Positions 1 through 52,710 of a stretch of 52,710 nt of DNA are shown here, piece after piece. The DNA comes from Anaerolineales bacterium. GTDB taxonomy: Bacteria > Chloroflexota > Anaerolineae > Anaerolineales > Villigracilaceae. The translations under genes were made by a program, and so were the position numbers. A model generated the notes under the pieces. It searched no databases. It worked only from the letters and a program-made list of their open reading frames with translations, and was not told the DNA's origin. Every line of letters begins with the position of its first letter. The stretch's first letter is position 1. Location of the stretch: NCBI GenBank assembly GCA_021462845.1, contig JAJTXU010000003.1:1-52710 (forward strand), in the 5' to 3' direction.

Positions 1-468
1 CGCCCACGTAATGAATTCGCGCAGAGTGCCAACATCATTGATTACTCTTGTTATGACACGTCCCACGCTGTAGCGATTGTAGAAACTCAACGAGAGATTT
101 TGCAAATGTTCGAACATCGCCGTGCGCACGTCGTACAGGACGTGTTGCCCCACGCGAGACATGATCCGCACGCGATAAAAGTTTGTGACCAGTTGGATGA
201 TCGAAATCACCAAGTAAGTCAAAACAATGTTTCTCAGCGCATTGACATCTTTCGCGCCGATCCCCTCGTCAATGGCGAGTTTGACGAAGTACGGTCCCGA
301 CACAGCCGCGGCAGTGACGATGATCATGAGGATCAACGCAAAGAACATGCGCGGCACGTACGGCTTGACGAAGCGCAGTAGTCCGCGCGCCACTTTGGGG
401 TCGTATCCCTTATCGAGCGTCTCTTCCGATTGGGTGATAAATGTGGGAGGGATGATTTTTGTGGTCAT
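1..468 (-). CDS. ABC exporter subunit, N-terminal membrane part (cut by window edge)
   Basis: An open frame of 156 codons runs from an ATG at 468 to the left edge without a stop. It encodes a polar N-terminus (starting MTTKIIPPTFITQ), a hydrophobic helix at about residues 39-60 and another at 79-98. The following stretch, GQHVLYDVRTAMFEHLQNLS, is typical of the first cytoplasmic loop of type IV (exporter) ABC transmembrane domains. The nucleotide-binding domain would lie outside the window. The gene points the same way as the full-length exporter at 1019-2851, and the two are probably the halves of one heterodimeric exporter. The substrate cannot be inferred. The gene is separated from its partner by a GIY-YIG gene and two repeat copies, which is unusual for such pairs. 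Confidence 0.85.
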   Translation of the reverse strand, partial: MTTKIIPPTFITQSEETLDKGYDPKVARGLLRFVKPYVPRMFFALILMIIVTAAAVSGPYFVKLAIDEGIGAKDVNALRNIVLTYLVISIIQLVTNFYRVRIMSRVGQHVLYDVRTAMFEHLQNLSLSFYNRYSVGRVITRVINDVGTLREFITWA

Positions 469-476
469 GTCTATTT

Positions 477-592
477 CCGTCCTGAGCGGAGTGAGGAGCG
501 CTAGCGACGAACGCAGTCGAAGGACAAGTATTCATGCAAACAGATGTTTTCTTGGTCGCGCTTCGACTTCGCTACGCTCCGCTCAGCGAGGA
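477..592. repeat. Palindromic intergenic repeat, left copy flanking the GIY-YIG gene
   Basis: The left part reads CGTCCTGAGCGGAGTGAGG and the right part CGCTACGCTCCGCTCAGCGA, which are largely complementary inverted arms. A direct copy with the same left arm lies at 918-1031. The stop codon of the GIY-YIG gene (585-583) lies inside the right arm. Confidence 0.7.
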
Positions 593-906
593 GGTTTCTT
601 TTTATTTTGATCTCTTTGTTTTCTTTCAGCTTTTACAATCTCATGAATTCCGTCAAAGTCACCGCGAATCAAGGCTTGTTTCTTAGCGCGACTCCATCCT
701 TTGATTTGCCGTTCCCAGCGCAAGGCATCATAATAATATTTCGTCTCCTCCGAAGCCCAAACCAACTTTACGGGTCGGCGAGAAAAGGTATACGAGGCAG
801 GTTCGACGCCTTCTTGATGTTGCCATAATCGTTTATTGACATCATCTGTGCTACCCGTGTAATAAGAGCCATCGGAACATTCGAGAATATAAACGAGGTA
901 AGGCAT
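583..906 (-). CDS. GIY-YIG nuclease superfamily protein (YhbQ/UPF0213-like)
   Basis: This 107-residue protein starts at the ATG at 906 (MPYLVYILECSDGSYYTG). It has the compact GIY-YIG fold pattern: VYI at residues 5-7, YYTG at 15-18, a conserved Arg at 26 in the NKRLWQH helix, and Glu65 in RWERQIKGW, the expected metal-binding residue. Family members of this size are single-domain proteins, some with reported DNA-nicking activity; the true role is usually unknown. A longer frame upstream of 906 is only translation of the adjacent repeat and was not used. The last residues (PPR) and the stop codon are supplied by the repeat at 477-592. The gene sits between two exporter halves and between two direct repeat copies, so it may have arrived as a cassette. 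Confidence 0.85.
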   Translation of the reverse strand: MPYLVYILECSDGSYYTGSTDDVNKRLWQHQEGVEPASYTFSRRPVKLVWASEETKYYYDALRWERQIKGWSRAKKQALIRGDFDGIHEIVKAERKQRDQNKKKPPR

Positions 907-917
907 ATTATTTTTCT

Positions 918-1031
918 CCGTCCTGAGCGGAATGAGGAGCGGTTGTTGCGACGAGTGTAGTCGAAGGACAGGATCACGCGCGCTTCGACTACGGAACGAA
1001 GAAGCGTCGTTCCTCCACTCAGCGAGGAAGC
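918..1031. repeat. Palindromic intergenic repeat, right copy flanking the GIY-YIG gene
   Basis: Starts CCGTCCTGAGCGGAATGAGG and ends CTCAGCGAGGAAGCG, in the same orientation and with the same arms as the copy at 477-592; the centres differ. The stop codon of the exporter gene (1021-1019) is inside its right arm. Confidence 0.7.
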
Positions 1032-2851
1032 GTATTGCTCTCGCCTCGACTGCGCTCCCCTTCGACAAGCTCAGGGTCGCTCTGATCAGCGAGGAAGGTT
1101 TCTTCCATCTCCTCCGCAAAGCCAGCGTGATCTACCAACTGCAAGTCATAGATCTCTTTATACAAACCGCCAAGCGCAAGCAGTTGTTCGTGCGTGCCAC
1201 GCTCGGCAATCTGACCTTTATCCAGCACGAGGATCAAATCGGCGCGGCGGACGGTGGAAAGGCGATGCGCGATCACGAAGGTGGTGCGTCCTTCCATCAA
1301 CGCATCCAGCGCGGCTTGGATTAACTTTTCGGTTTGCGTGTCCACTGACGAAGTTGAGTCGTCGAGAATCAAAATGCGCGGATTCATCAGCAACGCGCGC
1401 GCAATCGCCACACGCTGACGCTGTCCGCCTGAAAGAGTCACCCCGCGTTCGCCGACGATGGTGTCGTAGCCGTTGGTAAAACCCTCGATAAACTCATGCG
1501 CTTGCGCGGCTTTCGCGGCGGCGATCACTTCGTCCATCGTCGCGTCGGGGCGACCATAGGCAATATTTGCTTTGATCGAATCGGAGAACAATAACGACGT
1601 TTGCAAAACGATGCCGATCTGTTGCCGAAGCGCGACCAAATCCATCTCGCGGACATCTACGCCATCAACAAGCACGCAACCATCTGTCACATCGTAAAAA
1701 CGCGGGATGAGATTGATGAACGACGTTTTGCCCGAGCCTGTCGGTCCGATCAACGCGACGATTTGATTCGGTTTGACGTTCACGCTGATTCCGTTCAACG
1801 AGGCGGTTCTTTCGCCTTTATAGTTGAGCCGCACATCGCGAAATTCGACTTCGCCGTTCAGCAATTCCATCCTCACCGCATTCGGCGCGGACTGGATCGC
1901 GGGTTCGATATCCAACACCTCGAAGACGCGTTGCGCGCCTGCCGCCGCCTCGCCACCCGCGTTGACGAGTCCCGTCAACTGTTGGGCTGGCTCCGCCATC
2001 ATCAAAATGTACGCGTTGAATGCAACAATCGCGCCGATGGTCAACGTCCCGTCCATGACCATTTGCCCGCCAAACCACAGGATCAAAATGACGTTGATCG
2101 TCGTGAGCCAGTTTGTCGTCGGCATGATCTTCGACCATTCGTCAATGACGTGCACCCACGACTTGAAAACAACATTGTTCGCATCGGTGAACCGTTTGAT
2201 CTCATATTTCTCACGCGCAAACGCGCGGACGACTTGCACGCCGACGACATTTTCCTGCAAGCGATTCGAGACCTCGCCCATGGCTTGATCTACAATGAAA
2301 AACAATTTGCCGATCTTCGTCCCAAAACTGGAGGTCATGAGCACGAGCGGAATCATCGGCACGAGCGCGATGCCCGCCAGCAGCGGATTCTCCGCGACCA
2401 TGGAGTAGATCACGCCGATGGCAAGCATCACAAATTTCACGAGATCCGAAACGGCGCTGCCCGAAAATTTTTCGATTGCGCGCACGTCTTCGATACAACG
2501 CGAGATGAGTTGTCCCGATTGCGTGTGATCGTGGTACGTGAACGTCATATGTTGGATGTGATCGAACGTCTTGTTGCGCAGGTCGTAGCCAACGCGAGCC
2601 GCGATCCATTCAGTCGTGTAACGGTGAATCAGGCTGAGGAAAGCCGAACCAAGCCCAAGTCCGAGAAGGAGAAGCGCGGACTGGGTAATCTGTCGCATGT
2701 CGCGGCGCGTGAGTCCGTCATCCACCGCTGTCTGAATGATGCGCGGGACGAGGAGGTTGAGCGCGGTGATCACAACCAGCAAGAGCAGTGTAAAAAGAAT
2801 CTGCCATGTGTAGGGTTTGAGAAAAATTCGGGTTCTGAGTAAATGTTTCAT
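1019..2851 (-). CDS. ABC exporter, fused membrane and ATPase domains (degenerate-site subunit)
   Basis: A 610-residue type IV exporter half: six-helix membrane domain in residues 1-320, then a nucleotide-binding domain. Visible motifs are Walker A GPTGSGKTS with Lys375, the signature LSGGQRQRVAIARALL, Walker B ILILDD (Asp497) and the H-loop in VIAHRLSTVRRAD. The residue after the Walker B Asp is Asp498, not the catalytic Glu; this is usual for the non-hydrolysing site of heterodimeric exporters, so the gene at 1-468 is the expected partner. I chose the ATG at 2851 (MKHLLRTRIF); an in-frame TTG at 2890 would add 13 residues but lies among the sucC promoter bases. The last 20 or so residues (SDPELVEGERSRGESNTLPR) are encoded by two repeats and are probably not part of the original protein. 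Confidence 0.93.
   Translation of the reverse strand: MKHLLRTRIFLKPYTWQILFTLLLLVVITALNLLVPRIIQTAVDDGLTRRDMRQITQSALLLLGLGLGSAFLSLIHRYTTEWIAARVGYDLRNKTFDHIQHMTFTYHDHTQSGQLISRCIEDVRAIEKFSGSAVSDLVKFVMLAIGVIYSMVAENPLLAGIALVPMIPLVLMTSSFGTKIGKLFFIVDQAMGEVSNRLQENVVGVQVVRAFAREKYEIKRFTDANNVVFKSWVHVIDEWSKIMPTTNWLTTINVILILWFGGQMVMDGTLTIGAIVAFNAYILMMAEPAQQLTGLVNAGGEAAAGAQRVFEVLDIEPAIQSAPNAVRMELLNGEVEFRDVRLNYKGERTASLNGISVNVKPNQIVALIGPTGSGKTSFINLIPRFYDVTDGCVLVDGVDVREMDLVALRQQIGIVLQTSLLFSDSIKANIAYGRPDATMDEVIAAAKAAQAHEFIEGFTNGYDTIVGERGVTLSGGQRQRVAIARALLMNPRILILDDSTSSVDTQTEKLIQAALDALMEGRTTFVIAHRLSTVRRADLILVLDKGQIAERGTHEQLLALGGLYKEIYDLQLVDHAGFAEEMEETFLADQSDPELVEGERSRGESNTLPR
1058..1077. repeat. Short dispersed repeat (TTCGACAAGCTCAGGG type), copy 1
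   Basis: The core CCCCTTCGACAAGCTCAGGG recurs with one or two changes at 7316-7335 (reverse orientation) and 16161-16180. Here it lies inside the 3' end of the exporter gene, where it encodes the tail residues DPELVEG. Confidence 0.75.
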
Positions 2852-2879
2852 AGCGGGCTTGAAAGGATACCATAAATTT

Positions 2880-2907
2880 TTGCGAGTCAAAATGAGGGTG
2901 GTATAAT
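2880..2907 (+). promoter_or_regulatory. Putative sigma-70-type promoter of sucCD
   Basis: TTGCGA at 2880-2885, a 16-base spacer, then a perfect TATAAT at 2902-2907, placed 35 bases before the sucC ATG. The -35 box is imperfect. Confidence 0.6.
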
Positions 2908-2942
2908 GCCCGTGCTTTTATCTTGAAAACTTGAAGGGACAT

Positions 2943-4073
2943 ATGAAACTTCACGAGTATCAATCCAAAACGATCTTTGCAAAATATGGAATCCCGATCC
3001 CCAAGGGACGGGTGGCGGCTACCGCAGTGGAGGCGAAGCACATCGCCGAGGAACTGGGGGGCCGCGTTGTTATTAAATCGCAGGTGCTGGTGGGCGGACG
3101 CGGCAAAGCGGGCGGCATCAAGGTCGCCAAGAGCGCGGCGGAAGCCGAGGGACTCGCGCAACAAATTCTCGCGATGGAGATCAAAGGCTTGCCCGTGCGC
3201 AAAGTGCTTGTGGACGAAGCCGCCGCCATCGAACATGAAATTTATTTCGCCATCACGAACGACCGCGCCGCGAAAAAACCTGTGATGATCGCATCCGCCG
3301 AGGGCGGCATGGACATCGAAGAAGTTGCCGCGACGAAACCCGAAAAAATCATCAAAGTTCATATTGACCCGCTGTTGGGACTGCGCGATTATCAAGCGCG
3401 CGACATCGCCGCTTCCATTGACCTGCCGCGCGATCACTGGCGCGAGTTCAGCAAGATCGCCGCTGGACTGTGGCAGGCATACCTCGAAACCGACGCGACG
3501 CTGGCGGAGATCAATCCGCTGGTGATCACGAAAGACAAACGACTCGCGGCGCTCGACGGCAAGATGATGATTGACGACAACGCGTTGTTCCGTCATTCCG
3601 ATCTCAATGAAATGCGCGATATAGATGAAGAAGCGCCCGCGGAAACCGAGGCGCGTAAATTCGGTCTCTCGTACATCAAACTCGACGGCAACATCGGTTG
3701 CATGGTCAACGGCGCGGGCTTGGCGATGACCAGCATGGACATCGTGAAGTTGTTCGGCGGCGAGCCAGCCAACTTCTTGGACATCGGCGGCGGCGCGGGC
3801 TCGGATAAAGTCGCCGCGGCGATGAAGATCATTTTGTCCGACTCGAACGTGAAAGCGGTTCTCTTCAACATTTTCGGCGGCATCACCCGCTGCGACGAAG
3901 TGGCGCGTGGAATTTTGGTCGCTATGGATGAAGTGAAGCCGAAAGTTCCGATGGTCGTGCGGCTCGTCGGCACGAACGCGGAAGAGGGACGCAAACTCCT
4001 TGAGAACGCAAAGATGATCACCGCAGAGACTCTGGCAGATGCCGCGCAAAAGGCTGTGCAGGCGGCGAAGTAA
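2943..4073 (+). CDS. sucC: Succinate-CoA ligase, beta subunit
   Basis: A 376-residue protein of normal family length. It makes or uses succinyl-CoA in the citric acid cycle, coupled to ADP or GDP phosphorylation, as a complex with SucD. The N-terminal ATP-grasp domain starts [18 protein letters not shown] and includes [19 protein letters not shown], the nucleotide-binding loop. The C-terminal CoA-ligase domain contains NFLDIGGGA and [16 protein letters not shown], the strongly conserved interface and phosphate-binding loops. The ATG at 2943 follows a GAAGGG ribosome site five bases away; an in-frame TTG at 2931 overlaps that site and was rejected. sucD follows after 57 bases that hold a perfect palindrome. 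Confidence 0.97.
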
Positions 4074-4079
4074 AAATTA

Positions 4080-4114
4080 TAGACCTCACAGGTCTTTAAG
4101 ACCTGTGAGGTCTA
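4080..4114. repeat. Perfect palindromic repeat between sucC and sucD
   Basis: Two 17-base arms (TAGACCTCACAGGTCTT and its exact complement) around a single central T. It sits inside the sucCD operon and ends 16 bases before the sucD ATG. There is no T-run after it, so it is more likely a dispersed palindrome or RNA-stability hairpin than a terminator. Confidence 0.8.
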
Positions 4115-4130
4115 TCTTCGAGGAAAATCA

Positions 4131-4994
4131 ATGAGCATTCTTATCAACAAAAACACACGCCTGCTCGTGCAAGGCATCACCGGCAACGAAGGACTTTTTC
4201 ACTCCACGCAAATGCTGGCGTACGGAACAAACCTCGTCGCGGGCGTCACGCCGGGCAAAGGCGGCGAATGGGTGTTAGACGGAAAAGTCCCCGTGTTCGA
4301 TTCGGTCAAACTTGCAAAAGAAGCGACTGACGCCAACTGCTCGGTGATCTTCGTCCCTGCCCGCTTCGCGCCGGACGCGATGTTCGAAGCGGCGGACGCG
4401 GGCATCCCCCTCGTCGTCTGCATCACCGAAGGCGTCGCCGTGCAAGACATGATGCGCGTGCGTAGTTATCTCGACAACAAAGGCGTGCGGCTGGTGGGAC
4501 CCAACTGCCCGGGCATGTTAACCCCCGGCGAATCGAAAGTCGGAATCATCCCCGGTAACATCGCCATCCCCGGCAACGTCGGCGTTGTATCGCGCTCTGG
4601 CACACTCACCTACGAAGTGCTGTACGCGTTGAAACTCGTCGGCATGGGCGCGTCCACTTGTGTGGGCATCGGCGGCGACCCGGTCAACGGGACGAATTTT
4701 ATTGACGTGTTGGAAATGTTCGAGCATGATCCGCACACCGAAAAAGTGGTGCTCATCGGCGAGATCGGCGGGACTGATGAAGATAAAGCCGCCGAATTCA
4801 TCGCCTCGAAGATGACCAAGCCTGTCGTTTCCTTCATCGCCGGTCAAACCGCCCCTCCGGGCAAACGCATGGGTCACGCGGGTGCGATCATCGAAGGCGG
4901 CGCGGGAACCGCGGAGGGCAAAGTCAAAGCCCTCCAAGCCGCGGGCGTGAAAGTGGCGAAGCACCCGGAAGAGATTCCGTCACTTCTCAAATAA
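4131..4994 (+). CDS. sucD: Succinate-CoA ligase, alpha subunit
   Basis: A 287-residue partner of SucC, of usual length. The N-terminal CoA-binding Rossmann domain carries [20 protein letters not shown] and GGVTPGKGG-type loops (here [19 protein letters not shown]). The ligase domain carries the active-site His249 in [10 protein letters not shown], the residue that is transiently phosphorylated. [11 protein letters not shown] and SRSGTLTYE are further family signatures. A GAGGAAA ribosome site lies just before the ATG. The stop TAA is followed at once by a 116-base palindromic repeat. Confidence 0.97.
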
Positions 4995-5110
4995 TGTCGT
5001 TGCGAGGAGTGGCGCGATTCGCGCCACGACGAAGCAATCTCCTGTTTTCAAATAGATTCTTGTTTCGAGGAGATTGCTTCGGGCGGAAGATCACCGCCCT
5101 CGCAACGACA
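4995..5110. repeat. Composite inverted repeat (MITE/REP-like) after sucD
   Basis: The ends TGTCGTTGCGAGG and CCTCGCAACGACA are exact inverted copies. Inside lie CGAAGCAATCTCCT and its complement, plus two small hairpins with arms GTGGCGCG and GGGCGG. There is no coding potential. Confidence 0.8.
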
Positions 5111-5128
5111 TAATACGAAATTAAACAC

Positions 5129-5157
5129 GTAGAGCCGTCCTCATCAGACGGCTCTAC
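5129..5157. terminator. Hairpin between convergent sucD and acpP, possible terminator
   Basis: The stem GTAGAGCCGTC pairs with GACGGCTCTAC (11 base pairs) around a seven-base loop, between two genes that converge. A proper T-run is missing on both strands, so termination is only a guess; it could be another repeat. Confidence 0.4.
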
Positions 5158-5178
5158 GGTTATAATCGCCAAAAAGAT

Positions 5179-5412
5179 TTACTTATGCGAGTCAATGTAA
5201 GCGACAGCGTCGCCAACGGTCGCGATCTTCTGCGCGGCTTCGTCTGAGATCTCGGCGCCGAACTTATCCTCGAACGCCATGATCAACTCCACCAGATCCA
5301 GCGAATCAGCCTCGAGGTCCTCGCGGAAGCGAGCCTCCGGCGTGATCTTTGCCTCATCCGCGCCAAGCAAATCCTTGATAATCGCCTTGATATCGTTAAA
5401 TGTGTCAGACAT
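5179..5412 (-). CDS. acpP: Acyl carrier protein
   Basis: A 77-residue acidic protein of exact family size. It carries growing acyl chains on a 4'-phosphopantetheine arm during fatty-acid synthesis. The attachment Ser37 is in the classic [10 protein letters not shown] motif. The ATG at 5412 is preceded by a perfect AGGAGG ribosome site; the longer frame upstream (nine extra residues) reads through that site and was rejected. It is divergent from fni across 63 bases and convergent with sucD. Confidence 0.97.
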
Positions 5413-5475
5413 GACAACCTCCTCAAAGAATTTTTGCAATTGTACTAGATTTTACAACCACAGGAACACTGCCCC

Positions 5476-6504
5476 ATGACAAAAGTTGCGCCGATAGACC
5501 AGCGAAAAGCCGATCACATTAAGATCAACTTAGAGCAGGATGTCCGCTCCGCGCTGACCACAGGACTGGAGAACTACCACTTCATCCATGAGGCTCTGCC
5601 CGAACTCGACTTAAACCGGCTCGATACGACGGTCAGCCTGTTCGCCAAGCGTCTAGCGGCTCCCATCCTCATCTCTTCGATGACCGGCGGTACAGCCGAA
5701 GCCGAGACGATCAACCTGCGTCTCGCCGAAGCCGCGCAAGAGATGAAGGTCGCCATGGGAGTCGGGAGTCAACGCGCGGCGATCGAGCATCCCGAACAGG
5801 CAAAAACTTTTCAGGTGCGGAGAGTCGCGCCCGACATTTTACTGTTCGCAAACCTCGGCGCGGTTCAACTCAACTACGGCTACAGCATTGACCACTGCCA
5901 CCGCGCTGTTGACATGATCCAAGCCGACGCGCTGTATTTACATTTGAATCCATTACAAGAAGCCGTGCAAGATGCGGGCGACACAAATTTTGAAGGTCTT
6001 GCGAAAAAGATCGAGGACGTTTGCAAGCAGACCAACGTCCCTGTCATCGCAAAAGAAGTTGGTTGGGGAATCTCTGAACAAACGGCAAAGTTATTATCCG
6101 ATTGCGGTGTGAGCGCCATAGACGTGGCAGGCGCAGGCGGCACAAGCTGGTCGCAAGTAGAAATGCACCGCGCGCCCGACGAGTTCACCCGTCAACTCGC
6201 CGCGACGTTCGTTGGCTGGGGAATCCCGACTACTGAATCAATTCTCAACGTGAAGAAAGCCGTCCCCAACATGACCATCTTCGCCAGCGGCGGCATCAAA
6301 GACGGACTCGACATCGCCAAGTGCATTGCCCTCGGCGCGACGCTCGGCGGCATGGCAGGCCAATTTTTGAAAGCGGCGGCAGTATCAACCGAGCAAGCCG
6401 TTGAGATGATGAAGCTAACGAAGAGGCAGATCGAAGTGACGATGTTTGCGGCGGGGGCAAAAGAGGTTAGAGAATTGGAGAATGGAAAATTGCTTGAACG
6501 GTAA
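5476..6504 (+). CDS. fni: Isopentenyl diphosphate delta-isomerase, type 2 (FMN-dependent)
   Basis: A 342-residue member of the FMN/NADPH-dependent isomerase family that interconverts isopentenyl and dimethylallyl diphosphate in isoprenoid synthesis. The N-terminal [14 protein letters not shown], then [10 protein letters not shown], the [14 protein letters not shown] loop and the FMN phosphate-binding [19 protein letters not shown] of the TIM barrel are all present. The length is normal and there is no frameshift. It likely supplies the polyprenyl synthase at 16813-17814. Its 3' end (from about 6360) exists as a decayed second copy at 7196-7339, including part of the sequence after the stop codon, with a toxin-antitoxin operon between the two copies. 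Confidence 0.96.
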
Positions 6505-6535
6505 AGTTGTATAATTGCGAAAGAGGTGCGCCATG
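6501..6535 (+). promoter_or_regulatory. Leader of toxin-antitoxin operon 1 (TATAAT and ribosome site)
   Basis: TATAAT at 6510-6515 and an AAGAGG ribosome site at 6521-6526 before the ATG at 6533. A transcript from this box would have almost no leader. A nearly identical block precedes the second operon at 7361-7396. No good -35 box is visible. Confidence 0.55.
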
Positions 6536-6730
6536 GTCACAGTAACAGTTACGTTTTCAGAAGATCGGTTCGAAAAATTACAAAACCTTGCAACTCAGTT
6601 CAACATTCCCATCGAACAATTACTTCGGGTGAGTGTTGAAGAATTAGCCGTGCGCCCGCAAGAGGATTTTCAAAAAGCGCTTGAATACGTTTTGGAGACC
6701 TACCAAGAACTATACAAGCGACTGGCATAA
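6533..6730 (+). CDS. Small antitoxin of a Fic/Doc-type module
   Basis: A 65-residue protein starting MVTVTVTFSEDRFEKLQN. The short beta-strand followed by helices (IPIEQLLRVSVEEL, then a C-terminal helix EDFQKALEYVLETYQEL) looks like a ribbon-helix-helix-type DNA-binding antitoxin, with a C-terminal helix that could occupy the toxin groove; this is judged by pattern only. It overlaps the toxin start by one base (TAATG), so the two are translationally coupled. An in-frame TTG at 6515 was rejected because the ribosome site AAGAGG lies between it and the ATG. Confidence 0.75.
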   Translation: MVTVTVTFSEDRFEKLQNLATQFNIPIEQLLRVSVEELAVRPQEDFQKALEYVLETYQELYKRLA

Positions 6731-7119
6731 TGATCCGACCTCTCACCATCGCCGAAGTTCTCGAAACATATCAACATATCATGAAACAAACTGGGGGCTT
6801 GGTTGCAATCCGAGACTTTGGCGCGCTCGAATCCGCGCTTGCTCAACCTTATATGACATTCGGTGGAAATGAACTCTATCCCAGCGTCGCGGAAAAAGCC
6901 GCGACACTGGGATTTTCGTTGATACAAAATCATCCTTTCGCAGATGGTAATAAGCGTACTGGTCACGCCGCAATGGCTATGTTTTTGGCTATCAACGGGT
7001 ATAAGATTGACGCGAACATAGACGAACAGGCTGAAATCATTTTGTCCGTTGCCTCAGGCAAACTCAGCCGTAATGAATTCACAGAATGGTTTTCAAATCA
7101 CACTCAAGAATTGCCATGA
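6730..7119 (+). CDS. Fic/Doc-family toxin (death-on-curing type)
   Basis: A 129-residue compact Fic-fold protein. The active-site motif is HPFADGNKRTG at residues 68-78: catalytic His68, acidic Asp72 and the NKR phosphate-binding anchor. The Lys in NKR, where Fic AMP-transferases have Gly, is the Doc-type signature, and Doc phosphorylates elongation factor Tu. The N-terminal IRDFGALESALAQP and YPSVAEKAATLGFSLIQNHPF are typical of this family. The cognate antitoxin lies immediately upstream with a one-base overlap. The reading frame is intact, so the module is probably active. Confidence 0.9.
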   Translation: MIRPLTIAEVLETYQHIMKQTGGLVAIRDFGALESALAQPYMTFGGNELYPSVAEKAATLGFSLIQNHPFADGNKRTGHAAMAMFLAINGYKIDANIDEQAEIILSVASGKLSRNEFTEWFSNHTQELP

Positions 7120-7152
7120 CATCCTATCCTCCCGTATCAGAAGCAACAGATT

Positions 7153-7188
7153 CTCCTCCCCCGGCAGGAGAGGAGTTAGGGATGAGGT
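7153..7188. repeat. Small GC-rich palindromic repeat
   Basis: CTCCTCCCCCGGCAGGAG with AGGAGTTAGGGATGAGG forms an imperfect hairpin between the Doc-type toxin and the fni remnant. It is noncoding and the family assignment is uncertain. Confidence 0.4.
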
Positions 7189-7195
7189 CCGCTCA

Positions 7196-7339
7196 GGCCA
7201 ATTCATCAAAGCCACGGCAGTTTCAACAGAAAAGGCGGTTGAGGTGATGAAATTCATGAAGCGGCAGATCGAGGTAACGATGTTTGCTGTGGGAGCAAAA
7301 GAGATTGGCGAACCTGCCCTGAGCCTGTCGAAAGGTTAG
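7196..7339 (+). pseudogene. Decayed duplicate of the fni 3' end
   Basis: Translation from 7196 gives GQFIKATAVSTEKAVEVMK followed by [15 protein letters not shown], which matches the last fifth of the intact fni ([34 protein letters not shown]) in the same frame. The rest of the isomerase is missing. The fragment then runs into a copy of the dispersed 20-base repeat (translated PALSLSKG) before a stop. Similarity to the sequence after the fni stop resumes at about 7332 (GGTTAGAGAATGGAAAATTG). Confidence 0.9.
7316..7335. repeat. Short dispersed repeat (TTCGACAGGCTCAGGGC type), copy 2
   Basis: GCCCTGAGCCTGTCGAAAGG is the reverse orientation of the copies at 1058 and 16161. It interrupts the fni remnant relative to the intact gene, so it was inserted after the duplication. 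Confidence 0.8.
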
Positions 7340-7360
7340 AGAATGGAAAATTGATCACGC

Positions 7361-7396
7361 AGTAAGGTTGTATAATTGCGAAAGAGGTATGCCATG
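7361..7396 (+). promoter_or_regulatory. Leader of toxin-antitoxin operon 2, duplicate of leader 1
   Basis: TATAAT at 7371-7376 and AAGAGG at 7382-7387 before the ATG at 7394. The run GTTGTATAATTGCGAAAGAG is identical to the leader of the first operon. Confidence 0.6.
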
Positions 7397-7627
7397 ACCC
7401 TAGATCTAAAACTCGACCTTCCAGAAAATGTTTTCAAAGAGGCAAAAGAAGCAGGCTTGCTTCAACCCGCTGAAATCGAACGCCTATTGCGCGAGGAATT
7501 GCGCCGCCGCCGCGTGGACGAACTATTCGCCACTGCCGATAAACTTGCCGCCCTTGAATCTCCACCTCTGACCGAAGAAGAACTTGAAGCTGAAATAGCC
7601 GCCGCACGCGAAGCTCGCGCCAGATGA
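7394..7627 (+). CDS. Small antitoxin paired with a PIN-domain toxin
   Basis: A 77-residue, highly charged protein starting MTLDLKLDLPENVFKEAKEAG. A short strand is followed by helices, including QPAEIERLLREELRRRRVDE, and an acidic C-terminal part (TEEELEAEIAAAREARAR) that could wrap the toxin. The family is not recognised with certainty; the assignment rests on position and size. It overlaps the toxin start by four bases (ATGA). Apart from the shared leader it is not similar to the first antitoxin. Confidence 0.75.
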   Translation: MTLDLKLDLPENVFKEAKEAGLLQPAEIERLLREELRRRRVDELFATADKLAALESPPLTEEELEAEIAAAREARAR

Positions 7628-8037
7628 AAGTTGTTGCGGATACCAACACTGTTATTTCTGGGTTGTTGTGGCGCGGTAAACCAAGGGAAATTCTTGAATT
7701 AGCGCACACGGGGAAAATTACGCTTTACACCAGCCCCGACTTGCTCGCCGAACTAGCCGATGTGCTTGAACGAGATAAATTTACTGCGCGATTGAAAGCG
7801 GCGCAAACAACGACGAGAGAGTTGGTTTTGGGATTTGGCGAACTAGCGACACTCGTCCACCCTGCATTGACTCCGCGTGTCATCAAGGATGATCCTGACG
7901 ATGATATGGTTTTGGCTTGCTCTATAGCCGCAAACGCAGAGGTCATCGTCTCCGGCGATTCTCACATCAAAAGCCTGAAATCTTATCAAGGCATTTCAAT
8001 CTTAACAGCAAGCGAATTACTTGAAAAGTTGAAATAG
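7624..8037 (+). CDS. PIN-domain toxin (predicted ribonuclease)
   Basis: A 137-residue PIN-fold protein of the COG1569-like group. The expected acidic metal ligands are Asp6 (VADTN), Glu43 (LLAELADVL), Asp94 (DDDMVLACS) and Asp112 (VSGDSH). PIN toxins of toxin-antitoxin pairs usually cleave RNA. The start ATG lies within the antitoxin stop (ATGA), so translation is coupled. The frame is intact. The next gene is the end of the amino-acid transporter operon on the other strand. Confidence 0.88.
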   Translation: MKVVADTNTVISGLLWRGKPREILELAHTGKITLYTSPDLLAELADVLERDKFTARLKAAQTTTRELVLGFGELATLVHPALTPRVIKDDPDDDMVLACSIAANAEVIVSGDSHIKSLKSYQGISILTASELLEKLK

Positions 8038-8059
8038 CCTGACGTGTCACATCAAACTC

Positions 8060-8803
8060 TTAATGCCTCAAAATCTGCGATAGGAACAACTTGGTCCGAT
8101 CTTCCTTGGGGGAATTGAATATCTGTTCAGGAGTCCCCTGCTCCACGATCTCGCCTTTATCGAAAAAGATCATGCGGTCCGCCACGGCGCGGGCGAAACC
8201 CATCTCGTGAGTCACGGCGAGGATGGTCATGCCTGACTTTGCCAGTTCGGTCATCACGTCCAATACTTCTTTGATCATTTCAGGGTCGAGCGCGGAGGTC
8301 GGCTCGTCGAAGAGCATGATCTTCGGCTGCATCGCCAGCGAGCGCGCAATTGCCACGCGTTGCTGTTGTCCGCCCGAAAGTTGACCGGGGAATTTATTCG
8401 CCTGTTCGGGAATCCCAACACGCTCCAACAACTGCATGGCGATCTCCTCCGCCTTTTGCTTCGTCCACTTGCGGACTTGGATCGGCGCAAGGACGATGTT
8501 TTGCATCACGGTCAAATGCGGGAACAAGTTGAACTGCTGGAACACCATGCCGGTCTCACTGCGAATCTGCTCGATGTTGCGCACATCATGGCTCATCTCA
8601 ATGCCGTCCACAACGATCTTCCCGCGTTGATGTTCTTCGAGGCGATTGAGCGTGCGAATGAACGTGGACTTCCCCGAACCCGACGGTCCGAAGATGACGA
8701 TCACTTCCCCTTTCTGCACATCCATGCTCACGCCTTTCAACGCATGAAAATTTCCATACCATTTGTGCACTTCTTGAACTTTGATGATCGGTTCGTCTGC
8801 CAT
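8060..8803 (-). CDS. aapP: Polar amino-acid ABC transporter, ATP-binding protein
   Basis: A 247-residue ATPase of the GlnQ/AapP group that powers amino-acid import. Motifs are Walker [10 protein letters not shown], signature [16 protein letters not shown], Walker [15 protein letters not shown] with the catalytic Glu present, and the His switch in [15 protein letters not shown]. The family feature [17 protein letters not shown] is also clear. It is the last gene of a four-gene operon, 12 bases after the permease. The dissociated import components are typical of the polar amino-acid uptake family. Confidence 0.93.
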
Positions 8804-8815
8804 AGCCTGTCCTCT

Positions 8816-10012
8816 TTATCGAATTCCAACGCCGAGCCGTTCTTCCAACCGCTGGCTCAAATACGACATCCCGTAACTCAACACCCAAAAGATCAACGAG
8901 ATGAACACATACACCTCGCGCTGTAAACCCAGAAACGCGGGCTGTGCCAGCACTGTTCTAGCAATGCCGACCAGATCGAGCAAACCAACAATCGCCACCA
9001 GTGACGTGTCTTTGAACACGCCAATGAACTGCCCCACCAGAATCGGAATGATCAATCGCAACGCCTGCGGCAAAATAATGAAGATCATCGTCTGCGCCCC
9101 GCTCAGCCCCAATGCTTCCGCCGCTTCAAATTGTCCCTTCGGGATGGCTTGCAACCCGCCGCGCACGTTCTCAGCTAGATACGCCGCGCTGAACAAAGTA
9201 ATTCCAACCATGGCGCGGATCACGCGATCCACCGTCCAGCCGTCGGGCAAAAAGAGCGGCAGCATTAACTGCGCCATGAACAAGATCGAGATTAGCGGCA
9301 CGCCGCGCACCAACTCGATGTATCCCACGCTGAACCAGCGGATAATCGGCAACTCCGAGCGGCGCCCCAGCGCCAGCAATACACCGATCGGAAAGGAAAA
9401 CATAATACCGACGACCGTCAGCAGGAACGTAAGCAACAACCCGCCCCAAAGATTCGTCCGCACTTCGGGCATGAAACTTGTTTCGGATTCTGAAAGCCCG
9501 CGCGTGAGCAGGATGATGACCGGAAGCGAGATGACCCACCCCGCGATCACGCTTCGCTTCAGGACTTCGGGCTTGATTCGCCCGATCCCCCAGCCGACCA
9601 AGCCCGTGACGGTTAACCCGATCAACCAGCCGCGTTGTCCTGCTCCCACCTGGAATAAGGAAAGCAATGCCGGAGCCAACAGAAGCAACACGGCATATTT
9701 GGATTGACGCGCCCAGATCGCCAGTGAATTTCCCGAAAGAAATACCAACAATCCGAGCCAGAGCCACAACCGCCAAGCCTGCTCAAGCGGATATTGCCCG
9801 ATCATCAACAAGCGCATGTTGACGACGATCACTTCCCATTCAGCGGTTACGAATACCCACCTCAGCAGACCGCTCAATGCCCAATAGACGATCCATGCGC
9901 CGAGAATCGTGAGGAGCGCGTCGTACCACGAGCCGAATAAATTCTTGCGCATCCAACTCAGAATGTTGGAGCGTTCCGTGATCGGCGGCAGGACAGGTTC
10001 GTTGATCGCCAT
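8816..10012 (-). CDS. aapM: Amino-acid ABC transporter, permease (AapM-like)
   Basis: A 398-residue membrane permease of the general L-amino-acid (Aap/Bzt) type, longer than ordinary HisM-type permeases because of an N-terminal part with several extra helices. The conserved binding-protein-dependent permease domain occupies roughly residues 190-395. It contains the coupling loop EAAEALGLSGAQTMIFIILP, which docks on the ATPase, and ends LSQRLEERLGVGIR. The ATG at 10012 is separated from the preceding stop by one base, so translation is coupled. It pairs with AapQ to form the heteromeric pore. Confidence 0.88.
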   Translation of the reverse strand: MAINEPVLPPITERSNILSWMRKNLFGSWYDALLTILGAWIVYWALSGLLRWVFVTAEWEVIVVNMRLLMIGQYPLEQAWRLWLWLGLLVFLSGNSLAIWARQSKYAVLLLLAPALLSLFQVGAGQRGWLIGLTVTGLVGWGIGRIKPEVLKRSVIAGWVISLPVIILLTRGLSESETSFMPEVRTNLWGGLLLTFLLTVVGIMFSFPIGVLLALGRRSELPIIRWFSVGYIELVRGVPLISILFMAQLMLPLFLPDGWTVDRVIRAMVGITLFSAAYLAENVRGGLQAIPKGQFEAAEALGLSGAQTMIFIILPQALRLIIPILVGQFIGVFKDTSLVAIVGLLDLVGIARTVLAQPAFLGLQREVYVFISLIFWVLSYGMSYLSQRLEERLGVGIR

Positions 10013-10013
10013 G

Positions 10014-11195
10014 TTATCGCTCCACCAATTTGATTCTCTGGTTGTACCAGTTCATCAACGCCGAAGTTAGAAGACTAATGAGGAGATACGTGAGCATCAC
10101 CAGCGAGATCATCTCCACAGCGCGACCTGTTTGATTTTGAATCGTGTTCGCCACGTAGAAAACATCGGGATAGGCAACAGAGATCGCCAGCGATGAATTT
10201 TTCACGAGGTTCAGGTATTGACTCGTCAACGGCGGGATGATGACTCGCAGGGCTTGCGGAAAAACGATCAGGCGCAAGGTTTGAAATCCGTTCAAACCCA
10301 ACGCGCGCGAGGCTTCCACTTGACCTTTGGAAACGGACTGAATCCCCGCTCGTACCACTTCACCGATGAACGCGGCTGTGTAAAGCACAAGCCCCGAGGT
10401 GAGCGCCATAAATTCGGGAGTGAGAATTTTCCCCCCGGAGAGATTCAATCCTTTGACGAAAGCCAGATCCAGCGTGAGTGGTTTTTCGGGGAGGATAAAC
10501 CAGCCCACTAACGCAACGACAACGAATGTGAGCAACGACCACAACAACGTCAACGGGGCGCGACCGGTGCGCTGGCTGTATGCGCGGAGGGCGAAGAAAA
10601 CGACGACGGTGAGAATCAAGCCGCCAAGCAGAATCAGGCGGAACGTCGGGAAAGAAGCGGTTGGAATCCCCCAGGGAATGCCGACGCCGCGATTCGTCAA
10701 GATGATGTCACCGGGCCAGAGGATGGCATCCTTCACGCGCGGGAGTTTGAGAAAAACGCCGAGGTACCAGAAGATCAAAAAGACTAATAATGAAAGGTTG
10801 CGGATGAGTTCGAGATAAAAAGAGGCGAGGCGGTTAATGATGAAATTTGTGGACAGGCGCGCGACGCCGAGGATCACGCCGAGGATGGTCGCAAAGAGGA
10901 TGCCGACAACGCTCACCGATAATGTGTTCAACAAGCCGATCAGAAACGCCTGCCAATACGTGGAGTTTCGGTCGTAGGCGAAGGATGTTTCGGCGATGTC
11001 GAAACCGGAGACGCCTTTGAGAAACGAATAACTGAGCGAGATGCCTTGCTTGGCAAGCCCCGCTTTCATGTTTTGATAGATCAACATGCCGACGAACAAC
11101 ACCGACAAGGCAAAAATGATTTGCCCTAGAATCTTGAGAATGCGCTCGTCGCGCCAAAATGGGATCGTTGTATCTGGTTTATATTCGCGCTGCAT
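10014..11195 (-). CDS. aapQ: Amino-acid ABC transporter, permease (AapQ-like)
   Basis: A 393-residue permease related to AapQ/BztB. It has a first hydrophobic helix at about residues 25-43, a periplasmic stretch, then two blocks of helices separated by a longer loop, as in the family. The coupling loop is VEASRALGLNGFQTLRLIVF. The C-terminal end LTSALMNWYNQRIKLVER is typical. It is second in the operon and is separated from the binding-protein gene by 66 bases that contain a strong hairpin. No clear ribosome site precedes the ATG at 11195. Confidence 0.88.
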   Translation of the reverse strand: MQREYKPDTTIPFWRDERILKILGQIIFALSVLFVGMLIYQNMKAGLAKQGISLSYSFLKGVSGFDIAETSFAYDRNSTYWQAFLIGLLNTLSVSVVGILFATILGVILGVARLSTNFIINRLASFYLELIRNLSLLVFLIFWYLGVFLKLPRVKDAILWPGDIILTNRGVGIPWGIPTASFPTFRLILLGGLILTVVVFFALRAYSQRTGRAPLTLLWSLLTFVVVALVGWFILPEKPLTLDLAFVKGLNLSGGKILTPEFMALTSGLVLYTAAFIGEVVRAGIQSVSKGQVEASRALGLNGFQTLRLIVFPQALRVIIPPLTSQYLNLVKNSSLAISVAYPDVFYVANTIQNQTGRAVEMISLVMLTYLLISLLTSALMNWYNQRIKLVER

Positions 11196-11217
11196 GAAGG
11201 TTATCCAAATGCAAACG

Positions 11218-11244
11218 GAGGGCGGGGAGAATCTCCCCGCCCTC
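11218..11244 (-). promoter_or_regulatory. Strong hairpin between aapJ and aapQ
   Basis: GAGGGCGGGGAGA and its exact complement TCTCCCCGCCCTC are separated by one A. It lies just after the aapJ stop inside the operon. Such intercistronic hairpins usually protect the binding-protein transcript or attenuate read-through, giving more binding protein than permease. There is no T-run. Confidence 0.65.
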
Positions 11245-11261
11245 GATGCGTGCTGATCGGT

Positions 11262-12389
11262 TTAACGGAACGGCGGCGAGTAGAGCAAACCGCCATCGGT
11301 GTAGAGGCTGTTGTAGCCGCGCGGAATGTAGGTCGGCGTGTCGGGACCAAGGTTGCGGTTGTACACTTCCTCGTAGTTGCCAACGAGTTTGATGATGTTG
11401 TAAGCCCAGTCGTTGGTGAGCCCAAGTTTCAAGCCGAGATCGCCTTCAAGACCAAGCATACGGCGGACTTCGGGCGCGGTGGCGTTGGCACGGATGTCAT
11501 CCACGTTGGCGGAGGTAATACCGAATTCTTCGCCGGAGAACAACGTGAAGACGGTCCATTGCGCGATGTCGAACCACTGATCGTCACCGTGACGAACCAT
11601 GGGTCCGAGCGGTTCCTTCGACATGGTCACATCAAGAATTTCGTGGGCGGCTGGGTCTGCCAACACAGAGCGGCGCGAGACCAGACCGGATTTGTCGGTG
11701 GTGACCGCGTCACAGCGACCTTCAGAATATGCCGCAAATGTCGAGTCGGCATCCTCGAAGACAGCCGGAGTGTATGTAACATTCAGTGACGCCATCACAT
11801 CGGCGAGGTTGAGTTCGGTGGTGGTGCCGGTTTGGACGCAGATCGTGCCGCCTTCCAAATCTTGCAAGGTTTTGATTCCGCTATCTTTGGGAACCATCAT
11901 GCCTTGACCATCATAGAAGGTGGTGTGCACGAAGTTGCCGCCCAACTCGGTGTCGCGCACAAGCGACCACGTAGTGTTGCGGCTGAGGATATCAATCTCG
12001 CCCGATTGCAAAGCAGTGAAGCGCTCGGCGGCGGTCACAGGGCGGAATTCCACTTTGGTGGGATCGCCAAAGATCGCGGCGGCGAGGGCGCGGCAGTAAT
12101 CAACGTCAATTCCCGCAAAATTTCCATTGGCATCTACGAAGCCGAAGCCCGGAACCTGCGAGTTGACTCCGCAGATCAAATTCCCGCGTTCCATGACAGT
12201 TTTCAACGTAACGCCATAGCCGGTGGGAGCGACAACAACCGGCGCGGATGAGGTCACTTCGACGACGACAGTTTCTTTCACGGTTACGGTTTCACCGCTG
12301 GGGGCAGGCGCAGGAGCCGCTGTGCCACATGCGGCAAGCGCAAGCGCGAACAGGACAAGCAACGATAGGATGGTATAGGTTTTTCTCAT
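11262..12389 (-). CDS. aapJ: Amino-acid ABC transporter, substrate-binding lipoprotein
   Basis: A 375-residue binding protein. The N-terminus MRKTYTILSLLVLFALALAA is a lipoprotein signal peptide ending in the lipobox LAAC, with the lipid-modified Cys21. A Pro/Ala/Thr-rich tether follows. The mature part matches the family 3 amino-acid-binding fold: RGNLICGVNSQVPGFGFVDA, GIDVDYCRALAAAIFGD, and the C-terminal WAYNIIKLVGNYEEVYNRNL and PRGYNSLYTDGGLLYSPPFR typical of AapJ. The ATG at 12389 has a GGAGGAG ribosome site; a longer frame to 12464 was rejected for that reason. It is first in the aap operon. Confidence 0.92.
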   Translation of the reverse strand: MRKTYTILSLLVLFALALAACGTAAPAPAPSGETVTVKETVVVEVTSSAPVVVAPTGYGVTLKTVMERGNLICGVNSQVPGFGFVDANGNFAGIDVDYCRALAAAIFGDPTKVEFRPVTAAERFTALQSGEIDILSRNTTWSLVRDTELGGNFVHTTFYDGQGMMVPKDSGIKTLQDLEGGTICVQTGTTTELNLADVMASLNVTYTPAVFEDADSTFAAYSEGRCDAVTTDKSGLVSRRSVLADPAAHEILDVTMSKEPLGPMVRHGDDQWFDIAQWTVFTLFSGEEFGITSANVDDIRANATAPEVRRMLGLEGDLGLKLGLTNDWAYNIIKLVGNYEEVYNRNLGPDTPTYIPRGYNSLYTDGGLLYSPPFR

Positions 12390-12483
12390 TTCTCCTCCAA
12401 GTAGGTTTTTTAGTTGATCTCGTTTAACAGCGCAGTTCTTTACAACATGACGGGGGCGGCGCACCTCCTTTCGTGTTGAAAGG

Positions 12484-12512
12484 TTTGTAATTCATTTTAT
12501 GGAAAAAATCAA
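12484..12512 (-). promoter_or_regulatory. Possible promoter of aapJQMP
   Basis: On the minus strand TTGATT and TACAAA are separated by 17 bases, about 95 bases before the aapJ ATG. The match is partial, so this is only a candidate. Confidence 0.3.
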
Positions 12513-12585
12513 GGCTAGTTGACTATTCGTTTCGACATCGAATCTAACGCGCCTCCATGTTCGTTTAGGAGGAGCAAATCGAAAG

Positions 12586-12591
12586 TATAAT
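12586..12591 (+). promoter_or_regulatory. Possible -10 box of the choline-kinase-like gene
   Basis: TATAAT 31 bases before the ATG at 12623, with a weak -35 region. Confidence 0.4.
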
Positions 12592-12622
12592 TCGCCCACA
12601 CGATCCAGCATCGAGGTCTACT

Positions 12623-13519
12623 ATGGAAATAAAGACGATCCTCCAGCGCATTCCCCAACTTGCATCTGTTGAGAACATCGAGATCACCGAACTCACGGGC
12701 GGCATCACCAACAAGAATTACAAGATCACCGCGAACGGAGAATCCTTCGTCTTGCGGATGGGCGGCAACGAGACGAAATACCTCGGCATTGACCGCGCTG
12801 TGGAATATGAATGCTCCCGCCTCGCTTCGCAGATTGGAGTTGCCCCAGACCCTGTGGCTTTTCTCGCCCCTGAGGGCTTTATCCTTGCTCGCTTCATCTC
12901 TGGCAAAGGGATGTCGGCTGATGAGATCGGCACGGAGGAAAACATCGAACGTGTGCTTGAGTCAATGAAAGCCTATCACGCGCTTGAAAAATTCCCTGGC
13001 TTCTTCTCCCCGTTCCGCGTGGCGGAGGAATATCGCAAGACCGCCGAAAGTTTCAAAGTCAAACTCCCCGCAAAAATGGACTGGTATCTCGAGAAATCAA
13101 ACGAGATCGAAAAAGCGATGTACTCGCGCCAGCCACTGACTCTCCGTCCCTGCCACAACGACCTGCTCAACGGCAACTTCATAGACGACGGCACACGCAT
13201 CCGCATTTTGGATTGGGAATACGCGGGCATGGGCGATATTTTCTTTGATTTGGGTAACTTTGCGGTTCAACACGAATTCACCGTAGAGCAAGATGCTATC
13301 TTGCTCAAAGCTTATTTTGGCAACCCCACAGACTCACAGCGCGCGCACCTCAAGTTAATGAAGATAATGTCCGATCTGAGAGAAGCGATGTGGGCGCAGG
13401 TGCAGATCGGTGTTTCGCAATTGGATTTTGACTACAAAGGTTATGGACAAAAGTATTTTGATCGCTTTGAGTCCAATACAAGTGGAAGTCGATACGCTGA
13501 TTGGCTACGCGCTGTCTAA
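12623..13519 (+). CDS. Choline/ethanolamine-kinase-like phosphotransferase
   Basis: A 298-residue protein of the aminoglycoside-phosphotransferase/choline-kinase fold (LicA-like). The N-lobe has LTGGITNKNYKI and the Lys/Arg-containing SFVLRMGG. The catalytic loop is CHNDLLNGNFI with His178 and catalytic Asp180, and the metal-binding segment is ILDWEYAGMGDIFFDLGNF with Asp197. Members phosphorylate choline, ethanolamine, thiamine or related alcohols; the exact substrate cannot be read from the sequence. It lies between an amino-acid importer and a dimethylglycine-dehydrogenase-like gene, which fits methylamine/choline metabolism but does not prove it. No operon link is certain, because a 144-base repeat follows. 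Confidence 0.85.
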   Translation: MEIKTILQRIPQLASVENIEITELTGGITNKNYKITANGESFVLRMGGNETKYLGIDRAVEYECSRLASQIGVAPDPVAFLAPEGFILARFISGKGMSADEIGTEENIERVLESMKAYHALEKFPGFFSPFRVAEEYRKTAESFKVKLPAKMDWYLEKSNEIEKAMYSRQPLTLRPCHNDLLNGNFIDDGTRIRILDWEYAGMGDIFFDLGNFAVQHEFTVEQDAILLKAYFGNPTDSQRAHLKLMKIMSDLREAMWAQVQIGVSQLDFDYKGYGQKYFDRFESNTSGSRYADWLRAV

Positions 13520-13522
13520 AAC

Positions 13523-13666
13523 CTCGGTGGTCGAGTAGCGAGCGTTCGTTGCGAGCGTATCGAGACCACAGGCATTCAAAAGTAATTTTGTAACAAGATT
13601 TTCTTCACGGCGTGGTGGTCTCGATACGTCCCGCGACGAGCATCGCGGGACTACTCGACCACCGAG
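13523..13666. repeat. 144-base inverted-repeat element (MITE-like)
   Basis: The ends CTCGGTGGTCGAGTAG and CTACTCGACCACCGAG are exact inverted copies. Internal arms GTATCGAGACCAC and GTGGTCTCGATAC also pair. There is no open frame; it fills nearly the whole gap between two plus-strand genes. Confidence 0.8.
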
Positions 13667-13691
13667 TATATTTGAAAAGGAAACAACATAA

Positions 13692-16130
13692 ATGGAACTA
13701 CCACAACACGCGCAAGCAGTCATTATCGGCGGAGGGGTCGGCGGGGCGAGCATTGCCTATCATCTGACTCAGATGGGATGGAAAGATATTGTAGTTATTG
13801 AAAGACACGAACTTACCAGCGGCTCTACATTTCATTCGGCTGGATTAGTGGGACAACTTCGCACATCCTCGAGCCTCACCAAGATGATGCGTTACAGCAC
13901 GGACTTGTATCGCAAACTCAAAGACCTCACGGGCGTGGACCCAGGCTGGAACGAAGTGGGCAGTTTGCGAATCGCGTCGTCGGATGCGCGGCTGGAAGAA
14001 TTGAAGCGCGTCGTCGGATATTCCAAAGCATTTGGGATGCCGCTTGAAATTATTTCACCGAAAGAATGTCAGGATCTATTTCCGTTGATGTCGCTGGAAG
14101 ATGTGAGAGGCGGAGTCCACCTCCCCACCGACGGGCAGATTGATCCGACGGGATTGACGAACGCGCTCGCGGCGGGAGCGAAGAGTCGCGGGGCGAAGTT
14201 CATCACCAACACGCGCGTGACGGGAATCACCGTCAGCGGGAACGAAGTTCGAGGCGTGGTAACAGATCGAGGCGAAGTAAGAAGCGATGTCGTCATCAAT
14301 GCGGCGGGGCTGTGGGGCAACGATATCGCGTCCATGGTCGGCATCACGCTGCCCATCATCCCGATGGCGCATTTGTATCTCATCACCAAGCCAGTCAAAG
14401 ATCAACCTCAGACGATGCCCACGATGCGCGATCCCGATAATCTTGTTTATTTTCGCGGCAGTGACAGCGGCATGGTCGCGGGCGGATACGAACGCCAGCC
14501 TGCGCCGTGGGGGCTCAACGGCGTGCCGCAAGATTGGAATTTCAAATTGCTCGAGCCCGATTGGGATCGCTTCACGCCGCTGATGGAAAATATTATCAAG
14601 CGCGCGCCTGCGATGGAACATGTCGAGATCGTGCAACTGCTCAACGGACCCGAGGGCTTCACGCCCGATTCAGAATATTTGTTGGGACCAACTGCGGTGC
14701 GCGGCTTTTGGGTGGCGTGCGCGTTTTGCGCGCATGGCATCGCGGGCGCGGGCGGCATCGGCAAAGCGATGGCGGAGTGGATCATTGACGGGCATCCCGA
14801 ATGGGACATGTGGAAACTCGATGCGCGGCGTTTTGGAAATCAATACGCGAGTCAATCGTTCACGCTCGCGCGCACAATTGAAACGTATGGAAAATATTAC
14901 GACATTCACATGCCGTATGAAGAACGCGAGTCCGCGCGACCTCTGCGCGTTTCGCCCGCGTATCATCGCTTGCAGGATTTGGGCGCGGTCTTCGGTGAAA
15001 AAGGCGGATGGGAACGCCCGAACTGGTTCACGCCAAATGAAGCAGACTCACGCGCCGCTTCTCTTCCTGACCTTTCGGGCTGGGCGCGCGACAACTGGTC
15101 TTCTGCCATCGCCGCAGAGACTCGCGCTACACGTGAAGCGGCAAGCTTATTCGACGAAACGTCGTTTTCAAAAATTGAAATACAAGGACCAGGCGCGTGC
15201 GACTTCCTGCAAAAATTATGCGCGAACGATATTGATAAACCCGTCGGCGCGGTGACGTACACTCAAATGCTCAACGCGCGCGGCGGCATCGAATGTGACT
15301 TCACTGTGACTCGTCTCGCCACAGACCGATTTCAAATCGTGACTGGCACAGCCTTCGGCACGCACGATATGACTCATCTGCGAAGATACATGCCGTTGGA
15401 TGGAACGGTGTTCATCAACGACATTACATCCGCAAGAACCTGTTTCGGCTTGTGGGGTCCGCGCGCGAGGGATGTGTTGCAATCTGTCACCCGCGATGAT
15501 GTATCTAATGAAGCGTTCCCGTATATGACGGCAAAACAAATCACGATTGGGAATATCCCTGCGTTGGCGTTGCGCGTCACGTATGTGGGCGAACTCGGCT
15601 GGGAGTTTTATGCGCCGTCTGAATATGGCGAACAATTGTGGGACACATTGTGGAAGGCAGGCAAACCGCACGGCATAATCGCTGGCGGATATAAGGCGAT
15701 TGAGTCTCTTCGGCTCGAAAAAGGTTATCGCTACTGGAGCGCGGACATCACGCCTGATTACACCCCCTACGAAGCGGGGCTGGGATTCGCGGTGGCGCTG
15801 AACAAGTCCGCTGACTTTTTCGGCAAGGCGGCGCTTCAAAAACAAAAAGCGGAAGGCGTCAAACAAAAGTTGTGTTGCATTGTTCTCGATGATCCAAACA
15901 CGATTGTGTTTGGCAGTGAGCCGATTCGACACGATGGCAAAGTTGTCGGCTGGGTCACGTCGGGTGGATTTGGGTATTCCATTAATAAGAGCATCGCGTA
16001 CACCTATTTGCCAGCCGAACTCGCAAAAGTTGGAACGCGAGTAACTGTTGAGTGCTTTGGTATTGAAATTCAGGCTGAGGTGCAGAAAGAGCCATTGTTT
16101 GATCCGAAGGGAGAGAAGGTAAAAGCGTAA
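13692..16130 (+). CDS. FAD-dependent dehydrogenase fused to GcvT domain (dimethylglycine/sarcosine dehydrogenase-like)
   Basis: An 812-residue, two-part enzyme. Residues 1-380 form a DAO-type FAD domain with the dinucleotide motif IIGGGVGGAS at 11-20 and SGSTFHSAGLVGQLR. His48 in that stretch aligns with the His that binds FAD covalently in dimethylglycine and sarcosine dehydrogenases. The rest, from about 430, is an aminomethyltransferase (GcvT) fold that in relatives passes the released one-carbon unit to tetrahydrofolate; it contains LRVTYVGELGWEFYAPSEYG and ESLRLEKGYRYWSADITPDY. The likely reaction is oxidative N-demethylation of a methylated glycine or similar amine; the exact substrate is uncertain. 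The stop TAA at 16128 lies in the first bases of a repeat. Confidence 0.9.
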   Translation: MELPQHAQAVIIGGGVGGASIAYHLTQMGWKDIVVIERHELTSGSTFHSAGLVGQLRTSSSLTKMMRYSTDLYRKLKDLTGVDPGWNEVGSLRIASSDARLEELKRVVGYSKAFGMPLEIISPKECQDLFPLMSLEDVRGGVHLPTDGQIDPTGLTNALAAGAKSRGAKFITNTRVTGITVSGNEVRGVVTDRGEVRSDVVINAAGLWGNDIASMVGITLPIIPMAHLYLITKPVKDQPQTMPTMRDPDNLVYFRGSDSGMVAGGYERQPAPWGLNGVPQDWNFKLLEPDWDRFTPLMENIIKRAPAMEHVEIVQLLNGPEGFTPDSEYLLGPTAVRGFWVACAFCAHGIAGAGGIGKAMAEWIIDGHPEWDMWKLDARRFGNQYASQSFTLARTIETYGKYYDIHMPYEERESARPLRVSPAYHRLQDLGAVFGEKGGWERPNWFTPNEADSRAASLPDLSGWARDNWSSAIAAETRATREAASLFDETSFSKIEIQGPGACDFLQKLCANDIDKPVGAVTYTQMLNARGGIECDFTVTRLATDRFQIVTGTAFGTHDMTHLRRYMPLDGTVFINDITSARTCFGLWGPRARDVLQSVTRDDVSNEAFPYMTAKQITIGNIPALALRVTYVGELGWEFYAPSEYGEQLWDTLWKAGKPHGIIAGGYKAIESLRLEKGYRYWSADITPDYTPYEAGLGFAVALNKSADFFGKAALQKQKAEGVKQKLCCIVLDDPNTIVFGSEPIRHDGKVVGWVTSGGFGYSINKSIAYTYLPAELAKVGTRVTVECFGIEIQAEVQKEPLFDPKGEKVKA

Positions 16131-16196
16131 CGCGACATTCATGTCGCGCTGCGCGAGATACCCTTCGACAGGCTCAGGGCAAGCATCTCGCGTTAC
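16127..16196. repeat. Palindromic repeat before the HAD gene
   Basis: GTAACGCGAC at the left and CTCGCGTTAC at the right form the ends, with CGCGAGAT and ATCTCGCG pairing inside. The centre holds copy 3 of the short dispersed repeat. It overlaps the stop codon of the upstream gene. Confidence 0.65.
16161..16180. repeat. Short dispersed repeat (TTCGACAGGCTCAGGGC type), copy 3
   Basis: CCCTTCGACAGGCTCAGGGC, same family as 1058-1077 and 7316-7335. Confidence 0.8.
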
Positions 16197-16203
16197 GAAA
16201 CCT

Positions 16204-16809
16204 ATGAACATCAAAGCCATCATCTTCGATTTCGGGAATGTTTTGCTCGAGTGGAATCCGTGGTACGTGTATCGTCGTCATTTTGACAGTGAAGAGGCGA
16301 TGAAAGATTTTTTCCGCGAGGTTGATTTCGCGGGATGGAATGCCCAGCAGGATAAAGGTCGTACATTTACAGAAGGTGTGGCTGATCATTCACGGAAGTT
16401 TCCACAGCACGCGCATCTGTTTCAGGCGTACCACGATCATTGGCAAGATTCGATCGGTGACGCGATCACAGGCACGGTTGATATCTTGAAACGGCTCAAG
16501 CAGGCGGGCTATCCGCTGTATGGATTGAGCAACTGGTCGGCGGAGACATTTCCGTTCGCGCGAGAGAAATACGATTTCTTCGACCTGTTTGATGATATGG
16601 TTATCTCAGCGGAGGTCGGATTAATTAAACCCGAGCCAGAGATTTACAATCTGTTGCTCGAGAAATTTGGCAGACCTGCAAATGAATGTTTGTTCATTGA
16701 CGATTCGCAGGCGAACATCGAACAAGCAAAACGGATGAGATTTGTTACAATCCATTTCACATCGCCCGAACAACTGGAAGATGAATTAACTCACTTGGGA
16801 ATTTTCTAA
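16204..16809 (+). CDS. HAD-superfamily phosphatase (YihX-like)
   Basis: A 201-residue haloacid-dehalogenase-fold hydrolase. Motif I is IIFDFGNVL with nucleophile Asp9; the usual second Asp two residues on is Gly, as in the YihX (glucose-1-phosphate phosphatase) subgroup. Motif II is LYGLSNWS, motif III the Lys in VGLIKPEPEIY, and motif IV FIDDSQANI. The cap is the small helical type inserted after motif I. The substrate is unknown. I chose the ATG at 16204; the longer frame upstream is repeat sequence. It ends three bases before the polyprenyl synthase gene, so the two are probably co-transcribed. Confidence 0.9.
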   Translation: MNIKAIIFDFGNVLLEWNPWYVYRRHFDSEEAMKDFFREVDFAGWNAQQDKGRTFTEGVADHSRKFPQHAHLFQAYHDHWQDSIGDAITGTVDILKRLKQAGYPLYGLSNWSAETFPFAREKYDFFDLFDDMVISAEVGLIKPEPEIYNLLLEKFGRPANECLFIDDSQANIEQAKRMRFVTIHFTSPEQLEDELTHLGIF

Positions 16810-16812
16810 CGC

Positions 16813-17814
16813 ATGGACACAAAAGAACTCGTCTCAGCCATCGAAGCAGAACTGCAGAAGCAAGTCTCGCGGTTGGATGCGCCGCGCACAAAACCTTTCC
16901 ACGAGATGCTGACTTATCACATGGGCTGGACAGGTGAAGGCGCGGGTCCCGAAGCGACGGGCAAGCGGATTCGTCCGCTGTTGGTGTTGTTGTGCGCGTC
17001 TGCGTGTGGCGCAAGTTGGCAACTTGCGTTACCAGCCGCCGCCGCAATTGAGTTGGTTCACAACTTCTCGTTGGTACATGATGATATTCAAGATAATTCA
17101 TCGAAGCGGCGAGGCAGGGATACGGTTTGGACAAAATGGGGCGCACCGATGGCGATCAATGTTGGGGATGCGTTGTTCGTGATGTCGAGTCAGGCGATCA
17201 TTGATTTGAAAGAAAGTTACTCGTCGGATGTTGTGATGAAAGCGGCGGAGATTTTGCACAACACTTGTCTCGATCTCACACGCGGTCAATTTCTGGATAT
17301 GAGTTATGAAGAAAGAAACGATCTTGGAGTCGAAGATTATTGGCACATGATCTCAGGCAAAACGTCCGCGCTTATCGCGGCTTGTTGTCAAATCGGCGCG
17401 TTGTTGGGCGGCGCGGATGAAGATCAGCAGGAGGTCTATCGCTCGTACGGGCATTATCTTGGGTTGGCATTTCAAGTGCAGGATGATATTTTGGGAATCT
17501 GGGGCGATGAAAACGTGACGGGTAAATCCGTTGCGAGCGATCTCGTGGAAGGGAAAAATTCTCTGCCTGTTTTAGCGGGGTTGGAGAAAAAAGGAAAGTT
17601 TGCCGAACGCTGGTCGCAGGGACCGATTCAACCTGAGGAGGTTGGCGAAGTTTCGCGTCTGCTCGCAAGCGAGGGAGGTCTGCTCGCGGCGCAAGAGGCG
17701 GCGAAGCAGATGACCGACCTTGCGTTGATGAATCTGCGCGAGGCTGATCCGCAGGGCGAGGCGGGGGAAGCGTTGTTCGAGTTGACGAATCGCTTGCTAG
17801 GGCGAAAACAGTAG
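16813..17814 (+). CDS. Polyprenyl diphosphate synthase (trans-isoprenyl type)
   Basis: A 333-residue helical isoprenyl synthase that condenses isopentenyl diphosphate with an allylic diphosphate. The first Asp-rich motif is DDIQD at residues 90-94, followed by SSKRRGRDTVW. The second is QVQDDILGIWGD at 222-233, where the canonical fifth residue Asp is Gly, a variant seen in several bacterial groups. GKRIRPLLVLL near residue 56 binds diphosphate. Product length (C15-C20 versus longer) cannot be decided from the motifs alone. It starts three bases after the HAD gene. Its substrate would be provided by fni at 5476-6504. Confidence 0.92.
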   Translation: MDTKELVSAIEAELQKQVSRLDAPRTKPFHEMLTYHMGWTGEGAGPEATGKRIRPLLVLLCASACGASWQLALPAAAAIELVHNFSLVHDDIQDNSSKRRGRDTVWTKWGAPMAINVGDALFVMSSQAIIDLKESYSSDVVMKAAEILHNTCLDLTRGQFLDMSYEERNDLGVEDYWHMISGKTSALIAACCQIGALLGGADEDQQEVYRSYGHYLGLAFQVQDDILGIWGDENVTGKSVASDLVEGKNSLPVLAGLEKKGKFAERWSQGPIQPEEVGEVSRLLASEGGLLAAQEAAKQMTDLALMNLREADPQGEAGEALFELTNRLLGRKQ

Positions 17815-17846
17815 CCCCGTCGAGGCGAAGCGGGTTTTCATCCGCA

Positions 17847-17875
17847 TTGACACAAAAGATTCGCGTGGCTATAAT
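17847..17875 (+). promoter_or_regulatory. Consensus promoter of tRNA-Gly
   Basis: Perfect TTGACA at 17847-17852, a 17-base spacer and perfect TATAAT at 17870-17875, 12 bases before the tRNA 5' end. Confidence 0.92.
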
Positions 17876-17887
17876 TTCGTAAGGTAT

Positions 17888-17959
17888 GCGGGTGTAGTTC
17901 AGTGGTAGAACGCTTGCTTCCCAAGCAAGATATCGTGGGTTCGAGTCCCATCACCCGCT
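17888..17959 (+). tRNA. tRNA-Gly (anticodon CCC)
   Basis: The acceptor arm GCGGGTG pairs with CACCCGC. The D arm is GTTCAGTGGTAGAAC, the anticodon arm CTTGC-TTCCCAA-GCAAG with anticodon CCC, and the T arm GTGGGTTCGAGTCCCAT. CCA is not encoded. It has its own promoter and terminator and precedes the sensor operon. Confidence 0.95.
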
Positions 17960-17960
17960 C

Positions 17961-17991
17961 AAATGTCGAGGCAAAAATCCTCGACATTTTT
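17961..17991 (+). terminator. Rho-independent terminator of tRNA-Gly
   Basis: The stem AAATGTCGAGG pairs with CCTCGACATTT around a seven-base loop and ends in five Ts. It isolates the tRNA from the sensor operon downstream. Confidence 0.85.
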
Positions 17992-18069
17992 GTTGGGGAA
18001 TTTGCAAGGTTGCTGTCATGTCATCCCCCAAAGGTAGTATGTAAAATTCAGGCTGGAGGTACACCATTG

Positions 18070-18462
18070 ATGAGCGAGCCAGGCAAGAGTTTGATCCTTT
18101 ACGTGGAAGATAATCCTGAAAATCGAATGCTTGTGAGGCGGGTTTTGTTGGCGGAGAAGTACTCCCTGATCGAAGCCAGCAGCGCCCAGGAAACGTTTGA
18201 AATACTGAAGAGTAAACGCCCTGATCTCATCTTGATGGACATCAATATGCCCGATATGGATGGCTACGCTTTGACGGCAAAGATCAAAGCCATGCAAGGG
18301 TTTGACAACGTTCCGATCCTTGCCATTACCGCCAATGTGATGCGCGGCGACCGCGAAAAAACGCTCGAGGCTGGCTGTGACGGATACATCCAAAAACCGA
18401 TCGATATAGACCAACTGGTTCGAGAAGTAGAAAAGTTCCTTGCGAGGAGAGCACATGCCTGA
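18070..18462 (+). CDS. Single-domain response regulator 1
   Basis: A 130-residue stand-alone receiver domain with no output domain. The acidic pocket is VEDN, the phospho-acceptor Asp57 lies in LILMDINMPDMDGYAL, the switch Thr is in AITANVM and the conserved Lys in YIQKPID. The ATG at 18070 follows a GGAGGT ribosome site; a long upstream frame runs back through the tRNA and is not real. It is the first gene of the operon and overlaps the next by eight bases. The natural phospho-donor is the hybrid kinase at 39778-43551, which is an inference from operon membership. Confidence 0.92.
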   Translation: MSEPGKSLILYVEDNPENRMLVRRVLLAEKYSLIEASSAQETFEILKSKRPDLILMDINMPDMDGYALTAKIKAMQGFDNVPILAITANVMRGDREKTLEAGCDGYIQKPIDIDQLVREVEKFLARRAHA

Positions 18463-18898
18463 AAATGTTTTAGACACCCAACCTATCCGAAAGCCAACGA
18501 TCCCAAAGGATGCGACCGTTCTGGTTGTTGAAGATAACGTTGCAAACTTTGTGCTGATCGCCAGAATGTTGGGGTATCTGGGTATTCATTGCGAATGGAA
18601 AACGTCCGGGTATGAGGTAGTCGAGTATGCCGACACGTTATCCAGGCTGGATCTGATTTTGATGGACATCCGCCTCCCTTACGAGGACGGGTATGGCGCT
18701 TTGAAAAAGATCCGCGCGTCTGAGAAGCTACGTTCGATCCCGATCATTGCCGTCACCGCTGAGGCAAGCACAGATCAAATGAACAAGGCAAAGGATTCCG
18801 GTTTCGATGGTTTCCTCGGAAAGCCGCTCGACCCAGATAAATTTCCTGATCAGATCCGTCGAATTCTAAACGGAGAATCGGTCTGGGAATTTAGTTAG
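18455..18898 (+). CDS. Single-domain response regulator 2
   Basis: A 147-residue receiver with a polar N-terminal extension of about 20 residues. The pocket is VVEDN, the phospho-acceptor Asp71 lies in LILMDIRLPYEDGYGAL, the switch Thr is in AVTAEAS and the Lys in FLGKPLD. The loop after the acceptor reads PYEDG instead of the common PxMDG. There is no output domain. The ATG at 18455 has a GAGGAGAG ribosome site within the end of the first regulator gene, so the pair is translationally linked. Two stand-alone receivers plus two receivers in the hybrid kinase suggest a phosphorelay or a branched output. Confidence 0.92.
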   Translation: MPENVLDTQPIRKPTIPKDATVLVVEDNVANFVLIARMLGYLGIHCEWKTSGYEVVEYADTLSRLDLILMDIRLPYEDGYGALKKIRASEKLRSIPIIAVTAEASTDQMNKAKDSGFDGFLGKPLDPDKFPDQIRRILNGESVWEFS

Positions 18899-18915
18899 AA
18901 AAGCATAGATTTTCA

Positions 18916-21048
18916 ATGAGTCAGAACTCACCGGAAGGAAACGCTTTCTTTTTAACGGCTTATTTTGTTGCCAATGGAGATCGCCTGCAACTCGCCCAAT
19001 TTTCAGATCCACGAACGCGAGAACCGCAGGCGACGATTCCGCGCGGGCACGAATTGTCTGTCCGGGATATTGAAGGTCATCTCACGCGCGGTTTTGTCAG
19101 AGTCGACGGGACAAGCGCGAGATCGTTGCCTGAATCGCTGACTCAATTTAACATGCTTCACTACATCCGCCAGTTTGAGTGCGAGTCTGCCGCGTTCATC
19201 CCCGTGATGCAGGGCGCAGACATGCGCGGTTTGGTGATGATCGGCGCGAGGCCGGGTCAGACCATCAACGATGAGTTGATCGCCTCGTTTCAACGCACAA
19301 TCCAACTGACAACGAAAGTCGTCGCAAAGCCCACAACTCCATCCCAGCCTGAGGATCGCGAGCGCCGCTCTGTCGAAACAAGGGCTTTGAACACGCTTGC
19401 CGCCAACGTGGCGACGATCAGCGACTTAAAGACTCTATACACCTCCATCCACGACCAATTCAGAATCGTCATAGGCGATCATGGATTTGTGATCGCGCTC
19501 TATGACGAGTCGACTAATTCGATCAGCATCCCTTATCTATATGAAGAGGGGCAATTCTCGTCCCTCGACACGTTCCCGCTCGGCGAAGGACTTACGTCCA
19601 TTCTCATCCGCACACGCGAGCCTTTAATGGTAGTTTCAGATACGGAAAAACGGATTATAGCCATGGGGGCGAAAATATCCGGCAAGCCTCCGCGCTCGTG
19701 GATGGGCGTGCCTCTATTGGTGCGCGGAGAAGCCATCGGCGCGCTCATCGTGCAGGATTTGGAAAAAGAATACAGTTTTGACGATGACGACCTGCGATTT
19801 GCCATCGCGGTTGCAAGTCAGATCTCTGGCGCCATCTATAATGTCCGGCTATTGAATGAAAGCCAGCAAATCGTATTGCAATTCGAGACTGCCGCTGAAA
19901 TCGCGCGGGATATCAGCAGTTCGCTGGATTTGGACGAGTTACTACAAAAAGCGGTAGATCTGATTCGGTTACGGTTCAATTTTTATCACGCTTCTGTCTT
20001 TCTAAAGGACATGCCTGGTGAATTTGTCGTGGTGCGCGGGTCCACCGGCGACGCGGGCGCGCAGTTGAAACGAACAAACCACAAACTTGGCGTTGGTTCA
20101 AAATCCATCGTCGGTTTTGTGGCAGGCAAAGGCGAAGTTCTCGTTGTGAACGACACCGCGCGAGACGCCACCTATTACCCGAATCCGGTTTTGCCAGATA
20201 CTCGCGCAGAAGCGGCGATCCCTTTGAAAGTGGCGGATCGCATCCTCGGCGTTCTCGACGTGCAAAGCGAGCGCGCGTATGCATTCGCCAGCGACAATCT
20301 GCGCATCCTGCAAATCCTTGCCGATCAATTGGCAATCGCAGTGATCAACACCGAGTTGTTCTCGGAAACGCAAGAGCATCTCGCGCAGCACCGCCTGCTT
20401 CATCACATCACCACCACCGCGGCATCGGGAACTACGCTGGACGAAGCGCTTTCCTCCGCAGTGAACGGACTGCAAGTGACCCTGGGCGGCGATCGCGTTA
20501 CCATTCTGTTGCTCAACAAAGAAAAGAATACCCTGGAGGTCAAAGCCGCCGTTGGGTATGCTGACGAAATCTACAAACAAGCCATCACGCTCGGAAGCGG
20601 CGTCACCGGTTGGTCAGCCTTACACCGCAAGCCCTTGCGGGTCGCGAATGTCAGGCAAGACTCGCGCTACATTGAAGGCAGTCCAAACACGCAATCTGAA
20701 TTAGCGATACCCCTGCTCTACCGAGGCGAATTGTTGGGCGTTTTGAATGTGGAGAGCGAGCAAACCGGCGCATACACAGAGAACGACGAGGAACTACTCG
20801 GAACATTGGGCGGAAGTCTCGCGGCGATCATCGCCAACGCGCGCCTGATCGAACAAATCCGTTCGCAGGCAGAACGCGAAAGAATCATCTTTGAAATATC
20901 CGACAAAATTCGGCGCACCACAGATATGCAAGCCATCCTCGCGACGACCGCCAGCGAACTCACCCGCGCCGTTGGCGCCACCAGCGCGCGCATCAAACTA
21001 GCGGTCAGCGCCGACGACAAGAAAGACCAGGAAAGTCAGCCGACATGA
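18916..21048 (+). CDS. Sensor A: soluble multi-GAF protein
   Basis: A 710-residue cytoplasmic protein with no membrane segment. The N-terminal 140 residues look GAF-like but degenerate. Three clear GAF domains follow at about 155-315, 335-490 and 505-655. The second carries NPVLPDTRAEAAIPL, the motif shared with the membrane sensors; the first resembles GAF1 of the hybrid kinase (both have a Y-x-GVPLL-type strand). The C-terminal tail AERERIIFEISDKIRRTTD is the end shared by all ten sensors. No kinase, cyclase or chemotaxis domain is present. It follows the two receivers by 17 bases and overlaps sensor B by four. It may act as the cytosolic adaptor between membrane sensors and kinase (inference). 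Confidence 0.88.
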   Translation: MSQNSPEGNAFFLTAYFVANGDRLQLAQFSDPRTREPQATIPRGHELSVRDIEGHLTRGFVRVDGTSARSLPESLTQFNMLHYIRQFECESAAFIPVMQGADMRGLVMIGARPGQTINDELIASFQRTIQLTTKVVAKPTTPSQPEDRERRSVETRALNTLAANVATISDLKTLYTSIHDQFRIVIGDHGFVIALYDESTNSISIPYLYEEGQFSSLDTFPLGEGLTSILIRTREPLMVVSDTEKRIIAMGAKISGKPPRSWMGVPLLVRGEAIGALIVQDLEKEYSFDDDDLRFAIAVASQISGAIYNVRLLNESQQIVLQFETAAEIARDISSSLDLDELLQKAVDLIRLRFNFYHASVFLKDMPGEFVVVRGSTGDAGAQLKRTNHKLGVGSKSIVGFVAGKGEVLVVNDTARDATYYPNPVLPDTRAEAAIPLKVADRILGVLDVQSERAYAFASDNLRILQILADQLAIAVINTELFSETQEHLAQHRLLHHITTTAASGTTLDEALSSAVNGLQVTLGGDRVTILLLNKEKNTLEVKAAVGYADEIYKQAITLGSGVTGWSALHRKPLRVANVRQDSRYIEGSPNTQSELAIPLLYRGELLGVLNVESEQTGAYTENDEELLGTLGGSLAAIIANARLIEQIRSQAERERIIFEISDKIRRTTDMQAILATTASELTRAVGATSARIKLAVSADDKKDQESQPT

Positions 21049-22979
21049 GCGCTTACATTTCTTTTGAGCGTCTCTTTGCCCGACTAGGCGGCTGGCACCT
21101 CGCGCTGATCATCGCGCTCGCGCAAGCGATCGCCATTTTAGGCGCGGCGCCCGGAATAGTTTCGATTCGCGTCAACACCGCCAGCGCCGGAGTGCAACTA
21201 GGCTTTCTTGCCATTCTCGCTCCCGCGCTGATCGTGGTTACTTTTTTGACTTTGCTACTCGTAGGTATAAGGCTGACAACCACGGCCAGAAAAAGACTGG
21301 ATGAAATATCCGGCAAATCATCTACCATCGCGCCGCCTGACGATAAACTTGTCGCATGGCGCGAGTTGACCAGCCTGACAGTTCGCTACGGATTCGCCTC
21401 CGTGTTGATCGCTTTTGTTCTTAGTGTAATCCCGATAACCGCTTTAATTGTGATTTCAGAAAACTCAACCTCGACAAGCGCTTTCAGATCAGGAAATGCG
21501 ATCTCTGCCCTGATGGGCGGAACCGCCGCGGTGTTGGGATACGCCATACTTGCCACTTTTCTCCTGGGCCGCTTCACTCTGCCGTTTCGGCTGTTACTAA
21601 CCCCCGAAGATTTCGAAAGTCAAATGAGGGGCCGCGCGGGAGTATTGGCGCTATCCAAATTCCTTGTCCTGATGTTCGCCGTCATCATCATCAGCATTCT
21701 CATCCTCGCTCCCATCGGCTACCAACAAGCGTCCCGAATCTTATTCATGGAGGATGTCTCGACGACGATCTTCCAGGATCTTCAGATACACACCATTGCC
21801 TTGAGCGTTCTTGTGCTTGCCTTGGGAATCGCAATCGCCTATCTTGCCTCGCGTTCGATCTCAGACCCGGTAACCGATCTTCTCAAAACATTCGACCGCA
21901 TCGAACAAGGCGATCTATCTGCAAGAGCCCCGATCAGCGCAACCGATGAACTGGGAATCGTAATCATCCATTTTAATCGCATGGTGGCGCGGCTCGAATC
22001 CCTGCAAAGCTACCTCGAACAACAGGTGACTGAACGGACAAAACAATTGTCAGCCACCAATGAGATCGGGCGGGTCGCCGCCTCGAGTTTGGATCCCGCA
22101 GAAATGCTCGCAAGCATTGTCAACTTATTCACTGAAAAATTCGGATATTATTTTGTAGGCGTATACCTGCTTGATTCCAGTGAAAAGTGGGCTGAACTCA
22201 AAGAAGCCAGCGGAGAGGCGGGAAAATTGCTTCTAAAAAGCCGGCACCGGACGGATGTTTCAGGAAGTAATCTTGTTGGGCTCGCCATCCGCGACCGGGC
22301 TCCCAAGTCGTATCCGCACACTACAGGCGAAAAGTATCGCGCCAACCTGCCAGTGCTTCCATATACCCGTTCTGAACTCGCGCTTCCGCTACTTGCCAGC
22401 GACAGGGTCATTGGCGCCCTCAACCTTCATTCTGTCCGTGAAACCGACTTTAGCCCAGACGTGGTGAGCACCTTGCAAAATATGGCAAATCAAGTTGCCA
22501 TTGCCCTCGAGAACGCCCGTTTATTTCAAGATGCGCAACAAAATATCCGGGAACTACGCGCGATCCAGAAGCAATACTTGTTCACCGGCTGGAGTGGAAT
22601 CACCAACCAGCCAGAGGAACTGGAATATGGCGTCGGCGATGAGTCAGACGAGAAATCCCGGCAGCTGGAAATCCCCATCAGCCTGCGCGATCAAATCCTG
22701 GGTCAGATCCGGCTCGAAAGCCCGGAGGAATGGACAGCGGAGGAGGAATCGTTGGTCAACGCTGTGGCAACACAAGCCGCAGTGGCTCTCGAAAACGCAC
22801 GTCTGGTGAGCGAGTCGCGGCAGATCGCCTTGCGTGAACGCATGTTATCTGAGATCAACTCAAAAATCTGGGCGTCCACAACAGTGGAAGGCGTTATGCA
22901 AACCGTGGTCAAAGAATTGGGCAGGCGATACGACGCGTCTCGCGCTACCATCGAATTGACGCTGGACAAGTCAGAATAA
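21045..22979 (+). CDS. Sensor B: six-helix membrane protein with HAMP and GAF modules
   Basis: 644 residues. Six hydrophobic helices at about 17-37, 51-75, 113-137, 152-174, 203-224 and 249-269, then HAMP at 266-318 (SDPVTDLLKTFDRIEQGDLS), a coiled coil (LEQQVTERTKQL), GAF at 347-492, a linker with conserved Trp515 (FTGWSGIT), and a second GAF-like module with EEWTAEEESLVNAVATQAAV. It ends in the shared tail ALRERMLSEINSKI. GAF1 here is divergent in the central motif (PVLPYTRSELALPLL). It has no sizeable outside domain, so the stimulus may be membrane-derived or intracellular. It overlaps sensor A by four bases. Confidence 0.88.
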   Translation: MSAYISFERLFARLGGWHLALIIALAQAIAILGAAPGIVSIRVNTASAGVQLGFLAILAPALIVVTFLTLLLVGIRLTTTARKRLDEISGKSSTIAPPDDKLVAWRELTSLTVRYGFASVLIAFVLSVIPITALIVISENSTSTSAFRSGNAISALMGGTAAVLGYAILATFLLGRFTLPFRLLLTPEDFESQMRGRAGVLALSKFLVLMFAVIIISILILAPIGYQQASRILFMEDVSTTIFQDLQIHTIALSVLVLALGIAIAYLASRSISDPVTDLLKTFDRIEQGDLSARAPISATDELGIVIIHFNRMVARLESLQSYLEQQVTERTKQLSATNEIGRVAASSLDPAEMLASIVNLFTEKFGYYFVGVYLLDSSEKWAELKEASGEAGKLLLKSRHRTDVSGSNLVGLAIRDRAPKSYPHTTGEKYRANLPVLPYTRSELALPLLASDRVIGALNLHSVRETDFSPDVVSTLQNMANQVAIALENARLFQDAQQNIRELRAIQKQYLFTGWSGITNQPEELEYGVGDESDEKSRQLEIPISLRDQILGQIRLESPEEWTAEEESLVNAVATQAAVALENARLVSESRQIALRERMLSEINSKIWASTTVEGVMQTVVKELGRRYDASRATIELTLDKSE

Positions 22980-22982
22980 CCC

Positions 22983-24860
22983 ATGGATACGCGACGATAT
23001 CCCACGCTTTTTTCTCGGCTCGCAATTGCGCTCACCCTTCTGGCGGCGCTCTCAACGGCAGTGGTGACTTATTTCTTCTACCTCAATTTCAAAATGGAGC
23101 AACGAGAGAACCTGCGCAAACGGCTGGAGGATATCGCCACGCTGGCCGGGTACCAACAGAACGGAGACGTGTTTGAACAGGTCGCCAACCAGGGCGATGA
23201 ATTCTTTCAACAGATCCATGCGGTAAATTTAAGGATCAAACAATCAGACCCCGATCTGGCGTTCGTTTACACCATGAGGAAATCCGGAGATACCATTTCC
23301 TTCGTCGTCGATGCGGGCGCGCCCGGCGAGCCGGACATTTCTGCGTATGGCGATATTTACCTGGAGCCCAGCGAAACTCTCATCGCCAGTTTTGACAGCA
23401 TGTCCGGCACGGTAGTAGAACGGGAAATTTACACAGATGAATTCGGGTCTTTTCTATCCGCCTACACGCCGATCTACACGACCGATAAAAGAGTCGTCGG
23501 GGCGCTCGGCGTGGATATCTCCGCAACGACTATCCTTCAGAATGAAGTGACATTTCGCAACAAACTGATCGTCATCAATATCATCGCCTACATAGCCATT
23601 ATATTTACAGGGTTTTTGATCGCAAATTACCTCTCCAAGCCGATCATCGAGTTAAAGGACGCCGCAAACCGTATCAGTAAGGGTGATTTTTCCAACAAGA
23701 TTTACAACATTCCCCATACCCGCGAATTAGCCGAACTTGCAACGAACTTCAACGCGATGACCGAGAACTTGAACAGGCTGATCACCGACCTTGAACGCCT
23801 GGTAGCGGAACGGACCGAGGTAATCACTCGCAGGACCGACCAACTCCGCGCCGCCTCGTATATCGCGCGACAAGCCGCCGATTTACAGGATTTGCCGCGT
23901 TTATTAAACACCTTTGTTCAACTTGTCTCCGATCAATTCGGCTACTATCATACGGGAATTTATTTAGTCAACGACTCCGGGGAGGAACTCACTTTGCGCT
24001 CCGCCTCGTCTGAAGGCGGAAAACGCATGCTGAAACAGGAACGCTCTGTAAAACACAACATGCAAGGCGTTATCAATTATGTGACCCAAACAAAAAAACC
24101 GAAAATTATCGCCGACGTCGGCGCGGATGCCACCGTTTTCAACAATCCCGATCTACCTTTGACGCGTTCGGAGATCGCAGTGCCGCTCCTCATACGAGGT
24201 CGCTTGTTGGGTGTTTTGGATATTCACTCCGATAAGCCGTCCGCATTCGCGGCGCAAGATATGGATGTCTTCGAGACCCTTGCCGACCAATTGGCGGTTG
24301 CGATCGACAATGCGCGCCTGCTGGAAGAATCGCAGGCGGCGTTGACGCAGTTGGAATCGATCACAGCATCACGGACTCATGATGCATGGGATCAAAAACT
24401 AAAGGGGAAACCTAAGGTCGTAACCTATACTCCGCTTGGCATGCGCGCTGAAAAACCCGCCGATGCGGATTTAAGGGAGGGCGTTCAAATTCCGGTCACT
24501 TTACGAGGGCAAAAGATCGGCAAGATCACGCTTGCAAAAAAGGATACCGCGCCATTAAATCAACAGGATCGAGAGATGATCGACGAAGTCGCGACCCAGG
24601 CCGGTCTGGCGATCGAAAACATTCGCCTGTTGGAAGACGCCACTGCGCGAGCAAAACAGGAGCAACTTGTTGGCGGTCTTGCTTTCCGGTTTAGCCAGGC
24701 GCTTGATGTCGATTCTCTCCTTCAAACCGCTACCCGCGAACTCGGACAAATCCCCGGAGTAGAAGAAGCAACCATTGTGCTCGTGCAACAACAGCCCGAA
24801 CAGGATGCGCAACAGCGTCCAGCGGCAAACAGGCATACGGCGCGAAAGAACGTGTCATGA
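22983..24860 (+). CDS. Sensor C: extracellular Cache-like domain, HAMP, GAF
   Basis: 625 residues. Membrane helix at 13-34, an outside domain at 35-192 with Cache/PAS-like strands (SDPDLAFVYTMRKSGDT, FLSAYTPIYTTDKRVVGALG), helix at 195-215, HAMP at 215-267, a coiled coil, and GAF at about 302-450 with FNNPDLPLTRSEIAVPL. A linker with Trp469 (DAWDQK) and a weaker second module (LNQQDREMIDEVATQAGLA) follow. The shared tail is less well conserved here (KQEQLVGGLAFRFSQALD). It starts three bases after sensor B and overlaps sensor D by four. Confidence 0.88.
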   Translation: MDTRRYPTLFSRLAIALTLLAALSTAVVTYFFYLNFKMEQRENLRKRLEDIATLAGYQQNGDVFEQVANQGDEFFQQIHAVNLRIKQSDPDLAFVYTMRKSGDTISFVVDAGAPGEPDISAYGDIYLEPSETLIASFDSMSGTVVEREIYTDEFGSFLSAYTPIYTTDKRVVGALGVDISATTILQNEVTFRNKLIVINIIAYIAIIFTGFLIANYLSKPIIELKDAANRISKGDFSNKIYNIPHTRELAELATNFNAMTENLNRLITDLERLVAERTEVITRRTDQLRAASYIARQAADLQDLPRLLNTFVQLVSDQFGYYHTGIYLVNDSGEELTLRSASSEGGKRMLKQERSVKHNMQGVINYVTQTKKPKIIADVGADATVFNNPDLPLTRSEIAVPLLIRGRLLGVLDIHSDKPSAFAAQDMDVFETLADQLAVAIDNARLLEESQAALTQLESITASRTHDAWDQKLKGKPKVVTYTPLGMRAEKPADADLREGVQIPVTLRGQKIGKITLAKKDTAPLNQQDREMIDEVATQAGLAIENIRLLEDATARAKQEQLVGGLAFRFSQALDVDSLLQTATRELGQIPGVEEATIVLVQQQPEQDAQQRPAANRHTARKNVS

Positions 24861-27034
24861 TCCTAACGCGCAAACTACTAACCCCCACACTACTCCTGCT
24901 GGTCATCTTGCTTGCCGGTCTGTTCGGGTATTTTTACGCGAGTCTTCACAACGCGTCGCACGCCTCAGAAGAGGCAAGCATGGCGTCGTTCAACGACTCG
25001 TTCAAAGCCGAACTTGCCAATCAGGAGCGGTTAGCCATCTCTCTGGCATTGCAGTCTGCCAACTCCATCGACGTGCAGGAAGCCATTGCAAAACGCGATG
25101 CTCAACTGTTGGCAAGTATTTCCGAAGCGGCATATACCGAACTAGCCGACAGGTCTAACATTGTTACGTATCAATTTCATTTACCAGACGGCTCGCTTCT
25201 GTATTCCGCAGACAGTGACGCGACTGTGTCGCCATTTGTCGTAAACCCGGCGGTAATGGCGGTCAATTCGGATCACCAACCTGTATCAGGCTTGGTGATC
25301 AACGAGAGCGCCCTCGAACTCGTGGGAGTTGCGCCGGTTTTTAATCGAGGCAAATATGTAGGTTGCGTTGAGATCGCAGTCGGGCTGGACGCGTCATTGC
25401 TGGCGCAGATGAAGGAAAAGTACGGGGGGGATTGGAGAATTTTATTAGTCCAAGGACTCGCTCCAAGCACGGTCGACGCCTCGCCCGTGGAAGACTCGAA
25501 CTTTGTAGTTTTTGCATCCACGCAAGGAAACGAGATTACCGCAAAAACTGAAAATTACCTGCGCGTTCAAGAAGGTGAAACCACCATCATTCACCCTACC
25601 GTGAGCGGAAATTCATACGCGGTTATGTCGTCGCCTTTGTATGATTTCTCAGGAAACCTGCTGGGCGCGCTTGACATCGTATACAACCACACGCACCTGA
25701 CCAATGAGCAGAATAATCGTATTGCCGCGGCTGGGCTGGTCACCTTGGCTATGTTGCTCGTGGGCGCCTTCATCCTGATCACGTCGACGCGTCGAACACT
25801 CTCGCCCATTCAGGCGTTGACGCGCGCCGCCGCGGAAATAACCGAGGGACATTCCGCTTCTTATGTGAACGTAGAGTCGGAAGGCGATGAAATTGGAGTG
25901 CTCATCCGCGCATTCAACCGGATGACGACGCAATTACGCGGCTCCATTTCCAATCTTGAACAACGGATTGCCGACCGGACCCGCGAACTTGAACAACAAG
26001 CTCTGCGGTTACGCGCCGCCACAGAGATCTCTCAATTCTCCGCCTCGGAACGCGACTTGAATAAAACTCTTGAACGGGCGGGGCACCTGCTCATGAGCCG
26101 GCTTGAGTGTTCGTTTGTAGGGATCTATTTCTTGGAAAAAGACGGCGCGCATGCCATCCTCGCATCATCGCCCACTAAAGCCGGTAAAAATCGTGTTCAA
26201 CAAAAATTCAGGTTACCGGTCAACTATGAAAGCGTGGTAGGTTTTGTGGCAAAAACCGGCGAGGCTCGAATCGCCCCAGACGTGCGGTTTAACGCCACGC
26301 AGTTCTCAGATACCTTCCTGCCGGAATCGCGATCCGAAATCATTCTGGCATTGAAATCTGAAAACAAAACGATTGGCGTTCTCGATATCCATAGCGAAAA
26401 AGAAGACGCTTTCCACCAATCTGATCTGTCTATTATGCAGATCATTGCCGACCAACTCTCGTCGGCTGTCGAGCGTTCCAGGCTTTCACAGGAATCCAGT
26501 CGTTATTTATCAGACTTGGAACAAGCCTATGGAAGAAACACCCGCGATGGATGGAGGAAATTCATCACTGCCCGTCAACTCCAAAATCGGGGCTACCGAT
26601 TCGATAACATCCGCATCGAGCCGTTTGAAGAAATCTCGGGGGTTGGGCGCAAAGCGATCGATCAAGGAATCACTGTTGCCGCGTCCGCCGCCGCTACAAA
26701 CCAGGAGATCGCGATACCGATCAAATTCCGCGGACAAACCATCGGCGTTGTTCAGGCAACGCTCAGGGAGGGAAGCGGCGAAACGATTGTGACAACCCTC
26801 GAGCAAGCCATTGACCGCCTGGCGTCTTCTCTCGAAAGCGCCCGGCTATACGAGGAGGCTCAGATCAGGGCAAACCGCGAGCAGGCAATTTCCCAGATCG
26901 CAAGTCTGATCGGCTCATCGAGCGACTACGAATCGATCTTACGAACCACCGTGCGCGAGATTGGAAACGTCTTGACGGATACAGAGGTCATAATTCAACT
27001 GGCAAGCGCCACCGGAAATGACGGTCAAGCATAG
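24857..27034 (+). CDS. Sensor D: double-Cache-like outside domain, HAMP, GAF
   Basis: 725 residues. Membrane helix at 8-29, an outside region at 30-287 large enough for two Cache lobes (LVGVAPVFNRGKYVGCVEIA; YAVMSSPLYDFSGNLLGALD), helix at 288-309, HAMP at 310-362, the coiled coil LEQRIADRTRELEQ, and GAF at about 398-550 in which the motif is changed to TFLPESRSEIILAL. The linker Trp566 lies in RDGWRKFIT. The second module is degenerate (no W-x-x-D/E-E segment), but the tail ANREQAISQIASLIG is kept. Next gene after 27 bases. Confidence 0.88.
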   Translation: MILTRKLLTPTLLLLVILLAGLFGYFYASLHNASHASEEASMASFNDSFKAELANQERLAISLALQSANSIDVQEAIAKRDAQLLASISEAAYTELADRSNIVTYQFHLPDGSLLYSADSDATVSPFVVNPAVMAVNSDHQPVSGLVINESALELVGVAPVFNRGKYVGCVEIAVGLDASLLAQMKEKYGGDWRILLVQGLAPSTVDASPVEDSNFVVFASTQGNEITAKTENYLRVQEGETTIIHPTVSGNSYAVMSSPLYDFSGNLLGALDIVYNHTHLTNEQNNRIAAAGLVTLAMLLVGAFILITSTRRTLSPIQALTRAAAEITEGHSASYVNVESEGDEIGVLIRAFNRMTTQLRGSISNLEQRIADRTRELEQQALRLRAATEISQFSASERDLNKTLERAGHLLMSRLECSFVGIYFLEKDGAHAILASSPTKAGKNRVQQKFRLPVNYESVVGFVAKTGEARIAPDVRFNATQFSDTFLPESRSEIILALKSENKTIGVLDIHSEKEDAFHQSDLSIMQIIADQLSSAVERSRLSQESSRYLSDLEQAYGRNTRDGWRKFITARQLQNRGYRFDNIRIEPFEEISGVGRKAIDQGITVAASAAATNQEIAIPIKFRGQTIGVVQATLREGSGETIVTTLEQAIDRLASSLESARLYEEAQIRANREQAISQIASLIGSSSDYESILRTTVREIGNVLTDTEVIIQLASATGNDGQA

Positions 27035-27061
27035 GCGCTGTCTCCCATCGCTTCGATTTCT

Positions 27062-28432
27062 ATGGATAACCTTTCCAAACACCCTTCTCGATCAAATACC
27101 CTGCGGTATACCATACTAGGCGCCGGGGTTGGTTTCCTATTTCCGGTCACAGCCACGATCCTTCGCTTCGCGAACCTCGATCAGTCATTTTCGTTCGAAG
27201 CCATTCGGTTGTTGCACTCCACAGAGCCGCTCTTATGGATCATCGATAGCGCGCCGTTATTTTTGGGTGTCTTTGCCGCAATTGCCGGTATCCGCCAGGA
27301 TCGCCTCGCTGTTCTAAACCAGGAAATACGCCAAAAAAATCTGGAACTTGAACGATCACAAACCGCCCTCGAACAACGAACACACGAACGCACGCTCGCG
27401 CTTGAAAAACAATCGGAAGGATTTCGGTTTGTCGCCAATGCGGCTCGGCGGATCGCATTGGCGCAGGATGTCGATTCTCTGCTCCGTGAAGTCATCGGAT
27501 TGGTTAGCGCGGAATTTGCAAATTATCGATCCGCGATCTATCTGCTCGACAGCGAACTAAATTCAGATATCTTAACCCTGGCAGCCACGGACAGTCCTCA
27601 ACAAAATGAACGCATCCTTGCGGATACCAACACCGTCGTTGGAACCACCGCGCTCCTGGGAGAAACGCGCGTCATCTCGGACGCGGCAACGGATAGCGCG
27701 CATCTTGAAGAGGTCGGCCGCCCGGCAACCGGCTCGGAACTGTCCATTCCCTTGCAGGTCAGTGAAAAAATCATCGGCGTTCTGTATATTCAAAGCCCGC
27801 ATAAATATGCCTTCGGCGAGGAGGAAGTCGATCTCTTAACCGCGCTTGCAAACCAGGTAGCCGCCGGAATCAATACCACCAAACTCTACAATGAAGCGAA
27901 AACTTCACTCGCAGAATCGCAGGCAATGATCGAGCAATATGTTCATCTGGAGTGGAAAAACTTCAACCGGGCGGTTGAGCAAACCGGTTTCATATTCGAC
28001 GGGAGGCAGGTAACGCCCCTGAACGGACAGGTTAGGTTTGCGCGCGAAAAATCGATCGTTCAAACCGGCGGTCTTTCGCTGGACAAAAAATCAGCCAACG
28101 TGACCGTTCCCATCAAACTTCGCGGGCTGACAATCGGCATACTGGAAGTTCGACCGAAAAAAGGAAAACGGGAATGGACGGAAGACGAGTTGTCCCTGCT
28201 CGAAGCCGCTGCCGACCGCGCCGCATTTGCTCTTGAAAACGCGCGCCTGGTGAACGGCGCGCAACGGCGCGCATCGCGAGAGCGGGCGATCGGCGAGATC
28301 GCCAACAAGATCGGAGCCGTCAGCGATCGCAACACAATCCTCCAGACAGCCGTGGAGGAACTTGGCAGAAGGATCGGTAATGCCGAGGTCACCATTGAAT
28401 TGGAAAGCAACACTGAAGCGATCAAGCGTTAA
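27062..28432 (+). CDS. Sensor E: two-helix membrane protein with GAF modules
   Basis: 456 residues, the shortest of the set. Two membrane helices at about 16-36 and 56-77, with almost no outside domain and no HAMP. A coiled coil (LERSQTALEQRTHERTLALE) precedes a GAF at about 135-280 with GSELSIPLQVSEKIIGVLY. Linker Trp298 (LEWKNFN) is followed by the second module with REWTEDELSLLEAAADRAAF and the tail ASRERAIGEIANKIGAVSD. The missing sensory ectodomain suggests it reports an intracellular or membrane signal. Confidence 0.87.
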   Translation: MDNLSKHPSRSNTLRYTILGAGVGFLFPVTATILRFANLDQSFSFEAIRLLHSTEPLLWIIDSAPLFLGVFAAIAGIRQDRLAVLNQEIRQKNLELERSQTALEQRTHERTLALEKQSEGFRFVANAARRIALAQDVDSLLREVIGLVSAEFANYRSAIYLLDSELNSDILTLAATDSPQQNERILADTNTVVGTTALLGETRVISDAATDSAHLEEVGRPATGSELSIPLQVSEKIIGVLYIQSPHKYAFGEEEVDLLTALANQVAAGINTTKLYNEAKTSLAESQAMIEQYVHLEWKNFNRAVEQTGFIFDGRQVTPLNGQVRFAREKSIVQTGGLSLDKKSANVTVPIKLRGLTIGILEVRPKKGKREWTEDELSLLEAAADRAAFALENARLVNGAQRRASRERAIGEIANKIGAVSDRNTILQTAVEELGRRIGNAEVTIELESNTEAIKR

Positions 28433-28443
28433 AAGGCGCAGTC

Positions 28444-30168
28444 ATGTGGCAAACTGTTATTAATTACTTAACTCCCATCAAATACCCCGGCGACGATAAC
28501 AAATCGCGCCAGACATTTTATATTCATATCATCGCGCTTGTTTTCATGGGCGCGATCCTCGCCACCGAAATATCGCTCAAAGTCATTTCTCCGCAATTCG
28601 AGATCAACTCCTTCGACTGGGTATTGATCGGCACATTCTTATTGATCCTTGGAATTTGGATCCTGTCGCGATATGGCTATACAAAAGCGGCAAGCACGTT
28701 GCTGACAGCCTTGCTCTGGGTTGCCGCTAACGGCTCGGCGGCTTTAGGGATCGGGATTCGCGACGATTCGTTTTTAGGGAACTTTATCGTTCTTCTCGCG
28801 GCGGGCTTGCTGATAGGCTGGCGGGGAGCGCTAGTGTTCTCTGTTCTCACCATCATGACCGGGTTCGGTCTTGCTTATGCGGAAGTAAATCAATTCTTCC
28901 AACCTGCCGAATACTTTGCAAGTCCATATACAACATTGATAGCCGTCGGCGTGGCCATTGTCATCTTTACTGGCTTAATGATATTTATTCTTTCAAGCCT
29001 CGAAGGCGCAATCACCCGGATGCAAGCCAATGCAAGAGACCTTGAATCTGTGAATCGCGATCTACGGCTGGCGCGCGCACGCCTGGAAGAAAACCAGGCG
29101 GAGTTGCTCGCGGCGAATGAACAACTCAAACGACGCGCGGAACGTATTGGCGGAATCGCCGCCATTGCAAAAACCATCACAGTGGTTCAAGAACTCGAAC
29201 GCCTGCTTCCGGTTGTAGTTGAAGCAGTGAGCGATAGGTTCAAGTTCGAACATGTTGGAGTGTACTTGCTTGAAGACTCGGGGCAATCGGCGGCATTGAA
29301 CGCGTCCAGCAGCGACGAGGGGAGGCAAAGCCAACTAGACGGAAGCAGAGTGAAGGTCGGGTCTGAATCGCTCATCGGTATTGTTACCGAACGAGGCGAG
29401 CCGCGAGTTGGGCATCCTACCGAAAAAAATCTTCACGGCTTTGAACATCCAGAAGCCAGATCGTTGCTTGCGTTACCGTTGAAGACAAGGGAGATTGTTA
29501 TTGGCGCTCTTGATATCCAATCTGCCCAGGAAAACGCGTTTACCCAGGAAGATGTTGCCGCATTGCAAATTCTGGCGGACCAAATCGCCATTGCCATTCA
29601 AAATGCGCGCTCGGCAGAACGCGCGCGCGGCGCTTTACAACAAGCGGAGATCGCGTCACGGCAGTTGATCGGCAAAGGCTGGAAAGAAATCGCCGGTTCT
29701 GCGGAGGCAAAAGGTTATCGGTACGATGGCATTAAGCTGGAGGCGCTTCAAGAAATTACAAAACCCGCACAGGCAGGCAATAGCGTCATTGTTCCGGTCC
29801 GTTTGCGCGGCCAGGTTATCGGCAAGTTAAGAATAAACCCGGCAGATCAAACGCGCCAACTCACAGATGACGAGAGCGCAATGGCTGAAGCAACGGCAGA
29901 ACGGGTGGCGCTTGCGCTGGAAAGCTCCCGTTTGCTCGAAGAAGCGCAAAACCGCGCCCAGCGCGAAGCCTTTTTAGGCGAATTATCTTCCAAATTAAGC
30001 GCTTCATATCAATTGGATTCGATTGTCCGGGATACGGTGGAGGAGCTTGGGAAATCCTTGCGAACAACCACCGTAACCTTCCAGCTAGTTAATCCCTCCT
30101 CCCACCCAGGGAGGCTGGATACGATCAGCGATGAAACGATCCCGGAAAACGGCTCGAAGCCGAAGTAG
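28444..30168 (+). CDS. Sensor F: multi-helix membrane domain with GAF modules
   Basis: 574 residues. The N-terminal 190 residues hold about six membrane helices (26-46, 59-76, 82-103, 110-126, 128-146, 163-185) with short loops, resembling integral membrane sensory domains; I cannot assign a named family. A long coiled coil (residues 195-235) leads to GAF at about 250-395. Its central motif is eroded (HPEARSLLALPLKTREIVIG). Linker Trp413 (GKGWKEI), the second module (LTDDESAMAEATAERVALAL) and the tail AQREAFLGELSSKLSASYQ are all present. It shares overall plan with sensor G. Confidence 0.87.
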   Translation: MWQTVINYLTPIKYPGDDNKSRQTFYIHIIALVFMGAILATEISLKVISPQFEINSFDWVLIGTFLLILGIWILSRYGYTKAASTLLTALLWVAANGSAALGIGIRDDSFLGNFIVLLAAGLLIGWRGALVFSVLTIMTGFGLAYAEVNQFFQPAEYFASPYTTLIAVGVAIVIFTGLMIFILSSLEGAITRMQANARDLESVNRDLRLARARLEENQAELLAANEQLKRRAERIGGIAAIAKTITVVQELERLLPVVVEAVSDRFKFEHVGVYLLEDSGQSAALNASSSDEGRQSQLDGSRVKVGSESLIGIVTERGEPRVGHPTEKNLHGFEHPEARSLLALPLKTREIVIGALDIQSAQENAFTQEDVAALQILADQIAIAIQNARSAERARGALQQAEIASRQLIGKGWKEIAGSAEAKGYRYDGIKLEALQEITKPAQAGNSVIVPVRLRGQVIGKLRINPADQTRQLTDDESAMAEATAERVALALESSRLLEEAQNRAQREAFLGELSSKLSASYQLDSIVRDTVEELGKSLRTTTVTFQLVNPSSHPGRLDTISDETIPENGSKPK

Positions 30169-30183
30169 AAGACGAGCGTATCT

Positions 30184-31902
30184 ATGGAAACAAAACCGAA
30201 CAACATGATCGCCCGGGCTTGGGCGCTCCTCACAAAACCTCATCCGTCAATTCGCGAGATCGGCGAACAACGGCGCGCGCAATTGCTCGCCTCGCTGACC
30301 TTGATCCTGCTATTTGGGTTGACTCTTGGTCTCTTGTCAAGCCCAACAACGCCGCAAACCTTTTTGGGCTTTCTCGTTGTTGCTCTCGCCGCCTACCTTC
30401 TAAGCCGCACGCCGTATCACCGCGCTGGAATCTACTTCTTTACATTTGCATTCGCGTCAATCGCTTACCTCACGATCTACTTCGGATCGGCAAGCAGTAT
30501 CGATTCAGCGATCAATATCATCTTGCCATTCGCTTTGATCCTTGCCAGCGCGCTTCTCTCGCAGTGGGGTTTGGCTATCCTAGCTACCTTAGCCCTTGCC
30601 GCCACACTGAGTCTGCCAATCTATGCTGACCCCAAATATTTGGACGATCCCAGCCTGAGCATCGTCAGGAGCGCCGGGGTCACATTCTCGATGGCGGCGA
30701 TCTTGCTGGGAATTAATATTTTTCGCGCCAGCATTGAACGGGAACGCTTAAAACAGATCGGCGACTCCAACCGCGAACTCGAAAAACTGACCAACGACTT
30801 GGAACAACGAGTGCTTAACCGAACCACAGAACTGAACCAGGTCAACAGCATCACCTTGCGGCGCGCTTCTCAGCTCGAAGCCATCGCGGAATTATCGCAA
30901 GCCATTTCTCAAGTGCAGGATCCAAATAAAATTTTTTCCGCCGCATCCCAACTCATCAGCGAACGGTTCGGTTTTTATCATGTGGGCATATTCCTGGTAG
31001 ATCGGGATCGCGAATTTGCCATTCTACAAGCCGCAAACAGCGCCGGCGGACAAAAAATGCTTGCCCGAAGACACCGCCTGATGCTCGGGACCGGGGTGGT
31101 GGGTTTTGCTGCACAGACTGGAAAACCACGCATCGCGCTGGACGTGGGAGCGGATGCCGTTTTCTTCAACAATCCCGACCTCCCGGACACCCGCTCTGAA
31201 ATTGCCCTTCCGATGATCGTGTCCAACCTGACCATCGGCGTGCTGGATGTGCAAAGCATCGAAGCCGGCGCATTCAGCGAAGAAGATTACCGCGCATTAG
31301 GCACTCTCGCCAACCAACTCGCGATTGCAATTGAGAACGCCCGCTTGCTGACAGAAGCGCGCGCATCTGCCAAGCAAGTGCAGGAAGTATTCAACAATTT
31401 CATCCGCACCGAATGGTCTCGCACCGCGCAAAAGACCGAACAGGCGGGATTCCGCTACAACGCGGGACGAATCGAGTTACTCGAATCGCCGCTGGAAAAT
31501 TCAGATATCGCTTCGGCGGTTGATTCTGGCAACCTGGTTTCGCGAGTTGCCAACAGAGCCGACGCAAAACACGCCACCGCAACAATCCCTGTCAAACTGC
31601 GCGGTGAAATCATCGGCGTGCTTCATATTGAAGCCAGCGATCCCAGCCGGACATGGAAAGACGATGAACTCAGCCTGATGGAAGCCGTAGCCGAGCGCGC
31701 CGCATTTGCCATGGAAAACGCGCGCCTCTTCCAGGATGCGCGTCGCAGGGCGGCAAAAGAACGCATGATCGCTGAAGCAACTTCCAGCATCAGCGGCTCG
31801 CTCAATGTCGAAAACATCCTGCAAGCCACTGCGGTGGAGTTGGAACGCGTGCTCGGCGGATCGGAAGTTTTGATCAAGTTCAGCGATAGGAACAACTCAT
31901 GA
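30184..31902 (+). CDS. Sensor G: multi-helix membrane domain with GAF modules
   Basis: 572 residues. About six membrane helices in the first 185 residues (for example LASLTLILLFGLTLGLLSS and YFFTFAFASIAYLTIYFG), a coiled coil (LEQRVLNRTTELNQ), and GAF at about 235-390 with the full motif DVGADAVFFNNPDLPDTRSE. Linker Trp411 (RTEWSRTAQ), the second module with RTWKDDELSLMEAVAERAAF and the tail AKERMIAEATSSISGS follow. Part of the GAF coding sequence is identical over 32 bases to sensor J. It overlaps sensor H by four bases. Confidence 0.88.
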   Translation: METKPNNMIARAWALLTKPHPSIREIGEQRRAQLLASLTLILLFGLTLGLLSSPTTPQTFLGFLVVALAAYLLSRTPYHRAGIYFFTFAFASIAYLTIYFGSASSIDSAINIILPFALILASALLSQWGLAILATLALAATLSLPIYADPKYLDDPSLSIVRSAGVTFSMAAILLGINIFRASIERERLKQIGDSNRELEKLTNDLEQRVLNRTTELNQVNSITLRRASQLEAIAELSQAISQVQDPNKIFSAASQLISERFGFYHVGIFLVDRDREFAILQAANSAGGQKMLARRHRLMLGTGVVGFAAQTGKPRIALDVGADAVFFNNPDLPDTRSEIALPMIVSNLTIGVLDVQSIEAGAFSEEDYRALGTLANQLAIAIENARLLTEARASAKQVQEVFNNFIRTEWSRTAQKTEQAGFRYNAGRIELLESPLENSDIASAVDSGNLVSRVANRADAKHATATIPVKLRGEIIGVLHIEASDPSRTWKDDELSLMEAVAERAAFAMENARLFQDARRRAAKERMIAEATSSISGSLNVENILQATAVELERVLGGSEVLIKFSDRNNS

Positions 31903-34430
31903 ACCCGGATTTGACCGTCCGCATCATTGCTTTTACCGCTATCGCCATTTTCACGCTTTTTTTGGTGGGCGTAACTCGAAGGTTTAGAAACCTAAGCGTC
32001 AGAGGCAAGATTACGCTGGGCATCCTTATCACTTGTTTGTTGGCGCTGGGGCTTGGCGCATACACAGCCGTAACAAACAGGACAAGAATAAGTAATACCT
32101 TGTCATCCAGGCTTGAAACCAGTGTCAGCCTGCTGGCTGAGGAGCAATTGATCAACAACCTCGCCTTTCAAACGAACGTGATCAACCACTCATTTGAAGA
32201 TCTTGCCGACGAGACATCCAAACTTGCAGAGTACTGGAGCAACCTTGAAGGGCAAAAAGCCGATTTAGGGATTGGGCAATATTGGGATGCGAGCGCCAGT
32301 CTTTTCCAGCTACCTGAGGGTCATTACGGAAACCCCGCCAGCGACGCTTCGTCGGTGTTCATACCGGCAAAATACGAATTATCGGAAGACATTCTCGCCA
32401 GCTTAAATGTTTCCGCCTATCTTGATTTTTATGCCCCAGAGGTTCTCAAAGCAAACTCATCCATGCTCGCGATTTACGGAATTGACGATCGCGGCATTAC
32501 ACGCTACTACCCAAATATCGAACTGGCAACTCTTCTACCCCCAGACTTCGACGCCACCAGGCGTCCATATTACGAAATCTCCTCGCCGCTTTTCAACCCG
32601 GAACGAAAGGCGCGATGGTCCATCCCCTATGTGGACGCGACAGGAGGCGGGCTGGTTGTTACAGTATCTGCGCCTGTGTATTTCGGCGAAACCTTCAGCG
32701 GAGTGATCGCGGCTGACGTGAAACTTGCCACGATCACGGAGCAAATTGGAGCCATGCGCATTGGACAGACCGGGTTCGCATTCATGTTGGACGACGCGGG
32801 ACGCATTATCTCCATGCCGCAGAGCGGCTATGAATTATTCGAGATCGAGCCAGACGAAATCGTACCAGAGGAATATTTCAAATTCTCGATCCTGGGTCGA
32901 GGACCCGAAGAAATCAGGGAGTTTACCAACCGCATGGTATCGGGCGGAAGCGGGTTAACGAAAATTCCCGTCAACGACATCGAAATGTATCTGGCATACG
33001 CGCCCATTGAGATCAACGGGTATAGTATCGGGATCATCGTCCCTGCGGAGGAGTTCGAAGGAGCGATCGTTACCGCGAGGAACGAAACAGCGCGTCAAAC
33101 TCGCGTCGCCGCGCTGGAGACCTACTTTACGCTCGTCATTATTATCGCCACAGCCTTGGTGATCAGCCTGGCGATCGGCAGGATTATTACCGCGCCGATC
33201 CAAACACTCACCCAAACGGCTAACCAGATCATTGCCGGCGACTTAAATGCCCAAGCCGACGCATCCTCGAACGACGAGATTGGGACATTAAGCAAAGCCT
33301 TTAACTCGATGACGAGCCGCCTCCGCGACACGCTTGCGGGTCTCGAACAACGCGTGGCAGACCGCACGTCGGAATTGAGCGATGCGAATAAACGGAATGA
33401 AATCCGCGCCAGGCAATTCGAATCCATTGCCCGTGTTGCGCGAACCATCGGCTCGACGCAAGAGCTGGATGCAATGCTGCCCAAAATCGCCGAAACAATC
33501 AGCCGGCAATTTGGGTTTTATCACGTTGGCATCTTCCTGCTCGACTCTCAGCAAAACTACGCCATCCTGAGCGCCTCCAATAGTGAAGGCGGTAAAAAAA
33601 TGCTCGCTAACCGGCACAAACTCAAGGTTGGCGAGACCGGCATTGTCGGTAACGTCGCTAGCACAGGCAAGCCTCGCGTTGCTCTCGATACGGGCCAAGA
33701 TGCTATATATTTCAACAACCCATTTCTACCGGATACTCACAGCGAAATCGCCCTCCCTCTTCTGGCGGGAAACGTTGTCATCGGCGCGTTGGATGTGCAA
33801 AGCAAGGATGTAAACGCGTTCAGCGACGAAGATGTGGATGCCTTGTCGATCCTGGCGGATCAGGTAAGTGTCGCAATTCAAAACGCGCGCCAGCATGAGG
33901 AAACACGGAAAGCGCTCTCCGAATCTGAAGCGCTCTCGCGCCAACTCGCCGGCGCACAATGGCAGGAATTCACCCAGCGGCGAAAACTTGTTGGCATCCG
34001 CCATTCGGGCGCGCGCGCAACACTTTTGTACGACCGTGACGGGAAAGAGGACTCCGCGCGCGAGTCGAGCGAAACCGAGGCACAGCCAAAGAAGCGGACC
34101 GGTTCGATATCCTTGCCGATCACCATGCGCGGCGAACCGATCGGCACTGTGGAAGTACGCACCCCAAGTAACCAGAGTTGGGATAAGGACGAATTGGATA
34201 TCGTCTCCGCGATCATCGAACGCGCCGCGCTGGCGCTGGAAAACGCGCGCTTTTTCGAAGACAGCCAGAAACGCGCCGCGAAAGAACGCGCCATCGGCGA
34301 GATTGCCGCAAAGATTAGCGCGCAAAACAATGTGGAAGAATTATTTAGAACCGCCGTCCTGGAATTACGCCAGACCATTCCAGGAGCCGAAGTGTCCATC
34401 CAGATCAATAAGGATGATGAAACGGAATAG
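31899..34430 (+). CDS. Sensor H: dCache_1-type outside domain, HAMP, GAF
   Basis: 843 residues, the largest of the ten sensors. Two N-terminal helices (about 8-25 and 38-58), then an outside double-Cache domain to about 405. It has the family pattern ATRRPYYEISSPLF, WSIPYVDATGGGLVVTVSAP and GVIAADVKL. The position that is Trp in most RPWY-type ligand pockets is Tyr here. Next come a membrane helix at 407-429, HAMP, the coiled coil LEQRVADRTSEL, GAF at about 525-665 with YFNNPFLPDTHSEIALPL, Trp688 (AQWQEFTQ), a second module (QSWDKDELDIVSAIIERAAL) and the tail AKERAIGEIAAKISAQN. dCache domains commonly bind small molecules such as amino acids or amines; the ligand is unknown. Confidence 0.9.
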   Translation: MNPDLTVRIIAFTAIAIFTLFLVGVTRRFRNLSVRGKITLGILITCLLALGLGAYTAVTNRTRISNTLSSRLETSVSLLAEEQLINNLAFQTNVINHSFEDLADETSKLAEYWSNLEGQKADLGIGQYWDASASLFQLPEGHYGNPASDASSVFIPAKYELSEDILASLNVSAYLDFYAPEVLKANSSMLAIYGIDDRGITRYYPNIELATLLPPDFDATRRPYYEISSPLFNPERKARWSIPYVDATGGGLVVTVSAPVYFGETFSGVIAADVKLATITEQIGAMRIGQTGFAFMLDDAGRIISMPQSGYELFEIEPDEIVPEEYFKFSILGRGPEEIREFTNRMVSGGSGLTKIPVNDIEMYLAYAPIEINGYSIGIIVPAEEFEGAIVTARNETARQTRVAALETYFTLVIIIATALVISLAIGRIITAPIQTLTQTANQIIAGDLNAQADASSNDEIGTLSKAFNSMTSRLRDTLAGLEQRVADRTSELSDANKRNEIRARQFESIARVARTIGSTQELDAMLPKIAETISRQFGFYHVGIFLLDSQQNYAILSASNSEGGKKMLANRHKLKVGETGIVGNVASTGKPRVALDTGQDAIYFNNPFLPDTHSEIALPLLAGNVVIGALDVQSKDVNAFSDEDVDALSILADQVSVAIQNARQHEETRKALSESEALSRQLAGAQWQEFTQRRKLVGIRHSGARATLLYDRDGKEDSARESSETEAQPKKRTGSISLPITMRGEPIGTVEVRTPSNQSWDKDELDIVSAIIERAALALENARFFEDSQKRAAKERAIGEIAAKISAQNNVEELFRTAVLELRQTIPGAEVSIQINKDDETE

Positions 34431-34460
34431 TTCCGAAGCCGAACATGGATTCATGACAGA

Positions 34461-36797
34461 ATGAAAAGAATCATCCCCGCAATCACCAACTGGTTTTTGA
34501 ACCTCACGTATCCGCGCAAGTTCAACGTGATTACCGTGATCTTTCTGCTTCCGATCATTGCGTTCATTCCTGTAATCCGCAACCAGACGGAACGGATAGA
34601 CCGTTATGGAACCCATGAACTCTTCGGAACCATCTACCTCCGCTCATTGTGGAACCTCACGGACGCCATTCAACAACATCAGGTTGTCAGTTTGCATTAC
34701 CTACACGGCGAAGCCGAATTCGCCGAAGTACAGGCGGCGCAAGAACTGGTTGACGCCAAATTTGAAAATTATGAATTCGTCCAAAGCCAGGAATTCCTAT
34801 CCACCGAATTTCGCGCCGAAGAAGACGCGATCCAAGCGCTTTGGACGGTTGTGAAAGATTCTGTCCGAGACGGTTCTCCGGAGGAGATACTTACTTCGCA
34901 CAGCAAGATACTTGATGAAATCAACCTGCTTGTGTCTCGGGTGGGCGACTATTCGTACCTGATCCTCGACCCCGACCTGGACACCTATTACACAATGGAT
35001 GCGGTGCTGTTGAATCTACCGCACAACCAGGGTTTGCTGACTGAAGCGCGCACGATCATTAACTCATACGGCGATGGAGGAGCGCTAACGAGCGACGACC
35101 AGTTCCGTTTGCGAATCCTTTCTGAAACGCTGGCAAGCAATCTCGCAAAGATGGATAGAAACATAAACGTTGCCGTTCAGAATACTTCAACTTCAGAAAT
35201 CACATCCCTCAGTTCTGCGTTAATTGAATACCACACAGCCATTGCCGCCGTGACCGACACGCTCAACAGGCTTGGCTCCACTCCCCAACTCTCGGAGAGC
35301 GCCCTCAGGGATGCAAATGAAACATTAGATACGGCTCGGGGCGCAAGCCTATCGTTCTATGACGCCAGCTCAGAAGGCTTGCAAAAGGGAGTGGAGGCTC
35401 GTATCAGCTCGCTCGTCTTTCAATTTTACGTGATCGCCCTCGTGGCGCTCGTCAGTGTTGCTGGCGCATTCCTGCTCGGGCAGAACATCATGGCTTCTAT
35501 CAGCAAGCCGCTCTTCCAACTGGCAGAAACTTCCCAGAAGATCGCCATGGGAGACCTGTCTGCGCGTGTATCGGCAGAATCAGGCGATGAACTCGGCAAA
35601 GTTGCGAATGCGTTCAATAAAATGGCAGGTGAGTTGGAAGCCGATAAAGCCGCCATTGTTTCTCGTTCACGCGAATTAGAAGCCGCAAACCTGATAAGCA
35701 CACAAAGAGCGCAGGATTTGCAATCGATTGGCGAAATTTCGAAGGTGATCACAAGCGAGCATAAACTCGATATCCTTCTACCGTTGATCGCCAATCTGGT
35801 GAGCGAAAAGTTTAACTTTTATCACATCGGCATCTTCCTCCTGGATGACCGCAATGAATACGTCGTGCTCGAAGCGAGTAACAGCGAAGGCGGAAGAAAG
35901 ATGCTGAACCGCGCGCACCGCTTGCACTTGGGAGCAGGAATCGTTGGATACGTTGCCGCCACAAGCCTGCCTCGCATCGCTCTTGACGTTGGGGCGGATT
36001 CAGTTTTCTTCAACAACCCCGACCTGCCTCAAACACGCTCAGAAATGGCTGTGCCGCTTCGCGTGGCAGAGATCACAATCGGAGTGCTGGATGTGCAAAG
36101 TATCGAACCCAACGCATTCAACGATGATGACATTTCCACGCTCGCCACACTCGCCGACCAGGTCGCCATCGCCATTCAAAACTCGCGGAATTTCGAAACC
36201 GCCCAACGGTTGATCGAACACGCCCAAAAGACCACCGGGCTTGTGATGAAAGAATCCTGGCAATCGATCAAATCGCAAAGCCACCTGTCCCCTTACCACA
36301 CATCGTCAGACAGTTCCCGAAAAGATGCCCAGATCGCGCCCGAGGTTCTTGAAAAAATCAGAGCAGATCGCAAGCCGGTGGTGCTGGGAGGAAAAAATTC
36401 CCAACTCGCTGTTCCAATTCAACTGTCCAACAATATCGTTGGGGTTTTAAACATCCGGTTGCCTGAAAACCACACCCCGGATCAGGATGAGATCGACATT
36501 GCCCAAGCCGTAGGCGACCGCCTGTCTCTGGCTCTCGAATCCACAACTTTGCTTGAAGCGGCGCAAAGACGCGCCGAATATGAGCGCATAACTTCAGACA
36601 TTTCGACGAAGATCGGAGCCTCCACGCGATTTGAATCAATATTGCGAACCGCCGCAGAGGAACTGAGTCAAGCGCTCGGCGGGTCGGAAGTGCTTGTTCA
36701 GATCCAACCGTCAGCCGCAGGCGCAAATTCTGACAATGGCGATACCAGCGACGCTCGTTTGCTCATGCAGAAGACCGGAAATAGTCATGAAAAATAG
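34461..36797 (+). CDS. Sensor I: helical-bundle outside domain, HAMP, GAF
   Basis: 778 residues. Membrane helix at 22-40, an all-helical outside region (41-315) containing YLILDPDLDTYYTMDAVLLN, a segment known from four-helix-type receptors, then a membrane helix at about 318-340 and HAMP at 340-392 (KPLFQLAETSQKIAMGDLS). GAF at about 430-590 has SVFFNNPDLPQTRSEMAVPL. Linker Trp600 (KESWQSIK), a second module with DQDEIDIAQAVGDRLSLALE and the tail AEYERITSDISTKIGASTR follow. Its 3' end overlaps the start of sensor J by 11 bases. Confidence 0.9.
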   Translation: MKRIIPAITNWFLNLTYPRKFNVITVIFLLPIIAFIPVIRNQTERIDRYGTHELFGTIYLRSLWNLTDAIQQHQVVSLHYLHGEAEFAEVQAAQELVDAKFENYEFVQSQEFLSTEFRAEEDAIQALWTVVKDSVRDGSPEEILTSHSKILDEINLLVSRVGDYSYLILDPDLDTYYTMDAVLLNLPHNQGLLTEARTIINSYGDGGALTSDDQFRLRILSETLASNLAKMDRNINVAVQNTSTSEITSLSSALIEYHTAIAAVTDTLNRLGSTPQLSESALRDANETLDTARGASLSFYDASSEGLQKGVEARISSLVFQFYVIALVALVSVAGAFLLGQNIMASISKPLFQLAETSQKIAMGDLSARVSAESGDELGKVANAFNKMAGELEADKAAIVSRSRELEAANLISTQRAQDLQSIGEISKVITSEHKLDILLPLIANLVSEKFNFYHIGIFLLDDRNEYVVLEASNSEGGRKMLNRAHRLHLGAGIVGYVAATSLPRIALDVGADSVFFNNPDLPQTRSEMAVPLRVAEITIGVLDVQSIEPNAFNDDDISTLATLADQVAIAIQNSRNFETAQRLIEHAQKTTGLVMKESWQSIKSQSHLSPYHTSSDSSRKDAQIAPEVLEKIRADRKPVVLGGKNSQLAVPIQLSNNIVGVLNIRLPENHTPDQDEIDIAQAVGDRLSLALESTTLLEAAQRRAEYERITSDISTKIGASTRFESILRTAAEELSQALGGSEVLVQIQPSAAGANSDNGDTSDARLLMQKTGNSHEK

Positions 36798-39009
36798 AAC
36801 CTCACCACCAAGAGTATCACGCAGTCTGACGACGACTTTAGCGCTTAGTTTTTTAGGCTTAAGCGTCCTGGTCTTATTCCTCTCCACCGCCACGCAACTT
36901 GCGCTCACTGTACAAACCCAGCAAAGTGAATTGGAGGAAAGGCAGTTGCTCCTCGCTGAGAGCGCGGGTTCGAGTGTGAGTGATTTTATCGAGAAAAAAT
37001 TCGATGCGCTGATAGCCGCCGCCAGCCTTTCAGAGCCTCTTGAAGCATCGCCGTCAGAACAGACCTCCATTCTGGATAGACTCCTCAGCCTGGAACCGGC
37101 GTTTAGGCAGATTGCCCTTCTAGACCAACAAGGACAGCAAGTTAAATCCTCGTCTCGTGTGTCAATAACGCTTTCACCCCAATTCGAAGATCAAATTAAA
37201 CAGGGAGTAGCGACGCTGCCTCAAGCCTCGGACCGGTATTTGAGCGAAGTGTATGTGGACGAAGATACGATCGAGCCGCTAATCGCCCTTGCGATACCCA
37301 TCAAAACCGGCTCGGGAAGCAATGCGGGATACATGGTTGCCGAAGTAAACTTGAAATTCATTTGGGACCTTGTCGGTTCATTACGAGTAGGCGATACGGG
37401 CTATGCATATGTTGTAGATAGTCACGGAGATTTGATCGCCTACAGAGACACCAGCGCGGTCTTGCAAGGCTTAAACGTCAGCAATGTTGGAAACTTGAGC
37501 GATTTCGTGAAAGACCCCACCATAACTTCAAGCCAGACGTCCGGCGTACAGCAATATGTTGGGCTTGGCGGTCAAACTGTTGTTGGCACCTATGTTCCGC
37601 TACAGCCGCTTCAATGGGCAGTTGTGATCGAGTTACCCTGGCGCGAGGCATATCAGAATGTTTTTGCCCTGGGAATCCGCTCTCTTGTCCTATTTCTGGT
37701 TATCGCCGTTCTGGCTGGGCTTTTCGGATACTTCAGCGCGCAACGCGCCTCTGCCCCGCTCGTTGAGCTTTCACACGTCGCAACCGAAATCGCAAGCGGC
37801 AACCTGCGCGCGCAAGCCAAAGAAGCTGGCGCCACTGAACTTGCGCATCTTGCAAACTCCTTCAACAACATGACCGCCCAACTGCGCGAGTCGTTTGCAA
37901 CCCTCGAGCAACGTGTCGCCGACCGCACGACAGCCCTCGAAGCCTCGCGCGTTGAAAGCGAAAAACGGGCAAAAGACCTGCTTGCGATCAGTGAAATTTC
38001 TCGCATCATCAACGTGGAGAAAAACCCCGAAATCCTCCTCCCCTTGATCACCCGTCTCGTCAGTGAGAAGTTCAACTTTTATCATGTCGGCATCTTCCTG
38101 CTTGATGATGCAAAGAAATCCGCCATCCTCCAAGCCACAAACAGTGAAGGTGGTCAACGCATGTTACTTCGGGGACATGCGCTGGCTCTCGGGCAGGGTA
38201 TCGTAGGAAACGTTGCCCTGGAAGGAAACCCACGCATCGCCCTCGACGTGGGAGATGATGCCGTTTTCTTCAACAATCCCGACCTCCCATCCACGCGTTC
38301 CGAGATGGCTCTTCCTATGAAGATACGCGAACAGGTCATCGGCGTGTTAGATGTGCAAAGCCAAAACCGGGGTGAATTCACAGCGGATGATCTCAATATC
38401 CTTGGTACCCTCGCCAGCCAGGTTTCGGTTGCGATTGAAAATGCCAGGCTGTTTGCAAAGACAGAACAAGCGTTGGCTGAAGTGCAAGGTCTTTACAACC
38501 AATATCTGCAAAAAGAATGGAAAAATTTGCGCGTACGCCCCGGAGATATTGGTTACCGGCAATCACCCACCGGCGGCGCGCCTCTTAAGATCCCGCTGGA
38601 GTTCCCTGAACTGCAAACCTCGGAAGGGGTGGGAAGACTCCAGGTGCGGCAGGCAAGCAACCCGGAGGAGGAATCGTCCATCCTTGCGCCGATTAATCTG
38701 CGCGGTCAGGTTATCGGAGCGATGAGCATCAAATCTCCCGCCAAAGATCGAGCGTGGACCCAGGACGAGATCAACCTCATCCAAGCGGTAACCGACCGCC
38801 TGGCAGTCGCGCTCGAAAATGCCCGCCTGTTCGAGGAAACCACCCGGCGCGCAGAGCGGGAACGGTTAGTCTCTGAAATCACCGGCAAAATCCGCAGTGT
38901 GAACGATCCGCAAACCATGATCCAAATGGCGGCGGATGAACTGCGCAACATCCTTGGAACAAATCGCGTCCAAGTCATCTCCAAATCGTCAAACGACAAT
39001 GGGCAATAA
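36787..39009 (+). CDS. Sensor J: dCache_1-type outside domain, HAMP, GAF
   Basis: 740 residues from the ATG at 36787; a longer in-frame start inside sensor I was rejected. Membrane helix at about 17-40, a double-Cache domain at 45-290 with SLRVGDTGYAYVVDSHGDLI and TYVPLQPLQWAVVIELP, the distal-strand pattern of dCache_1, then a helix at 296-316, HAMP at 318-370 and the coiled coil LEQRVADRTTAL. GAF at about 412-565 has DAVFFNNPDLPSTRSEMALP. Trp578 (KEWKNLR), a second module with RAWTQDEINLIQAVTDRLAV and the tail AERERLVSEITGKIRSVND follow. This is the sensor closest in its second module to the consensus of the set, and the last before ParA. Confidence 0.9.
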   Translation: MKNRTSPPRVSRSLTTTLALSFLGLSVLVLFLSTATQLALTVQTQQSELEERQLLLAESAGSSVSDFIEKKFDALIAAASLSEPLEASPSEQTSILDRLLSLEPAFRQIALLDQQGQQVKSSSRVSITLSPQFEDQIKQGVATLPQASDRYLSEVYVDEDTIEPLIALAIPIKTGSGSNAGYMVAEVNLKFIWDLVGSLRVGDTGYAYVVDSHGDLIAYRDTSAVLQGLNVSNVGNLSDFVKDPTITSSQTSGVQQYVGLGGQTVVGTYVPLQPLQWAVVIELPWREAYQNVFALGIRSLVLFLVIAVLAGLFGYFSAQRASAPLVELSHVATEIASGNLRAQAKEAGATELAHLANSFNNMTAQLRESFATLEQRVADRTTALEASRVESEKRAKDLLAISEISRIINVEKNPEILLPLITRLVSEKFNFYHVGIFLLDDAKKSAILQATNSEGGQRMLLRGHALALGQGIVGNVALEGNPRIALDVGDDAVFFNNPDLPSTRSEMALPMKIREQVIGVLDVQSQNRGEFTADDLNILGTLASQVSVAIENARLFAKTEQALAEVQGLYNQYLQKEWKNLRVRPGDIGYRQSPTGGAPLKIPLEFPELQTSEGVGRLQVRQASNPEEESSILAPINLRGQVIGAMSIKSPAKDRAWTQDEINLIQAVTDRLAVALENARLFEETTRRAERERLVSEITGKIRSVNDPQTMIQMAADELRNILGTNRVQVISKSSNDNGQ

Positions 39010-39026
39010 GACCCTGAGGTAATCAC

Positions 39027-39812
39027 ATGGCACATATTATGGCAATTTCAAATGAAAAAGGCGGCGTCGCCAAGACCACAACTACGCTCTCCCTCGGCGC
39101 GGCGCTTGCCGAATTAAATCACCGGGTTTTGTTGATCGACCTGGACCCGCAGGCGAACCTAAGCCTGGCTCTTGGGCTGGAGACCGGCGAAGCGGAGACC
39201 ACTTCGGCGAACGTGTTGATCGAAAACACGCCCTTGAGCGTCGCAATCAGAAAAACAGACATCCCACACCTTGATCTGGTTTCCTCCAATTCGCGCATCG
39301 AAAGCGCAGAGCAATACCTGCCCATGAGGAGCAACTACCTCACCACCCTGCGCTCTGCTGTTCAACTCGTCGAAACTTCATACGACTACATCCTCCTCGA
39401 TTGCCCGCCAGCCTTGGGAGCAATCACCCTAAACGCCCTCTCTGCCGCCAACCTGCTCATCATTCCCACTCAGGCTGAATATTTTTCCGCATACGCCCTC
39501 CGCAACATGATGGGCTCCATCCGCCGCGTGAGGCAGGAAACCAACCCAAACCTTGCATACCGCATCCTCGTCACGTTGTTAGACCGCCGCAATCGCACGC
39601 ACCGCAACATCTTCGAACAACTGCAAACAACCTTCGGACAAGGCGTCTTCACGAGCGTGATCGAGATCGACACCAAACTCAGAGAAAGCCCCATAGCGGG
39701 GATGCCTATCACGCAATATCGTCCCACCAGTCGAGGCTCGCAACAATATCGGATCCTTGCCCAGGAGTTAATTGAGTATGTCAAAGAAGAAGCCAGTCGA
39801 CAAACGGCTTAA
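39027..39812 (+). CDS. ParA/Soj-family ATPase without a ParB partner
   Basis: A 261-residue ParA-type ATPase. The deviant Walker A is EKGGVAKTTT with signature Lys11 and Lys16; LLIDLDPQANLS is the A' motif and YDYILLDCPPALGAITLNAL the Walker B region. Such proteins form dynamic dimers on nucleoid DNA and position cargo. No ParB, parS-like repeats, replication genes or plasmid functions are nearby, and the gene is embedded between the last sensor (17-base gap) and the hybrid kinase (its 3' end overlaps the kinase start by 35 bases). The context therefore resembles orphan ParA proteins that place chemoreceptor arrays (ParC/PpfA type), not chromosome partition. That role is an inference. Confidence 0.92.
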   Translation: MAHIMAISNEKGGVAKTTTTLSLGAALAELNHRVLLIDLDPQANLSLALGLETGEAETTSANVLIENTPLSVAIRKTDIPHLDLVSSNSRIESAEQYLPMRSNYLTTLRSAVQLVETSYDYILLDCPPALGAITLNALSAANLLIIPTQAEYFSAYALRNMMGSIRRVRQETNPNLAYRILVTLLDRRNRTHRNIFEQLQTTFGQGVFTSVIEIDTKLRESPIAGMPITQYRPTSRGSQQYRILAQELIEYVKEEASRQTA

Positions 39813-42800
39813 GAAGCTATTCACCGGGCTTGAACCGGAGAAGACAACTTCCAATCCACAGGAAGCGTCGCGCAGAGCCTCCTCCGCAAAGAAGGATGCT
39901 CCGCCTCCCCCCTCCGTTACGCCTGAGCCGCCCGTCCCAGCCTTAACCACGCCTGTGGCGCCAACAGCCGCGCCAATCCGCGCGCAAGCCAGCGAGCAGG
40001 ATATTTCCCTCGCTTTCGACACAGGACACAGCACATGGGCAACTTTGCAGGTATATAACGAAGCCGAAAAACCCACTTGGGACCCGGAAGAGGAACTCCT
40101 CGTCCGCCAGGTGACGGATCAACTTTCGTTGGCGCTACAAAACGCGCAACTGTTTCAGGAAACACAGGCACGCGCCGAAGAATTGGCGGTTCTCAACGAA
40201 GTAGGAAAGGCGCTCACCGGCGCGTTAAGCATCGAACAGATCACTGAAATTACCTATCGCGGTATATCACGCCTGTTTGATGCAAGAAACTTCTACATTG
40301 CCTTTTACGAACAAGAGACAAACGAGATCGTCTTTCCTCATAATGTGAGCGAATCGGTGATAGACAGCTCGATCACGCGCATCCCATTAAGTCGCGGATT
40401 CACGGGGCACATGATTCGCACAAAAGAAAGCATTTTGGTCGGCAATGGAACCGACGCCTGGTTACGAGAACATGGAGAAACTCTCATGGGAGAGCCAGCC
40501 ATGTCATATTTAGGCGTGCCGCTCCTCACGGGCGATACTGTGCTAGGCGCCATTGCCATCCAGGATTATCACACTCCAAATAAATACAACGAACACGACC
40601 TCCGATTGTTAACTTCGTTCGCCAGCCAGACGGCGATCGCCATTCAAAATGCAAAACTCTTCGAGGAAACCCGCCGCCGCGTGGAAGATACCGCCCGCCT
40701 AAACCGGCTGGTTACAGAATTATCAGAATCGCTGGATTTGGAAAAAAACCTTCAATCCATCTCCAACGAGATTGCGGATATCACCTCCGCCCTGCACGTA
40801 GGCATTGCGCTAATCGACAAGGAAGCGAACCAGCTTGTCGTCATGGCAGACGCGCCAGCAGTAGATGGAAAAGGCGGTATCGGGATTCGTTTACCTATTC
40901 AGGGAAACCCAACCGCCGAACAAGTGATTTCAACTCGAAAGCCGTTATTCATCAACGATACGCTGAACAACCCTCTGACCGCCCACATTCGAGACGTGAT
41001 GGCTGAGCGCGGCACGCAGAGCCTGTTCGTCTGGCCTCTCATCGTTGGTAAAGATTTGATCGGCACATTGGGTATCGATTTTGCCGATCCGCGTCAACGC
41101 ATTCCAGATCACGATCTCGCCCTGATCGAAGCCATTCTCACCCAGGTTCAGACCACCGTCCAAAACTCGACCCTTTTCGGAAACACACAAAAAAATGCGG
41201 AGGAGTTACGCGTTCTTTTTTCCGCCATGCAGGATGTGGTGCTCGTGATCGATCGGGATACGCGCTACACGCGTATTGCGCCTACGAACCCGTCGCGCCT
41301 CTTTCGTCCGCCTGAGCAATTGCTGGGTCAACGCATGGACGTAATCCTTCCCCCGGAAACCCACATACCTTTCAGGCAGGCGATCCACCAAGCGCTGGAC
41401 ACGAATAGCGTCGTCCAGATCGAATATCAGTTACCTGCCGAGGGTCAAGATTATTGGTTTCTCGCGAATATTTCAAAATTGAATGAGAATGAAGTGTTCT
41501 GGGTGGCGCGCGACATCACCGAGCGCAAAAAATCCGAGGAAGCCCTGCAACGTAGAACCGCCTATCTGGCAATCTCATCCGAGATTGGGAGAATCGTAAC
41601 ATCCACGCTTGACCTTGATACGATCTTTAAGAAGGCTGTGGAACGTATCAGCGAAGGCTTCGACTTCTATTTCACCGGCATATACAGCGTGGAAGAAACC
41701 GGATTCAACGCAAGCTTGAAAGGCGCCACAGGGAGCGCGGGGGAGAAATTATTGGAAGATCGCCACACCATTGTAGTTGGCTCCAAATCCATTATTGGAG
41801 CCGTGGCAGAAACGGGCAAATACAAATTGGTAGACGATGTGACGGCAGAGCCGCTCTTTCAACCCAGCCCCTACCTCCCAGAGACTCGCTCCGAACTGGC
41901 GATTCCACTAAGGATCGGTCAGCGCACGGTGGGCGTCATCGACATCCAATCGAAGCAGACTCACGCCTTCACTGAGGACGACATCTCCGTTCTGCAATCG
42001 TTGGGCGATCAGGTTGCGGTGGCGATCGATAATGCCCGCTCTTACGAGCTATCACAGCAACTCATCAAAGACCTGCGCGAAGTGGACAAATTGAAGAGTC
42101 AATTCCTCGCCAATATGAGCCACGAATTACGCACGCCGCTGAACTCCATCATCGGTTTCTCGCGCGTGATCCTAAAAGGGATCGATGGTCCGATCACAGA
42201 TATGCAACAGCAAGACCTCTCTGCCATCTACAACTCGGGGCAACACCTGCTTGGGTTGATCAACGATGTGCTCGATCTTGCCCGCATCGAAGCAGGCAAG
42301 ATGGAATTGAACTTTGAAGAAGTGAACCTGGCAGACATGGTGACGAGCGTGCTTTCCACGGCGAAAGGTCTCGTCAAAGAAAAACCGATTCAACTTGTGC
42401 AGAAAGTCGCGTCCGGCATGCCAACCGTACGAGGCGACGCGATGCGCATCCGCCAGGTGCTCATCAACCTGCTATCGAATGCCGCCAAATTCACCGACGA
42501 AGGTTCGATCACCGTGGAGGCCGTCACGCAACGAAGCCCGGCGGGGAACATGGAAGCGCTCATCAAAGTGATCGACACGGGCCCCGGCATTTCCATCGAA
42601 GATCAGGAGAAATTGTTCAAGGCGTTTTCACAAGTGGACGGATCGGCAACACGGAAAACAGGCGGCTCCGGGCTGGGGTTGTCCATTTGCGCCAACCTCG
42701 TGCAATTGCATGGCGGGCGCATCGGCGTTCAAAGCGATGCGAACGCGGGCTCGGCATTTTGGTTCACCGTTCCGTTATTCCACCAGCCGCTGAACACGAT

Positions 42801-43551
42801 ACCGTTCGACCGGAAAATCATCCTCGCCGTCGATGATGACCCGCAAGTGATCGGTCTGTATGAGCGCTATCTGACTCCACAGGGATATCACGTCGTCGCG
42901 TTGACCGACCCCGCTCTCGCCAAACAACGCATACTCGATATCAAGCCATTTGCCGTGACGCTCGATATCATGATGCCCGAAATGGACGGCTGGGCGATTC
43001 TTACCGACTTAAAATCTGATCCTGCCACCCGCGATTATCCCATTATCGTCTGCTCGATCCTCGAGCAAGCCAATAAGGGATTCAGCCTCGGCGCAACGGA
43101 CTACCTAATCAAGCCGATCCTTGAGGAAGATCTGGTCCACGCGCTCACCCGATTGGACAAGGATGGCACGATCAAGGAAATTCTCGTTATCGACGACGAC
43201 CCGAACGACTTGCGCCTGATGGAAAAGATACTTACCGAGCAGGGTCACTACAAGGTCACTCTGGCGGAAGGCGGGCGAAAAGGCTGGGAGGCAATCGTAA
43301 CGACAGCGCCGGAAGCGATCATCCTCGACATCTTCATGCCAGATATCGACGGGTTCACTATTCTCGAAAAACTGGCGGAGAATCCTTCGTTCCGCAATAT
43401 TCCCGTGCTTGTGGTGAGCGGGGGCGGCTTAACCAACGAGCAACTCAACCAATTAAAGGATTTCGGAAAGCGTCTGCTCACCAAGGCTTCATTCAAAGAA
43501 GGCGAGTTGATCACGACAATCGAGCAGGCGTTGAGTCGCGCCGTTTCATAA
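39778..43551 (+). CDS. Hybrid histidine kinase of the sensor operon (GAF-GAF-PAS-GAF-HisKA-HATPase-REC-REC)
   Basis: A soluble 1257-residue kinase with no membrane segment. Domains in order: a Pro-rich flexible N-terminus (to about 75), a half GAF-like module (75-125, PTWDPEEELLVRQVTDQLSL) matching the sensors' second module, GAF (145-297), GAF (315-465), PAS (478-590), GAF (605-755) with PYLPETRSELAIPL, HisKA with His782 in MSHELRTPLNS, and HATPase with LINLLSNAAKFT, DTGPGIS and GGSGLGLSI. Two receivers follow: Asp1063 (TLDIMMPEMDG) and Asp1184 (ILDIFMPDIDG), each with a conserved Lys. The ATG at 39778 is used; a TTG six bases earlier is possible. This is the only kinase in the operon, so it is the likely common output of the ten sensors. 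Confidence 0.93.
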   Translation: MSKKKPVDKRLKKLFTGLEPEKTTSNPQEASRRASSAKKDAPPPPSVTPEPPVPALTTPVAPTAAPIRAQASEQDISLAFDTGHSTWATLQVYNEAEKPTWDPEEELLVRQVTDQLSLALQNAQLFQETQARAEELAVLNEVGKALTGALSIEQITEITYRGISRLFDARNFYIAFYEQETNEIVFPHNVSESVIDSSITRIPLSRGFTGHMIRTKESILVGNGTDAWLREHGETLMGEPAMSYLGVPLLTGDTVLGAIAIQDYHTPNKYNEHDLRLLTSFASQTAIAIQNAKLFEETRRRVEDTARLNRLVTELSESLDLEKNLQSISNEIADITSALHVGIALIDKEANQLVVMADAPAVDGKGGIGIRLPIQGNPTAEQVISTRKPLFINDTLNNPLTAHIRDVMAERGTQSLFVWPLIVGKDLIGTLGIDFADPRQRIPDHDLALIEAILTQVQTTVQNSTLFGNTQKNAEELRVLFSAMQDVVLVIDRDTRYTRIAPTNPSRLFRPPEQLLGQRMDVILPPETHIPFRQAIHQALDTNSVVQIEYQLPAEGQDYWFLANISKLNENEVFWVARDITERKKSEEALQRRTAYLAISSEIGRIVTSTLDLDTIFKKAVERISEGFDFYFTGIYSVEETGFNASLKGATGSAGEKLLEDRHTIVVGSKSIIGAVAETGKYKLVDDVTAEPLFQPSPYLPETRSELAIPLRIGQRTVGVIDIQSKQTHAFTEDDISVLQSLGDQVAVAIDNARSYELSQQLIKDLREVDKLKSQFLANMSHELRTPLNSIIGFSRVILKGIDGPITDMQQQDLSAIYNSGQHLLGLINDVLDLARIEAGKMELNFEEVNLADMVTSVLSTAKGLVKEKPIQLVQKVASGMPTVRGDAMRIRQVLINLLSNAAKFTDEGSITVEAVTQRSPAGNMEALIKVIDTGPGISIEDQEKLFKAFSQVDGSATRKTGGSGLGLSICANLVQLHGGRIGVQSDANAGSAFWFTVPLFHQPLNTIPFDRKIILAVDDDPQVIGLYERYLTPQGYHVVALTDPALAKQRILDIKPFAVTLDIMMPEMDGWAILTDLKSDPATRDYPIIVCSILEQANKGFSLGATDYLIKPILEEDLVHALTRLDKDGTIKEILVIDDDPNDLRLMEKILTEQGHYKVTLAEGGRKGWEAIVTTAPEAIILDIFMPDIDGFTILEKLAENPSFRNIPVLVVSGGGLTNEQLNQLKDFGKRLLTKASFKEGELITTIEQALSRAVS

Positions 43552-43689
43552 GCGAGATTTCCGAGTAAAATAGCCTGCCTCATAAGGGAAAATGCTCAGT
43601 GTCGTTTAAGCGCTCCACAAAACGCATCTAACGCGGAAGAATATCCCTGAGTAAACCTATATCAACCATCAACAGGATTATAGATTTCA

Positions 43690-45351
43690 ATGTCTTTTGT
43701 CATCCGGTGCCTGGATTGCGGTCACGCCGCGCCGTTTACACCTAACTCTATGCAGTGCCCAAAATGCAACAGTCAGTGGCGTGAAGCAGAATACGACCTG
43801 AACGAGGTCAACAAAACATTCCCATCTGAATTGGCGAATCGCGCGTTCGACTTGTGGCGATACCGCGAACTTCTGCCCATCCATAACCCCAACCCAACCT
43901 TGCGTCTCGGTGAAGGCGGAACGCCTCTGATCCAAGCCGCAAACCTGGGTAACATGCTGGGTCTGCCTAATTTGTACATCAAAGATGAACGGCAAGGACC
44001 AACATCGTCCTTTAAGGATCGTCAGGCGGCGGTAACTATTGCCACACTGAAGGAAGCCGGCATCACTGAAATGGTCGCCGCGTCCACGGGCAATGTGGCT
44101 ATCGCATACTCCGCGTATGCCGCGCGGGCGGGGATTAAACTATGGGCGTTTGTCACCAGCCTCGTGCCCGGGGTCAAGATGCGGGAGATCGCCCTGTATG
44201 GCAGCCAGGTGGTAAAAATCACCGGCTCGTATGATCAGGCTAAAAAAATTGCGGCTGAGTTTGCCCTGCAACGCGGACTGTATCAAGATATGGGCGCACG
44301 CACCATTACAGCGGTTGAAGCCATGAAAACGATCGCGTTTGAGATTGCCGAACAATTCACTCAACTCAACGGTGGGGCAAAAGATTCAAAATGGAAAACG
44401 CCTGATTGGTATATCCAGGCAGTGAGCGGAGGCATGGGTCCGCTGGGTGTCTATAAAGGTTTTCTCGAACTCAAAAAACTTGGGTTGATCGACCGTATTC
44501 CAGCCATCGTTCCCATCCAAGCGGATGGTTGTTCGCCCATGGTAGACGGCTGGCGGAAGGGGCTGGCAAAGGCTGAGCCGGTACTCTCGCCCAGCACACG
44601 CATTGAAACGCTCGCCACCGGGGATCCGGGCAGAACGTACACCATGCTGCGCCAGCGCGTGATTGAAACTAACGGTGTCTTCGAAAGCGTCTCCGATGAA
44701 GATGCGTTCCGCGCCATGCATGTGCTTGCGAAACTAGAAGGAATTTCCGCCGAACCAGCCGCAGGAGTGGCATTTGCCGGTTTGTTCAAACTTGTGCGGT
44801 CTGGCGTGATCAAGCCATCTGATTCTGTCGTTGTAAATTGCACCGGTCATACGCTCCCGGCAGAACAATTCCTGTTTGGCGATAATTGGACGCGCGATGT
44901 TAACCTATCCGAGCAATTCGCGCAGGCAGATACTCCGCAGGAAGGTTTGCTCGCCGCTTTGAACAATGTGACGCCCAGCCGCTTCCCGCGCGTGGCAGTG
45001 GTGGACGACAGCGGCGAGGCGCGTCGCTTGATACGCCGTATCTTACAATCGCAAGGCGACTTTGAGATCTTCGAGGCGGTAGACGGGCGCGATGCCATCA
45101 ACCTGATCAACAAAGAACACCCGGACATCGTTATTCTCGACCTGATGATGCCAGAAATGGATGGATTCGCGGTATTGGACGTGTTACGCGGCAATCCCAA
45201 AACCGCGAATATCCCCGTTATTGTCGCCACAGCCAAGGAGTTGACCGTTAACGAAAAAAGCAGACTGCAAGGACAAATTCAATCTCTCATGCAAAAGGGT
45301 GATTTTTTGAACGATGAATTCCTGCAGGAAGTCCGGGCATTGATCGGTTAG
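43690..45351 (+). CDS. thrC: Threonine synthase fused to a response-regulator receiver domain
   Basis: A 553-residue fusion. Residues 1-430 are a PLP-dependent threonine synthase: N-terminal zinc-ribbon-like CxxC pairs (CLDCGH, CPKCNS), GEGGTPLIQA, PLP Lys109 in TSSFKDRQA, STGNVAIAYSAYAARAG and the phosphate-binding GGMGPLG. Residues 434-553 are a complete receiver: acidic pair Asp439/440 (VVDDSG), phospho-acceptor Asp484 (ILDLMMPEMDG), Thr514 and Lys536. No stop or frameshift separates the parts. The enzyme makes threonine from O-phosphohomoserine; the receiver could tune this by phosphorylation. It lies 138 bases after the hybrid kinase and is on the same strand, so it is a plausible target. 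The combination is unusual; I know of no described example. Confidence 0.93.
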   Translation: MSFVIRCLDCGHAAPFTPNSMQCPKCNSQWREAEYDLNEVNKTFPSELANRAFDLWRYRELLPIHNPNPTLRLGEGGTPLIQAANLGNMLGLPNLYIKDERQGPTSSFKDRQAAVTIATLKEAGITEMVAASTGNVAIAYSAYAARAGIKLWAFVTSLVPGVKMREIALYGSQVVKITGSYDQAKKIAAEFALQRGLYQDMGARTITAVEAMKTIAFEIAEQFTQLNGGAKDSKWKTPDWYIQAVSGGMGPLGVYKGFLELKKLGLIDRIPAIVPIQADGCSPMVDGWRKGLAKAEPVLSPSTRIETLATGDPGRTYTMLRQRVIETNGVFESVSDEDAFRAMHVLAKLEGISAEPAAGVAFAGLFKLVRSGVIKPSDSVVVNCTGHTLPAEQFLFGDNWTRDVNLSEQFAQADTPQEGLLAALNNVTPSRFPRVAVVDDSGEARRLIRRILQSQGDFEIFEAVDGRDAINLINKEHPDIVILDLMMPEMDGFAVLDVLRGNPKTANIPVIVATAKELTVNEKSRLQGQIQSLMQKGDFLNDEFLQEVRALIG

Positions 45352-45408
45352 GGCGTCTTTCCTCTCTGCAGTGCAGGATGGAATGCATTCAGCACAGGCG
45401 AGAACCTC

Positions 45409-46350
45409 ATGCACAAAGGACGAATCACAGGCATTAACTCGGCGTTATTTTCCGCGTTTTTTTTGGGACTGGCGCCGGTATTCGGCAAAGCCGCCATGGG
45501 GGCAGATAAATTTTCACCGCTCGGCGTGGTTGCATTGCGCACCAGCCTGGCGGCATTGTTACTGATCCTCATCCTCGCCATTGTTAGACGAAAATTACTT
45601 TATATTTATCCTGCCGCGTTTTATATCACAACACTTGCCGGGGTAATCAATGGAATTGGTTCGATCTTTTATTATATCGGGCTGAGCAGATTGCCAGCCA
45701 GCGTTGCTCAGATGCTGTATTCGCTCTATCCATTCTTTGTGGCATTCTGGCTTCAACTGGATCGTCAAGCTCCATCCAAATTAACGTTCATGCGCATTGG
45801 GGTTGCCGGCATATCTACCTATCTTCTCACGCAGGGAATCGCCGGGCGTATCGACATTGTCGGCGTTATATTTATGTTGATTGCGGCGGCAATGTATGCC
45901 CTTCATCTCCCCATCAACCAGCGGGTGCTCTACGATGTTCCCCCGCCAACGGTGACAGTGTACACGCTCATCGCAATGAGCGCTGTGGTGGTTCCCGCAT
46001 ACGTCATTTTCGACCACACCCTGCCGCAAAATGCCGCGCCTTGGATTCCCGTACTGCTATTGACCGGGGTGACCTTTGCGTCCCGTCTGTTCCTTTTTCT
46101 GGGAGTGAAACACATCGGCGGAATGCAAACGGCGTTGCTCGGATTAGCCGAATTGATCGTAGCAGTTTCGTTCAGCCATTTGTTGTTGGGTGAAAGCCTC
46201 GCCAACACGCAATGGGTCGGTGTGGGCGGGCTGGGCATCAGCCTCTTGCTGGTGTGGTTCGAAAAACCGAGTCCGCGCCCGCCTCACCCGCACGGGCTTT
46301 TGGGGTGGTTACAGCCTCCCGATTTTCCGTCCGATTATTACAAGCATTAA
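45409..46350 (+). CDS. EamA-family (DMT) transporter
   Basis: A 313-residue membrane protein with ten hydrophobic helices in two repeats of five, the EamA/DMT plan. The first repeat starts INSALFSAFFLGLAPVFGKA and the second is GVIFMLIAAAMYALHLPINQ. The conserved GLAELIVAVSFSHLLLGESL near the end is typical of this family's second half. Members export amino acids, metabolites or drugs (RhtA exports threonine and homoserine). Its position 57 bases after the threonine synthase fusion fits amino-acid export, but the substrate cannot be read from the sequence. The C-terminus (PSPRPPHPHGLLGW) is a polar cytoplasmic tail. Confidence 0.88.
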   Translation: MHKGRITGINSALFSAFFLGLAPVFGKAAMGADKFSPLGVVALRTSLAALLLILILAIVRRKLLYIYPAAFYITTLAGVINGIGSIFYYIGLSRLPASVAQMLYSLYPFFVAFWLQLDRQAPSKLTFMRIGVAGISTYLLTQGIAGRIDIVGVIFMLIAAAMYALHLPINQRVLYDVPPPTVTVYTLIAMSAVVVPAYVIFDHTLPQNAAPWIPVLLLTGVTFASRLFLFLGVKHIGGMQTALLGLAELIVAVSFSHLLLGESLANTQWVGVGGLGISLLLVWFEKPSPRPPHPHGLLGWLQPPDFPSDYYKH

Positions 46351-46414
46351 CGGGCGCGTTAGAGCGCATGCCTTTTCAGAAAATTTTTAAACGACCTCAT
46401 ATCCGTTTATACTC

Positions 46415-46496
46415 AGGGCTTACGCATACTTGGCGTTCTCTAATGTCAACGGGCGCGTTAGAGAACGCGCCCTACGCAAGGTTTTGCGTAAGTCCT
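46415..46496. repeat. Nested inverted repeat before murI
   Basis: The outer arms AGGGCTTACGCA and TGCGTAAGTCCT are nearly complementary. The inner GGCGTTCTCTAA pairs with TTAGAGAACGCGCC, and GGGCGCGTTAGAGAACGCGC is itself palindromic. A related fragment (ACGGGCGCGTTAGAGCGCAT) lies at 46350-46369. Confidence 0.6.
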
Positions 46497-46508
46497 ATAC
46501 TTTGACAA

Positions 46509-47339
46509 ATGAACTTCATTCCTAACTCACCAATCGGGATATTTGATTCCGGCATTGGCGGGCTTTCAGTCCTGCGAGCCATTCGCGGACTTATGCCCGA
46601 CGAGTCGGTTGTTTATTTTGGCGACCAGATTCATATTCCCTACGGTCCGCGCCCGATGGAACAGATCGGTCGATTTTCGGAAGTCATTACAAATTTTCTA
46701 CTACAGCAACAAGCAAAAATCGTTGTTGTGGCTTGCAATACCGCGTCCGCGGCGGCGTTGAAGGACTTGCGCATAAAATTCCCTGAGATGCAATTCGTGG
46801 GTATGGAACCTGCGGTAAAACCCGCCGCAGAGCGCACGCAGACCGGCAGGGTTGGGGTGCTTGCCACACCGGCAACATTTCAGGGCGCGTTGTACGCGTC
46901 GGTTGTGGAGAGGTTTGCCAATGGCGTGGAATTATTCCAAGACACATGCGCAGGACTGGTGCAACAGATCGAGCAGGGAAATCTCGACGGAAGAGAAACG
47001 CGGCAAATCCTGGAAAACGCCCTGCAACCGATGCTCGAAAAAAACATCGACACAGTGGTGCTGGGTTGCACGCACTATCCCTTTGTCATTCCTGTGATCG
47101 AGCAAATTGTGGGGGAAAACGTCCGGGTGATCGACCCGGCTCCCGCTGTGGCGAAACAGACGAAACGTCTGCTTGAGGCGGGCGGGCTTGTGAATCCAGC
47201 CTCCGCAGGCGGAAAGATCAGGTTGTTCACCTCTGACAATGTCAAAGCGTTACAGTCTTTGTTGCCGGCTTTGCTGGGCGAGAGCGCGGTTGTGAATAAC
47301 GTCGAATGGGTCGAGGAAATCCGCATCCAACAAACATAG
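46509..47339 (+). CDS. murI: Glutamate racemase
   Basis: A 276-residue racemase of normal length. It interconverts L- and D-glutamate for peptidoglycan. Catalytic Cys76 is in VACNTASAAAL and Cys187 in VLGCTHYPF. The N-terminal GIFDSGIGGLSVLRAI and the GDQIHIPYG loop are classic. The short gap upstream is filled by a repeat. It converges with the small membrane-protein gene at 47344, with five bases between the stops. Confidence 0.97.
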   Translation: MNFIPNSPIGIFDSGIGGLSVLRAIRGLMPDESVVYFGDQIHIPYGPRPMEQIGRFSEVITNFLLQQQAKIVVVACNTASAAALKDLRIKFPEMQFVGMEPAVKPAAERTQTGRVGVLATPATFQGALYASVVERFANGVELFQDTCAGLVQQIEQGNLDGRETRQILENALQPMLEKNIDTVVLGCTHYPFVIPVIEQIVGENVRVIDPAPAVAKQTKRLLEAGGLVNPASAGGKIRLFTSDNVKALQSLLPALLGESAVVNNVEWVEEIRIQQT

Positions 47340-47343
47340 GGCT

Positions 47344-47553
47344 TTACAACGCCCACGCAAGCATAAAACCAAAAATTGCAACAATCACGCCCAGATGCAA
47401 AAACAAGTTACTGCCGGTGATCAGGTTCAACCCAAAGATAAACGGGAGGATGAAGTTGACGATCACAAGCAGGATGCCGATCATCGGCAATAGACCTTTG
47501 CGGTGGGCAAAATAATTCGATGCGTGATCGATCAGTTTCGAAAACCAGTTCAT
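47344..47553 (-). CDS. Small two-helix membrane protein, function unknown
   Basis: A 69-residue protein starting MNWFSKLIDHASNYF, with hydrophobic helices at about 23-41 and 49-68. I do not recognise the family. It overlaps the end of hflX by four bases (ATGA) and so is probably co-translated with it. Codon structure and coupling argue that it is real. Confidence 0.7.
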   Translation of the reverse strand: MNWFSKLIDHASNYFAHRKGLLPMIGILLVIVNFILPFIFGLNLITGSNLFLHLGVIVAIFGFMLAWAL

Positions 47554-48908
47554 GCGTCCTCTTCTTCCATTTCGTCTTCACGGCGTTTTCCCCCCGCTTC
47601 CCAGCCGTTAAATTGCGCCACTAGCCGCCCGGGAATTCGTCCTTGCATCAACACGCCGCCGCGACCATGTTCCACCAATTCCACCTGACCTGCCTCGTGG
47701 AACAGCGAGATGAGCGCGCCTTGTTGATAAGGCAAACGGACGCGGATCGGCGCGTATGTTTCGTACAATTCTTCCTGGATCAGGCTCAGAAGGTCTTTCA
47801 CGCCGCTTCCGCTCAGACCTGAAATTGCCACGGCTTTGGGGAAGCGACTCGTCACCTCGCGCGCCGAATCGGGATTACGAAGTTTGTCCACTTTGTTCAA
47901 GGCGGTGACAACGGGGATATGACGCGCTCCAAGCTCGTCGAGGGTTTGTTGAACGGAATTAAACTGATTGAGCGCATTCTGGTGCGAAATATCCACCACG
48001 TGCAACAACAAATCGGCTTCCAAAATTTCTTCCAATGTTGCGTGGAACGCCTCGACCAGCGCCGTGGGAAGTTTTTGAATGAAACCGACGGTGTCGGTCA
48101 TCAATGATTGATAGCCGCCGGGCAATTCCACGCGGCGCGTGGTGGGGTCGAGCGTGGCGAATAATTGGTCTGCCACGTACACATCTGCTTTGGCAATCTT
48201 GTTCAACAACGTGGATTTGCCGGCATTGGTGTAACCCACGAGGGCTACCGTTGGGATGCGCGAGCGCTTTCGTTGCGCGCGATAGCGTTGGCGATGCGCG
48301 CTGACCTTTTCGAGTTCTCTTTTGAGGTGCGCAATCTCGCGGCGAATGGCGCGTTTATCCACTTCGAGTTGCGTTTCACCGGGTCCGCGCAAGCCGACCC
48401 CTCCGGTTGAACCGGCGCGTCCGCCGCCTCCGCCTGCCTGTCGTTCGAGGTGTGTCCACTGCCCCGTGAGGCGCGGCAGGTAGTATTCGTATTGCGCCAA
48501 TTTCACCTGCAACATCCCTTCTTTCGTGTGGGCGTGCAAGGCGAAAATATCGAGGATCAAAGCCGTGCGATCCAATACGCGGACGTTTCTTCCGATCGCC
48601 TCCTGTAATTCGCGTTGGTGGCGCGGGGAAAGCTCATCGTCGAAGAGGATGACCTGCGAGCGGGTTTCTTCGACGAGCATTTTTAATTCGTCTACCTTGC
48701 CTGGTCCGATATACGTTTTGACGTGCGGTTTATCGAGTTTTTGCGTCAACGAACCAGCCACATCGAGACCGGCAGTATCTGCCAGCAACTCCAATTCGCT
48801 CAACGAATCTTCAAGAGGCAAGTGGTGTTTTTGCTGGAATATTTCCACCCCGACGAGAAAGGCTTTTTCACGAGGCGGTGTTGTGGGTTGGGGTATTCGT
48901 TTCGACAT
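47550..48908 (-). CDS. hflX: Ribosome-associated GTPase HflX
   Basis: A 452-residue GTPase that splits or rescues stalled ribosomes in studied bacteria. The N-terminal HflX domain carries KTYIGPGKVDELKMLVEE, FDDELSPRHQRELQEAIG and RTALILDIFALHAHTKEG. A Gly-rich linker (AGGGGGRAGSTGGVGLRGPG) and a coiled coil lead to the G domain: G1 GYTNAGKSTLLNKI, G3 DTVGFIQKLP and G4 ALNKVDKL. A C-terminal domain with YQQGALISLFHEAGQVEL follows. I chose the ATG at 48908 (MSKRIPQP), which overlaps the upstream kinase gene; a TTG at 48938 would add ten residues. Confidence 0.95.
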   Translation of the reverse strand: MSKRIPQPTTPPREKAFLVGVEIFQQKHHLPLEDSLSELELLADTAGLDVAGSLTQKLDKPHVKTYIGPGKVDELKMLVEETRSQVILFDDELSPRHQRELQEAIGRNVRVLDRTALILDIFALHAHTKEGMLQVKLAQYEYYLPRLTGQWTHLERQAGGGGGRAGSTGGVGLRGPGETQLEVDKRAIRREIAHLKRELEKVSAHRQRYRAQRKRSRIPTVALVGYTNAGKSTLLNKIAKADVYVADQLFATLDPTTRRVELPGGYQSLMTDTVGFIQKLPTALVEAFHATLEEILEADLLLHVVDISHQNALNQFNSVQQTLDELGARHIPVVTALNKVDKLRNPDSAREVTSRFPKAVAISGLSGSGVKDLLSLIQEELYETYAPIRVRLPYQQGALISLFHEAGQVELVEHGRGGVLMQGRIPGRLVAQFNGWEAGGKRREDEMEEEDA

Positions 48909-50157
48909 TCGGTTTAAACTTTTTTTCAAGGGTATCAAACAAGCGGGTCATCTCCGGGTCGGCGGATTCTGTGCGGGCGGGGATCAGAATGTGGAAGGTG
49001 GAACCCGGAAACGCCTTTTCATCATATCCGGGCGATTCGACCCAGATCGCGCCGCCGTGCGCTTCAAGAATACCACGCGCGATGGAAAGCCCCAAGCCGG
49101 GTCCTCCGCCTTTGAACTTGGTCTTGCCGCTGGAATGCAAGCCGACGCTTCCGACCTGCCCAAACTTTTCGAAGATGATGGATTGGTTCTCCTGTGAAAT
49201 TCCGATGCCCGTATCCACGACAACGATCTCAATGAACCCGGGCAACATGCGTCCGCTTATGGTGATTGTACCGTTATCCGGCGTGTATTTGACAGCGTTA
49301 TTAATCACATTGCGGATCGCCTGTGTGATGCGCTGGGTATCGACGTAAATCCACTGGCGGCTTCCTTCGAATTCGGCAGATTCGACCCGGAGACTGCGCG
49401 ATTGCATGACTGGCTCGATCTCCTTCCTCAACACATCCACGATCTGCCCGAGCTGGGCTGGCTGAAAGTTGAGCCGCAAGAGGTTGTTGTCGATCATCGA
49501 AACATCGATCATGTCGTCGATGATAGTGCGCAGGCGCCCAATACCGATATTTACGCCGGTCAGCAATTTGCCCATGCTGTTATCTCTGGCGTCGCGCGCC
49601 AGGTCGTCCATCATCGAGGCGTACCCTTCGATCAGCGTCAGCGGGGTTTTCAATTCGTGCGCCGCCACCGAGATAAACGCGGATTTGCTGCGGTCAATGC
49701 GTTCGAGTTGCTTCTGCACCCGCTGCATTTCATCGGAAATATGCGCCACGCGCGTTTCCATTTCGTAACGCGCCACCACGCCCAGACCATACGTGTAGAC
49801 GGGGATGATCGCGGCAAGCATGTCGATCGATTGTTGCTTGGTGAGGGTCTCGTTCGCCACTTGAATGGTCAGCGCGATCATTCGGTTGATGATGAACGAT
49901 ACGTGATACAACCCTTCTTCGAGATTCGTCTCAGTGGAGGATTTTGCCCAATCGAGCAGGATCGAGTCCATCCAGGCTGGGTCGCCGGTGGTCACAGATT
50001 GCTCGAGCAAGTCAAAAAAGCGATCCAGTTGTTGTTCGAACCCGGCGCGCACTTCCATGCCGCGCGCAAGATCACGCCCTACGTGCTCGATCCACTCGGG
50101 GCGGATTTTTCTCAGTATTTTCTGAACAGGCATACCGGGCGATTTTTTCTTCGGCAT
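48868..50157 (-). CDS. Soluble sensor histidine kinase with RsbRD-like N-terminus
   Basis: A 429-residue cytoplasmic kinase with no membrane helix. Residues 20-140 are helical (GFEQQLDRFFDLLEQSVTTG, ETNLEEGLYHVSFIINRMIA) and resemble the RsbRD N-terminal domain, judged by pattern only. HisKA has phospho-acceptor His167 in VAAHELKTPLTLIEGY. HATPase has NVINNAVKYTPDNGTI, VVDTGIGIS and GPGLGLSIARGI. The C-terminus is Glu/Thr-rich. Its end overlaps hflX. No receiver or regulator gene adjoins it; the M28 peptidase lies upstream after 31 bases. Confidence 0.92.
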   Translation of the reverse strand: MPKKKSPGMPVQKILRKIRPEWIEHVGRDLARGMEVRAGFEQQLDRFFDLLEQSVTTGDPAWMDSILLDWAKSSTETNLEEGLYHVSFIINRMIALTIQVANETLTKQQSIDMLAAIIPVYTYGLGVVARYEMETRVAHISDEMQRVQKQLERIDRSKSAFISVAAHELKTPLTLIEGYASMMDDLARDARDNSMGKLLTGVNIGIGRLRTIIDDMIDVSMIDNNLLRLNFQPAQLGQIVDVLRKEIEPVMQSRSLRVESAEFEGSRQWIYVDTQRITQAIRNVINNAVKYTPDNGTITISGRMLPGFIEIVVVDTGIGISQENQSIIFEKFGQVGSVGLHSSGKTKFKGGGPGLGLSIARGILEAHGGAIWVESPGYDEKAFPGSTFHILIPARTESADPEMTRLFDTLEKKFKPNVETNTPTHNTAS

Positions 50158-50188
50158 ATCCTCAAATCACTTTGTCGCTGGCATTGTA

Positions 50189-51097
50189 TCAGTTTTGCGG
50201 GTTTTGACCCACCACCCAAACCCACAAGGTTTGACCAACCGCCGCAAGGCTTTCTGCCGACACCTTGTCTGGGGTATCTTCCACCGTGTGCCAGTATGGG
50301 TAATCGAAATCAATGATATCCACCGCCGGGATGCCAGCCTCAAGGAATGGCGTGTGATCATCCAGCATCGAATGCTTGTATTGGGGTATGAACTGGTTGC
50401 CATACCCCAAGCCGCCTGCGATCGTCCATATCTCGTCCGTCAGCGCAGAGTCTGAATTCCGTTCCTTGAAGATATTCAAGTCGGCATCGCCGATCATATC
50501 CACGATCACTACTGCCTCAGGCTGATATGCGAGGTTCTCGGCAAATTCACGCGAGCCGAGAATCCAATCCCAGCCTGCGATGCGCCCATTATCTTCCGCG
50601 TCAAAGAACAATAGCGCGACATTCGTCACGTTGTCGGGTAGCGAACGCGCAAGTTCCAGCAACACCGCCACGCCTGAGGCTCCGTCGTTTGCGCCGGGTG
50701 TCGGCTGTGTGTGATTGACAACATCCGGGTCATTATCGGCGTAGATACGCGTATCGTAGTGCGCTCCTAAAATGATCTGCGGGTTTGTGTTGCCGCGAAT
50801 AGCCACCAGATTGTAGATTGGGTTCCCTAAACGCTCCGAAACCTGGACGTCTACATCCCATCCGGCGGATTCCAACTCCGCGCGCATCCATTCGCGGATT
50901 TTGGCATGTCCCTCCGACCCGGGCGCGCGCGGACCGAACGCAACCTGCGTTTTTACATCCTTGTACGCGCGAAGACCGTCGAAGTCGGTTGGAGCAGGTT
51001 CAGGCTGGGTAAGATACGAGTAGGCGTACCATAAAAGCGTGATGACGAGAAGCAACGCTATCGCAGTCAAGTAAACGCGCACCGAGCGTTGAGTCAC
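50189..51097 (-). CDS. M28-family metallopeptidase or glutaminyl cyclase-like enzyme, membrane anchored
   Basis: 302 residues. A single N-terminal helix (VYLTAIALLLVITLLWYAYS) anchors the enzyme with the catalytic part outside. Zinc-ligand motifs of the M28 fold are visible: GAHYDTR, ANDGASGVAVLLELA, FFDAEDNG, VDMIGDADLN and YWHTVEDTPDKV. The stretch DDHTPFLEAGIPAVDIIDF resembles glutaminyl cyclases as well as aminopeptidases, so the reaction is not decided. The GTG start at 51097 overlaps the trmFO stop by four bases (GTGA), so translation is coupled. Confidence 0.88.
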   Translation of the reverse strand: MTQRSVRVYLTAIALLLVITLLWYAYSYLTQPEPAPTDFDGLRAYKDVKTQVAFGPRAPGSEGHAKIREWMRAELESAGWDVDVQVSERLGNPIYNLVAIRGNTNPQIILGAHYDTRIYADNDPDVVNHTQPTPGANDGASGVAVLLELARSLPDNVTNVALLFFDAEDNGRIAGWDWILGSREFAENLAYQPEAVVIVDMIGDADLNIFKERNSDSALTDEIWTIAGGLGYGNQFIPQYKHSMLDDHTPFLEAGIPAVDIIDFDYPYWHTVEDTPDKVSAESLAAVGQTLWVWVVGQNPQN

Positions 51098-52440
51098 GCT
51101 TGCATTTCTCCATGTACCAGTAATTGCAACTCAGCCAGGGCGCGTTCGGCATACAATCCCCCACGCTCGCGTTTACCGGTTTTGGGAGGGAAATCCATTG
51201 GGGCGAGAATCCCAAAGTTTGCCTTCATCGGTTGGAAGTCTTTAAGATCGGCGTGAGTGATGTAATGACAGAGTGCGCCAAGCATGGTCGTTGGCGGAAG
51301 TTCAAGCAGGCTTTCGCCATGATAGTGACGCGCCGCGTTTTCACCCGCCAGCCAGCCGGTGGCGATGTTGCCCATGTAGCCCTCCACGCCTGTGATCTGC
51401 CCGGCAAAGAAAAGGTCGTTTCGGTGGATGTGTTGCAGTGTAGGGCGCAACAATTTTGGCGAAGCGATGAATGTGTTGCGGTGCATTTGTCCGTAACGCA
51501 TAAATTCGGCTTGTTCCAGCCCGGGGATCATGCGAAGAACGCGCTTCTGCTCCGGGAATTTTAGATTGGTTTGAAAGCCCACAAGGTTGTACAAACTTCC
51601 CGCCAGATTGTCCTGCCGCAATTGCACCACCGCATACGGGCGTTTTCCTGTGCGAGGGTCGCGCAACCCCACCGGTCGCATCGGTCCGAAAGCCAGTGAA
51701 TCCAGCCCGCGCTCGGCAATGATCTCTACGGGAAGACAGCCCTCGAAGAAGTGACCCGCTTTCACGCCGCTTTTGATGGCGTCTTCAAATGCGCGGAGTT
51801 CGATCCGTTCGGCGTGAAGGAGGGCGTCTACAAATGCGTAATATTCGTCTTTGGTGAATGGGCAGTTGATGTAATCACCCTCGTCCTGATCGCCGGCGCC
51901 ATAGCGCGAGGCGCGAAAGGCGACCTCCATGTTGATCGAGTCGGCATGGATCACCGGCGCGATCGCATCGAAGAAGAAAAGATGCTCCTCGCCGCTCAGT
52001 TTTGCGATGGAGGCGGACAACGATGGCGATGTCAACGGTCCGCTGGCGAGGATTGCGAGCGCGGGCGGAATCTCCCGCATCTCCTCGCGAACGATCTGGA
52101 TGTTGGGATGAGTTTGCATCCGTTCGGTGACCAGCCGCGCGAACAGTTCGCGATCTACTGCCAGCGCGCCTCCCGCTGGCAGTGACGCCTGCTCGGCGCA
52201 TTCCAGCAACATCGATCCCAGCAGGCGCGTCTCGTTTTTGAGTAATCCTGAAGCGCGGTCGGGCAGGTTGGAACCCAGCGAGTTCGAACAAACCAATTCC
52301 GCCAAATCCTGTGTTTGATGAGCGCCTGTTTGCAAAGTTGGGCGCATTTCATAGAGCCTTACTTTCAAGCCGCGTTGCGCGGCGCGCCAGGCGGCTTCGC
52401 TCCCCGCCAGCCCGCCGCCCACTACAATTAGATCTGTCAT
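51094..52440 (-). CDS. trmFO: Folate-dependent tRNA (uracil-54) methyltransferase
   Basis: A 448-residue FAD- and methylenetetrahydrofolate-dependent enzyme that makes ribothymidine at tRNA position 54. The FAD motif is GGGLAGSEAAWRAAQRG near the start. Family segments are YEMRP, ELVCSNSLGSNLPDRASGLL, YINCPFTKDEYYAFVDALL, EGCLPVEIIAERG and the C-terminal THADLKDFQPMKANFGI. The ATG at 52440 (MTDLIVVGGG) is chosen; a longer frame to 52491 adds residues before the Rossmann strand. Confidence 0.96.
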   Translation of the reverse strand: MTDLIVVGGGLAGSEAAWRAAQRGLKVRLYEMRPTLQTGAHQTQDLAELVCSNSLGSNLPDRASGLLKNETRLLGSMLLECAEQASLPAGGALAVDRELFARLVTERMQTHPNIQIVREEMREIPPALAILASGPLTSPSLSASIAKLSGEEHLFFFDAIAPVIHADSINMEVAFRASRYGAGDQDEGDYINCPFTKDEYYAFVDALLHAERIELRAFEDAIKSGVKAGHFFEGCLPVEIIAERGLDSLAFGPMRPVGLRDPRTGKRPYAVVQLRQDNLAGSLYNLVGFQTNLKFPEQKRVLRMIPGLEQAEFMRYGQMHRNTFIASPKLLRPTLQHIHRNDLFFAGQITGVEGYMGNIATGWLAGENAARHYHGESLLELPPTTMLGALCHYITHADLKDFQPMKANFGILAPMDFPPKTGKRERGGLYAERALAELQLLVHGEMQA

Positions 52441-52504
52441 GACAATGATTCTACCATCCCACACGCGCAGAGATTCCGGAGAGTATCGCATTTGGATTTT
52501 TGAT

Positions 52505-52570
52505 CCGCTAATCTACGCCAATCTACGCGAATTTTCCAGAAAGGTTAGCGTGAATTCGTGGAATTCGCCC
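52505..52570. repeat. Possible dispersed repeat upstream of trmFO
   Basis: CGCTAATCTACGCCAATC with TTAGCGTGAATTCGTGG gives partial inverted arms. No second copy is in the window, so it is only suggested. The rest of 52441-52673 shows no gene. Confidence 0.25.
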
Positions 52571-52673
52571 ATTTGCGCTCTTCGCGTTCTAAAGCGTTCA
52601 ATCTATCAAGCGACTTTGAGAGATACTGTTGGCAAACTAGCAAGGAGGAGTAAGATAAGAAGCGGAGGCTGTC

Positions 52674-52710
52674 ATGTGTTTAAAAATACAATCACCGTGG
52701 CCGATGCCAG
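52674..52710 (+). CDS. Start of a possible gene, cut by window edge
   Basis: An ATG at 52674 with GGAGG at 52664-52668 five bases before it; the visible translation is MCLKIQSPWPMP. Too short to identify. Confidence 0.35.
   Translation, partial: MCLKIQSPWPMP

Follow-up and report, generated by a model that had tools for sequence, protein, structure and literature searches.

Output-less GAF sensors, a ParA-family ATPase and a single hybrid histidine kinase form a conserved gene cluster in Anaerolineales

The window, by which we mean the whole stretch of 52,710 nucleotides that was analyzed, comes from an Anaerolineales bacterium of the Villigracilaceae (GCA_021462845.1, JAJTXU010000003.1, positions 1-52,710). 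It represents one entire contig (C223) of a 4.17-Mb genome that is spread over 362 contigs and has a completeness of 94.6%. Between positions 18070 and 43551, the window carries 14 genes that all lie on the + strand with a widest intergenic gap of 30 bases (Table 1). These genes encode two stand-alone receivers, ten GAF proteins (nine in the membrane and one soluble), a ParA ATPase, and a soluble hybrid histidine kinase, the gene of which overlaps that of ParA by 35 bases. A first-pass annotation of the sequence had already described this tight spacing, the nine membrane and one soluble GAF proteins with their differing inputs, and the presence of only one kinase, which it took to be soluble. 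Gene mapping, Pfam searches, and hydropathy bore out each of these points. The starts of the second receiver and the tenth sensor are probably the ATG codons at 18455 and 36787, respectively.

Table 1. Features of the cluster in the window, with periplasmic binding proteins from clusters of related genomes in the last row
Feature	Coordinates	Strand	Basis
Stand-alone receiver 1, 130 aa	18070..18462	+	Response_reg E 2e-29
Stand-alone receiver 2, 147 aa	18455..18898	+	Response_reg E 6e-21 on 18440-18898; gene-caller ATG start
Soluble protein: GAF x3, C-terminal half-GAF stub	18916..21048	+	Pfam, sequence, hydropathy
Membrane sensor: multi-helix input, HAMP, GAF, C-terminal stub	21045..22979	+	
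Membrane sensor: HAMP, GAF, stub	22983..24860	+	
Membrane sensor: dCache_3, HAMP, GAF, stub	24857..27034	+	
Membrane sensor: short input, GAF, stub	27062..28432	+	
Membrane sensor: multi-helix input, GAF, stub	28444..30168	+	
Membrane sensor: multi-helix input, GAF, stub	30184..31902	+	
Membrane sensor: dCache_1, HAMP, GAF, stub	31899..34430	+	
Membrane sensor: input without Pfam match, HAMP, GAF, stub	34461..36797	+	
Tenth sensor, membrane: dCache_1, HAMP, GAF, compact GAF, stub	36787..39009	+	
ParA ATPase, Walker A KGGVAKTT	39027..39812	+	AAA_31 E 6e-50
Soluble hybrid histidine kinase	39778..43551	+	Pfam; no predicted membrane helix
Candidate ParA-binding peptide, kinase residues 1-20	39778..39837	+	Motif in ParA-adjacent kinases
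Kinase N-terminal half GAF, residues about 76-135	40003..40182	+	GAF profile positions 120-178 of 179
Threonine-synthase-like PLP enzyme fused to receiver	43690..45351	+	PALP E 4e-62, Response_reg E 1e-18
Periplasmic binding proteins of relatives	L017:3815-4783; L154:14073-15029; L176:15665-16678; L177:8777-9964		

The operon had initially been closed at 43551. This end probably does not hold: the gene for an enzyme-receiver fusion starts 138 bases after the kinase gene, and the operon probably runs on into it. Scans for promoters and terminators covered two stretches only, 17700-19200 and 38900-46600. Promoter-like sites numbered 3 against 1.0 expected in the first of these stretches and 5 against 5.3 expected in the second, and terminators were fewer than expected in both. 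A perfect sigma-70 consensus promoter at 17847-17875 lies directly ahead of a tRNA-Gly gene (17888-17960), with the operon farther downstream, and it likely serves the tRNA. A second promoter-like site near the operon start, at 18018-18047, matches the consensus at 9/12 positions. Elsewhere in the window, 8816-12386 on the - strand holds ABC transporter genes, two of them for permease components and another for a family 3 binding protein.

The ten GAF proteins combine diverse inputs with a lack of recognizable outputs. At a Pfam threshold of E up to 0.001, GAF was found in 10/10, HAMP in 6/10, and dCache in 3/10, while HisKA, HATPase, GGDEF, EAL, and MCP domains were found in none, as the first-pass annotation had proposed. 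A simple hydropathy count predicts no membrane helix in the first GAF protein and one to six in each of the other nine. When 34 full-length sensors (the window's ten and 24 from seven named loci) were screened at E up to 0.01, no Pfam output domain was found; the remaining matches were inputs, GAF, HAMP, or weak stray ones. Similarly, a profile of the window's kinase matched none of 527 sensors encoded upstream of ParA in the window and related genomes. The sensors of relatives have from 0 to 9 or more predicted membrane helices, and their inputs differ while the layout is constant. In addition, four of five small genes tested inside relatives' clusters encode periplasmic binding proteins, and those among the sensor genes include NMT1/THI5-like and Peripla_BP_6 types. 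It is possible that these proteins feed ligands to the sensors.

Conservation of gene order in relatives had been named at the outset as a check on the reading of these genes as a split sensory array, and that reading passes it. We fetched stretches of 88 further genomes and mapped their genes with profiles built from the window. With the window and a second cluster of the host genome, on contig C330, they make up 90 sequence sets, of which 88 contain ParA (the G052 and C330 sets do not); the 88 maps thus represent the window and 87 genomes. Stub-bearing sensors lie just upstream of ParA in 84/88 maps, and the kinase gene starts within the ParA gene in 82/88, with an overlap of 29-47 bases. 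The layout is therefore more than chance. At least 527 sensors precede ParA in these neighborhoods, a lower bound because stretches and contigs end; the kinases of 60 single-stretch genomes are likewise cut at the stretch end. Genes are closely packed, with a median gap of 10 bases and 357 of 381 gaps at most 60 bases. Zero sensors were counted in four maps (G039, G146, G168, and G170), and in the case of G039 this is because the map took another place; ParA, a sensor with the stub, and a protein with the basic peptide are all present at its real cluster.

ParA orthologues occur in 47 of the 61 nearest genomes, the host's own included, and in 123/152 family genomes (78/88 of those of good quality), where ParA is single-copy at the family-search cut-off in all but one genome. 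They were also found in 82/151 sampled genomes of the order and, at E 1e-65, in 30/400 sampled genomes of the phylum, 28 of them within the order. The gene order, with one kinase following ParA and sensors that lack outputs, recurs in the family and in eight other families of the order (f2, f4, f7, f8, f11, f12, f13, and f14), in some only partially. Finally, in one genome from outside the order but within the class (L277), the gene after ParA encodes a protein that combines the basic peptide with a proline-rich linker and a GAF domain; the piece examined ends before the kinase core.

What the sensors share is their C-terminal end. All ten sensors of the window finish in a segment such as RERAIGEI..KI......IL.TA..ELG..LG...V.I.L, and this stub was matched at the C-terminus of 521/527 sensors upstream of ParA in the 88 maps, the remaining 6 having no match. 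Against a GAF profile built from 283 complete domains, the stubs correspond to about positions 2-54 of 179. The kinase carries a GAF fragment as well. Its order is a basic N-terminal peptide, a proline-rich linker, a half GAF, three GAF domains, PAS, HisKA, HATPase, and two receivers, and no HPt domain occurs among the cluster's Pfam hits. In 74/82 ParA-overlapping kinases, a GAF piece before residue 170 (a single piece in 64 of the 74) runs from profile position 102-143 to the profile end. The sensors thus carry the beginning of a GAF domain and the kinase its end, while neither has the middle. Furthermore, the kinase piece ends in a helix that is more conserved than its counterparts in other GAFs of these kinases, with a mean top-residue frequency of 0.85 across 48 kinases chosen without a motif filter, against 0.52 for the same helix in the first other GAF of those kinases and 0.59 in the last within the fetched stretch. 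An earlier measure (0.92 versus 0.64) was dropped as biased, the rows having been picked by motif.

Structure models suggest that the stub and the kinase half GAF are each incomplete on their own. Modeled alone, neither the half GAF (10 sequences in the alignment) nor the last segment of the stub (35 sequences) formed strands. In a model of kinase residues 1-321, residues 17-99 fall below pLDDT 50, conserved strands are unfolded, and a long helix begins at 103. The C-terminus of the tenth sensor, for which the closest solved structures are GAF domains, was modeled as a full GAF, a compact GAF, and a long helix into the stub with no strand at the end. We accordingly set aside the idea that the stub folds back on the sensor's own compact GAF, noting that the alignment is shallow.

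An attractive extension would be that stub and half GAF complete one domain between two proteins. We have downgraded this strict version. By eye, kinases of G042, G056, G059, and G060, from other families, have extra sequence before the half GAF that partly resembles the sensors' compact GAF, and the C330 kinase has similar extra sequence. Sensors of these families keep the stub all the same, and the two halves therefore do not have to make up one domain. The fetched reading frames yielded no natural fusion of the stub with the half GAF of the kinase; the best matches there that span both halves (up to 43 bits) are the sensors' own compact GAFs. Coevolution between stub and half GAF was also undetected, with mutual information of 0.068 versus 0.069 for a stub-ParA control in a test made weak by about 32 effective genomes; one of 54 kinase columns stood out (z 2.9). 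Given the extra kinase sequence and mutual information no higher than the control, we claim likely docking through the stub and not the completion of one domain. The presence of the stub in 521/527 sensors is the appearance expected of a common docking part, and on sequence grounds the sensors likely dock on the kinase through it.

Two other accounts of the stub deserve consideration. The first helices of GAF domains are their usual dimer contacts, and the stub could be an end cap for mixed receptor oligomers, with the kinase reading the cluster indirectly, perhaps via its full GAFs. The stubs persist even when extra sequence precedes the half in the kinase GAF, which fits this idea, as do the dimer contacts, yet a different reason would then be needed for the strong conservation of the N-terminal helix in the kinase, and we consider the end cap unlikely. 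Alternatively, the sensors could act on one another or on several kinases, the operon kinase being one client and the gene order reflecting co-regulation only. The genome does hold 157 matches to the kinase in other stretches, and the undetected coevolution is in keeping with this account. However, in 82/88 maps a kinase gene follows the sensors and overlaps that of ParA, and hardly any stubs were seen outside such clusters in the fetched stretches: they were found in 7/29 GAF proteins beyond the mapped clusters, of which C330, the paralogous cluster, has three, G039 two, and G126 two. We judge this account to be about as improbable as the end cap, and favor docking on the operon's own kinase.

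The N-terminus of that kinase suggests a link to ParA. The pattern M(P/S)KK....KRLDKLF is present in 80/82 ParA-overlapping kinases and in 1/30 other kinases of the fetched stretches, the exception being the kinase of the paralogous cluster. The two ParA-adjacent kinases without it are G059, clearly, and G051, under the strict pattern only. A long linker without predicted structure follows the peptide. Among the database matches listed, the named records that match the N-terminal part together with the core come from Anaerolineales, Anaerolineaceae, and Chloroflexi bacteria, and most of the other 80 loci, from many phyla, are similar mainly to the core and receivers. ParA itself carries the Walker A sequence KGGVAKTT in 85/88 maps and KGGVGKTT in 2. 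Passages in two papers give a positively charged disordered N-terminus as the known or presumed means by which the partners of ParA/MinD ATPases work, and TlpT, the suggested partner of the chemoreceptor-cluster ATPase PpfA, is among them (PMC10241942, PMC7993993). Given that the kinase has a basic disordered N-terminus as these known partners do, we infer by analogy that it is the partner of ParA. It could instead be argued that this ParA positions nothing and is a nucleotide switch, or a segregation-type protein that happens to be co-transcribed, since its closest solved structures are ParA/Soj segregation proteins. The recurrent overlap with the kinase start, together with the basic peptide and long linker, speaks against such a role, which we regard as the least probable of the alternatives considered here.

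Downstream of the kinase, the fusion gene provides a candidate output. It encodes a PLP enzyme that is closest to threonine synthase, with NCBIfam matches for that name below cut-off, joined to a receiver. In 23 maps where both genes were called, the window included, the distance from kinase to fusion is -11 to 138 bases, and the fusion lies on the same strand downstream within 14 kb for 70/89 ParA copies. Among 151 genomes of the order, ParA occurs in 82, the fusion in 86, and both in 77 (Fisher p 4e-26, without correction for relatedness), leaving nine genomes with the fusion and no ParA and five with the reverse. The pattern is similar outside the host's family, where 44 of 111 genomes have ParA, 47 the fusion, and 40 both. 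The C330 cluster (L009/L010, G000, 14000-40000) likewise contains three stub sensors, a soluble kinase with a basic N-terminus, and an enzyme-receiver fusion that is 49% identical to the copy at 43690-45351, in addition to two receivers and a further PLP enzyme. No ParA was found in the fetched C330 piece; in G157, G051, G550, and G052, ParA lies near the second copy. The enzyme-receiver fusion is the probable output of the system.

The first-pass annotation had read the operon as a split array in which many receptors feed one kinase. The conserved layout and the common stub support this reading in part, the docking of sensor on kinase being a step that we infer. The N-terminus of the kinase, with its likeness to ParA partners, and the receiver-bearing enzyme downstream are additions to it. 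Our preferred version, to which we give slightly better than even odds (a probability of roughly 0.55), is a trans-acting receptor array with stubs docking on one kinase, positioning by ParA, and receivers, including that of the enzyme, taking the phosphate. Specifically, nine membrane receptors and one soluble receptor, each with its own input, would send a signal down HAMP and GAF helices into the common stub. The stubs would dock near the N-terminus of the kinase, on its half (or compact) GAF and the long helix, setting its autophosphorylation. ParA would bind the basic peptide, and its ATPase cycle on the nucleoid would gather or space kinase-receptor clusters. The receivers of the kinase itself would then take phosphate, as would both stand-alone receivers and the one fused to the threonine-synthase-like enzyme, and outside signals would thereby be tied to a step of amino-acid metabolism.

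A more ambitious proposal is that the cluster represents a way to pool inputs unrelated to chemosensory arrays and stressosomes, in which interchangeable receptors without kinases plug a half GAF into a shared HisKA hybrid kinase, ParA positions the assembly via the kinase's N-terminal tail, and direct phospho-control of the threonine-synthase-like enzyme is part of the output. We put this forward tentatively, at somewhat less than even odds. Should the array work as proposed, a large group of bacteria, most of them uncultured, would possess an independent many-to-one solution in which receptors are swappable, ParA serves as a tether, and a metabolic enzyme is targeted directly. The array would also offer a clean test of receptor-kinase coupling in trans.

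In the usual picture of two-component signaling, each kinase has one sensor; among many-to-one arrangements, that of MCP, CheW, and CheA is the best known. The gene content of the cluster, with many receptors, one kinase, and stand-alone receivers, fits that of chemosensory arrays. A ParA-family ATPase in the operon is a further likeness, chemosensory operons with the positioning ATPase ParC/PpfA being described in a passage of PMC10241942. In contrast to chemosensory arrays, the sensors have no MCP signaling domain (0/34), the kinase is a HisKA/HATPase/receiver hybrid and not CheA, and no CheW occurs among the cluster's Pfam hits. Moreover, the MCP signaling domain had no match in the 94.6% complete host genome, while 7/14 control genomes were positive, and we therefore rejected a chemotaxis reading.

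Hybrid two-component systems share the kinase core (HisKA, HATPase) and receivers with the cluster, but they join sensor and kinase in one chain. Here, the ten sensors are separate polypeptides, none of them fused to a kinase, and the kinase keeps its own GAF and PAS domains beside them. In the stressosome, which has a STAS-domain sensor scaffold and an RsbT-type kinase, many variable sensors feed one switch, much as proposed here, yet the cluster differs in that no STAS domain was hit in its 14 genes (Pfam). The systems McdAB, PpfA-TlpT, and PomXZ resemble it in that a deviant Walker A ATPase adjoins a protein with a basic disordered N-terminus. Unlike in those systems, the candidate partner is itself a histidine kinase. 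The earlier impression that no system with this layout had been described agrees with our literature search, in which no description of such a cluster was found among the matches listed. Known families supply the parts, and their arrangement appears undescribed in the literature searched. We view the cluster as a new form of two-component signaling; a separate class of receptor array would be the bolder reading.
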